A stretch of 64,000 nt of DNA, from contig OZ038423.1 of the NCBI GenBank assembly GCA_964036155.1, positions 16,197,249 through 16,261,248 on the forward strand, written 5' to 3'. A program made the translations under genes and the position numbers. The stretch comes from Diploscapter coronatus. Its lineage: Eukaryota; Nematoda; Chromadorea; Rhabditida; Rhabditidae. The notes below the pieces were generated by a model. The model did not search any database and had not been told where the DNA came from. It saw only the letters and a program-made list of their open reading frames with translations. Of this stretch, positions 1 through 64,000 are shown one piece after another. Within the stretch, counting starts at the first letter, position 1, and each line of letters begins with the position of its first letter.

Positions 1-2
1 AG

Positions 3-95
3 GTACGACGCCGAATTCGGGGCAGTCATCGACCTCGCAAAGCCAAGGTTCCTCTTCGACCTTGCCACAGACATCAACTATCGGAAGCAGTCAGA
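3..95 (+). other. Left-edge diverged exon of the array
   Basis: Bases 1-2 (AG) are the end of an intron that starts outside the window. The exon that follows is exactly 93 nt and keeps the S/T-rich phase-1 frame, but its first half differs from the canonical unit (GTTPNSGQSSTSQSQ in place of TATQNPTTASTSQTQ) and it uses GGT rather than GGG. The second half is canonical. This looks like the boundary between older, less homogenised exons and the array proper, so more gene lies to the left. Confidence 0.7.
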
Positions 96-3000
96 GTGAG
101 ATCAAAACAAAAGAAAAAAACTGATTGGATATTTAGCCGCCACTCAAAACCCAACAACGGCTTCGACCTCGCAAACCCAAGGGTCCTCTTCGACCTTGCC
201 ACAGACATCAACTATCGGAAGCAGTCAGAGTGAGATCAAAACAAAAGAAAAAAACTGATTGGATATTTAGCCGCCACTCAAAATCCAACAACGGCTTCGA
301 CCTCGCAAACCCAAGGGTCCTCTTCGACCTTGCCACAGACATCAACTATCGGAAGCAGTCAGAGTGAGATCAAAACAAAAGAAAAAAACTGATTGGATAT
401 TTAGCCGCCACTCAAAACCCAACAACGGCTTCGACCTCGCAAACCCAAGGGTCCTCTTCGACCTTGCCACAGACATCAACTATCGGAAGCAGTCAGAGTG
501 AGATTGAAACAAAAGAAAAAACTGATTAAATGAACATTTAGCCGCCACTCAAAATCCAACAACGGCTTCGACCTCGCAAACCCAAGGGTCCTCTTCGACC
601 TTGCCACAGACATCAACTATCGGAAGCAGTCAGAGTGAGATCAAAACAAAAGAAAAAAACTGATTGGATATTTAGCCGCCACTCAAAACCCAACAACGGC
701 TTCGACCTCGCAAACCCAAGGGTCCTCTTCGACCTTGCCACAGACATCAACTATCGGAAGCAGTCAGAGTGAGATCAAAACAAAAGAAAAAAACTGATTG
801 GATATTTAGCCGCCACTCAAAACCCAACAACGGCTTCGACCTCGCAAACCCAAGGGTCCTCTTCGACCTTGCCACAGACATCAACTATCGGAAGCAGTCA
901 GAGTGAGATTGAAACAAAAGAAAAAACTGATTAAATGAACATTTAGCCGCCACTCAAAATCCAACAACGGCTTCGACCTCGCAAACCCAAGGGTCCTCTT
1001 CGACCTTGCCACAGACATCAACTATCGGAAGCAGTCAGAGTGAGATCAAAACAAAAGAAAAAAACTGATTGGATATTTAGCCGCCACTCAAAATCCAACA
1101 ACGGCTTCGACCTCGCAAACCCAAGGGTCCTCTTCGACCTCACAAACCCAAGGGTCCTCTTCGACCTTACCACAGACGTCCGTTACAGGAAGCAGTCAGA
1201 GTGAGATCAAAACAAAAGAAAAAAAACTGATTGGATATTTAGCCGCCACTCAAAATCCAACAACGGCTTCGACCTCGCAAACCCAAGGGTCCTCTTCGAC
1301 CTCACAAACCCAAGGGTCCTCTTCGACCTTGCCACAGACATCAACTATCGGAAGCAGTCAGAGTGAGATTGAAACAAAAGAAAAAACTGATTAAATGAAC
1401 ATTTAGCCGCCACTCAAAATCCAACAACGGCTTCGACCTCGCAAACCCAAGGGTCCTCTTCGACCTTGCCACAGACATCAACTATCGGAAGCAGTCAGAG
1501 TGAGATCAAAACAAAAGAAAAAACTGATTAAATGAACATTTAGCCGCCACTCAAAATCCAACAACGGCTTCGACCTCACAAACCCAAGGGTCCTCTTCGA
1601 CCTTACCACAGACGTCCGTTACAGGAAGCAGTCAGAGTGAGATCAAAACAAAAGAAAAAAACTGATTGGATATTTAGCCGCCACTCAAAATCCAACAACG
1701 GCTTCGACCTCGCAAACCCAAGGGTCCTCTTCGACCTCACAAACCCAAGGGTCCTCTTCGACCTTACCACAGACATCAACTATCGGAAGCAGTCAGAGTG
1801 AGATCAAAACAAAAGAAAAAAACTGATTGGATATTTAGCCGCCACTCAAAATCCAACAACGGCTTCGACCTCGCAAACCCAAGGGTCCTCTTCGACCTTA
1901 CCACAGACGTCCGTTACAGGAAGCAGTCAGAGTGAGATCAAAACAAAAGAAAAAAACTGATTGGATATTTAGCCGCCACTCAAAATCCAACAACGGCTTC
2001 GACCTCGCAAACCCAAGGGTCCTCTTCGACCTCACAAACCCAAGGGTCCTCTTCGACCTTACCACAGACATCAACTATCGGAAGCAGTCAGAGTGAGATT
2101 GAAACAAAAGAAAAAACTGATTAAATGAACATTTAGCCGCCACTCAAAATCCAACAACGGCTTCGACCTCGCAAACCCAAGGGTCCTCTTCGACCTTGCC
2201 ACAGACATCAACTATCGGAAGCAGTCAGAGTGAGATCAAAACAAAAGAAAAAAACTGATTGGATATTTAGCCGCCACTCAAAATCCAACAACGGCTTCGA
2301 CCTCGCAAACCCAAGGGTCCTCTTCGACCTTGCCACAGACATCAACTATCGGAAGCAGTCAGAGTGAGATTGAAACAAAAGAAAAAAACTGATTGGATAT
2401 TTAGCCGCCACTCAAAATCCAACAACGGCTTCGACCTCACAAACCCAAGGGTCCTCTTCGACCTTGCCACAGACATCAACTATCGGAAGCAGTCAGAGTG
2501 AGATCAAAACAAAAGAAAAAAACTGATTGGATATTTAGCCGCCACTCAAAACCCAACAACGGCTTCGACCTCGCAAACCCAAGGGTCCTCTTCGACCTTA
2601 CCACAGACATCAACTATCGGAAGCAGTCAGAGTGAGATCAAAACAAAAGAAAAAAACTGATTGGATATTTAGCCGCCACTCAAAATCCAACAACGGCTTC
2701 GACCTCACAAACCCAAGGGTCCTCTTCGACCTTACCACAGACATCAACTATCGGAAGCAGTCAGAGTGAGATCAAAACAAAAGAAAAAAACTGATTGGAT
2801 ATTTAGCCGCCACTCAAAATCCAACAACGGCTTCGACCTCGCAAACCCAAGGGTCCTCTTCGACCTCACAAACCCAAGGGTCCTCTTCGACCTTGCCACA
2901 GACATCAACTATCGGAAGCAGTCAGAGTGAGATTGAAACAAAAGAAAAAACTGATTAAATGAACATTTAGCCGCCACTCAAAATCCAACAACGGCTTCGA

Positions 3001-6000
3001 CCTCGCAAACCCAAGGGTCCTCTTCGACCTTGCCACAGACATCAACTATCGGAAGCAGTCAGAGTGAGATCAAAACAAAAGAAAAAAACTGATTGGATAT
3101 TTAGCCGCCACTCAAAACCCAACAACGGCTTCGACCTCACAAACCCAAGGGTCCTCTTCGACCTTACCACAGACGTCCGTTACAGGAAGCAGTCAGAGTG
3201 AGATCAAAACAAAAGAAAAAAACTGATTGGATATTTAGCCGCCACTCAAAATCCAACAACGGCTTCGACCTCGCAAACCCAAGGGTCCTCTTCGACCTCA
3301 CAAACCCAAGGGTCCTCTTCGACCTTACCACAGACATCAACTATCGGAAGCAGTCAGAGTGAGATCAAAACAAAAGAAAAAAACTGATTGGATATTTAGC
3401 CGCCACTCAAAATCCAACAACGGCTTCGACCTCGCAAACCCAAGGGTCCTCTTCGACCTTACCACAGACGTCCGTTACAGGAAGCAGTCAGAGTGAGATC
3501 AAAACAAAAGAAAAAAACTGATTGGATATTTAGCCGCCACTCAAAATCCAACAACGGCTTCGACCTCGCAAACCCAAGGGTCCTCTTCGACCTCACAAAC
3601 CCAAGGGTCCTCTTCGACCTTACCACAGACATCAACTATCGGAAGCAGTCAGAGTGAGATCAAAACAAAAGAAAAAAACTGATTAAATGAACATTTAGCC
3701 GCCACTCAAAATCCAACAACGGCTTCGACCTCGCAAACCCAAGGGTCCTCTTCGACCTTACCACAGACATCAACTATCGGAAGCAGTCAGAGTGAGATTG
3801 AAACAAAAGAAAAAACTGATTAAATGAACATTTAGCCGCCACTCAAAATCCAACAACGGCTTCGACCTCGCAAACCCAAGGGTCCTCTTCGACCTTGCCA
3901 CAGACATCAACTATCGGAAGCAGTCAGAGTGAGATCAAAACAAAAGAAAAAAACTGATTGGATATTTAGCCGCCACTCAAAATCCAACAACGGCTTCGAC
4001 CTCGCAAACCCAAGGGTCCTCTTCGACCTCACAAACCCAAGGGTCCTCTTCGACCTTGCCACAGACATCAACTATCGGAAGCAGTCAGAGTGAGATTGAA
4101 ACAAAAGAAAAAAACTGATTGGATATTTAGCCGCCACTCAAAATCCAACAACGGCTTCGACCTCACAAACCCAAGGGTCCTCTTCGACCTTGCCACAGAC
4201 ATCAACTATCGGAAGCAGTCAGAGTGAGATCAAAACAAAAGAAAAAAACTGATTGGATATTTAGCCGCCACTCAAAACCCAACAACGGCTTCGACCTCGC
4301 AAACCCAAGGGTCCTCTTCGACCTTACCACAGACATCAACTATCGGAAGCAGTCAGAGTGAGATCAAAACAAAAGAAAAAAACTGATTGGATATTTAGCC
4401 GCCACTCAAAATCCAACAACGGCTTCGACCTCACAAACCCAAGGGTCCTCTTCGACCTTACCACAGACATCAACTATCGGAAGCAGTCAGAGTGAGATCA
4501 AAACAAAAGAAAAAAACTGATTGGATATTTAGCCGCCACTCAAAATCCAACAACGGCTTCGACCTCGCAAACCCAAGGGTCCTCTTCGACCTCACAAACC
4601 CAAGGGTCCTCTTCGACCTTACCACAGACATCAACTATCGGAAGCAGTCAGAGTGAGATCAAAACAAAAGAAAAAAACTGATTAAATGAACATTTAGCCG
4701 CCACTCAAAATCCAACAACGGCTTCGACCTCGCAAACCCAAGGGTCCTCTTCGACCTTACCACAGACATCAACTATCGGAAGCAGTCAGAGTGAGATTGA
4801 AACAAAAGAAAAAACTGATTAAATGAACATTTAGCCGCCACTCAAAATCCAACAACGGCTTCGACCTCGCAAACCCAAGGGTCCTCTTCGACCTTGCCAC
4901 AGACATCAACTATCGGAAGCAGTCAGAGTGAGATCAAAACAAAAGAAAAAAACTGATTGGATATTTAGCCGCCACTCAAAATCCAACAACGGCTTCGACC
5001 TCGCAAACCCAAGGGTCCTCTTCGACCTCACAAACCCAAGGGTCCTCTTCGACCTTGCCACAGACATCAACTATCGGAAGCAGTCAGAGTGAGATTGAAA
5101 CAAAAGAAAAAAACTGATTGGATATTTAGCCGCCACTCAAAATCCAACAACGGCTTCGACCTCACAAACCCAAGGGTCCTCTTCGACCTTGCCACAGACA
5201 TCAACTATCGGAAGCAGTCAGAGTGAGATCAAAACAAAAGAAAAAAACTGATTGGATATTTAGCCGCCACTCAAAACCCAACAACGGCTTCGACCTCGCA
5301 AACCCAAGGGTCCTCTTCGACCTTACCACAGACATCAACTATCGGAAGCAGTCAGAGTGAGATCAAAACAAAAGAAAAAAACTGATTGGATATTTAGCCG
5401 CCACTCAAAATCCAACAACGGCTTCGACCTCGCAAACCCAAGGGTCCTCTTCGACCTCACAAACCCAAGGGTCCTCTTCGACCTTGCCACAGACATCAAC
5501 TATCGGAAGCAGTCAGAGTGAGATTGAAACAAAAGAAAAAACTGATTAAATGAACATTTAGCCGCCACTCAAAATCCAACAACGGCTTCGACCTCACAAA
5601 CCCAAGGGTCCTCTTCGACCTTGCCACAGACATCAACTATCGGAAGCAGTCAGAGTGAGATCAAAACAAAAGAAAAAAACTGATTGGATATTTAGCCGCC
5701 ACTCAAAACCCAACAACGGCTTCGACCTCGCAAACCCAAGGGTCCTCTTCGACCTTACCACAGACATCAACTATCGGAAGCAGTCAGAGTGAGATCAAAA
5801 CAAAAGAAAAAAACTGATTGGATATTTAGCCGCCACTCAAAATCCAACAACGGCTTCGACCTCGCAAACCCAAGGGTCCTCTTCGACCTCACAAACCCAA
5901 GGGTCCTCTTCGACCTTGCCACAGACATCAACTATCGGAAGCAGTCAGAGTGAGATTGAAACAAAAGAAAAAACTGATTAAATGAACATTTAGCCGCCAC

Positions 6001-9000
6001 TCAAAATCCAACAACGGCTTCGACCTCGCAAACCCAAGGGTCCTCTTCGACCTTGCCACAGACATCAACTATCGGAAGCAGTCAGAGTGAGATCAAAACA
6101 AAAGAAAAAAACTGATTGGATATTTAGCCGCCACTCAAAATCCAACAACGGCTTCGACCTCGCAAACCCAAGGGTCCTCTTCGACCTCACAAACCCAAGG
6201 GTCCTCTTCGACCTTACCACAGACGTCCGTTACAGGAAGCAGTCAGAGTGAGATCAAAACAAAAGAAAAAAAACTGATTGGATATTTAGCCGCCACTCAA
6301 AATCCAACAACGGCTTCGACCTCGCAAACCCAAGGGTCCTCTTCGACCTCACAAACCCAAGGGTCCTCTTCGACCTTGCCACAGACATCAACTATCGGAA
6401 GCAGTCAGAGTGAGATTGAAACAAAAGAAAAAACTGATTAAATGAACATTTAGCCGCCACTCAAAATCCAACAACGGCTTCGACCTCGCAAACCCAAGGG
6501 TCCTCTTCGACCTTGCCACAGACATCAACTATCGGAAGCAGTCAGAGTGAGATCAAAACAAAAGAAAAAAACTGATTGGATATTTAGCCGCCACTCAAAA
6601 CCCAACAACGGCTTCGACCTCACAAACCCAAGGGTCCTCTTCGACCTTGCCACAGACATCAACTATCGGAAGCAGTCAGAGTGAGATCAAAACAAAAGAA
6701 AAAACTGATTAAATGAACATTTAGCCGCCACTCAAAATCCAACAACGGCTTCGACCTCGCAAACCCAAGGGTCCTCTTCGACCTTGCCACAGACATCAAC
6801 TATCGGAAGCAGTCAGAGTGAGATCAAAACAAAAGAAAAAACTGATTAAATGAACATTTAGCCGCCACTCAAAATCCAACAACGGCTTCGACCTCACAAA
6901 CCCAAGGGTCCTCTTCGACCTTACCACAGACGTCCGTTACAGGAAGCAGTCAGAGTGAGATCAAAACAAAAGAAAAAAACTGATTGGATATTTAGCCGCC
7001 ACTCAAAATCCAACAACGGCTTCGACCTCGCAAACCCAAGGGTCCTCTTCGACCTCACAAACCCAAGGGTCCTCTTCGACCTTACCACAGACATCAACTA
7101 TCGGAAGCAGTCAGAGTGAGATCAAAACAAAAGAAAAAAACTGATTGGATATTTAGCCGCCACTCAAAATCCAACAACGGCTTCGACCTCGCAAACCCAA
7201 GGGTCCTCTTCGACCTTACCACAGACGTCCGTTACAGGAAGCAGTCAGAGTGAGATCAAAACAAAAGAAAAAAACTGATTGGATATTTAGCCGCCACTCA
7301 AAATCCAACAACGGCTTCGACCTCGCAAACCCAAGGGTCCTCTTCGACCTTACCACAGACATCAACTATCGGAAGCAGTCAGAGTGAGATTGAAACAAAA
7401 GAAAAAACTGATTAAATGAACATTTAGCCGCCACTCAAAATCCAACAACGGCTTCGACCTCGCAAACCCAAGGGTCCTCTTCGACCTTGCCACAGACATC
7501 AACTATCGGAAGCAGTCAGAGTGAGATCAAAACAAAAGAAAAAAACTGATTGGATATTTAGCCGCCACTCAAAATCCAACAACGGCTTCGACCTCGCAAA
7601 CCCAAGGGTCCTCTTCGACCTCACAAACCCAAGGGTCCTCTTCGACCTTGCCACAGACATCAACTATCGGAAGCAGTCAGAGTGAGATTGAAACAAAAGA
7701 AAAAAACTGATTGGATATTTAGCCGCCACTCAAAATCCAACAACGGCTTCGACCTCACAAACCCAAGGGTCCTCTTCGACCTTGCCACAGACATCAACTA
7801 TCGGAAGCAGTCAGAGTGAGATCAAAACAAAAGAAAAAAACTGATTGGATATTTAGCCGCCACTCAAAACCCAACAACGGCTTCGACCTCGCAAACCCAA
7901 GGGTCCTCTTCGACCTTACCACAGACATCAACTATCGGAAGCAGTCAGAGTGAGATCAAAACAAAAGAAAAAAACTGATTGGATATTTAGCCGCCACTCA
8001 AAATCCAACAACGGCTTCGACCTCGCAAACCCAAGGGTCCTCTTCGACCTCACAAACCCAAGGGTCCTCTTCGACCTTGCCACAGACATCAACTATCGGA
8101 AGCAGTCAGAGTGAGATTGAAACAAAAGAAAAAACTGATTAAATGAACATTTAGCCGCCACTCAAAATCCAACAACGGCTTCGACCTCGCAAACCCAAGG
8201 GTCCTCTTCGACCTTGCCACAGACATCAACTATCGGAAGCAGTCAGAGTGAGATCAAAACAAAAGAAAAAAACTGATTGGATATTTAGCCGCCACTCAAA
8301 ATCCAACAACGGCTTCGACCTCGCAAACCCAAGGGTCCTCTTCGACCTCACAAACCCAAGGGTCCTCTTCGACCTTACCACAGACGTCCGTTACAGGAAG
8401 CAGTCAGAGTGAGATCAAAACAAAAGAAAAAAAACTGATTGGATATTTAGCCGCCACTCAAAATCCAACAACGGCTTCGACCTCGCAAACCCAAGGGTCC
8501 TCTTCGACCTCACAAACCCAAGGGTCCTCTTCGACCTTGCCACAGACATCAACTATCGGAAGCAGTCAGAGTGAGATTGAAACAAAAGAAAAAAACTGAT
8601 TGGATATTTAGCCGCCACTCAAAATCCAACAACGGCTTCGACCTCACAAACCCAAGGGTCCTCTTCGACCTTGCCACAGACATCAACTATCGGAAGCAGT
8701 CAGAGTGAGATCAAAACAAAAGAAAAAAACTGATTGGATATTTAGCCGCCACTCAAAACCCAACAACGGCTTCGACCTCGCAAACCCAAGGGTCCTCTTC
8801 GACCTTACCACAGACATCAACTATCGGAAGCAGTCAGAGTGAGATCAAAACAAAAGAAAAAAACTGATTGGATATTTAGCCGCCACTCAAAATCCAACAA
8901 CGGCTTCGACCTCGCAAACCCAAGGGTCCTCTTCGACCTCACAAACCCAAGGGTCCTCTTCGACCTTGCCACAGACATCAACTATCGGAAGCAGTCAGAG

Positions 9001-12000
9001 TGAGATTGAAACAAAAGAAAAAACTGATTAAATGAACATTTAGCCGCCACTCAAAATCCAACAACGGCTTCGACCTCGCAAACCCAAGGGTCCTCTTCGA
9101 CCTTGCCACAGACATCAACTATCGGAAGCAGTCAGAGTGAGATCAAAACAAAAGAAAAAAACTGATTGGATATTTAGCCGCCACTCAAAATCCAACAACG
9201 GCTTCGACCTCGCAAACCCAAGGGTCCTCTTCGACCTCACAAACCCAAGGGTCCTCTTCGACCTTACCACAGACGTCCGTTACAGGAAGCAGTCAGAGTG
9301 AGATCAAAACAAAAGAAAAAAAACTGATTGGATATTTAGCCGCCACTCAAAATCCAACAACGGCTTCGACCTCGCAAACCCAAGGGTCCTCTTCGACCTC
9401 ACAAACCCAAGGGTCCTCTTCGACCTTGCCACAGACATCAACTATCGGAAGCAGTCAGAGTGAGATTGAAACAAAAGAAAAAACTGATTAAATGAACATT
9501 TAGCCGCCACTCAAAATCCAACAACGGCTTCGACCTCGCAAACCCAAGGGTCCTCTTCGACCTTGCCACAGACATCAACTATCGGAAGCAGTCAGAGTGA
9601 GATCAAAACAAAAGAAAAAACTGATTAAATGAACATTTAGCCGCCACTCAAAATCCAACAACGGCTTCGACCTCACAAACCCAAGGGTCCTCTTCGACCT
9701 TACCACAGACGTCCGTTACAGGAAGCAGTCAGAGTGAGATCAAAACAAAAGAAAAAAACTGATTGGATATTTAGCCGCCACTCAAAATCCAACAACGGCT
9801 TCGACCTCGCAAACCCAAGGGTCCTCTTCGACCTTACCACAGACGTCCGTTACAGGAAGCAGTCAGAGTGAGATCAAAACAAAAGAAAAAAACTGATTGG
9901 ATATTTAGCCGCCACTCAAAACCCAACAACGGCTTCGACCTCGCAAACCCAAGGGTCCTCTTCGACCTTGCCACAGACATCAACTATCGGAAGCAGTCAG
10001 AGTGAGATCAAAACAAAAGAAAAAAACTGATTGGATATTTAGCCGCCACTCAAAATCCAACAACGGCTTCGACCTCGCAAACCCAAGGGTCCTCTTCGAC
10101 CTCACAAACCCAAGGGTCCTCTTCGACCTTACCACAGACGTCCGTTACAGGAAGCAGTCAGAGTGAGATCAAAACAAAAGAAAAAAAACTGATTGGATAT
10201 TTAGCCGCCACTCAAAACCCAACAACGGCTTCGACCTCACAAACCCAAGGGTCCTCTTCGACCTTGCCACAGACATCAACTATCGGAAGCAGTCAGAGTG
10301 AGATCAAAACAAAAGAAAAAAACTGATTGGATATTTAGCCGCCACTCAAAACCCAACAACGGCTTCGACCTCACAAACCCAAGGGTCCTCTTCGACCTTG
10401 CCACAGACATCAACTATCGGAAGCAGTCAGAGTGAGATCAAAACAAAAGAAAAAACTGATTAAATGAACATTTAGCCGCCACTCAAAATCCAACAACGGC
10501 TTCGACCTCGCAAACCCAAGGGTCCTCTTCGACCTCACAAACCCAAGGGTCCTCTTCGACCTTGCCACAGACATCAACTATCGGAAGCAGTCAGAGTGAG
10601 ATTGAAACAAAAGAAAAAACTGATTAAATGAACATTTAGCCGCCACTCAAAATCCAACAACGGCTTCGACCTCGCAAACCCAAGGGTCCTCTTCGACCTT
10701 GCCACAGACATCAACTATCGGAAGCAGTCAGAGTGAGATCAAAACAAAAGAAAAAACTGATTAAATGAACATTTAGCCGCCACTCAAAATCCAACAACGG
10801 CTTCGACCTCACAAACCCAAGGGTCCTCTTCGACCTTACCACAGACGTCCGTTACAGGAAGCAGTCAGAGTGAGATCAAAACAAAAGAAAAAAACTGATT
10901 GGATATTTAGCCGCCACTCAAAATCCAACAACGGCTTCGACCTCGCAAACCCAAGGGTCCTCTTCGACCTCACAAACCCAAGGGTCCTCTTCGACCTTAC
11001 CACAGACATCAACTATCGGAAGCAGTCAGAGTGAGATCAAAACAAAAGAAAAAAACTGATTGGATATTTAGCCGCCACTCAAAACCCAACAACGGCTTCG
11101 ACCTCGCAAACCCAAGGGTCCTCTTCGACCTTGCCACAGACATCAACTATCGGAAGCAGTCAGAGTGAGATCAAAACAAAAGAAAAAAACTGATTGGATA
11201 TTTAGCCGCCACTCAAAATCCAACAACGGCTTCGACCTCGCAAACCCAAGGGTCCTCTTCGACCTCACAAACCCAAGGGTCCTCTTCGACCTTACCACAG
11301 ACGTCCGTTACAGGAAGCAGTCAGAGTGAGATCAAAACAAAAGAAAAAAAACTGATTGGATATTTAGCCGCCACTCAAAATCCAACAACGGCTTCGACCT
11401 CGCAAACCCAAGGGTCCTCTTCGACCTCACAAACCCAAGGGTCCTCTTCGACCTTGCCACAGACATCAACTATCGGAAGCAGTCAGAGTGAGATTGAAAC
11501 AAAAGAAAAAACTGATTAAATGAACATTTAGCCGCCACTCAAAATCCAACAACGGCTTCGACCTCGCAAACCCAAGGGTCCTCTTCGACCTTGCCACAGA
11601 CATCAACTATCGGAAGCAGTCAGAGTGAGATCAAAACAAAAGAAAAAAACTGATTGGATATTTAGCCGCCACTCAAAACCCAACAACGGCTTCGACCTCA
11701 CAAACCCAAGGGTCCTCTTCGACCTTGCCACAGACATCAACTATCGGAAGCAGTCAGAGTGAGATCAAAACAAAAGAAAAAACTGATTAAATGAACATTT
11801 AGCCGCCACTCAAAATCCAACAACGGCTTCGACCTCACAAACCCAAGGGTCCTCTTCGACCTTACCACAGACGTCCGTTACAGGAAGCAGTCAGAGTGAG
11901 ATCAAAACAAAAGAAAAAAACTGATTGGATATTTAGCCGCCACTCAAAATCCAACAACGGCTTCGACCTCGCAAACCCAAGGGTCCTCTTCGACCTCACA

Positions 12001-15000
12001 AACCCAAGGGTCCTCTTCGACCTTACCACAGACATCAACTATCGGAAGCAGTCAGAGTGAGATCAAAACAAAAGAAAAAAACTGATTGGATATTTAGCCG
12101 CCACTCAAAATCCAACAACGGCTTCGACCTCGCAAACCCAAGGGTCCTCTTCGACCTCACAAACCCAAGGGTCCTCTTCGACCTTACCACAGACATCAAC
12201 TATCGGAAGCAGTCAGAGTGAGATCAAAACAAAAGAAAAAAACTGATTGGATATTTAGCCGCCACTCAAAATCCAACAACGGCTTCGACCTCGCAAACCC
12301 AAGGGTCCTCTTCGACCTCACAAACCCAAGGGTCCTCTTCGACCTTGCCACAGACATCAACTATCGGAAGCAGTCAGAGTGAGATTGAAACAAAAGAAAA
12401 AACTGATTAAATGAACATTTAGCCGCCACTCAAAATCCAACAACGGCTTCGACCTCGCAAACCCAAGGGTCCTCTTCGACCTTGCCACAGACATCAACTA
12501 TCGGAAGCAGTCAGAGTGAGATCAAAACAAAAGAAAAAAACTGATTGGATATTTAGCCGCCACTCAAAATCCAACAACGGCTTCGACCTCACAAACCCAA
12601 GGGTCCTCTTCGACCTTGCCACAGACATCAACTATCGGAAGCAGTCAGAGTGAGATCAAAACAAAAGAAAAAAACTGATTGGATATTTAGCCGCCACTCA
12701 AAACCCAACAACGGCTTCGACCTCACAAACCCAAGGGTCCTCTTCGACCTTACCACAGACATCAACTATCGGAAGCAGTCAGAGTGAGATCAAAACAAAA
12801 GAAAAAAACTGATTGGATATTTAGCCGCCACTCAAAATCCAACAACGGCTTCGACCTCGCAAACCCAAGGGTCCTCTTCGACCTCACAAACCCAAGGGTC
12901 CTCTTCGACCTTGCCACAGACATCAACTATCGGAAGCAGTCAGAGTGAGATTGAAACAAAAGAAAAAACTGATTAAATGAACATTTAGCCGCCACTCAAA
13001 ATCCAACAACGGCTTCGACCTCGCAAACCCAAGGGTCCTCTTCGACCTTGCCACAGACATCAACTATCGGAAGCAGTCAGAGTGAGATTGAAACAAAAGA
13101 AAAAACTGATTAAATGAACATTTAGCCGCCACTCAAAATCCAACAACGGCTTCGACCTCGCAAACCCAAGGGTCCTCTTCGACCTTGCCACAGACATCAA
13201 CTATCGGAAGCAGTCAGAGTGAGATCAAAACAAAAGAAAAAAACTGATTGGATATTTAGCCGCCACTCAAAATCCAACAACGGCTTCGACCTCGCAAACC
13301 CAAGGGTCCTCTTCGACCTCACAAACCCAAGGGTCCTCTTCGACCTTGCCACAGACATCAACTATCGGAAGCAGTCAGAGTGAGATCAAAACAAAAGAAA
13401 AAAACTGATTGGATATTTAGCCGCCACTCAAAATCCAACAACGGCTTCGACCTCGCAAACCCAAGGGTCCTCTTCGACCTTGCCACAGACATCAACTATC
13501 GGAAGCAGTCAGAGTGAGATCAAAACAAAAGAAAAAAACTGATTGGATATTTAGCCGCCACTCAAAATCCAACAACGGCTTCGACCTCGCAAACCCAAGG
13601 GTCCTCTTCGACCTCACAAACCCAAGGGTCCTCTTCGACCTTGCCACAGACATCAACTATCGGAAGCAGTCAGAGTGAGATTGAAACAAAAGAAAAAACT
13701 GATTAAATGAACATTTAGCCGCCACTCAAAATCCAACAACGGCTTCGACCTCGCAAACCCAAGGGTCCTCTTCGACCTTGCCACAGACATCAACTATCGG
13801 AAGCAGTCAGAGTGAGATTGAAACAAAAGAAAAAACTGATTAAATGAACATTTAGCCGCCACTCAAAATCCAACAACGGCTTCGACCTCGCAAACCCAAG
13901 GGTCCTCTTCGACCTTGCCACAGACATCAACTATCGGAAGCAGTCAGAGTGAGATCAAAACAAAAGAAAAAAACTGATTGGATATTTAGCCGCCACTCAA
14001 AATCCAACAACGGCTTCGACCTCGCAAACCCAAGGGTCCTCTTCGACCTCACAAACCCAAGGGTCCTCTTCGACCTTGCCACAGACATCAACTATCGGAA
14101 GCAGTCAGAGTGAGATCAAAACAAAAGAAAAAAACTGATTGGATATTTAGCCGCCACTCAAAATCCAACAACGGCTTCGACCTCGCAAACCCAAGGGTCC
14201 TCTTCGACCTTGCCACAGACATCAACTATCGGAAGCAGTCAGAGTGAGATCAAAACAAAAGAAAAAAACTGATTGGATATTTAGCCGCCACTCAAAATCC
14301 AACAACGGCTTCGACCTCGCAAACCCAAGGGTCCTCTTCGACCTCACAAACCCAAGGGTCCTCTTCGACCTTGCCACAGACATCAACTATCGGAAGCAGT
14401 CAGAGTGAGATCAAAACAAAAGAAAAAAACTGATTGGATATTTAGCCGCCACTCAAAACCCAACAACGGCTTCGACCTCACAAACCCAAGGGTCCTCTTC
14501 GACCTTGCCACAGACATCAACTATCGGAAGCAGTCAGAGTGAGATTGAAACAAAAGAAAAAACTGATTAAATGAACATTTAGCCGCCACTCAAAATCCAA
14601 CAACGGCTTCGACCTCGCAAACCCAAGGGTCCTCTTCGACCTTGCCACAGACATCAACTATCGGAAGCAGTCAGAGTGAGATCAAAACAAAAGAAAAAAA
14701 CTGATTGGATATTTAGCCGCCACTCAAAATCCAACAACGGCTTCGACCTCGCAAACCCAAGGGTCCTCTTCGACCTCACAAACCCAAGGGTCCTCTTCGA
14801 CCTTGCCACAGACATCAACTATCGGAAGCAGTCAGAGTGAGATTGAAACAAAAGAAAAAACTGATTAAATGAACATTTAGCCGCCACTCAAAATCCAACA
14901 ACGGCTTCGACCTCGCAAACCCAAGGGTCCTCTTCGACCTCACAAACCCAAGGGTCCTCTTCGACCTTGCCACAGACATCAACTATCGGAAGCAGTCAGA

Positions 15001-18000
15001 GTGAGATCAAAACAAAAGAAAAAAACTGATTGGATATTTAGCCGCCACTCAAAACCCAACAACGGCTTCGACCTCACAAACCCAAGGGTCCTCTTCGACC
15101 TTGCCACAGACATCAACTATCGGAAGCAGTCAGAGTGAGATTGAAACAAAAGAAAAAACTGATTAAATGAACATTTAGCCGCCACTCAAAATCCAACAAC
15201 GGCTTCGACCTCGCAAACCCAAGGGTCCTCTTCGACCTCACAAACCCAAGGGTCCTCTTCGACCTTGCCACAGACATCAACTATCGGAAGCAGTCAGAGT
15301 GAGATCAAAACAAAAGAAAAAAACTGATTGGATATTTAGCCGCCACTCAAAACCCAACAACGGCTTCGACCTCACAAACCCAAGGGTCCTCTTCGACCTT
15401 GCCACAGACATCAACTATCGGAAGCAGTCAGAGTGAGATTGAAACAAAAGAAAAAACTGATTAAATGAACATTTAGCCGCCACTCAAAATCCAACAACGG
15501 CTTCGACCTCGCAAACCCAAGGGTCCTCTTCGACCTTGCCACAGACATCAACTATCGGAAGCAGTCAGAGTGAGATCAAAACAAAAGAAAAAAACTGATT
15601 GGATATTTAGCCGCCACTCAAAATCCAACAACGGCTTCGACCTCGCAAACCCAAGGGTCCTCTTCGACCTCGCAAACCCAAGGGTCCTCTTCGACCTTGC
15701 CACAGACATCAACTATCGGAAGCAGTCAGAGTGAGATCAAAACAAAAGAAAAAAACTGATTGGATATTTAGCCGCCACTCAAAATCCAACAACGGCTTCG
15801 ACCTCGCAAACCCAAGGGTCCTCTTCGACCTTGCCACAGACATCAACTATCGGAAGCAGTCAGAGTGAGATCAAAACAAAAGAAAAAAACTGATTGGATA
15901 TTTAGCCGCCACTCAAAATCCAACAACGGCTTCGACCTCGCAAACCCAAGGGTCCTCTTCGACCTCACAAACCCAAGGGTCCTCTTCGACCTTGCCACAG
16001 ACATCAACTATCGGAAGCAGTCAGAGTGAGATCAAAACAAAAGAAAAAAACTGATTGGATATTTAGCCGCCACTCAAAATCCAACAACGGCTTCGACCTC
16101 GCAAACCCAAGGGTCCTCTTCGACCTTGCCACAGACATCAACTATCGGAAGCAGTCAGAGTGAGATCAAAACAAAAGAAAAAAACTGATTGGATATTTAG
16201 CCGCCACTCAAAATCCAACAACGGCTTCGACCTCGCAAACCCAAGGGTCCTCTTCGACCTCACAAACCCAAGGGTCCTCTTCGACCTTGCCACAGACATC
16301 AACTATCGGAAGCAGTCAGAGTGAGATCAAAACAAAAGAAAAAAACTGATTGGATATTTAGCCGCCACTCAAAACCCAACAACGGCTTCGACCTCACAAA
16401 CCCAAGGGTCCTCTTCGACCTTGCCACAGACATCAACTATCGGAAGCAGTCAGAGTGAGATTGAAACAAAAGAAAAAACTGATTAAATGAACATTTAGCC
16501 GCCACTCAAAATCCAACAACGGCTTCGACCTCGCAAACCCAAGGGTCCTCTTCGACCTTGCCACAGACATCAACTATCGGAAGCAGTCAGAGTGAGATCA
16601 AAACAAAAGAAAAAAACTGATTGGATATTTAGCCGCCACTCAAAATCCAACAACGGCTTCGACCTCGCAAACCCAAGGGTCCTCTTCGACCTCACAAACC
16701 CAAGGGTCCTCTTCGACCTTGCCACAGACATCAACTATCGGAAGCAGTCAGAGTGAGATTGAAACAAAAGAAAAAACTGATTAAATGAACATTTAGCCGC
16801 CACTCAAAATCCAACAACGGCTTCGACCTCGCAAACCCAAGGGTCCTCTTCGACCTCACAAACCCAAGGGTCCTCTTCGACCTTGCCACAGACATCAACT
16901 ATCGGAAGCAGTCAGAGTGAGATCAAAACAAAAGAAAAAAACTGATTGGATATTTAGCCGCCACTCAAAACCCAACAACGGCTTCGACCTCACAAACCCA
17001 AGGGTCCTCTTCGACCTTGCCACAGACATCAACTATCGGAAGCAGTCAGAGTGAGATTGAAACAAAAGAAAAAACTGATTAAATGAACATTTAGCCGCCA
17101 CTCAAAATCCAACAACGGCTTCGACCTCGCAAACCCAAGGGTCCTCTTCGACCTCACAAACCCAAGGGTCCTCTTCGACCTTGCCACAGACATCAACTAT
17201 CGGAAGCAGTCAGAGTGAGATCAAAACAAAAGAAAAAAACTGATTGGATATTTAGCCGCCACTCAAAACCCAACAACGGCTTCGACCTCACAAACCCAAG
17301 GGTCCTCTTCGACCTTGCCACAGACATCAACTATCGGAAGCAGTCAGAGTGAGATTGAAACAAAAGAAAAAACTGATTAAATGAACATTTAGCCGCCACT
17401 CAAAATCCAACAACGGCTTCGACCTCGCAAACCCAAGGGTCCTCTTCGACCTTGCCACAGACATCAACTATCGGAAGCAGTCAGAGTGAGATCAAAACAA
17501 AAGAAAAAAACTGATTGGATATTTAGCCGCCACTCAAAATCCAACAACGGCTTCGACCTCGCAAACCCAAGGGTCCTCTTCGACCTCACAAACCCAAGGG
17601 TCCTCTTCGACCTTGCCACAGACATCAACTATCGGAAGCAGTCAGAGTGAGATCAAAACAAAAGAAAAAAACTGATTGGATATTTAGCCGCCACTCAAAA
17701 TCCAACAACGGCTTCGACCTCGCAAACCCAAGGGTCCTCTTCGACCTTGCCACAGACATCAACTATCGGAAGCAGTCAGAGTGAGATCAAAACAAAAGAA
17801 AAAAACTGATTGGATATTTAGCCGCCACTCAAAATCCAACAACGGCTTCGACCTCGCAAACCCAAGGGTCCTCTTCGACCTCACAAACCCAAGGGTCCTC
17901 TTCGACCTTGCCACAGACATCAACTATCGGAAGCAGTCAGAGTGAGATCAAAACAAAAGAAAAAAACTGATTGGATATTTAGCCGCCACTCAAAACCCAA

Positions 18001-21000
18001 CAACGGCTTCGACCTCACAAACCCAAGGGTCCTCTTCGACCTTGCCACAGACATCAACTATCGGAAGCAGTCAGAGTGAGATTGAAACAAAAGAAAAAAC
18101 TGATTAAATGAACATTTAGCCGCCACTCAAAATCCAACAACGGCTTCGACCTCGCAAACCCAAGGGTCCTCTTCGACCTTGCCACAGACATCAACTATCG
18201 GAAGCAGTCAGAGTGAGATCAAAACAAAAGAAAAAAACTGATTGGATATTTAGCCGCCACTCAAAATCCAACAACGGCTTCGACCTCGCAAACCCAAGGG
18301 TCCTCTTCGACCTTGCCACAGACATCAACTATCGGAAGCAGTCAGAGTGAGATCAAAACAAAAGAAAAAAACTGATTGGATATTTAGCCGCCACTCAAAA
18401 TCCAACAACGGCTTCGACCTCGCAAACCCAAGGGTCCTCTTCGACCTCACAAACCCAAGGGTCCTCTTCGACCTTGCCACAGACATCAACTATCGGAAGC
18501 AGTCAGAGTGAGATCAAAACAAAAGAAAAAAACTGATTGGATATTTAGCCGCCACTCAAAACCCAACAACGGCTTCGACCTCACAAACCCAAGGGTCCTC
18601 TTCGACCTTGCCACAGACATCAACTATCGGAAGCAGTCAGAGTGAGATTGAAACAAAAGAAAAAACTGATTAAATGAACATTTAGCCGCCACTCAAAATC
18701 CAACAACGGCTTCGACCTCGCAAACCCAAGGGTCCTCTTCGACCTCACAAACCCAAGGGTCCTCTTCGACCTTGCCACAGACATCAACTATCGGAAGCAG
18801 TCAGAGTGAGATCAAAACAAAAGAAAAAAACTGATTGGATATTTAGCCGCCACTCAAAACCCAACAACGGCTTCGACCTCACAAACCCAAGGGTCCTCTT
18901 CGACCTTGCCACAGACATCAACTATCGGAAGCAGTCAGAGTGAGATTGAAACAAAAGAAAAAACTGATTAAATGAACATTTAGCCGCCACTCAAAATCCA
19001 ACAACGGCTTCGACCTCGCAAACCCAAGGGTCCTCTTCGACCTTGCCACAGACATCAACTATCGGAAGCAGTCAGAGTGAGATCAAAACAAAAGAAAAAA
19101 ACTGATTGGATATTTAGCCGCCACTCAAAATCCAACAACGGCTTCGACCTCGCAAACCCAAGGGTCCTCTTCGACCTCGCAAACCCAAGGGTCCTCTTCG
19201 ACCTTGCCACAGACATCAACTATCGGAAGCAGTCAGAGTGAGATCAAAACAAAAGAAAAAAACTGATTGGATATTTAGCCGCCACTCAAAATCCAACAAC
19301 GGCTTCGACCTCGCAAACCCAAGGGTCCTCTTCGACCTTGCCACAGACATCAACTATCGGAAGCAGTCAGAGTGAGATCAAAACAAAAGAAAAAAACTGA
19401 TTGGATATTTAGCCGCCACTCAAAATCCAACAACGGCTTCGACCTCGCAAACCCAAGGGTCCTCTTCGACCTCACAAACCCAAGGGTCCTCTTCGACCTT
19501 GCCACAGACATCAACTATCGGAAGCAGTCAGAGTGAGATCAAAACAAAAGAAAAAAACTGATTGGATATTTAGCCGCCACTCAAAATCCAACAACGGCTT
19601 CGACCTCGCAAACCCAAGGGTCCTCTTCGACCTTGCCACAGACATCAACTATCGGAAGCAGTCAGAGTGAGATCAAAACAAAAGAAAAAAACTGATTGGA
19701 TATTTAGCCGCCACTCAAAATCCAACAACGGCTTCGACCTCGCAAACCCAAGGGTCCTCTTCGACCTCACAAACCCAAGGGTCCTCTTCGACCTTGCCAC
19801 AGACATCAACTATCGGAAGCAGTCAGAGTGAGATCAAAACAAAAGAAAAAAACTGATTGGATATTTAGCCGCCACTCAAAACCCAACAACGGCTTCGACC
19901 TCACAAACCCAAGGGTCCTCTTCGACCTTGCCACAGACATCAACTATCGGAAGCAGTCAGAGTGAGATTGAAACAAAAGAAAAAACTGATTAAATGAACA
20001 TTTAGCCGCCACTCAAAATCCAACAACGGCTTCGACCTCGCAAACCCAAGGGTCCTCTTCGACCTTGCCACAGACATCAACTATCGGAAGCAGTCAGAGT
20101 GAGATCAAAACAAAAGAAAAAAACTGATTGGATATTTAGCCGCCACTCAAAATCCAACAACGGCTTCGACCTCGCAAACCCAAGGGTCCTCTTCGACCTC
20201 ACAAACCCAAGGGTCCTCTTCGACCTTGCCACAGACATCAACTATCGGAAGCAGTCAGAGTGAGATTGAAACAAAAGAAAAAACTGATTAAATGAACATT
20301 TAGCCGCCACTCAAAATCCAACAACGGCTTCGACCTCGCAAACCCAAGGGTCCTCTTCGACCTCACAAACCCAAGGGTCCTCTTCGACCTTGCCACAGAC
20401 ATCAACTATCGGAAGCAGTCAGAGTGAGATCAAAACAAAAGAAAAAAACTGATTGGATATTTAGCCGCCACTCAAAACCCAACAACGGCTTCGACCTCAC
20501 AAACCCAAGGGTCCTCTTCGACCTTGCCACAGACATCAACTATCGGAAGCAGTCAGAGTGAGATTGAAACAAAAGAAAAAACTGATTAAATGAACATTTA
20601 GCCGCCACTCAAAATCCAACAACGGCTTCGACCTCGCAAACCCAAGGGTCCTCTTCGACCTTGCCACAGACATCAACTATCGGAAGCAGTCAGAGTGAGA
20701 TCAAAACAAAAGAAAAAAACTGATTGGATATTTAGCCGCCACTCAAAATCCAACAACGGCTTCGACCTCGCAAACCCAAGGGTCCTCTTCGACCTCACAA
20801 ACCCAAGGGTCCTCTTCGACCTTGCCACAGACATCAACTATCGGAAGCAGTCAGAGTGAGATCAAAACAAAAGAAAAAAACTGATTGGATATTTAGCCGC
20901 CACTCAAAACCCAACAACGGCTTCGACCTCGCAAACCCAAGGGTCCTCTTCGACCTCACAAACCCAAGGGTCCTCTTCGACCTCACAAACCCAAGGGTCC

Positions 21001-24000
21001 TCTTCGACCTTACCACAGACGTCCGTTACAGGAAGCAGTCAGAGTGAGATCAAAACAAAAGAAAAAAACTGATTGGATATTTAGCCGCCACTCAAAATCC
21101 AACAACGGCTTCGACCTCGCAAACCCAAGGGTCCTCTTCGACCTCACAAACCCAAGGGTCCTCTTCGACCTTACCACAGACATCAACTATCGGAAGCAGT
21201 CAGAGTGAGATCAAAACAAAAGAAAAAAACTGATTGGATATTTAGCCGCCACTCAAAACCCAACAACGGCTTCGACCTCACAAACCCAAGGGTCCTCTTC
21301 GACCTTACCACAGACGTCCGTTACAGGAAGCAGTCAGAGTGAGATCAAAACAAAAGAAAAAAAACTGATTGGATATTTAGCCGCCACTCAAAACCCAACA
21401 ACGGCTTCGACCTCGCAAACCCAAGGGTCCTCTTCGACCTTACCACAGACGTCCGTTACAGGAAGCAGTCAGAGTGAGATCAAAACAAAAGAAAAAAACT
21501 GATTGGATATTTAGCCGCCACTCAAAATCCAACAACGGCTTCGACCTCGCAAACCCAAGGGTCCTCTTCGACCTCACAAACCCAAGGGTCCTCTTCGACC
21601 TTACCACAGACGTCCGTTACAGGAAGCAGTCAGAGTGAGATCAAAACAAAAGAAAAAAACTGATTGGATATTTAGCCGCCACTCAAAATCCAACAACGGC
21701 TTCGACCTCGCAAACCCAAGGGTCCTCTTCGACCTCACAAACCCAAGGGTCCTCTTCGACCTCGCAAACCCAAGGGTCCTCTTCGACCTTACCACAGACG
21801 TCCGTTACAGGAAGCAGTCAGAGTGAGATCAAAACAAAAGAAAAAAAACTGATTGGATATTTAGCCGCCACTCAAAACCCAACAACGGCTTCGACCTCGC
21901 AAACCCAAGGGTCCTCTTCGACCTTACCACAGACGTCCGTTACAGGAAGCAGTCAGAGTGAGATCAAAACAAAAGAAAAAAACTGATTGGATATTTAGCC
22001 GCCACTCAAAACCCAACAACGGCTTCGACCTCACAAACCCAAGGGTCCTCTTCGACCTTGCCACAGACATCAACTATCGGAAGCAGTCAGAGTGAGATCA
22101 AAACAAAAGAAAAAACTGATTAAATGAACATTTAGCCGCCACTCAAAATCCAACAACGGCTTCGACCTCGCAAACCCAAGGGTCCTCTTCGACCTTGCCA
22201 CAGACATCAACTATCGGAAGCAGTCAGAGTGAGATCAAAACAAAAGAAAAAACTGATTAAATGAACATTTAGCCGCCACTCAAAATCCAACAACGGCTTC
22301 GACCTCGCAAACCCAAGGGTCCTCTTCGACCTCACAAACCCAAGGGTCCTCTTCGACCTTACCACAGACGTCCGTTACAGGAAGCAGTCAGAGTGAGATT
22401 GAAACAAAAGAAAAAACTGATTAAATGAACATTTAGCCGCCACTCAAAATCCAACAACGGCTTCGACCTCGCAAACCCAAGGGTCCTCTTCGACCTCGCA
22501 AACCCAAGGGTCCTCTTCGACCTTGCCACAGACATCAACTATCGGAAGCAGTCAGAGTGAGATCAAAACAAAAGAAAAAAACTGATTGGATATTTAGCCG
22601 CCACTCAAAACCCAACAACGGCTTCGACCTCGCAAACCCAAGGGTCCTCTTCGACCTCACAAACCCAAGGGTCCTCTTCGACCTCACAAACCCAAGGGTC
22701 CTCTTCGACCTTACCACAGACGTCCGTTACAGGAAGCAGTCAGAGTGAGATCAAAACAAAAGAAAAAAACTGATTGGATATTTAGCCGCCACTCAAAATC
22801 CAACAACGGCTTCGACCTCGCAAACCCAAGGGTCCTCTTCGACCTCACAAACCCAAGGGTCCTCTTCGACCTTACCACAGACGTCCGTTACAGGAAGCAG
22901 TCAGAGTGAGATCAAAACAAAAGAAAAAAACTGATTGGATATTTAGCCGCCACTCAAAATCCAACAACGGCTTCGACCTCGCAAACCCAAGGGTCCTCTT
23001 CGACCTCACAAACCCAAGGGTCCTCTTCGACCTCGCAAACCCAAGGGTCCTCTTCGACCTTACCACAGACGTCCGTTACAGGAAGCAGTCAGAGTGAGAT
23101 CAAAACAAAAGAAAAAAAACTGATTGGATATTTAGCCGCCACTCAAAACCCAACAACGGCTTCGACCTCGCAAACCCAAGGGTCCTCTTCGACCTTACCA
23201 CAGACGTCCGTTACAGGAAGCAGTCAGAGTGAGATCAAAACAAAAGAAAAAAACTGATTGGATATTTAGCCGCCACTCAAAACCCAACAACGGCTTCGAC
23301 CTCACAAACCCAAGGGTCCTCTTCGACCTTGCCACAGACATCAACTATCGGAAGCAGTCAGAGTGAGATCAAAACAAAAGAAAAAACTGATTAAATGAAC
23401 ATTTAGCCGCCACTCAAAATCCAACAACGGCTTCGACCTCGCAAACCCAAGGGTCCTCTTCGACCTTGCCACAGACATCAACTATCGGAAGCAGTCAGAG
23501 TGAGATCAAAACAAAAGAAAAAACTGATTAAATGAACATTTAGCCGCCACTCAAAATCCAACAACGGCTTCGACCTCGCAAACCCAAGGGTCCTCTTCGA
23601 CCTCACAAACCCAAGGGTCCTCTTCGACCTTACCACAGACGTCCGTTACAGGAAGCAGTCAGAGTGAGATTGAAACAAAAGAAAAAACTGATTAAATGAA
23701 CATTTAGCCGCCACTCAAAATCCAACAACGGCTTCGACCTCGCAAACCCAAGGGTCCTCTTCGACCTCGCAAACCCAAGGGTCCTCTTCGACCTTGCCAC
23801 AGACATCAACTATCGGAAGCAGTCAGAGTGAGATCAAAACAAAAGAAAAAAACTGATTGGATATTTAGCCGCCACTCAAAATCCAACAACGGCTTCGACC
23901 TCGCAAACCCAAGGGTCCTCTTCGACCTCACAAACCCAAGGGTCCTCTTCGACCTTACCACAGACATCAACTATCGGAAGCAGTCAGAGTGAGATCAAAA

Positions 24001-27000
24001 CAAAAGAAAAAAACTGATTGGATATTTAGCCGCCACTCAAAACCCAACAACGGCTTCGACCTCGCAAACCCAAGGGTCCTCTTCGACCTCACAAACCCAA
24101 GGGTCCTCTTCGACCTCACAAACCCAAGGGTCCTCTTCGACCTTACCACAGACGTCCGTTACAGGAAGCAGTCAGAGTGAGATCAAAACAAAAGAAAAAA
24201 ACTGATTGGATATTTAGCCGCCACTCAAAATCCAACAACGGCTTCGACCTCGCAAACCCAAGGGTCCTCTTCGACCTCACAAACCCAAGGGTCCTCTTCG
24301 ACCTTACCACAGACATCAACTATCGGAAGCAGTCAGAGTGAGATCAAAACAAAAGAAAAAAACTGATTGGATATTTAGCCGCCACTCAAAATCCAACAAC
24401 GGCTTCGACCTCGCAAACCCAAGGGTCCTCTTCGACCTCACAAACCCAAGGGTCCTCTTCGACCTTACCACAGACATCAACTATCGGAAGCAGTCAGAGT
24501 GAGATCAAAACAAAAGAAAAAAACTGATTGGATATTTAGCCGCCACTCAAAATCCAACAACGGCTTCGACCTCGCAAACCCAAGGGTCCTCTTCGACCTC
24601 ACAAACCCAAGGGTCCTCTTCGACCTTGCCACAGACATCAACTATCGGAAGCAGTCAGAGTGAGATTGAAACAAAAGAAAAAACTGATTAAATGAACATT
24701 TAGCCGCCACTCAAAATCCAACAACGGCTTCGACCTCGCAAACCCAAGGGTCCTCTTCGACCTTGCCACAGACGTCCGTTACAGGAAGCAGTCAGAGTGA
24801 GATCAAAACAAAAGAAAAAAACTGATTGGATATTTAGCCGCCACTCAAAACCCAACAACGGCTTCGACCTCGCAAACCCAAGGGTCCTCTTCGACCTTGC
24901 CACAGACATCAACTATCGGAAGCAGTCAGAGTGAGATTGAAACAAAAGAAAAAACTGATTAAATGAACATTTAGCCGCCACTCAAAATCCAACAACGGCT
25001 TCGACCTCGCAAACCCAAGGGTCCTCTTCGACCTCACAAACCCAAGGGTCCTCTTCGACCTTACCACAGACGTCCGTTACAGGAAGCAGTCAGAGTGAGA
25101 TCAAAACAAAAGAAAAAAAACTGATTGGATATTTAGCCGCCACTCAAAACCCAACAACGGCTTCGACCTCACAAACCCAAGGGTCCTCTTCGACCTCGCA
25201 AACCCAAGGGTCCTCTTCGACCTTGCCACAGACATCAACTATCGGAAGCAGTCAGAGTGAGATCAAAACAAAAGAAAAAACTGATTAAATGAACATTTAG
25301 CCGCCACTCAAAATCCAACAACGGCTTCGACCTCGCAAACCCAAGGGTCCTCTTCGACCTCACAAACCCAAGGGTCCTCTTCGACCTTACCACAGACGTC
25401 CGTTACAGGAAGCAGTCAGAGTGAGATCAAAACAAAAGAAAAAAACTGATTGGATATTTAGCCGCCACTCAAAACCCAACAACGGCTTCGACCTCGCAAA
25501 CCCAAGGGTCCTCTTCGACCTTGCCACAGACATCAACTATCGGAAGCAGTCAGAGTGAGATCAAAACAAAAGAAAAAAACTGATTGGATATTTAGCCGCC
25601 ACTCAAAACCCAACAACGGCTTCGACCTCGCAAACCCAAGGGTCCTCTTCGACCTTGCCACAGACATCCGTTACAGGAAGCAGTCAGAGTGAGATCAAAA
25701 CAAAAGAAAAAAACTGATTGGATATTTAGCCGCCACTCAAAACCCAACAACGGCTTCGACCTCGCAAACCCAAGGGTCCTCTTCGACCTTGCCACAGACA
25801 TCAACTATCGGAAGCAGTCAGAGTGAGATTGAAACAAAAGAAAAAACTGATTAAATGAACATTTAGCCGCCACTCAAAATCCAACAACGGCTTCGACCTC
25901 GCAAACCCAAGGGTCCTCTTCGACCTTGCCACAGACATCAACTATCGGAAGCAGTCAGAGTGAGATTGAAACAAAAGAAAAAACTGATTAAATGAACATT
26001 TAGCCGCCACTCAAAATCCAACAACGGCTTCGACCTCGCAAACCCAAGGGTCCTCTTCGACCTTGCCACAGACATCAACTATCGGAAGCAGTCAGAGTGA
26101 GATCAAAACAAAAGAAAAAAACTGATTAAATGAACATTTAGCCGCCACTCAAAATCCAACAACGGCTTCGACCTCGCAAACCCAAGGGTCCTCTTCGACC
26201 TCACAAACCCAAGGGTCCTCTTCGACCTTGCCACAGACATCAACTATCGGAAGCAGTCAGAGTGAGATTGAAACAAAAGAAAAAACTGATTAAATGAACA
26301 TTTAGCCGCCACTCAAAATCCAACAACGGCTTCGACCTCGCAAACCCAAGGGTCCTCTTCGACCTTGCCACAGACATCAACTATCGGAAGCAGTCAGAGT
26401 GAGATCAAAACAAAAGAAAAAAACTGATTAAATGAACATTTAGCCGCCACTCAAAATCCAACAACGGCTTCGACCTCGCAAACCCAAGGGTCCTCTTCGA
26501 CCTCACAAACCCAAGGGTCCTCTTCGACCTTGCCACAGACATCAACTATCGGAAGCAGTCAGAGTGAGATTGAAACAAAAGAAAAAACTGATTAAATGAA
26601 CATTTAGCCGCCACTCAAAATCCAACAACGGCTTCGACCTCGCAAACCCAAGGGTCCTCTTCGACCTTGCCACAGACATCAACTATCGGAAGCAGTCAGA
26701 GTGAGATTGAAACAAAAGAAAAAACTGATTAAATGAACATTTAGCCGCCACTCAAAATCCAACAACGGCTTCGACCTCGCAAACCCAAGGGTCCTCTTCG
26801 ACCTTGCCACAGACATCAACTATCGGAAGCAGTCAGAGTGAGATCAAAACAAAAGAAAAAAACTGATTGGATATTTAGCCGCCACTCAAAACCCAACAAC
26901 GGCTTCGACCTCGCAAACCCAAGGGTCCTCTTCGACCTCACAAACCCAAGGGTCCTCTTCGACCTTACCACAGACGTCCGTTACAGGAAGCAGTCAGAGT

Positions 27001-30000
27001 GAGATCAAAACAAAAGAAAAAAAACTGATTGGATATTTAGCCGCCACTCAAAACCCAACAACGGCTTCGACCTCGCAAACCCAAGGGTCCTCTTCGACCT
27101 TACCACAGACGTCCGTTACAGGAAGCAGTCAGAGTGAGATCAAAACAAAAGAAAAAAACTGATTGGATATTTAGCCGCCACTCAAAACCCAACAACGGCT
27201 TCGACCTCACAAACCCAAGGGTCCTCTTCGACCTTGCCACAGACATCAACTATCGGAAGCAGTCAGAGTGAGATTGAAACAAAAGAAAAAAACTGATTGG
27301 ATATTTAGCCGCCACTCAAAATCCAACAACGGCTTCGACCTCACAAACCCAAGGGTCCTCTTCGACCTTGCCACAGACATCAACTATCGGAAGCAGTCAG
27401 AGTGAGATCAAAACAAAAGAAAAAAACTGATTGGATATTTAGCCGCCACTCAAAACCCAACAACGGCTTCGACCTCGCAAACCCAAGGGTCCTCTTCGAC
27501 CTTACCACAGACGTCCGTTACAGGAAGCAGTCAGAGTGAGATCAAAACAAAAGAAAAAAACTGATTGGATATTTAGCCGCCACTCAAAATCCAACAACGG
27601 CTTCGACCTCGCAAACCCAAGGGTCCTCTTCGACCTCACAAACCCAAGGGTCCTCTTCGACCTCACAAACCCAAGGGTCCTCTTCGACCTTACCACAGAC
27701 GTCCGTTACAGGAAGCAGTCAGAGTGAGATCAAAACAAAAGAAAAAAAACTGATTGGATATTTAGCCGCCACTCAAAACCCAACAACGGCTTCGACCTCG
27801 CAAACCCAAGGGTCCTCTTCGACCTTACCACAGACGTCCGTTACAGGAAGCAGTCAGAGTGAGATCAAAACAAAAGAAAAAAACTGATTGGATATTTAGC
27901 CGCCACTCAAAATCCAACAACGGCTTCGACCTCGCAAACCCAAGGGTCCTCTTCGACCTCACAAACCCAAGGGTCCTCTTCGACCTTACCACAGACGTCC
28001 GTTACAGGAAGCAGTCAGAGTGAGATCAAAACAAAAGAAAAAAACTGATTGGATATTTAGCCGCCACTCAAAATCCAACAACGGCTTCGACCTCGCAAAC
28101 CCAAGGGTCCTCTTCGACCTCACAAACCCAAGGGTCCTCTTCGACCTTACCACAGACGTCCGTTACAGGAAGCAGTCAGAGTGAGATCAAAACAAAAGAA
28201 AAAAACTGATTGGATATTTAGCCGCCACTCAAAATCCAACAACGGCTTCGACCTCGCAAACCCAAGGGTCCTCTTCGACCTCACAAACCCAAGGGTCCTC
28301 TTCGACCTCGCAAACCCAAGGGTCCTCTTCGACCTTACCACAGACGTCCGTTACAGGAAGCAGTCAGAGTGAGATCAAAACAAAAGAAAAAAAACTGATT
28401 GGATATTTAGCCGCCACTCAAAACCCAACAACGGCTTCGACCTCGCAAACCCAAGGGTCCTCTTCGACCTTGCCACAGACATCAACTATCGGAAGCAGTC
28501 AGAGTGAGATCAAAACAAAAGAAAAAAACTGATTGGATATTTAGCCGCCACTCAAAATCCAACAACGGCTTCGACCTCGCAAACCCAAGGGTCCTCTTCG
28601 ACCTCACAAACCCAAGGGTCCTCTTCGACCTCACAAACCCAAGGGTCCTCTTCGACCTTACCACAGACGTCCGTTACAGGAAGCAGTCAGAGTGAGATCA
28701 AAACAAAAGAAAAAAACTGATTGGATATTTAGCCGCCACTCAAAATCCAACAACGGCTTCGACCTCGCAAACCCAAGGGTCCTCTTCGACCTCACAAACC
28801 CAAGGGTCCTCTTCGACCTTGCCACAGACATCAACTATCGGAAGCAGTCAGAGTGAGATTGAAACAAAAGAAAAAACTGATTAAATGAACATTTAGCCGC
28901 CACTCAAAATCCAACAACGGCTTCGACCTCGCAAACCCAAGGGTCCTCTTCGACCTTGCCACAGACATCAACTATCGGAAGCAGTCAGAGTGAGATTGAA
29001 ACAAAAGAAAAAACTGATTAAATGAACATTTAGCCGCCACTCAAAATCCAACAACGGCTTCGACCTCGCAAACCCAAGGGTCCTCTTCGACCTTGCCACA
29101 GACATCAACTATCGGAAGCAGTCAGAGTGAGATCAAAACAAAAGAAAAAAACTGATTGGATATTTAGCCGCCACTCAAAACCCAACAACGGCTTCGACCT
29201 CGCAAACCCAAGGGTCCTCTTCGACCTCACAAACCCAAGGGTCCTCTTCGACCTTACCACAGACGTCCGTTACAGGAAGCAGTCAGAGTGAGATCAAAAC
29301 AAAAGAAAAAAAACTGATTGGATATTTAGCCGCCACTCAAAACCCAACAACGGCTTCGACCTCGCAAACCCAAGGGTCCTCTTCGACCTTACCACAGACG
29401 TCCGTTACAGGAAGCAGTCAGAGTGAGATCAAAACAAAAGAAAAAAACTGATTGGATATTTAGCCGCCACTCAAAACCCAACAACGGCTTCGACCTCACA
29501 AACCCAAGGGTCCTCTTCGACCTTGCCACAGACATCAACTATCGGAAGCAGTCAGAGTGAGATTGAAACAAAAGAAAAAAACTGATTGGATATTTAGCCG
29601 CCACTCAAAATCCAACAACGGCTTCGACCTCACAAACCCAAGGGTCCTCTTCGACCTTGCCACAGACATCAACTATCGGAAGCAGTCAGAGTGAGATCAA
29701 AACAAAAGAAAAAAACTGATTGGATATTTAGCCGCCACTCAAAACCCAACAACGGCTTCGACCTCGCAAACCCAAGGGTCCTCTTCGACCTTGCCACAGA
29801 CATCAACTATCGGAAGCAGTCAGAGTGAGATTGAAACAAAAGAAAAAACTGATTAAATGAACATTTAGCCGCCACTCAAAATCCAACAATGGCTTCGACC
29901 TCGCAAACCCAAGGGTCCTCTTCGACCTTGCCACAGACATCAACTATCGGAAGCAGTCAGAGTGAGATCAAAACAAAAGAAAAAAACTGATTGGATATTT

Positions 30001-33000
30001 AGCCGCCACTCAAAACCCAACAACGGCTTCGACCTCGCAAACCCAAGGGTCCTCTTCGACCTTACCACAGACGTCCGTTACAGGAAGCAGTCAGAGTGAG
30101 ATCAAAACAAAAGAAAAAAACTGATTGGATATTTAGCCGCCACTCAAAATCCAACAACGGCTTCGACCTCGCAAACCCAAGGGTCCTCTTCGACCTCACA
30201 AACCCAAGGGTCCTCTTCGACCTTACCACAGACGTCCGTTACAGGAAGCAGTCAGAGTGAGATCAAAACAAAAGAAAAAAACTGATTGGATATTTAGCCG
30301 CCACTCAAAATCCAACAACGGCTTCGACCTCGCAAACCCAAGGGTCCTCTTCGACCTCACAAACCCAAGGGTCCTCTTCGACCTTACCACAGACGTCCGT
30401 TACAGGAAGCAGTCAGAGTGAGATCAAAACAAAAGAAAAAAACTGATTGGATATTTAGCCGCCACTCAAAATCCAACAACGGCTTCGACCTCGCAAACCC
30501 AAGGGTCCTCTTCGACCTCACAAACCCAAGGGTCCTCTTCGACCTCGCAAACCCAAGGGTCCTCTTCGACCTTACCACAGACGTCCGTTACAGGAAGCAG
30601 TCAGAGTGAGATCAAAACAAAAGAAAAAAAACTGATTGGATATTTAGCCGCCACTCAAAACCCAACAACGGCTTCGACCTCGCAAACCCAAGGGTCCTCT
30701 TCGACCTTACCACAGACGTCCGTTACAGGAAGCAGTCAGAGTGAGATCAAAACAAAAGAAAAAAACTGATTGGATATTTAGCCGCCACTCAAAACCCAAC
30801 AACGGCTTCGACCTCACAAACCCAAGGGTCCTCTTCGACCTTGCCACAGACATCAACTATCGGAAGCAGTCAGAGTGAGATCAAAACAAAAGAAAAAACT
30901 GATTAAATGAACATTTAGCCGCCACTCAAAATCCAACAACGGCTTCGACCTCGCAAACCCAAGGGTCCTCTTCGACCTCACAAACCCAAGGGTCCTCTTC
31001 GACCTTACCACAGACGTCCGTTACAGGAAGCAGTCAGAGTGAGATCAAAACAAAAGAAAAAAACTGATTGGATATTTAGCCGCCACTCAAAACCCAACAA
31101 CGGCTTCGACCTCGCAAACCCAAGGGTCCTCTTCGACCTTGCCACAGACATCAACTATCGGAAGCAGTCAGAGTGAGATCAAAACAAAAGAAAAAAACTG
31201 ATTGGATATTTAGCCGCCACTCAAAATCCAACAACGGCTTCGACCTCGCAAACCCAAGGGTCCTCTTCGACCTCACAAACCCAAGGGTCCTCTTCGACCT
31301 TACCACAGACGTCCGTTACAGGAAGCAGTCAGAGTGAGATCAAAACAAAAGAAAAAAACTGATTGGATATTTAGCCGCCACTCAAAACCCAACAACGGCT
31401 TCGACCTCGCAAACCCAAGGGTCCTCTTCGACCTTACCACAGACGTCCGTTACAGGAAGCAGTCAGAGTGAGATCAAAACAAAAGAAAAAAACTGATTGG
31501 ATATTTAGCCGCCACTCAAAATCCAACAACGGCTTCGACCTCGCAAACCCAAGGGTCCTCTTCGACCTCACAAACCCAAGGGTCCTCTTCGACCTTACCA
31601 CAGACGTCCGTTACAGGAAGCAGTCAGAGTGAGATCAAAACAAAAGAAAAAAACTGATTGGATATTTAGCCGCCACTCAAAATCCAACAACGGCTTCGAC
31701 CTCGCAAACCCAAGGGTCCTCTTCGACCTCACAAACCCAAGGGTCCTCTTCGACCTTACCACAGACGTCCGTTACAGGAAGCAGTCAGAGTGAGATCAAA
31801 ACAAAAGAAAAAAACTGATTGGATATTTAGCCGCCACTCAAAATCCAACAACGGCTTCGACCTCGCAAACCCAAGGGTCCTCTTCGACCTTGCCACAGAC
31901 ATCAACTATCGGAAGCAGTCAGAGTGAGATTGAAACAAAAGAAAAAACTGATTAAATGAACATTTAGCCGCCACTCAAAATCCAACAATGGCTTCGACCT
32001 CGCAAACCCAAGGGTCCTCTTCGACCTTGCCACAGACATCAACTATCGGAAGCAGTCAGAGTGAGATCAAAACAAAAGAAAAAAACTGATTGGATATTTA
32101 GCCGCCACTCAAAACCCAACAACGGCTTCGACCTCGCAAACCCAAGGGTCCTCTTCGACCTCACAAACCCAAGGGTCCTCTTCGACCTCACAAACCCAAG
32201 GGTCCTCTTCGACCTTGCCACAGACATCAACTATCGGAAGCAGTCAGAGTGAGATTGAAACAAAAGAAAAAAACTGATTGGATATTTAGCCGCCACTCAA
32301 AATCCAACAACGGCTTCGACCTCGCAAACCCAAGGGTCCTCTTCGACCTCACAAACCCAAGGGTCCTCTTCGACCTTACCACAGACGTCCGTTACAGGAA
32401 GCAGTCAGAGTGAGATCAAAACAAAAGAAAAAAACTGATTGGATATTTAGCCGCCACTCAAAATCCAACAACGGCTTCGACCTCGCAAACCCAAGGGTCC
32501 TCTTCGACCTCACAAACCCAAGGGTCCTCTTCGACCTCGCAAACCCAAGGGTCCTCTTCGACCTTACCACAGACGTCCGTTACAGGAAGCAGTCAGAGTG
32601 AGATCAAAACAAAAGAAAAAAAACTGATTGGATATTTAGCCGCCACTCAAAACCCAACAACGGCTTCGACCTCGCAAACCCAAGGGTCCTCTTCGACCTT
32701 ACCACAGACGTCCGTTACAGGAAGCAGTCAGAGTGAGATCAAAACAAAAGAAAAAAACTGATTGGATATTTAGCCGCCACTCAAAACCCAACAACGGCTT
32801 CGACCTCACAAACCCAAGGGTCCTCTTCGACCTTGCCACAGACATCAACTATCGGAAGCAGTCAGAGTGAGATCAAAACAAAAGAAAAAACTGATTAAAT
32901 GAACATTTAGCCGCCACTCAAAATCCAACAACGGCTTCGACCTCGCAAACCCAAGGGTCCTCTTCGACCTCACAAACCCAAGGGTCCTCTTCGACCTTAC

Positions 33001-36000
33001 CACAGACGTCCGTTACAGGAAGCAGTCAGAGTGAGATCAAAACAAAAGAAAAAAACTGATTGGATATTTAGCCGCCACTCAAAATCCAACAACGGCTTCG
33101 ACCTCGCAAACCCAAGGGTCCTCTTCGACCTCACAAACCCAAGGGTCCTCTTCGACCTTACCACAGACGTCCGTTACAGGAAGCAGTCAGAGTGAGATCA
33201 AAACAAAAGAAAAAAACTGATTGGATATTTAGCCGCCACTCAAAATCCAACAACGGCTTCGACCTCGCAAACCCAAGGGTCCTCTTCGACCTCACAAACC
33301 CAAGGGTCCTCTTCGACCTCGCAAACCCAAGGGTCCTCTTCGACCTTACCACAGACGTCCGTTACAGGAAGCAGTCAGAGTGAGATCAAAACAAAAGAAA
33401 AAAAACTGATTGGATATTTAGCCGCCACTCAAAACCCAACAACGGCTTCGACCTCGCAAACCCAAGGGTCCTCTTCGACCTTACCACAGACGTCCGTTAC
33501 AGGAAGCAGTCAGAGTGAGATCAAAACAAAAGAAAAAAACTGATTGGATATTTAGCCGCCACTCAAAATCCAACAACGGCTTCGACCTCGCAAACCCAAG
33601 GGTCCTCTTCGACCTCACAAACCCAAGGGTCCTCTTCGACCTCACAAACCCAAGGGTCCTCTTCGACCTTACCACAGACGTCCGTTACAGGAAGCAGTCA
33701 GAGTGAGATCAAAACAAAAGAAAAAAACTGATTGGATATTTAGCCGCCACTCAAAACCCAACAACGGCTTCGACCTCACAAACCCAAGGGTCCTCTTCGA
33801 CCTTGCCACAGACATCAACTATCGGAAGCAGTCAGAGTGAGATCAAAACAAAAGAAAAAACTGATTAAATGAACATTTAGCCGCCACTCAAAATCCAACA
33901 ACGGCTTCGACCTCGCAAACCCAAGGGTCCTCTTCGACCTCACAAACCCAAGGGTCCTCTTCGACCTTACCACAGACGTCCGTTACAGGAAGCAGTCAGA
34001 GTGAGATCAAAACAAAAGAAAAAAACTGATTGGATATTTAGCCGCCACTCAAAATCCAACAACGGCTTCGACCTCGCAAACCCAAGGGTCCTCTTCGACC
34101 TCACAAACCCAAGGGTCCTCTTCGACCTTACCACAGACGTCCGTTACAGGAAGCAGTCAGAGTGAGATCAAAACAAAAGAAAAAAACTGATTGGATATTT
34201 AGCCGCCACTCAAAATCCAACAACGGCTTCGACCTCGCAAACCCAAGGGTCCTCTTCGACCTCACAAACCCAAGGGTCCTCTTCGACCTCGCAAACCCAA
34301 GGGTCCTCTTCGACCTTACCACAGACGTCCGTTACAGGAAGCAGTCAGAGTGAGATCAAAACAAAAGAAAAAAAACTGATTGGATATTTAGCCGCCACTC
34401 AAAACCCAACAACGGCTTCGACCTCGCAAACCCAAGGGTCCTCTTCGACCTTACCACAGACGTCCGTTACAGGAAGCAGTCAGAGTGAGATCAAAACAAA
34501 AGAAAAAAACTGATTGGATATTTAGCCGCCACTCAAAATCCAACAACGGCTTCGACCTCGCAAACCCAAGGGTCCTCTTCGACCTCACAAACCCAAGGGT
34601 CCTCTTCGACCTCACAAACCCAAGGGTCCTCTTCGACCTTACCACAGACGTCCGTTACAGGAAGCAGTCAGAGTGAGATCAAAACAAAAGAAAAAAACTG
34701 ATTGGATATTTAGCCGCCACTCAAAATCCAACAACGGCTTCGACCTCGCAAACCCAAGGGTCCTCTTCGACCTCACAAACCCAAGGGTCCTCTTCGACCT
34801 CGCAAACCCAAGGGTCCTCTTCGACCTTACCACAGACGTCCGTTACAGGAAGCAGTCAGAGTGAGATCAAAACAAAAGAAAAAAACTGATTGGATATTTA
34901 GCCGCCACTCAAAACCCAACAACGGCTTCGACCTCACAAACCCAAGGGTCCTCTTCGACCTTGCCACAGACATCAACTATCGGAAGCAGTCAGAGTGAGA
35001 TCAAAACAAAAGAAAAAAACTGATTGGATATTTAGCCGCCACTCAAAATCCAACAACGGCTTCGACCTCGCAAACCCAAGGGTCCTCTTCGACCTCACAA
35101 ACCCAAGGGTCCTCTTCGACCTTACCACAGACGTCCGTTACAGGAAGCAGTCAGAGTGAGATCAAAACAAAAGAAAAAAACTGATTGGATATTTAGCCGC
35201 CACTCAAAATCCAACAACGGCTTCGACCTCGCAAACCCAAGGGTCCTCTTCGACCTCACAAACCCAAGGGTCCTCTTCGACCTCGCAAACCCAAGGGTCC
35301 TCTTCGACCTTACCACAGACGTCCGTTACAGGAAGCAGTCAGAGTGAGATCAAAACAAAAGAAAAAAAACTGATTGGATATTTAGCCGCCACTCAAAACC
35401 CAACAACGGCTTCGACCTCGCAAACCCAAGGGTCCTCTTCGACCTTGCCACAGACATCAACTATCGGAAGCAGTCAGAGTGAGATCAAAACAAAAGAAAA
35501 AAACTGATTGGATATTTAGCCGCCACTCAAAATCCAACAACGGCTTCGACCTCGCAAACCCAAGGGTCCTCTTCGACCTCACAAACCCAAGGGTCCTCTT
35601 CGACCTCACAAACCCAAGGGTCCTCTTCGACCTTACCACAGACGTCCGTTACAGGAAGCAGTCAGAGTGAGATCAAAACAAAAGAAAAAAAACTGATTGG
35701 ATATTTAGCCGCCACTCAAAACCCAACAACGGCTTCGACCTCGCAAACCCAAGGGTCCTCTTCGACCTTACCACAGACGTCCGTTACAGGAAGCAGTCAG
35801 AGTGAGATCAAAACAAAAGAAAAAAACTGATTGGATATTTAGCCGCCACTCAAAATCCAACAACGGCTTCGACCTCGCAAACCCAAGGGTCCTCTTCGAC
35901 CTCACAAACCCAAGGGTCCTCTTCGACCTTACCACAGACGTCCGTTACAGGAAGCAGTCAGAGTGAGATCAAAACAAAAGAAAAAAACTGATTGGATATT

Positions 36001-39000
36001 TAGCCGCCACTCAAAATCCAACAACGGCTTCGACCTCGCAAACCCAAGGGTCCTCTTCGACCTCACAAACCCAAGGGTCCTCTTCGACCTCGCAAACCCA
36101 AGGGTCCTCTTCGACCTTACCACAGACGTCCGTTACAGGAAGCAGTCAGAGTGAGATCAAAACAAAAGAAAAAACTGATTAAATGAACATTTAGCCGCCA
36201 CTCAAAATCCAACAACGGCTTCGACCTCGCAAACCCAAGGGTCCTCTTCGACCTCACAAACCCAAGGGTCCTCTTCGACCTTACCACAGACGTCCGTTAC
36301 AGGAAGCAGTCAGAGTGAGATCAAAACAAAAGAAAAAAACTGATTGGATATTTAGCCGCCACTCAAAACCCAACAACGGCTTCGACCTCGCAAACCCAAG
36401 GGTCCTCTTCGACCTTGCCACAGACATCAACTATCGGAAGCAGTCAGAGTGAGATCAAAACAAAAGAAAAAAACTGATTGGATATTTAGCCGCCACTCAA
36501 AACCCAACAACGGCTTCGACCTCGCAAACCCAAGGGTCCTCTTCGACCTCACAAACCCAAGGGTCCTCTTCGACCTCACAAACCCAAGGGTCCTCTTCGA
36601 CCTTACCACAGACGTCCGTTACAGGAAGCAGTCAGAGTGAGATCAAAACAAAAGAAAAAAACTGATTGGATATTTAGCCGCCACTCAAAATCCAACAACG
36701 GCTTCGACCTCGCAAACCCAAGGGTCCTCTTCGACCTTGCCACAGACATCAACTATCGGAAGCAGTCAGAGTGAGATCAAAACAAAAGAAAAAAACTGAT
36801 TGGATATTTAGCCGCCACTCAAAATCCAACAACGGCTTCGACCTCGCAAACCCAAGGGTCCTCTTCGACCTTGCCACAGACATCAACTATCGGAAGCAGT
36901 CAGAGTGAGATTGAAACAAAAGAAAAAACTGATTAAATGAACATTTAGCCGCCACTCAAAATCCAACAACGGCTTCGACCTCGCAAACCCAAGGGTCCTC
37001 TTCGACCTCGCAAACCCAAGGGTCCTCTTCGACCTTGCCACAGACATCAACTATCGGAAGCAGTCAGAGTGAGATCAAAACAAAAGAAAAAAACTGATTG
37101 GATATTTAGCCGCCACTCAAAACCCAACAACGGCTTCGACCTCGCAAACCCAAGGGTCCTCTTCGACCTTACCACAGACGTCCGTTACAGGAAGCAGTCA
37201 GAGTGAGATCAAAACAAAAGAAAAAAACTGATTGGATATTTAGCCGCCACTCAAAACCCAACAACGGCTTCGACCTCGCAAACCCAAGGGTCCTCTTCGA
37301 CCTTGCCACAGACATCAACTATCGGAAGCAGTCAGAGTGAGATTGAAACAAAAGAAAAAACTGATTAAATGAACATTTAGCCGCCACTCAAAATCCAACA
37401 ACGGCTTCGACCTCGCAAACCCAAGGGTCCTCTTCGACCTTGCCACAGACATCAACTATCGGAAGCAGTCAGAGTGAGATCAAAACAAAAGAAAAAAACT
37501 GATTGGATATTTAGCCGCCACTCAAAACCCAACAACGGCTTCGACCTCGCAAACCCAAGGGTCCTCTTCGACCTCACAAACCCAAGGGTCCTCTTCGACC
37601 TCACAAACCCAAGGGTCCTCTTCGACCTTGCCACAGACATCAACTATCGGAAGCAGTCAGAGTGAGATTGAAACAAAAGAAAAAACTGATTAAATGAACA
37701 TTTAGCCGCCACTCAAAATCCAACAACGGCTTCGACCTCGCAAACCCAAGGGTCCTCTTCGACCTTACCACAGACGTCCGTTACAGGAAGCAGTCAGAGT
37801 GAGATCAAAACAAAAGAAAAAAACTGATTGGATATTTAGCCGCCACTCAAAACCCAACAACGGCTTCGACCTCGCAAACCCAAGGGTCCTCTTCGACCTT
37901 GCCACAGACATCAACTATCGGAAGCAGTCAGAGTGAGATTGAAACAAAAGAAAAAACTGATTAAATGAACATTTAGCCGCCACTCAAAATCCAACAACGG
38001 CTTCGACCTCGCAAACCCAAGGGTCCTCTTCGACCTTGCCACAGACATCAACTATCGGAAGCAGTCAGAGTGAGATCAAAACAAAAGAAAAAACTGATTA
38101 AATGAACATTTAGCCGCCACTCAAAATCCAACAACGGCTTCGACCTCGCAAACCCAAGGGTCCTCTTCGACCTCACAAACCCAAGGGTCCTCTTCGACCT
38201 CACAAACCCAAGGGTCCTCTTCGACCTTGCCACAGACATCAACTATCGGAAGCAGTCAGAGTGAGATTGAAACAAAAGAAAAAACTGATTAAATGAACAT
38301 TTAGCCGCCACTCAAAATCCAACAACGGCTTCGACCTCGCAAACCCAAGGGTCCTCTTCGACCTTGCCACAGACATCAACTATCGGAAGCAGTCAGAGTG
38401 AGATCAAAACAAAAGAAAAAAACTGATTGGATATTTAGCCGCCACTCAAAATCCAACAACGGCTTCGACCTCGCAAACCCAAGGGTCCTCTTCGACCTCA
38501 CAAACCCAAGGGTCCTCTTCGACCTTACCACAGACGTCCGTTACAGGAAGCAGTCAGAGTGAGATCAAAACAAAAGAAAAAAACTGATTGGATATTTAGC
38601 CGCCACTCAAAACCCAACAACGGCTTCGACCTCGCAAACCCAAGGGTCCTCTTCGACCTTGCCACAGACATCAACTATCGGAAGCAGTCAGAGTGAGATT
38701 GAAACAAAAGAAAAAACTGATTAAATGAACATTTAGCCGCCACTCAAAATCCAACAACGGCTTCGACCTCGCAAACCCAAGGGTCCTCTTCGACCTTGCC
38801 ACAGACATCAACTATCGGAAGCAGTCAGAGTGAGATCAAAACAAAAGAAAAAAACTGATTGGATATTTAGCCGCCACTCAAAACCCAACAACGGCTTCGA
38901 CCTCGCAAACCCAAGGGTCCTCTTCGACCTTGCCACAGACATCAACTATCGGAAGCAGTCAGAGTGAGATCAAAACAAAAGAAAAAACTGATTAAATGAA

Positions 39001-42000
39001 CATTTAGCCGCCACTCAAAATCCAACAACGGCTTCGACCTCGCAAACCCAAGGGTCCTCTTCGACCTTGCCACAGACATCAACTATCGGAAGCAGTCAGA
39101 GTGAGATCAAAACAAAAGAAAAAACTGATTAAATGAACATTTAGCCGCCACTCAAAATCCAACAACGGCTTCGACCTCGCAAACCCAAGGGTCCTCTTCG
39201 ACCTTGCCACAGACATCAACTATCGGAAGCAGTCAGAGTGAGATCAAAACAAAAGAAAAAAACTGATTGGATATTTAGCCGCCACTCAAAATCCAACAAC
39301 GGCTTCGACCTCGCAAACCCAAGGGTCCTCTTCGACCTCACAAACCCAAGGGTCCTCTTCGACCTTACCACAGACGTCCGTTACAGGAAGCAGTCAGAGT
39401 GAGATCAAAACAAAAGAAAAAAACTGATTGGATATTTAGCCGCCACTCAAAACCCAACAACGGCTTCGACCTCGCAAACCCAAGGGTCCTCTTCGACCTT
39501 GCCACAGACATCAACTATCGGAAGCAGTCAGAGTGAGATCAAAACAAAAGAAAAAACTGATTAAATGAACATTTAGCCGCCACTCAAAATCCAACAACGG
39601 CTTCGACCTCGCAAACCCAAGGGTCCTCTTCGACCTTGCCACAGACATCAACTATCGGAAGCAGTCAGAGTGAGATCAAAACAAAAGAAAAAACTGATTA
39701 AATGAACATTTAGCCGCCACTCAAAATCCAACAACGGCTTCGACCTCGCAAACCCAAGGGTCCTCTTCGACCTTGCCACAGACATCAACTATCGGAAGCA
39801 GTCAGAGTGAGATTGAAACAAAAGAAAAAACTGATTAAATGAACATTTAGCCGCCACTCAAAATCCAACAACGGCTTCGACCTCGCAAACCCAAGGGTCC
39901 TCTTCGACCTTGCCACAGACATCAACTATCGGAAGCAGTCAGAGTGAGATTGAAACAAAAGAAAAAACTGATTAAATGAACATTTAGCCGCCACTCAAAA
40001 TCCAACAACGGCTTCGACCTCGCAAACCCAAGGGTCCTCTTCGACCTCACAAACCCAAGGGTCCTCTTCGACCTTACCACAGACGTCCGTTACAGGAAGC
40101 AGTCAGAGTGAGATCAAAACAAAAGAAAAAAACTGATTGGATATTTAGCCGCCACTCAAAACCCAACAACGGCTTCGACCTCGCAAACCCAAGGGTCCTC
40201 TTCGACCTTGCCACAGACATCAACTATCGGAAGCAGTCAGAGTGAGATTGAAACAAAAGAAAAAACTGATTAAATGAACATTTAGCCGCCACTCAAAATC
40301 CAACAACGGCTTCGACCTCGCAAACCCAAGGGTCCTCTTCGACCTTGCCACAGACATCAACTATCGGAAGCAGTCAGAGTGAGATCAAAACAAAAGAAAA
40401 AAACTGATTGGATATTTAGCCGCCACTCAAAACCCAACAACGGCTTCGACCTCGCAAACCCAAGGGTCCTCTTCGACCTTGCCACAGACATCAACTATCG
40501 GAAGCAGTCAGAGTGAGATTGAAACAAAAGAAAAAACTGATTAAATGAACATTTAGCCGCCACTCAAAATCCAACAACGGCTTCGACCTCGCAAACCCAA
40601 GGGTCCTCTTCGACCTCACAAACCCAAGGGTCCTCTTCGACCTTGCCACAGACATCAACTATCGGAAGCAGTCAGAGTGAGATTGAAACAAAAGAAAAAA
40701 CTGATTAAATGAACATTTAGCCGCCACTCAAAATCCAACAACGGCTTCGACCTCGCAAACCCAAGGGTCCTCTTCGACCTTGCCACAGACATCAACTATC
40801 GGAAGCAGTCAGAGTGAGATCAAAACAAAAGAAAAAACTGATTAAATGAACATTTAGCCGCCACTCAAAATCCAACAACGGCTTCGACCTCGCAAACCCA
40901 AGGGTCCTCTTCGACCTCACAAACCCAAGGGTCCTCTTCGACCTCACAAACCCAAGGGTCCTCTTCGACCTTGCCACAGACATCAACTATCGGAAGCAGT
41001 CAGAGTGAGATTGAAACAAAAGAAAAAACTGATTAAATGAACATTTAGCCGCCACTCAAAATCCAACAACGGCTTCGACCTCGCAAACCCAAGGGTCCTC
41101 TTCGACCTTGCCACAGACATCAACTATCGGAAGCAGTCAGAGTGAGATCAAAACAAAAGAAAAAAACTGATTGGATATTTAGCCGCCACTCAAAATCCAA
41201 CAACGGCTTCGACCTCGCAAACCCAAGGGTCCTCTTCGACCTCACAAACCCAAGGGTCCTCTTCGACCTTACCACAGACGTCCGTTACAGGAAGCAGTCA
41301 GAGTGAGATCAAAACAAAAGAAAAAAACTGATTGGATATTTAGCCGCCACTCAAAACCCAACAACGGCTTCGACCTCGCAAACCCAAGGGTCCTCTTCGA
41401 CCTTGCCACAGACATCAACTATCGGAAGCAGTCAGAGTGAGATTGAAACAAAAGAAAAAACTGATTAAATGAACATTTAGCCGCCACTCAAAATCCAACA
41501 ACGGCTTCGACCTCGCAAACCCAAGGGTCCTCTTCGACCTTGCCACAGACATCAACTATCGGAAGCAGTCAGAGTGAGATCAAAACAAAAGAAAAAAACT
41601 GATTGGATATTTAGCCGCCACTCAAAACCCAACAACGGCTTCGACCTCGCAAACCCAAGGGTCCTCTTCGACCTTGCCACAGACATCAACTATCGGAAGC
41701 AGTCAGAGTGAGATTGAAACAAAAGAAAAAACTGATTAAATGAACATTTAGCCGCCACTCAAAATCCAACAACGGCTTCGACCTCGCAAACCCAAGGGTC
41801 CTCTTCGACCTCACAAACCCAAGGGTCCTCTTCGACCTTGCCACAGACATCAACTATCGGAAGCAGTCAGAGTGAGATTGAAACAAAAGAAAAAACTGAT
41901 TAAATGAACATTTAGCCGCCACTCAAAATCCAACAACGGCTTCGACCTCGCAAACCCAAGGGTCCTCTTCGACCTTGCCACAGACATCAACTATCGGAAG

Positions 42001-45000
42001 CAGTCAGAGTGAGATCAAAACAAAAGAAAAAACTGATTAAATGAACATTTAGCCGCCACTCAAAATCCAACAACGGCTTCGACCTCGCAAACCCAAGGGT
42101 CCTCTTCGACCTCACAAACCCAAGGGTCCTCTTCGACCTCACAAACCCAAGGGTCCTCTTCGACCTTGCCACAGACATCAACTATCGGAAGCAGTCAGAG
42201 TGAGATTGAAACAAAAGAAAAAACTGATTAAATGAACATTTAGCCGCCACTCAAAATCCAACAACGGCTTCGACCTCGCAAACCCAAGGGTCCTCTTCGA
42301 CCTTGCCACAGACATCAACTATCGGAAGCAGTCAGAGTGAGATCAAAACAAAAGAAAAAAACTGATTGGATATTTAGCCGCCACTCAAAACCCAACAACG
42401 GCTTCGACCTCGCAAACCCAAGGGTCCTCTTCGACCTTGCCACAGACATCAACTATCGGAAGCAGTCAGAGTGAGATCAAAACAAAAGAAAAAACTGATT
42501 AAATGAACATTTAGCCGCCACTCAAAATCCAACAACGGCTTCGACCTCGCAAACCCAAGGGTCCTCTTCGACCTTGCCACAGACATCAACTATCGGAAGC
42601 AGTCAGAGTGAGATCAAAACAAAAGAAAAAACTGATTAAATGAACATTTAGCCGCCACTCAAAATCCAACAACGGCTTCGACCTCGCAAACCCAAGGGTC
42701 CTCTTCGACCTTGCCACAGACATCAACTATCGGAAGCAGTCAGAGTGAGATCAAAACAAAAGAAAAAAACTGATTGGATATTTAGCCGCCACTCAAAATC
42801 CAACAACGGCTTCGACCTCGCAAACCCAAGGGTCCTCTTCGACCTCACAAACCCAAGGGTCCTCTTCGACCTTACCACAGACGTCCGTTACAGGAAGCAG
42901 TCAGAGTGAGATCAAAACAAAAGAAAAAAACTGATTGGATATTTAGCCGCCACTCAAAACCCAACAACGGCTTCGACCTCGCAAACCCAAGGGTCCTCTT
43001 CGACCTTGCCACAGACATCAACTATCGGAAGCAGTCAGAGTGAGATTGAAACAAAAGAAAAAACTGATTAAATGAACATTTAGCCGCCACTCAAAATCCA
43101 ACAACGGCTTCGACCTCGCAAACCCAAGGGTCCTCTTCGACCTTGCCACAGACATCAACTATCGGAAGCAGTCAGAGTGAGATTGAAACAAAAGAAAAAA
43201 CTGATTAAATGAACATTTAGCCGCCACTCAAAATCCAACAACGGCTTCGACCTCGCAAACCCAAGGGTCCTCTTCGACCTCACAAACCCAAGGGTCCTCT
43301 TCGACCTTACCACAGACGTCCGTTACAGGAAGCAGTCAGAGTGAGATCAAAACAAAAGAAAAAAACTGATTGGATATTTAGCCGCCACTCAAAACCCAAC
43401 AACGGCTTCGACCTCGCAAACCCAAGGGTCCTCTTCGACCTTGCCACAGACATCAACTATCGGAAGCAGTCAGAGTGAGATTGAAACAAAAGAAAAAACT
43501 GATTAAATGAACATTTAGCCGCCACTCAAAATCCAACAACGGCTTCGACCTCGCAAACCCAAGGGTCCTCTTCGACCTTGCCACAGACATCAACTATCGG
43601 AAGCAGTCAGAGTGAGATCAAAACAAAAGAAAAAAACTGATTGGATATTTAGCCGCCACTCAAAACCCAACAACGGCTTCGACCTCGCAAACCCAAGGGT
43701 CCTCTTCGACCTTGCCACAGACATCAACTATCGGAAGCAGTCAGAGTGAGATTGAAACAAAAGAAAAAACTGATTAAATGAACATTTAGCCGCCACTCAA
43801 AATCCAACAACGGCTTCGACCTCGCAAACCCAAGGGTCCTCTTCGACCTCACAAACCCAAGGGTCCTCTTCGACCTTGCCACAGACATCAACTATCGGAA
43901 GCAGTCAGAGTGAGATTGAAACAAAAGAAAAAACTGATTAAATGAACATTTAGCCGCCACTCAAAATCCAACAACGGCTTCGACCTCGCAAACCCAAGGG
44001 TCCTCTTCGACCTTGCCACAGACATCAACTATCGGAAGCAGTCAGAGTGAGATCAAAACAAAAGAAAAAAACTGATTGGATATTTAGCCGCCACTCAAAA
44101 CCCAACAACGGCTTCGACCTCGCAAACCCAAGGGTCCTCTTCGACCTTGCCACAGACATCAACTATCGGAAGCAGTCAGAGTGAGATTGAAACAAAAGAA
44201 AAAACTGATTAAATGAACATTTAGCCGCCACTCAAAATCCAACAACGGCTTCGACCTCGCAAACCCAAGGGTCCTCTTCGACCTTGCCACAGACATCAAC
44301 TATCGGAAGCAGTCAGAGTGAGATCAAAACAAAAGAAAAAAACTGATTGGATATTTAGCCGCCACTCAAAACCCAACAACGGCTTCGACCTCGCAAACCC
44401 AAGGGTCCTCTTCGACCTTGCCACAGACATCAACTATCGGAAGCAGTCAGAGTGAGATTGAAACAAAAGAAAAAACTGATTAAATGAACATTTAGCCGCC
44501 ACTCAAAATCCAACAACGGCTTCGACCTCGCAAACCCAAGGGTCCTCTTCGACCTTGCCACAGACATCAACTATCGGAAGCAGTCAGAGTGAGATTGAAA
44601 CAAAAGAAAAAACTGATTAAATGAACATTTAGCCGCCACTCAAAATCCAACAACGGCTTCGACCTCGCAAACCCAAGGGTCCTCTTCGACCTCACAAACC
44701 CAAGGGTCCTCTTCGACCTTACCACAGACGTCCGTTACAGGAAGCAGTCAGAGTGAGATCAAAACAAAAGAAAAAAACTGATTGGATATTTAGCCGCCAC
44801 TCAAAACCCAACAACGGCTTCGACCTCGCAAACCCAAGGGTCCTCTTCGACCTTGCCACAGACATCAACTATCGGAAGCAGTCAGAGTGAGATTGAAACA
44901 AAAGAAAAAACTGATTAAATGAACATTTAGCCGCCACTCAAAATCCAACAACGGCTTCGACCTCGCAAACCCAAGGGTCCTCTTCGACCTTGCCACAGAC

Positions 45001-48000
45001 ATCAACTATCGGAAGCAGTCAGAGTGAGATCAAAACAAAAGAAAAAAACTGATTGGATATTTAGCCGCCACTCAAAACCCAACAACGGCTTCGACCTCGC
45101 AAACCCAAGGGTCCTCTTCGACCTTGCCACAGACATCAACTATCGGAAGCAGTCAGAGTGAGATTGAAACAAAAGAAAAAACTGATTAAATGAACATTTA
45201 GCCGCCACTCAAAATCCAACAACGGCTTCGACCTCGCAAACCCAAGGGTCCTCTTCGACCTCACAAACCCAAGGGTCCTCTTCGACCTTGCCACAGACAT
45301 CAACTATCGGAAGCAGTCAGAGTGAGATTGAAACAAAAGAAAAAACTGATTAAATGAACATTTAGCCGCCACTCAAAATCCAACAACGGCTTCGACCTCG
45401 CAAACCCAAGGGTCCTCTTCGACCTTGCCACAGACATCAACTATCGGAAGCAGTCAGAGTGAGATTGAAACAAAAGAAAAAACTGATTAAATGAACATTT
45501 AGCCGCCACTCAAAATCCAACAACGGCTTCGACCTCGCAAACCCAAGGGTCCTCTTCGACCTTGCCACAGACATCAACTATCGGAAGCAGTCAGAGTGAG
45601 ATCAAAACAAAAGAAAAAAACTGATTGGATATTTAGCCGCCACTCAAAACCCAACAACGGCTTCGACCTCGCAAACCCAAGGGTCCTCTTCGACCTTGCC
45701 ACAGACATCAACTATCGGAAGCAGTCAGAGTGAGATTGAAACAAAAGAAAAAACTGATTAAATGAACATTTAGCCGCCACTCAAAATCCAACAACGGCTT
45801 CGACCTCGCAAACCCAAGGGTCCTCTTCGACCTTGCCACAGACATCAACTATCGGAAGCAGTCAGAGTGAGATCAAAACAAAAGAAAAAACTGATTAAAT
45901 GAACATTTAGCCGCCACTCAAAATCCAACAACGGCTTCGACCTCGCAAACCCAAGGGTCCTCTTCGACCTTGCCACAGACATCAACTATCGGAAGCAGTC
46001 AGAGTGAGATTGAAACAAAAGAAAAAACTGATTAAATGAACATTTAGCCGCCACTCAAAATCCAACAACGGCTTCGACCTCGCAAACCCAAGGGTCCTCT
46101 TCGACCTCACAAACCCAAGGGTCCTCTTCGACCTTACCACAGACGTCCGTTACAGGAAGCAGTCAGAGTGAGATCAAAACAAAAGAAAAAAACTGATTGG
46201 ATATTTAGCCGCCACTCAAAATCCAACAACGGCTTCGACCTCGCAAACCCAAGGGTCCTCTTCGACCTTGCCACAGACATCAACTATCGGAAGCAGTCAG
46301 AGTGAGATCAAAACAAAAGAAAAAACTGATTAAATGAACATTTAGCCGCCACTCAAAATCCAACAACGGCTTCGACCTCGCAAACCCAAGGGTCCTCTTC
46401 GACCTTGCCACAGACATCAACTATCGGAAGCAGTCAGAGTGAGATTGAAACAAAAGAAAAAACTGATTAAATGAACATTTAGCCGCCACTCAAAATCCAA
46501 CAACGGCTTCGACCTCGCAAACCCAAGGGTCCTCTTCGACCTCACAAACCCAAGGGTCCTCTTCGACCTTACCACAGACGTCCGTTACAGGAAGCAGTCA
46601 GAGTGAGATCAAAACAAAAGAAAAAAACTGATTGGATATTTAGCCGCCACTCAAAATCCAACAACGGCTTCGACCTCGCAAACCCAAGGGTCCTCTTCGA
46701 CCTTGCCACAGACATCAACTATCGGAAGCAGTCAGAGTGAGATTGAAACAAAAGAAAAAACTGATTAAATGAACATTTAGCCGCCACTCAAAATCCAACA
46801 ACGGCTTCGACCTCGCAAACCCAAGGGTCCTCTTCGACCTCACAAACCCAAGGGTCCTCTTCGACCTTGCCACAGACATCAACTATCGGAAGCAGTCAGA
46901 GTGAGATTGAAACAAAAGAAAAAACTGATTAAATGAACATTTAGCCGCCACTCAAAATCCAACAACGGCTTCGACCTCGCAAACCCAAGGGTCCTCTTCG
47001 ACCTTGCCACAGACATCAACTATCGGAAGCAGTCAGAGTGAGATCAAAACAAAAGAAAAAAACTGATTGGATATTTAGCCGCCACTCAAAACCCAACAAC
47101 GGCTTCGACCTCGCAAACCCAAGGGTCCTCTTCGACCTTGCCACAGACATCAACTATCGGAAGCAGTCAGAGTGAGATTGAAACAAAAGAAAAAACTGAT
47201 TAAATGAACATTTAGCCGCCACTCAAAATCCAACAACGGCTTCGACCTCGCAAACCCAAGGGTCCTCTTCGACCTTGCCACAGACATCAACTATCGGAAG
47301 CAGTCAGAGTGAGATCAAAACAAAAGAAAAAAACTGATTGGATATTTAGCCGCCACTCAAAACCCAACAACGGCTTCGACCTCGCAAACCCAAGGGTCCT
47401 CTTCGACCTTGCCACAGACATCAACTATCGGAAGCAGTCAGAGTGAGATTGAAACAAAAGAAAAAACTGATTAAATGAACATTTAGCCGCCACTCAAAAT
47501 CCAACAACGGCTTCGACCTCGCAAACCCAAGGGTCCTCTTCGACCTTGCCACAGACATCAACTATCGGAAGCAGTCAGAGTGAGATTGAAACAAAAGAAA
47601 AAACTGATTAAATGAACATTTAGCCGCCACTCAAAATCCAACAACGGCTTCGACCTCGCAAACCCAAGGGTCCTCTTCGACCTCACAAACCCAAGGGTCC
47701 TCTTCGACCTTACCACAGACGTCCGTTACAGGAAGCAGTCAGAGTGAGATCAAAACAAAAGAAAAAAACTGATTGGATATTTAGCCGCCACTCAAAACCC
47801 AACAACGGCTTCGACCTCGCAAACCCAAGGGTCCTCTTCGACCTTGCCACAGACATCAACTATCGGAAGCAGTCAGAGTGAGATTGAAACAAAAGAAAAA
47901 ACTGATTAAATGAACATTTAGCCGCCACTCAAAATCCAACAACGGCTTCGACCTCGCAAACCCAAGGGTCCTCTTCGACCTTGCCACAGACATCAACTAT

Positions 48001-50984
48001 CGGAAGCAGTCAGAGTGAGATCAAAACAAAAGAAAAAAACTGATTGGATATTTAGCCGCCACTCAAAACCCAACAACGGCTTCGACCTCGCAAACCCAAG
48101 GGTCCTCTTCGACCTTGCCACAGACATCAACTATCGGAAGCAGTCAGAGTGAGATTGAAACAAAAGAAAAAACTGATTAAATGAACATTTAGCCGCCACT
48201 CAAAATCCAACAACGGCTTCGACCTCGCAAACCCAAGGGTCCTCTTCGACCTCACAAACCCAAGGGTCCTCTTCGACCTTGCCACAGACATCAACTATCG
48301 GAAGCAGTCAGAGTGAGATTGAAACAAAAGAAAAAACTGATTAAATGAACATTTAGCCGCCACTCAAAATCCAACAACGGCTTCGACCTCGCAAACCCAA
48401 GGGTCCTCTTCGACCTTGCCACAGACATCAACTATCGGAAGCAGTCAGAGTGAGATCAAAACAAAAGAAAAAAACTGATTGGATATTTAGCCGCCACTCA
48501 AAACCCAACAACGGCTTCGACCTCGCAAACCCAAGGGTCCTCTTCGACCTTGCCACAGACATCAACTATCGGAAGCAGTCAGAGTGAGATTGAAACAAAA
48601 GAAAAAACTGATTAAATGAACATTTAGCCGCCACTCAAAATCCAACAACGGCTTCGACCTCGCAAACCCAAGGGTCCTCTTCGACCTTGCCACAGACATC
48701 AACTATCGGAAGCAGTCAGAGTGAGATCAAAACAAAAGAAAAAAACTGATTGGATATTTAGCCGCCACTCAAAACCCAACAACGGCTTCGACCTCGCAAA
48801 CCCAAGGGTCCTCTTCGACCTTGCCACAGACATCAACTATCGGAAGCAGTCAGAGTGAGATTGAAACAAAAGAAAAAACTGATTAAATGAACATTTAGCC
48901 GCCACTCAAAATCCAACAACGGCTTCGACCTCGCAAACCCAAGGGTCCTCTTCGACCTCACAAACCCAAGGGTCCTCTTCGACCTTGCCACAGACATCAA
49001 CTATCGGAAGCAGTCAGAGTGAGATTGAAACAAAAGAAAAAACTGATTAAATGAACATTTAGCCGCCACTCAAAATCCAACAACGGCTTCGACCTCGCAA
49101 ACCCAAGGGTCCTCTTCGACCTTGCCACAGACATCAACTATCGGAAGCAGTCAGAGTGAGATCAAAACAAAAGAAAAAAACTGATTGGATATTTAGCCGC
49201 CACTCAAAACCCAACAACGGCTTCGACCTCGCAAACCCAAGGGTCCTCTTCGACCTTGCCACAGACATCAACTATCGGAAGCAGTCAGAGTGAGATTGAA
49301 ACAAAAGAAAAAACTGATTAAATGAACATTTAGCCGCCACTCAAAATCCAACAACGGCTTCGACCTCGCAAACCCAAGGGTCCTCTTCGACCTCACAAAC
49401 CCAAGGGTCCTCTTCGACCTTGCCACAGACATCAACTATCGGAAGCAGTCAGAGTGAGATTGAAACAAAAGAAAAAACTGATTAAATGAACATTTAGCCG
49501 CCACTCAAAATCCAACAACGGCTTCGACCTCGCAAACCCAAGGGTCCTCTTCGACCTTGCCACAGACATCAACTATCGGAAGCAGTCAGAGTGAGATCAA
49601 AACAAAAGAAAAAAACTGATTGGATATTTAGCCGCCACTCAAAACCCAACAACGGCTTCGACCTCGCAAACCCAAGGGTCCTCTTCGACCTTGCCACAGA
49701 CATCAACTATCGGAAGCAGTCAGAGTGAGATTGAAACAAAAGAAAAAACTGATTAAATGAACATTTAGCCGCCACTCAAAATCCAACAACGGCTTCGACC
49801 TCGCAAACCCAAGGGTCCTCTTCGACCTCACAAACCCAAGGGTCCTCTTCGACCTTGCCACAGACATCAACTATCGGAAGCAGTCAGAGTGAGATTGAAA
49901 CAAAAGAAAAAACTGATTAAATGAACATTTAGCCGCCACTCAAAATCCAACAACGGCTTCGACCTCGCAAACCCAAGGGTCCTCTTCGACCTTGCCACAG
50001 ACATCAACTATCGGAAGCAGTCAGAGTGAGATCAAAACAAAAGAAAAAACTGATTAAATGAACATTTAGCCGCCACTCAAAATCCAACAACGGCTTCGAC
50101 CTCGCAAACCCAAGGGTCCTCTTCGACCTTGCCACAGACATCAACTATCGGAAGCAGTCAGAGTGAGATTGAAACAAAAGAAAAAACTGATTAAATGAAC
50201 ATTTAGCCGCCACTCAAAATCCAACAACGGCTTCGACCTCGCAAACCCAAGGGTCCTCTTCGACCTCACAAACCCAAGGGTCCTCTTCGACCTTACCACA
50301 GACGTCCGTTACAGGAAGCAGTCAGAGTGAGATCAAAACAAAAGAAAAAAACTGATTGGATATTTAGCCGCCACTCAAAATCCAACAACGGCTTCGACCT
50401 CGCAAACCCAAGGGTCCTCTTCGACCTTGCCACAGACATCAACTATCGGAAGCAGTCAGAGTGAGATCAAAACAAAAGAAAAAAACTGATTGGATATTTA
50501 GCCGCCACTCAAAATCCAACAACGGCTTCGACCTCACAAACCCAAGGTTCTTCTTCGACTGTGTTGCCGCAGACGTCAACTGTGGGATCTAGCTCAACAG
50601 CGAACACTGGTATGACAAAATGTTAATTTGGAATTGGAGAAGTGAATTTAGGTTCCTCGACAATGGGGATGACTCCGGTTTCCGCTACAGGTATATGCTT
50701 TGATTTTTGAATTCTTGAAACTGGAAATTTAAGGCTCGTCAGCAGTTGCAGCTCAACAACCTCCGGTACTACTGCGAGCATCACGTCACCGAGTAAGTAT
50801 CAGAGCAAATTGACTGATAGAATGTTCAATAGTTCACAAATGCATATTTTCTCGCGTGAGCATGATAATCTCAATATCCTACTGGTTGAATTGAACTAGT
50901 TTCTTTTAAATTCCAGGTTCAAGTGCATTCATAAACTCGGTTAGCTCGCCATCTGGAACTTCAATGTCCAGCACACAAACATAA
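3..50984 (+). CDS. Giant mucin-like Ser/Thr/Gln-rich protein gene, internal and 3' part (several hundred tandem exons)
   Basis: Seen: the whole array reads as exons joined by short introns. Exons are 93, 120 or 147 nt, each starting CCGCCACTCAAAA and ending CAGTCAGA. Introns are 41-45 nt, GTGAGAT to TTTAG, with a CTGAT branch-like motif about 12 nt before the acceptor. Every exon is phase 1-1. The 31-residue module begins TATQNPTTAS and ends TSTIGSSQ; it has 9 Thr, 8 Ser, 5 Gln, 2 Pro, no charge and no Cys. Each intron has an in-frame stop (TGA or TAA), so splicing is obligatory. The last exon ends at TAA 50,982-50,984. Known: such composition is typical of O-glycosylated mucin domains. Inferred: about 330-350 exons and roughly 12,000 residues in the window, estimated from unit length. 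The start, and any signal peptide, lie left of the window. Not excluded: a non-expressed array derived from a gene, or an adhesive/silk-like rather than mucin protein. Confidence 0.72.
96..229 (+). repeat. Representative 134-bp unit: 41-nt intron (96-136) plus 93-nt exon (137-229)
   Basis: The intron begins GTGAGATC, has an A-rich middle, then CTGATTGG and ends ATATTTAG. The exon runs to CAGTCAGA before the next GTGAG donor. Splicing A|CC recreates an ACC Thr codon at every junction. Other intron classes are 42 nt (one extra A), 44 nt (tail TAAATGAACATTTAG, with GAGATTGA or GAGATCAA heads) and 45 nt (tail as in the 44-nt class, with an extra A; e.g. around 3,661 and 26,105). Confidence 0.85.
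12790..20990 (+). repeat. Array sub-zone with a single tail type (TTGCCA / ATCAACTATC)
   Basis: In this stretch of about 8 kb I see only the TTG-CCA-CAG-ACA-TCA-ACT-ATC exon tail. The ACGTCCGTTACA tail and the TTA Leu codon, both common before about 12,760 and after about 21,010, are not seen. Exons here have one or two 27-nt subrepeats, never three. The alternation of 41-nt and 44-nt introns is regular, indicating a recent local expansion from a few units. Confidence 0.6.
24761..25690 (+). repeat. Recombinant array units
   Basis: The unit at 24,763-24,787 joins the TTGCCA form to the ACGTCCGTTACA tail. The unit at 25,653-25,677 joins TTGCCA-CAGACA to TCCGTTACA. Both are hybrids of the two common tail types with switch points a few bases apart, which looks like gene conversion inside one exon. 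The hybrids still encode an uninterrupted module. Confidence 0.6.
33158..34676 (+). repeat. Higher-order repeat, 970-bp period
   Basis: Triple-subrepeat exons at 33,158/33,481 recur with the same types and spacing at 34,128/34,451, an exact 970-bp shift, and the units between also match. A 1,195-bp shift links the blocks at 40,792 and 41,987, and a 1,271-bp shift links 21,601 and 22,872. These are multi-unit tandem duplications superposed on the basic unit. Confidence 0.7.
50502..50984 (+). other. Unique 3' exons of the mucin-like gene
   Basis: Predicted exons are 50,502-50,609 (108 nt; last, diverged repeat-like unit, ending AACACT-G), 50,652-50,690 (39 nt), 50,734-50,792 (59 nt) and 50,917-50,984 (terminal, ending SSTQT-stop). 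Donors are GTATGA, GTATAT and GTAAGT; acceptors are TTTAG, TTAAG and TTCCAG. The composition stays S/T-rich. The 59-nt exon is not a multiple of three. Its best S/T frame (STTSGTTASITSP) fits the last exon but not the exon before it. Skipping it joins 50,690 to 50,917 in frame. Confidence 0.6.
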
Positions 50985-51088
50985 ATTCGTTACTTACAAT
51001 TTGTTTTCAATGACAAGTATCCTTTGAGCGATTCGGGTAGATTAGATATTTAGCCATCTTTATGCCGAAAAGAATCTTACGTGTAAAT

Positions 51089-51176
51089 CAGAGCTGAGAC
51101 GAAATTGAAATTTTTGAATTCGAAATCGAAACTGATCGTCAAAATTTTTCGAAATCGAAATTTCGTCTCAGCTCTG
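51089..51176. repeat. Hairpin-forming inverted repeat in the putative 3' UTR
   Basis: The 18-nt arm at 51,089-51,106 (CAGAGCTGAGACGAAATT) is perfectly complementary to 51,159-51,176. The inner sequence is a looser continuation of GAAATTTTT / CGAAATCG motifs. An 88-nt stem-loop of this kind could be a short MITE-like insertion or a structural RNA element in the transcript; nothing here decides between these. Confidence 0.65.
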
Positions 51177-51257
51177 GTGTGAATCTCGTTTTCCTTTGCT
51201 TTAACTTGTTCATATCTGATATCTTAATTTCTCATAATTGTTCGATAGTTTATGCTC

Positions 51258-51280
51258 AATAAATATGCAATTTCAATAAA
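51258..51280 (+). terminator. Polyadenylation signals of the mucin-like gene
   Basis: Two AATAAA hexamers, 51,258-51,263 and 51,275-51,280, lie about 275-300 nt after the stop codon and just before the inverted-repeat element. They are the first canonical signals I see after the TAA. Confidence 0.5.
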
Positions 51281-51330
51281 AACTGCCCGGAAAACGGCCA
51301 GGGCTGGGATTCAAGTAAAATTACACCCCC

Positions 51331-51395
51331 CTGTAAAAATTTTACAACATAGATCTATGCTGTAAAATTTTTACAGGGGGGGGGGGGGGGGGGGG
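51331..51395. repeat. Internal palindrome and 20-G run inside the TIR element
   Basis: CCTGTAAAAATTTTACA is mirrored around an AGATCT centre by TGTAAAATTTTTACAGG, giving a near-perfect hairpin. It is followed directly by about 20 consecutive G (about 51,376-51,395). The G run is much longer than the six C of the facing arm. Confidence 0.8.
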
Positions 51396-51987
51396 TGTAA
51401 AATAGAATTCTCTAAGAGTGTTTCTTTGATATTTTTCTTACCTTTATACGAGTGAATATTATTTATTTTAGGTTTATATCGATATGGGCGTACTTTTGAA
51501 GTAATTTTCAACATGATTAGGGAATTTAATATCAAAATTGGACATATTTTATTTTAGAATAGCAAGCCCCAAATAGCATTAGAACATGCAGAATAAATTA
51601 GAATATAGGCGAGATATCTTCAGTCTTGCTCAATAAGCGTCTACGAACATTTTGACGCCAAACTTGAATTTTTCCGATAAAGAAAAATGATTCTCGAAGA
51701 TTTGAAATTCAATTTTTTCAGAAAAGAGCTTAAAACGTAAGAAATGGATCTTATAATTCAGTCTTATCTTCATATAAGTTATTAGCATAATTTAATACTC
51801 AATTTGTAAAATTCCGGACTCATTCATGCTCTCTACTATTTAGTTCATTTTTTACACTTGTTTCTTATGATATTATGCTATACTCGTGTTCGAGGAGCGT
51901 TCTTCTTTCATATAAAGCCTATTTTTGTCAAAATACTTGTTAAAAACCAATTATATTTGACATTTTAAATAAAAAATATCAATTTTA

Positions 51988-52100
51988 CATGGGGGTGTAA
52001 ATTTTACAGGGGGGTTGTAAAATTTTTACAGGGGGGTGTAATTTGAGTTGTAAAATTTTTACAGGGGGGTGTAAAATTTACAATTACAGGGGGGGTGTAA
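51988..52100 (+). repeat. G-rich short tandem subrepeats near the right end of the TIR element
   Basis: Four to five copies of a degenerate motif resembling TTTTTACAGGGGGGTGTAA are spaced 20-45 bp apart, with G-runs of 5-7. They share sequence with the terminal inverted repeat, as if the TIR had been internally multiplied. Confidence 0.65.
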
Positions 52101-52121
52101 ATTTTACTTGAATCCCAGCCC

Positions 52122-53542
52122 AGAATGATGACTGTTATAAAATAAGCGATTTTTGGAGGCGTTAACGCTATAAACTTGAATCATTGGAGTTTTATCTCGT
52201 GGGTCATTAATAATATGTGCCTGGTATTAGAAAAGCTATAAATTATTATTACTTTGATATAAAATACTGCAGCTTTAGAAAAATTGTGAATATCATGACG
52301 TAAAATTGCGCTATTTTGAGTTTTGCGTAATTTAGGATCCATGTCAAGAGAAGCACAAAAATTATTTTACTGGTCAAAATATAGGTATTTGTAGGAAAAC
52401 ATAATGAAATATTAATTCAAGAAAAAGGCCCAAAAATGATGCCTGTTACAAAATAGCGAGATTTTCAAGGCTTTGCGATAAAAATGTTCAAATGCCAAGT
52501 ATTAGTATTCCATAAGGTTACATAAAAGTATAAGCGTTTCGACAAGCACCAAAACATAAAACCTGTGACGAAAAGCAAAAAAGCCGCTTTGATCGAATTC
52601 TTATCATCTCAATGTTTCAGGCTTATTGTAACATGTTAACGCTTAAGAGTGAATGTCAATAAGAACCAAAGTCTGTATAAACAGGGGTCCGTAAATCGGG
52701 CTAATTTTCACAGGGTTTGTTCAGTTTTTCACGCTGATCATCATGGTGTGGTCTGTTTTTCGAAAATCATCGTGGCCTCAGGAAACCCGTATCACATGAA
52801 ACACTTCATCGTCCAGACTCTGAATCTGCTTAGATTTTTGAAAACGGTCCATTCCACGCAGTTGCAGTCATTTGACGCGGTCTGTATTTGTCAGTGTATT
52901 TGTCTTATTTTCTCTTCTTATTCAATCTCTCCTTTTCACTACCTGACTGTTGATGAGATATTTTCTTTATCATGTTCATGGTATCAATTCATTTAATTTC
53001 AGTTCAACATCTTCATTATTTATTAAAGCTATTTTATCGTTCTGCCACTTAATTTCCGCTCTTCTTAATTCTAATATAAATGAAAAAATGTTTAAATAAA
53101 CGTAAATTTTAACTTACAATCTCATTTAACAGAAACAATCTCTATAATTAACACTAGAACTTCAATTACCTCTACTAACATTTGAACTTTAGATTTTTGT
53201 ACATTTTGTATTTTTCTTTTTATTAATGAAAGATTTGATTACCCAAGTTTGAGAGGCAAGTATCAACACCCTACTGCGAATCATTATCTGACAACCCCTA
53301 CATCTATCTCCAACCAGATTTATTGCACATTTCAGCATGCTTCTTCAAGTTTTAGGATTCTTAAATGATAGACCATGTTTAGGAATCGATTTTTAGTTTG
53401 ATAAAAATGAAAAAGCATCAATTTAGCGGTTTCATTCCCCTTTTTTCAATGGTGAACTGCAAACTCACTAATTCCAGACCTTCTCATTCAATCAATACTC
53501 TTCTACTATTTTCATTTTTATTGTTTAGATCTCTTAACAAAG
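52122..53542. other. AT-rich intergenic region with a degenerate direct repeat
   Basis: I see no convincing gene. The motif AATGATGACTGTTATAAAAT near 52,125 recurs in degraded form near 52,435 (AATGATGCCTGTTACAAAAT), pointing to an old duplication. The open frame at 52,649-52,996 has no recognisable domain and an unsupported start. Confidence 0.5.
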
Positions 53543-54160
53543 ATGTTAGCCAAATTACCAGTCGAACTTATATTGTTGATCTGCGAATATCCCGAATTCA
53601 AGGATCTGGGACAATTGGTCTGAACTAACAAGCGGATGATGCAAATAATCAAGAAATATCTGCCGATAGCTCTCGAGAGGAAATTCTTATTCTATCGTAA
53701 GAAGTTACGTTGAAAGCTAAGTAAGAGACTTTGAAACGATTCGTAATAATTTAGTTTATTATCGAAATACTCGTAAATATGAAGGAAGGATATGCTTGTT
53801 CAACTCATTTACCCGTTCAGCAAGAGGTTGCAAGATTCCACAATTATTATCAGTCATATCAAGTAGCAACTACACAGAATAAAGTAAATTCTTATGCTCT
53901 TCATTTTGAATAGCTTCTTAGACTTCAGATTTTTGGAATTAACAGCATAAATAAATCATTATTTGAAATCTTCGACTTGAATACTCGACAAATTTTAAAA
54001 GGTCTTATAAACAAATCCATGAATGATCGATTCAAAGGATTTTGTAGGCCCATACCTTCCTGAATTACGTACTACTGCATCTGTCGCTTATTTCAAAGGA
54101 AAATTGTATTATTTGGGTGGATGTGATCCTGAAACAAGAAGAATAACAGATCGAGTTGAT
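53543..54160 (+). pseudogene. Truncated F-box / kelch-repeat gene remnant
   Basis: ATG at 53,543 opens an F-box-like N-terminus: residues 5-9 are LPVEL, then LICEYPEFKDLGQL, as in substrate adaptors of SCF ubiquitin ligases. An in-frame TGA at 53,621 interrupts it, but the same frame continues with TNKRMMQIIKKYLP, as an F-box should. A donor at 53,697 (GTAAGA) and an acceptor ending 53,754 lead to an exon that hits TAA near 53,879. Exons 53,929-54,001 and 54,048-54,160, joined across a 46-nt phase-1 intron, encode kelch-blade sequence (FGINS, LFEIFDLNTR, then LYYLGGCDPETRR). A good donor (GTAAGA) at 54,161 has no matching downstream exon: the GART-like start lies 56 bp on and no further blades are seen. 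Two stops plus truncation favour a pseudogene. Alternatives are an unrecognised intron across the TGA or assembly error. Confidence 0.65.
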
Positions 54161-54216
54161 GTAAGAAGATCGAATCGATTGAATTCGAGGGGAACCAATT
54201 CAGAAAAGACATCGGA

Positions 54217-56856
54217 ATGGCGGATTTGAATGAGATAACTGGTGCTGCCAACTGTGCATCGTATTCGAGCAGCGGAGTCAGCATCGAGCAGGGCAACGAA
54301 TTCGTCAACAAAATCAAACGGCACATCCAGTCCACACTTATCGAGGGGACGGAACAGGTCAATTTACAAATCTAAAGAACTGCGATAATTATCTGAAATT
54401 TCAGATAGGTGGATTCGGAGCTCAGATAGATCTGAATCGACTCGGTCTAGGACTAACTGGAGAATTGGTGGTAGGCATGGATGGCGTTGGAACTAAGATT
54501 GAAGTGAGCCGAAATAAAGAGATAAAAACTTTGTTCCCTCAAAAATCCTATAAAACAGCTAAGAAGATCAAATTCTTCAGGTAGCCTCAACAGTGGGTGA
54601 CTATTCCCAAGTTGGCAATGACCTCGTCGCGATGTGTGCAAATGATGTGCTCTGTCACGCGGCTCGACCCACTGCATTTCTGGACTATTTTGTCTGTGGA
54701 AAATTGGAGTTGAAAATGGCAGAGCAGGTGGTTGCCAGTATCTGTGAGGCTTGCAATGCCATCAAATGCGCCGTTGTTGGTTAGTTGATTGGGTAGTTTC
54801 ATAATTTTGGCATGTGATGCAGGAGGCGAAACAGCCGAAATGCCCCAGGTTTATGGAGAAAAACAATGGGACTTGGCTGGTTGCATGATTGCAGTCAGAC
54901 AACTCGACTGGCCCAAATTGCCTTCTGACACGTAAGTCAAGAACACTGCTTTCTACAATGAAGATCTAGACAAGCTAATCTCGCTTCCAAAACTTTATCT
55001 TTAATTTTAGAATTTGTGAAGGAGATAAAGTAATCGGTCTGCCCTCTTCTGGAGTGTATTCAAATGGCTTTTCTTTGATTCGACAAATTCTCGCTGCCAA
55101 TCAAATCGACTATTCGATTCCCGTTCCTTGGGAAAACGATCAGAATGATACCATTGGTGGGAAATGATACAAGAGAAATAAAATGTAAAAAAGAAATTAG
55201 GAAAAGAATTGCTGAAAGGAACTCGTCTGTATGTGAACCAAGTGTTCCCTCTGCTGATGCAGGGGCTTGTTAAAGGATGTGCTCACATTACCGGAGGAGG
55301 ACTCAAAGAGAATATTATTCGAGTTTTGTCCAACGATGAATTGGCAGTCCAGGTAAAAAAGTTATAAAATGTATGCTACAAAGAGTTCATTATATCTAAA
55401 AGTTGTCTTTCTGTAATTAATTCGTGAATTTTCGTCTGAACGATTTGCAGATCGAATTGGGAACATGGCCAGTACCTCCTATTTTCCAGCTTCTATCTCA
55501 AGTCGGGCCAGTTGATGTCGATGAAATGCTCAAAGTCTTCAATTGGTTAGAAATTTGAACATTTTCCGCCAAATATCTAATTTTAGTGGAATTGGTTTTA
55601 CACTAGTTGTCGATCAAAATGATTATCGAGTCGTGAAGGACTATCTTAACAAAATTCACGAGCCTCATCATGTAATTGGGGAAATCGTCAAACGAAAACC
55701 TAGAGGTGTTTTCCTTAAATCGATAAAAATTCATCGAATTAGGCTCAGTTTTCAGATTCAAATATTCGATTTGTCAATTACTCAAAACGCATATTCAAGC
55801 CACAATTTTCTATTGGAAATCATCTGAAATATCCGCGAAAGATCAGGGTGAGTTGTTCACATCTATATATCCATTATCCAAAATTCTATCTTGCAATTAT
55901 TCGAGGTTGCAATTCTCATATCTGGCACAGGAAGTAACATGGTCAAATTGATTGAGTATTCAAAGAGAAGGTCTAGTCACTACGAGGTTAGTTTTGTGTC
56001 TATTGTTAATTTGCCATTTTGTTTAGGTAGTTCTTGTGATTTCCAACAAACCTAATGCTGGTGGGATAGCGAAGGCCAAACAGATGGGAATTCCTGTGAA
56101 AATTGTCGAGAACACAAAAGTTAGGGAAGAGGGAGAAAAGACTATGACAGAGGTAGAATTTAAAAACAAAAAAAATGATTGAAAGATAAAATATCCTTGG
56201 AGATTTTACGTGAATTTGGAGCAGAACTAATTTGTCTGGCTGGATTTATGCGAATTCTCACGCCGTTTTTCGTGTCGCAATGGAGGAATCGAATTTTGAA
56301 TATTCATCCTTCGTTACTTCCGTCCTTCAAAGGTATCAACAAAGGTCCTTCTAATTTTGAAAAAAAAAAGCGTCTTAAGGCGCCCGAGCAGTTGAAGATG
56401 CCTTGGAATTTGGTGCGAAAATTGCCGGTTGCACTGTGCATTTAGTCGATGTGAGTTTTGCACTTTTAATTTAACGCAACACGAACAAGGATGAGCGGTA
56501 TTAACACGTTAGTAACAAGAACAAAATGAAAACGCACTTTTGAGGATCTTTCAAAACAAAACCGATCGTCTTTGAATGCGACTTTTTTGAAAAAAGAGCC
56601 ATCTTGTCATTTCATCGATAAAATTCATATTTCTCTAACAAGAAATTGAAAAATAATTGAAAATGAATGAATTGTATTAATTTAGGAAGAGGTGGATCAT
56701 GGAAAGATTCTGGCCCAAGAAGCAGTGCAGATTGGAGAGAATGACACTGCCGAGACACTGCATGCGACAATTCAGGCAGAAGAGTACAAACTATTCCCCA
56801 TTGCTACTGACAACTACGCTGCTAAATTGCTCAAGGAAATTCAAACGGAAAAATGA
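54217..56856 (+). CDS. GART: GART-like purine enzyme: AIR synthetase + GAR transformylase, no GAR synthetase domain
   Basis: Two steps of cytosolic IMP synthesis. AIR synthetase (exons 1-8) closes FGAM to AIR; motifs are [39 protein letters not shown] and [11 protein letters not shown] linker (exon 9) leads to a formyltetrahydrofolate-dependent GAR transformylase (exons 10-14) with LISGTGSN, the catalytic Asn/His in [12 protein letters not shown], and Asp in EEVDHGK. Exons: 54,217-54,357; 54,405-54,503; 54,581-54,779; 54,823-54,931; 55,011-55,156; 55,201-55,352; 55,451-55,545; 55,587-55,705; 55,756-55,847; 55,906-55,986; 56,027-56,152; about 56,186-56,332; 56,380-56,450; 56,686-56,856. All junctions keep frame except 11/12, one base out. 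Animal GART usually begins with GAR synthetase; none precedes this ATG. The start is the first Met giving the AIR synthetase N-terminus. About 583 residues if the break is an error. Confidence 0.88.
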
Positions 56857-56966
56857 AACATTTTCAAATCTCAGATATTTTCATATTGCGAGTGGAGGTG
56901 TGCTTTTCGTAAATTGAAATCTGACATTCATCATCCGAAAACTAATTTCATTTTTGTAGCTCTAGA

Positions 56967-57079
56967 AATAAATTCTCCAAACTTTATATCCCCCGTTTCA
57001 TCTCAAACAATTCTTCCGATTTAAAAATAATGGTAGCAGAGAAAGACGTCGAAACAACCCGTTTTCCATATTGAATAAA
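56967..57079 (+). terminator. Polyadenylation signals after the GART-like gene
   Basis: AATAAA occurs at 56,967-56,972 (about 110 nt after the TGA) and again at 57,074-57,079. The rest of 56,857-57,306, between the two convergent genes, is AT-rich with no ORF I trust. Confidence 0.5.
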
Positions 57080-57306
57080 ATCTTTGTCACATAATTTAAG
57101 GAAATTTGATGTTTTGAAAATTTCAGATCAAAATAATATGCAATTTCAGTGTCTAGTCTAGAGAAGGTAAATTTACATAGGCTGATAATGGGAATCGAGA
57201 TTTTTCAAAGAAAAAGTACATAATCGTGTAATTGACTAGAAATCTGAATGAAGGAAAAGTACCTATAATCAGCCTGAGAATGTGGTTGTTTGCCTGTCAG
57301 TCAGCT

Positions 57307-60300
57307 TCACTGCCGAATATACCCAGCCAAGGAGTTCATTCCTGTCTGCCTCGCCTGTGCGTGCATTCGACGGATGCGCTTGTCGAAGTCATCGAACTTT
57401 TCGTCAACTTCCCCACTGAAAATCGGAAATTAACTTTTGATTATTTTGAAAAATCATAAAAGTAAGTTCAAACGTTTGAAAAGAAAAGAAGACAAAATTT
57501 AGAGGGCAGCGCTTATTTCCGCACTTTTCGTAAGGGGGTCCTAACGAAAAATGGGGGAAAACGAAATGAAATTTGGTCTATTCCGCTGTGTTTAGCGTTA
57601 AAATATTTTCTTCATAAAAAAGGAATTAAGAATAGTAAAATATTTGGAAAAAATTTCACGAAAAACTCACACGAGAGAAGGAGTGTTGATCCAGAGCTCG
57701 ATTGGATTCGTGCAATTCAGTCTGAAAAAAAAAGATTATTTTCACTCAAGTGAGAAAAAATCTTACAGAACAGAAGGAATGGATTCCCTCTTGACTCCAA
57801 AGACTGTCTTCAGCTCACTTGAATCGGAAAAGATGTCCGTGATGTTGTCCAACGTCTGAAAAATCGAAATGATATTTCTGTATCAAGAAAGTGATTCCAA
57901 CCTGGAACCAGAGTACTTCATTTTCTAAAGGCAGATGCAGAGACAGAGACAGCTCCTTGTCCTTGTGCCTCGCATTTTCATTGTCCGCCTCGTCCAGAGT
58001 TTCGCAATCGGATCCAATGTTTCCATCGATGCTGCCCACAATCGAAGAGCAGGACGAAACACGGCTGATTGAGGGAGGATGGACTGGACTGAAATAGGAA
58101 TCATCGAGTACGTCTAGGAAAAGTCATGTTCTCAGAAGTGACAGAAAACAAGAAAATTTCTGATGATTTGTAAAGTTCGTAAGGTAGTAAGGCATAGTTA
58201 AGGAGGAATGGGAGAAATAGGTGTAGTTACTCAGGGAAAAGCTCCCCCCATCTTAGGGAAGATGTCTCTATAGATATATTATACTTTACGAACCTTACAA
58301 GTTGTCAAAATGTTCCTATCTTCTGCGATTTAGAAATAACAAAATACTTTTTAAAAGATAAAATAACTTACGTGGCAGGAAGCTGAGAATTGTTGGACCG
58401 TCTGCTGCTCCTTCTGAGGGGAGTTGGAATGCTCTGAACGGGCAGTGATTTCTTCTTCTTCCTTCTAATTGTGACATTAGCCGTTCTATCCACATCCGCT
58501 ATATTGTAGTCATCAATTTCAGTCTGTTGCAGAAAAGAGTCAGAATGAATAGAAAAGTTAGTGTCAATTTGAGTTACCGGCGGGTCAGTCTTCATGTTGT
58601 CCTCCTGCTCTTCTTCCCTCTTGACTTTCCTCTGTGGAGACAGGAGTTGTCGTGCATCCTCTATCATCATTTCATCTGCAGTCCTCCTTCTCTTTCTGTT
58701 CTGCGAGGCAGCACTCGATCCAATGCTCAGTCTGCTTTCTGGAGTGGCGATCGAGAGGATGGAGGGCATGGGGAACGATGTGGGAGAGGCTGTTTCTTCG
58801 TTCAGTCTATCCAGAATCTGCGACTGCTGTGGCGTTTCAGACACAGTCTCGTTCGGATCCTCTGCATCTCCGCTCTGCTCAGCTTCTTTCTCTTCTTCTT
58901 GCACGGGAGTCATCAACTGTCTCATCGTGAACGGCTTCCTTTCCTTCTGTCTGTCCCGGTCTTCGTTCGACTGCACATTTTCGTCCTGCGGAAAGTCGAT
59001 CTCGCATTCGACCTGAACATCAGTGGGCAGAGGCACATCAGTGTCGACGACTTCAGGCTTAGGAGTGGGAGCAGGGGCAGACAACTTCTTGGGAGGACTT
59101 CGGACTGGAAGGAAGAACTGGTTGCATTCACCGATGGAGAGCTGCTCCACTAAAACGTCGAATATAAGAATTGCTTCGAAAATTTGATCGGAAAAGAAAT
59201 AAACTAATTCTGCAGATTGCTTTTTTCAAATTTGAAGAGAAAAATTCTTTTACAATATGATTCGTAATTTCCCCTACTTTCAATTGCGAGTCCATCATTC
59301 TTCTTCTCGCTTTCAAACAGACGCGCATAGTCAGCATCGAAGGTGAAGCTCGGGAACTGAATTAATAACTTTTAGATAAAGACTGAAAACTGATCATTCA
59401 GATTATCTAGTTCGAAATAAGCAGTAAAATTGCCTGGATGATCCTCTCGACGACCTCGATAGTCTCAGTCTCCCTGATGATGTGCGGCTGCATACTCGCT
59501 CTCTGCCAGTCCAGTCTCCCATTCCTGTTCGGCTCTGCAGCTTCTTTGTTTTTGCCCCACACAACCATGGCTCCTCTCTTCTCCAGATCCAAACGCTCGT
59601 TGAACTTCTGCAATTTCAGTTTTCAAAAATGATAGTTTTATTTTTAGGAGAAAAAATGTTCCATTTTTTAGAATTTTATTTGAAAGAAACTCTAACCTGA
59701 TCGAGCATCTGAATTCTCTTCAGAGCCCTGCTCGAGACCTGGTCTTTGAGCACTTCGCTGTTGCAGGGGGCAGAGATGTTGGCGAAGCTGAAATTAAGCA
59801 TTATAGCGAGGATATCTAGAATAACGTCTTGACAATCGATATCGGATGAAAATGTTTTTATTTTACGATGGAAAAATATAAGTAAACTTGCCCGATCTGA
59901 TTGTTCTTTCTGGCAATGTTGTTGATGTACCCGGCAGCATCCTTCGTCCTCAATTCTTCCTCTCCGAACTTCCACTTTCCATCTTTCACATCGAACTGCA
60001 ATTCATTAGTTATTATCATTTTCTCAACTCTCCAACTCGCCAGAATGGCAGTGCCAACGTGTTGGTCCTTCGTCAAACGAGCATACTTCTTCTCGATCTT
60101 CTCCATGTTAAAGAGATAGCTGAAAGTCGTATTTTCTCCATGTATTTCCAATTTTTCCTCTTCTTTATGTTATTTTCCAAAGAAGGAAGTTACAAATACG
60201 AGAAGCCTTGAGATTGTTGAACATATTTCGGTGTCGTTCGCTAGATTTATTTTTAGAATATTCTCAAAGTCAGACAGTTTTAGTTTGCAAACGTGTCTGT

Positions 60301-60988
60301 ACCCACCGTTTCTGTCCGTGGTTGCAGGCATCGATGAGTCTGTCTTTGACCTTCTTCGGCAGAGGCTTCTTCTCCTGCAGCTTGACCTGTCTGCTCTCCC
60401 TCCTCTCCGTCTCCTCGTCTATCGTCATGTCATCTTCATCCTGTAAAACATCAAGTCAACAATTTCAATTGCCAACAAATGGCCAGCATTCAAGATCATT
60501 TTATTGGGGAGTTTGAGGCTTTTGAATTCCATAACAAAGCCACTTGAAATCTCGAGTTTTTTCTTGATTTTAACAAAGAGAGGTCAGCAGGTAATTTTTC
60601 GATTGTAAGTGAATTATGTGATTGCCTGACCTCGTCGTCCTCCTGCGGCAGGAATTCATCGTCACTGTCCTCCTCCCCAGAAGATGCTTCTTCCTCCCTT
60701 CCTCTGCCACTGCCCCTGTCCTCGCTTCGCTTGTCCTTGTTCCTCCTGTCCTCGCCCCTCTTCTGGCCTTTCACCGGTTCAGCCTCTCTCCAGCTGCCTT
60801 TTCCTTTCGCTGTCTGCTTTGCCGCGAAAGTGACCCGCTTGACTAGGTCTGAAAATTCAATTCATTTTCCAAATTTTACAACATGTTCGAAACATGCAAT
60901 GTTTATTTTAGACACTTTGAAACTGACCCTTCTCCTTGCCACTGTGCTTGCTTTTCTGCGCCTTCGATTTCGATTTAGGCTTCCCCAT
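57307..60988 (-). CDS. Uncharacterised highly charged, probably nuclear protein (about 714 aa, 13 exons)
   Basis: Not recognised. Exons on the minus strand: 60,988-60,928; 60,848-60,631; 60,440-60,307; 60,119-59,892; 59,787-59,697; 59,607-59,434; 59,356-59,278; 59,149-58,578; 58,523-58,372; 58,088-57,902; 57,855-57,767; 57,721-57,671; 57,415-57,307. All phases match and total 2,145 nt. The start is MGKPKSKSKAQ, with a TTTCAG acceptor one base upstream; the end is NSLAGYIRQ-stop. Residues 1-140 are Lys/Arg then Asp/Glu rich (SSGEEDSDDEFLPQEDDE). A more globular middle of about 170 residues follows (KYARLTKDQHVGTAILASW, IIRETETIEVVERI). The large exon 8 is acidic and low-complexity, with basic nuclear-localisation-like clusters (NRKRRRTADE, later RRKKKKSLP). 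Introns after exons 4 and 6 would use GC donors. The intron between exons 8 and 9 (58,577-58,524, 54 nt) is open and in frame, so it may be retained. Composition suggests a chromatin or RNA-associated role; this is inference only. Confidence 0.72.
58167..58301. repeat. Imperfect inverted repeat in an intron of the minus-strand gene
   Basis: The 20-nt arms at 58,167-58,186 and 58,282-58,301 are complementary with about three mismatches (core TTGTAA.GTTCGTAA.GTA). They flank about 95 bp with C- and G-rich patches. This could be a small MITE remnant in the 283-nt intron 58,089-58,371. Confidence 0.4.
59996..60028 (-). other. Possible 33-nt optional intron inside exon 4 of the minus-strand gene
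   Basis: On the minus strand the segment begins GTTGAG, contains TAACTAAT (a good branch-point match) and ends TTGCAG. It is exactly 33 nt with no stop, so both splicing and retention keep frame; retention adds VEKMIITNELQ. Its AT-rich composition contrasts with the flanking exon, which favours an intron. Confidence 0.45.
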
Positions 60989-61011
60989 GCTGAAACACTA
61001 TTTTAACTTTT
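60987..61011 (-). promoter_or_regulatory. Splice acceptor directly before the start codon (trans-splice or 5'-UTR intron site)
   Basis: On the minus strand an AT-rich tract (AAAAGTTAAAATAGTG) leads into TTTCAG, then one C and the ATG. An acceptor with no coding exon upstream and a one-base leader is typical of spliced-leader addition in nematodes and some other phyla. A 5'-UTR intron would give the same pattern. Confidence 0.45.
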
Positions 61012-62389
61012 AAATATTTAATTTACAATTACAAAGTTTTCCGAAAATCATAAAGAAAATGGTTTTTGAGATAAACGTATTATTTAAAAATCGAGTCGAG
61101 TGAAATTAAAATTTTTTTAATTTTGAGAGTTAGAAGATAGGTTTGCAGTTTTTTAAGGAGCTGAGAAAATCGAAGAAAAAAATAAATTTTCGTAGAAATG
61201 ACTTGAAAATAGAAAATTCGCGCGTGATTCGTAAACGTAGGACGCTATGCATATTGCCGAAGAGGGTTTTCATTAATCGGTTCGGTTTACTGTAACTCGT
61301 GAGAGTGCCATTAGTTCATTTTTCTCGAAAGTTGATCTATTTTATTTTCGTAATTATTCCCGAACTTTTCCAAGGGAAGCGAGTAGGAAATATCTCATTG
61401 TGAGTGCTGTCAGCCACGTAGTTGCTCATAATTTTACACAAGCCTGACTGAGCAGAGCTCTTTCTTGCTTGATTTTCCTGATTTCCCTGGCAAAGCCATG
61501 AGAATGAGCGAATTACCACTGCAACAATATCACTATTTATCTTTTCCACATGTTGCTCTTCTGATCTAATCATCAAAAATGTCTTTTCATATTGGCTTAC
61601 CACTTGACAAAGAGCTCATGCGACTGTAAACCCTTTGTCGTCCCCTTTCTTTACTTTATTGGGTCGAAGGTCAATGATAATAATTCGATAAACAAAGTCC
61701 AGTTTTATTGATAACTCTTTTAACAATATGCATCAGTGCATGAAACCTATTCAAGTTTAGTATATTGGCGGAACATTCTTATTCCGTGTTATCGTGAATG
61801 CCTCATAAAGGTGCAGTAAATTAAAGTGCGCTCCAATGCTGACCCAACTCGCCCTTGCCTAATCTCGGTTAAATTAAATTGAGACAGGAAAATTTTTTAC
61901 AGATATTTATCATTTTATATCATTGCTCTTTTCCTGATCTTAAACTATGAGTTTCATCACAGAGTCATTGATCCATTTCTTTATGAAATTCGAGATGTTG
62001 GGTTGTTTCATAATTTCGTATAAACTTTCATCTTTCGCAGTTTTTATGTTCCCAATCTTTTGAGCCAAATATTACAAAATTTTGCTAGTTGAAATGTCGA
62101 CTATCTTCTTACATAGCCATAAACTTTTCACTTGTTCTCGATTGTCTAGAAAATGAAAATGAGACAAGTCTACATTAAAACCTGCACGAAATTATTAGAA
62201 GACCTAATACTTTTCATGATAAATAAGAGCCAGTCTTGAGACTACTACAAAGTTCTGATGTATCTATTTTTCATGCGCTATTCTGATTGTGTAATTCCAC
62301 CAATGCTGATCTTCAGTCACTCAACCCATATCTAGCGTATCTAGCGTATATAGCATATGTAGTGTGACTGCCATGCCAACTATATTGCA
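61012..62389. other. Intergenic DNA upstream of the minus-strand gene
   Basis: AT-rich, with no ORF showing a recognisable domain or consistent splice structure. The minus-strand open frame at 61,337-61,603 has no supporting features. A four-copy 9-bp tandem (ATCTAGCGT, degenerating to ATATAGCAT and ATGTAGTGT) lies at 62,330-62,365. Confidence 0.5.
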
Positions 62390-63900
62390 AAGGAATGAGT
62401 TGAGTAGTGGCCCTCTCCTCTGTGATGATATGCTGCAACCCTCCTCGAGATCTGCTCAATCCCTTCCCTCCCCTATCTGTCTGTTCCTCTCTCCCTGTAG
62501 AATGTGGATATCTGCTTCTTCTGAGCTGCTGAGCTGTCCCCGTTCCCTTTCCACTTCTCATATTCACAGTTCCTTCCCCCTCCCCTCTTACTTGCCATTT
62601 GCCTCTCTGTTCAAATCTCAATATCTTCAAAAATCCTCCTCTCTCCCTTTCTCCCTCTCTTCCCTCTTACTCAACCTCTTTATCTCTTTCCTTTTCTTTT
62701 GCTCTTTTCTTTCTTATTTCCCTGCTCTTTCTACCATTAGCTTAGTTTCTCCATCTCTGCTTCTCTTTTTCTCATTCCCTTCACAAAACAACTGTTACTT
62801 TCCTTCTCTAGCTTCCCTCTCTCTCATTCTTTTTTGTGCATTTCGATCTTCCCTGTGTCATTGTCTCCTTTATAGGTGAAATCATCTCATTTCCTTACCA
62901 ATGCCGTATTTCTATCACCCAATTATCTTTATGTTCCTCCCATATGTTCCTCACCTTTTATCCCATTTCTTGCCTTCCCCTTCAGTTATCATCTGTTAGC
63001 CTACTCATGCTGCCTAACTTCTCTGAAATCTCAAATGCCATTCAGTTTCGAAGTAGTTTGAACTCCGTCCATTCCACTGGCCTAACTGCTTGTTCTGCCA
63101 TCGATTCGCATTGGCTTATTCATTCAGGCGTTTTCCTAGCATATTACACCCAGACAGATTGGCCATTAGGGCGAATGTCGTTGAACTACCGAATGCTGAA
63201 AGCACTCGAGCCCTGCTTGAGATTGAAATGGATTCCTGGGCTCTGAGTCGAAGAAGGCCCAAATGGGTTCTTCAAAAATCTATTGGAATCTCGCAATTTT
63301 TTGCCGCTCTGATTGCTCACAATTCACAAGATTTCCTTTTCCAAATCTATTTTTGTCTTGCTTATAATAAGATTTATCCCCCCGTTCTTGCATCCCCTTT
63401 TTGCCCCCGGTCAATATTTCGACATGTCCTGCAAATCTTCGATGAAATCCCTCTTCCCTCAAGCTGTAGCTGATTTCTCACAATCAGCTCTGCGGTTTAC
63501 ACCCATTTTCTTCTGTTTCATCCGGAAACCTGCTGGCTCTCTTCTCTTCCCTTTTCTTCCCCTTCACTCTGCTTGTTTTTATGAATAGCCGTCGGCTGTC
63601 GTGCTTCGTGTTATCAAACAATTAGATGCACGTTGAAATCGAAATCGAGGTGATCTCATTCTCGATTCTCCCTGCAATCATCTCTCAGCCTTTCACAATC
63701 AGTTTCTGTCCTTCTGTCTGATTTTACGCACTTCCAAATGGCCCTTAAATTCTCGCTATGCGACATTTCGAGCTGTGATTTCTCCACCAAATTGCAGCCC
63801 TAAACTCGCCCAACCACTTCCAGAAGCTCTTTCCTTCCCTCTTCCTCTTCTTCCTTCACTTCTCCAACTTCTGATGCAATTCGACACCTCACAAATACTT
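62390..63900. other. Pyrimidine-rich (plus) / purine-rich (minus) non-coding stretch
   Basis: The plus strand is dominated by CTCTCC, TTCCC and TCTTT runs for about 1.5 kb, densest at 62,440-62,830. The open frames on both strands are Ser/Leu/Phe or Arg/Gly/Glu biased products of this composition and show no domains. Beyond 63,900 to the window end I see nothing definable. Confidence 0.5.
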
Positions 63901-64000
63901 AAAACTGAACCGAATTGTCCCGATTTCAAAATCTTCAAATGTTGTTTTCAATGATTCCATTACATTTCGTTCAATGATATTTTCGCCACGAGTTTTTACG

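Follow-up and report, generated by a model that had tools for sequence, protein, structure and literature searches.

Results

The window, by which we mean the whole 64-kb stretch of DNA analysed here (C2:16197249-16261248), comes from an assembly of 169,703,327 bases with the contigs C1 (87,717,704 bases), C2 (81,972,245 bases) and C3 (13,378 bases). We infer that this assembly looks like the phased diploid assembly of a one-chromosome nematode. The Diploscapter coronatus genome has been described as a 170-Mb diploid with 2n=2 and 5.7% heterozygosity in a parthenogenetic animal (PMC5483258, in excerpt), and that of D. pachys as 157.7 Mb in one chromosome (PMC9071541, in excerpt).

Most of the window is occupied by an array on the plus strand (96..50501) that consists of 342 short introns (the first at 96-136, the last at 50461-50501) and the 341 complete exons between them, copy numbers throughout being those of the assembly. 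The introns were located across the whole window by a pattern search for GTGAG...TTTAG followed by CCGCC. They comprise six sequences, of 41 nt (195 copies), 44 nt (123), 42 nt (20) and 45 nt (4). As the preliminary description had stated for each unit, a GTGAG donor, a CTGAT branch-like motif (CTGATT in full) and a TTTAG acceptor are present in all of them (342/342), and the donor and acceptor sequences are intact throughout. The exons are 93 nt (207), 120 nt (110) or 147 nt (24) long. Every one of the 341 is a multiple of three and has phase 1-1 ends, again as had been described, although homogenisation of copies within one array means that these are not 341 independent observations. Exon lengths step by 27 nt and intron lengths by 1, 3 or 4 nt.

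The units (134-191 bp, one exon each, more than 340 in number) are highly alike. There are 26 distinct exon sequences among 341 and six distinct introns among 342, with variable columns amounting to 10 of 93 in the 93-nt exons and 11 of 45 in an alignment of the six introns; the several hundred near-identical micro-exons and 41-45-nt introns that had been proposed are thus borne out. Exon plus intron units fall into 46 distinct types among 341, arranged in mixed order, and the longest exact repeat of units spans 15 units at a shift of 24. The 41-nt intron, searched with up to three mismatches, occurs 195 times in the 169.7-Mb assembly, which equals the count of 41-nt introns in the window; among the matches listed (the first 100), all lie in this array. 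The same search found none on the other strand of the assembly, and a reversed control also gave zero. The array does not extend upstream of the window. No Rfam family matched in the window at gathering scores.

When joined, the exons form one open frame that runs for 12,614 codons through 359 exons, 346 of them inside the window. The preliminary description was right that the array is the body of the gene, but the start lies outside the window, with 13 exons upstream (exons 1-13, plus strand, window -2535 to -43, C2:16194713-16197205; exon 1 at C2:16194713). These upstream exons include a 412-nt exon rich in S, T and P, followed by five phase-2 micro-exons of 75 or 78 nt that form a small separate array. 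Exon 14 (3..95, plus strand, 93 nt; its acceptor TTTAAG ends at position 2) is a diverged first copy of the repeated exon and is in phase with exon 13.

At the other end, also on the plus strand, a diverged last copy of 108 nt (exon 356, 50502..50609) continues in phase and is followed by a unique 39-nt exon (exon 357, 50652..50690), a 59-nt exon (exon 358, 50734..50792) and the coding part of exon 359 (50917..50934). The single frame into a diverged unit and unique 3' exons, as first proposed, therefore stands; the proposed stop at 50984 does not. With its 59 nt, exon 358 takes the frame from phase 1 to phase 0, and reading on from there first meets a stop at the TAA of 50932-50934, 50 nt earlier. 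The stop at 50984 is in another phase and would need another splice site. Since the homologue on C1 also has a 59-nt exon at this place and the same ending, we take 50932-50934 as the end of the gene.

Computed retention of single array introns would introduce an in-frame stop in 322 of 342 cases; retention of the 20 introns of 42 nt would be silent, with the frame read through. Openness of the array exons was considered as proof of coding and dropped. Whichever of the three forward frames is read, the C2 consensus exon is free of stops, as are the 106 complete exons of the C1 array, so that openness of the array is weak evidence of coding. What carries the coding case is the evidence from the flanking exons, from exon lengths and from the second homologue.

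C1 and C2 are homologous at this locus, with about 26 kb downstream that is collinear at 92-95% identity. The homologous gene (C1:17064554-17101049) lies between the same inverted repeats and is turned round relative to the outer flanks. It is open over 8,973 codons in 131 exons, and its first exons and last two match those on C2. On both homologues the frame runs continuously from start to stop with GT-AG introns. Its body is built differently. The C1 array has 107 introns (106 of 43 nt and one of 42 nt) whose sequence is unlike that of the C2 introns, and its 106 complete exons of 84, 123, 162, 201, 240, 279 or 357 nt are all multiples of three (106/106). After this array come a retroelement-bearing intron and then a single exon of 10,527 nt, mostly made of 69-nt repeats; the predicted frame of this exon has no stop, whereas the two remaining forward frames have 79 and 106. 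The retroelement piece (L014:2440-4431, minus strand) carries a 663-residue open reading frame with a gag-type aspartyl protease domain and sits in the 3,135-nt intron that follows C1 exon 123.

Matches of at least 50 nt to the C2-type exon number 343 on C2 and 3 on C1, with 1 and 2 in two 10-kb pieces that hold paralogues; for the C1-type exon the counts are 110 on C1 and 0 on C2, with 9 and 5 in the same two pieces. Each homologue has thus amplified a different exon. Two arrays with different exons and introns that follow the same frame rule at the same gene are the strongest evidence in this analysis.

The protein search of the genome returned 29 exon-level matches (E<=1). Besides the gene and its homologue, these form four groups on C1 (25.72-25.76 Mb) and two on C2 (24.13-24.14 Mb), which were read as loci of about 3 kb and two 10-kb pieces. 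Five of these groups, all but that at C2:24141, yielded paralogous N-termini, whose exons were joined with those of C2 as the alignment guide. None of the five contains a stop, GT follows all 30 exons, and AG precedes all 25 internal exons. Exon lengths differ in 7 of 30 cases, and all seven differences are multiples of three. One pair of paralogues (C1:25747555-25748318 and C2:24141048-24141811) has identical scores in all four exon matches, unlike other copies, possibly as a result of recent conversion between homologues.

Constraint on the N-terminal part is weak. Between the alleles, dN/dS is 0.52 over exons 1-7 (P=0.0026) and 0.58 over exons 1-6 (P=0.07), and over 21 pairs dN/dS for exons 1-6 ranges from 0.48 to 1.02, with most values not significantly below 1. 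Among the variable columns of the repeats, the third codon position accounts for 6 of 10 in the 93-nt exons of C2 and for 14 of 27 in 40 C1 exons of 84 nt; pooled, this is 20 of 37 (P=0.007), a test that treats the columns as independent although they are linked and is optimistic for that reason. Third positions account for 9 of 15 variable columns in the 39-nt modules of C1, and the 69-nt repeats have 8, 8 and 11 variable columns by codon position (third, 11/27). This is a fast-evolving protein, as surface mucins may be.

The model protein consists of 27.7% S, 27.6% T and 16.4% Q; the S/T/Q-rich product of about 12,000 residues that had been proposed agrees with the roughly 12,600 residues modelled here. 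Its predicted N-terminus is short and basic, with one hydrophobic stretch followed by a domain of about 200 residues. The stalk of about 12,000 residues consists of modules of 31, 40 or 49 residues, one exon each, and has the long S/T-rich tandem repeats of a mucin-like protein (S plus T, 56% of the repeat part). Judging from this S/T content and the N-terminal hydrophobic stretch, we expect the stalk to be heavily O-glycosylated and extracellular.

The N-terminal domain had no Pfam family above cut-off in any of seven N-termini. Against the protein collection, the single sequence gave 849 candidates, none with E<=0.001, and an alignment query gave 4,621 candidates, none with E<=0.1. A PDB profile search with this domain returned 11 sequences, mostly antibody light chains aligned across about 50 residues (best E 3.1e-5); we regard these hits as chance. 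No Pfam or protein match indicated a non-repeat domain shared with known mucin families. The comparison with spidroin terminal domains covered the N-terminal domain, which has no Pfam match.

An inverted duplication of about 6 kb, whose GART-like gene has AIR synthase and formyltransferase domains, lies on both sides of the giant gene, at window 52120-57921 and C2:16187704-16193694. Its arms on C2 are 99.6% (3,022 bp), 96.4% (2,439 bp) and 97.8% (365 bp) identical, and the C1 homologue also has the inverted duplication, with arms 97.1-99.1% identical. The segment between the inverted repeats is in opposite orientation on the two homologues (C2:16.19-16.25 Mb versus C1:17.06-17.10 Mb) and is bordered by collinear outer flanks, an arrangement that exchange between the arms would be expected to produce. 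Shortly after the end of the gene lie repeated motifs of the tgtaaaatttttacagggggg type with a long run of G (window 51327-51407 and 51990-52110). An open frame of 285 residues, charged, rich in Ser and Pro and without a Pfam match (window 58368-59225, minus strand), is probably part of a further gene.

Discussion

What looks at first like a 50-kb satellite very probably encodes the body of a single giant gene for a membrane-tethered, mucin-like protein, whose stalk may have grown by frame-neutral duplication of cassettes. The preliminary description had already taken the apparent satellite for the exon-intron body of a giant mucin-like gene, and a single frame with 5' and 3' exons common to the homologue supports it. 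The reading is much stronger because the array lies between 5' and 3' exons common to the homologous chromosome and the 5' exons recur in paralogues. From the DNA, the gene is predicted to be transcribed and its introns spliced, and the glycosylated product would be located at the surface with a putative role in the surface coat or mucus. The product would begin with a basic N-terminus, one anchor and the domain of about 200 residues, and continue through a few divergent S/T/P/Q micro-exons into the stalk of about 12,000 residues.

The growth mechanism that we propose rests on a cassette of exon plus intron, phase 1-1, with the exon a multiple of three. Because of these properties, gain, loss or exchange of whole cassettes would keep both the frame and the splice sites, as would crossover or conversion between cassettes, so that size can change freely. 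Unequal exchange or gene conversion of such cassettes may have driven both the growth of the stalk and its homogenisation, with the homologous chromosomes amplifying different founder exons and one of them also acquiring the 10.5-kb repeat exon.

The same gene could instead normally skip most of its array exons and yield a ladder of shorter proteins, the array then being mainly a by-product of splicing or of copy number. Since all exons are phase 1-1, splicing could jump over any number of them: the 341 exons are interchangeable for frame, and with splice sites this similar the spliceosome presumably cannot tell neighbours apart. We nevertheless consider this unlikely, because the splice sites are intact in all 342 introns and no sequence feature predicts skipping. 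Alternatively, this could be a gene or allele that has ceased to produce protein and holds a satellite-like expansion; the array would then be neutral, its frame a leftover from the founder exon. Such a reading would fit the strong homogenisation and the weak dN/dS signal in the N-terminal domain, and as the founder was already a multiple of three, neutral copies would inherit its length. It is decidedly improbable, however, as both homologues and the five paralogous N-termini that were read are open, the 10.5-kb exon is open solely in the predicted forward frame, and the alleles have dN<dS over exons 1-7. Differences in multiples of three also occur at several independent places, including the inner repeats of 27 and 39 nt. 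A non-coding satellite would lie outside a gene with unit lengths free of frame, whereas this array sits between shared gene exons and all its exons are multiples of three.

Misjoined long reads could in principle account for how many units there are, for their order or for the inverted flanks. Inverted repeats of 96-99.6% identity do flank the segment, and scaffolding errors can create palindromes (PMC7953838, in excerpt). Against such an artefact, the 164 kb and 90 kb that were read contain no N, the 46 unit types occur in mixed order rather than as one unit copied, both homologues have the inverted flanks, which share only 88-94% identity from one homologue to the other, and the outer flanks are collinear at 92-95%. 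We regard an assembly error as extremely improbable, and the reading as the coding body of a giant mucin-like gene is the one that we carry forward.

In typical mucins the repeats lie in one or a few large exons. The present gene resembles membrane-tethered mucins in its S/T-rich repeat stalk on a protein predicted to be membrane-anchored, and its C1 allele includes a 10.5-kb exon of repeats as well; the C2 allele, unlike typical mucins, splits its repeats into about 340 exons. No sequence relationship to membrane-tethered mucins was found for the N-terminal domain in Pfam or the protein collection. Many short symmetric exons are also a trait of the micro-exon genes of schistosomes, which are flatworms; there the exons are not near-identical copies and the proteins are small.

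Successive near-identical exons and introns within one gene recall the spider silk genes Flag and MaSp2, whose exons and introns are much larger and fewer. Those genes encode silk that is not S/T-rich, and they belong to another phylum. In Flag of Nephila and MaSp2 of Argiope trifasciata, the succession of near-identical introns and exons has been explained by intragenic recombination (PMC1885213, in excerpt), and there too it occurs in one gene for a giant repetitive protein. Human LPA carries 1 to about 40 intron-bearing coding repeats of 5.6 kb, with two exons each, in numbers that vary between alleles (PMC11462820, in excerpt). Its KIV-2 repeat, like the present one, is a coding tandem repeat in which every unit has its introns; unlike the folded kringle domains of LPA, there is here one exon per 134-191 bp unit, more than 340 units, and amplification of different exons by the homologues. 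With spider Flag, Argiope MaSp2 and LPA as precedents, as far as the excerpts of PMC1885213 and PMC11462820 go, the preliminary claim that no gene of this architecture had been described went too far.

We found no description of this gene or layout in the open-licence literature searched, and its scale, micro-exon size and allele-specific founders are undescribed as far as our searches reach. The exons of titin, an intracellular muscle protein of unrelated sequence, are not near-identical copies. Human titin (connectin) has 363 exons, called the largest number (PMC12198301, in excerpt), against 359 in the present model. The gene thus joins known traits, namely iterated introns, allele-variable repeats and an exon number in the range of titin, in extreme form, and what it adds to them is that the founders differ between the two homologues.

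What appears to be a 50-kb satellite can be coding, and gene prediction on repeat-masked sequence would lose such a gene. The locus offers a natural test of two things: how the spliceosome deals with about 340 near-identical introns of 41-45 nt in a row, and how coding repeats expand if every one of them brings an intron of its own. With a cassette that its intron would make frame-safe, this gene, whose exon number is in the titin range, would serve as a permanent source of giant repeat proteins. Because the intron-bearing exon cassette that was amplified differs between the homologues, we tentatively suggest that one animal, probably parthenogenetic, might make two different giant mucins from the same gene, possibly with a ladder of isoforms produced by skipping of symmetric exons. 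With different founders on the homologues and a single 10.5-kb repeat exon on one of them, two ways of building a giant mucin can be compared within one genome.
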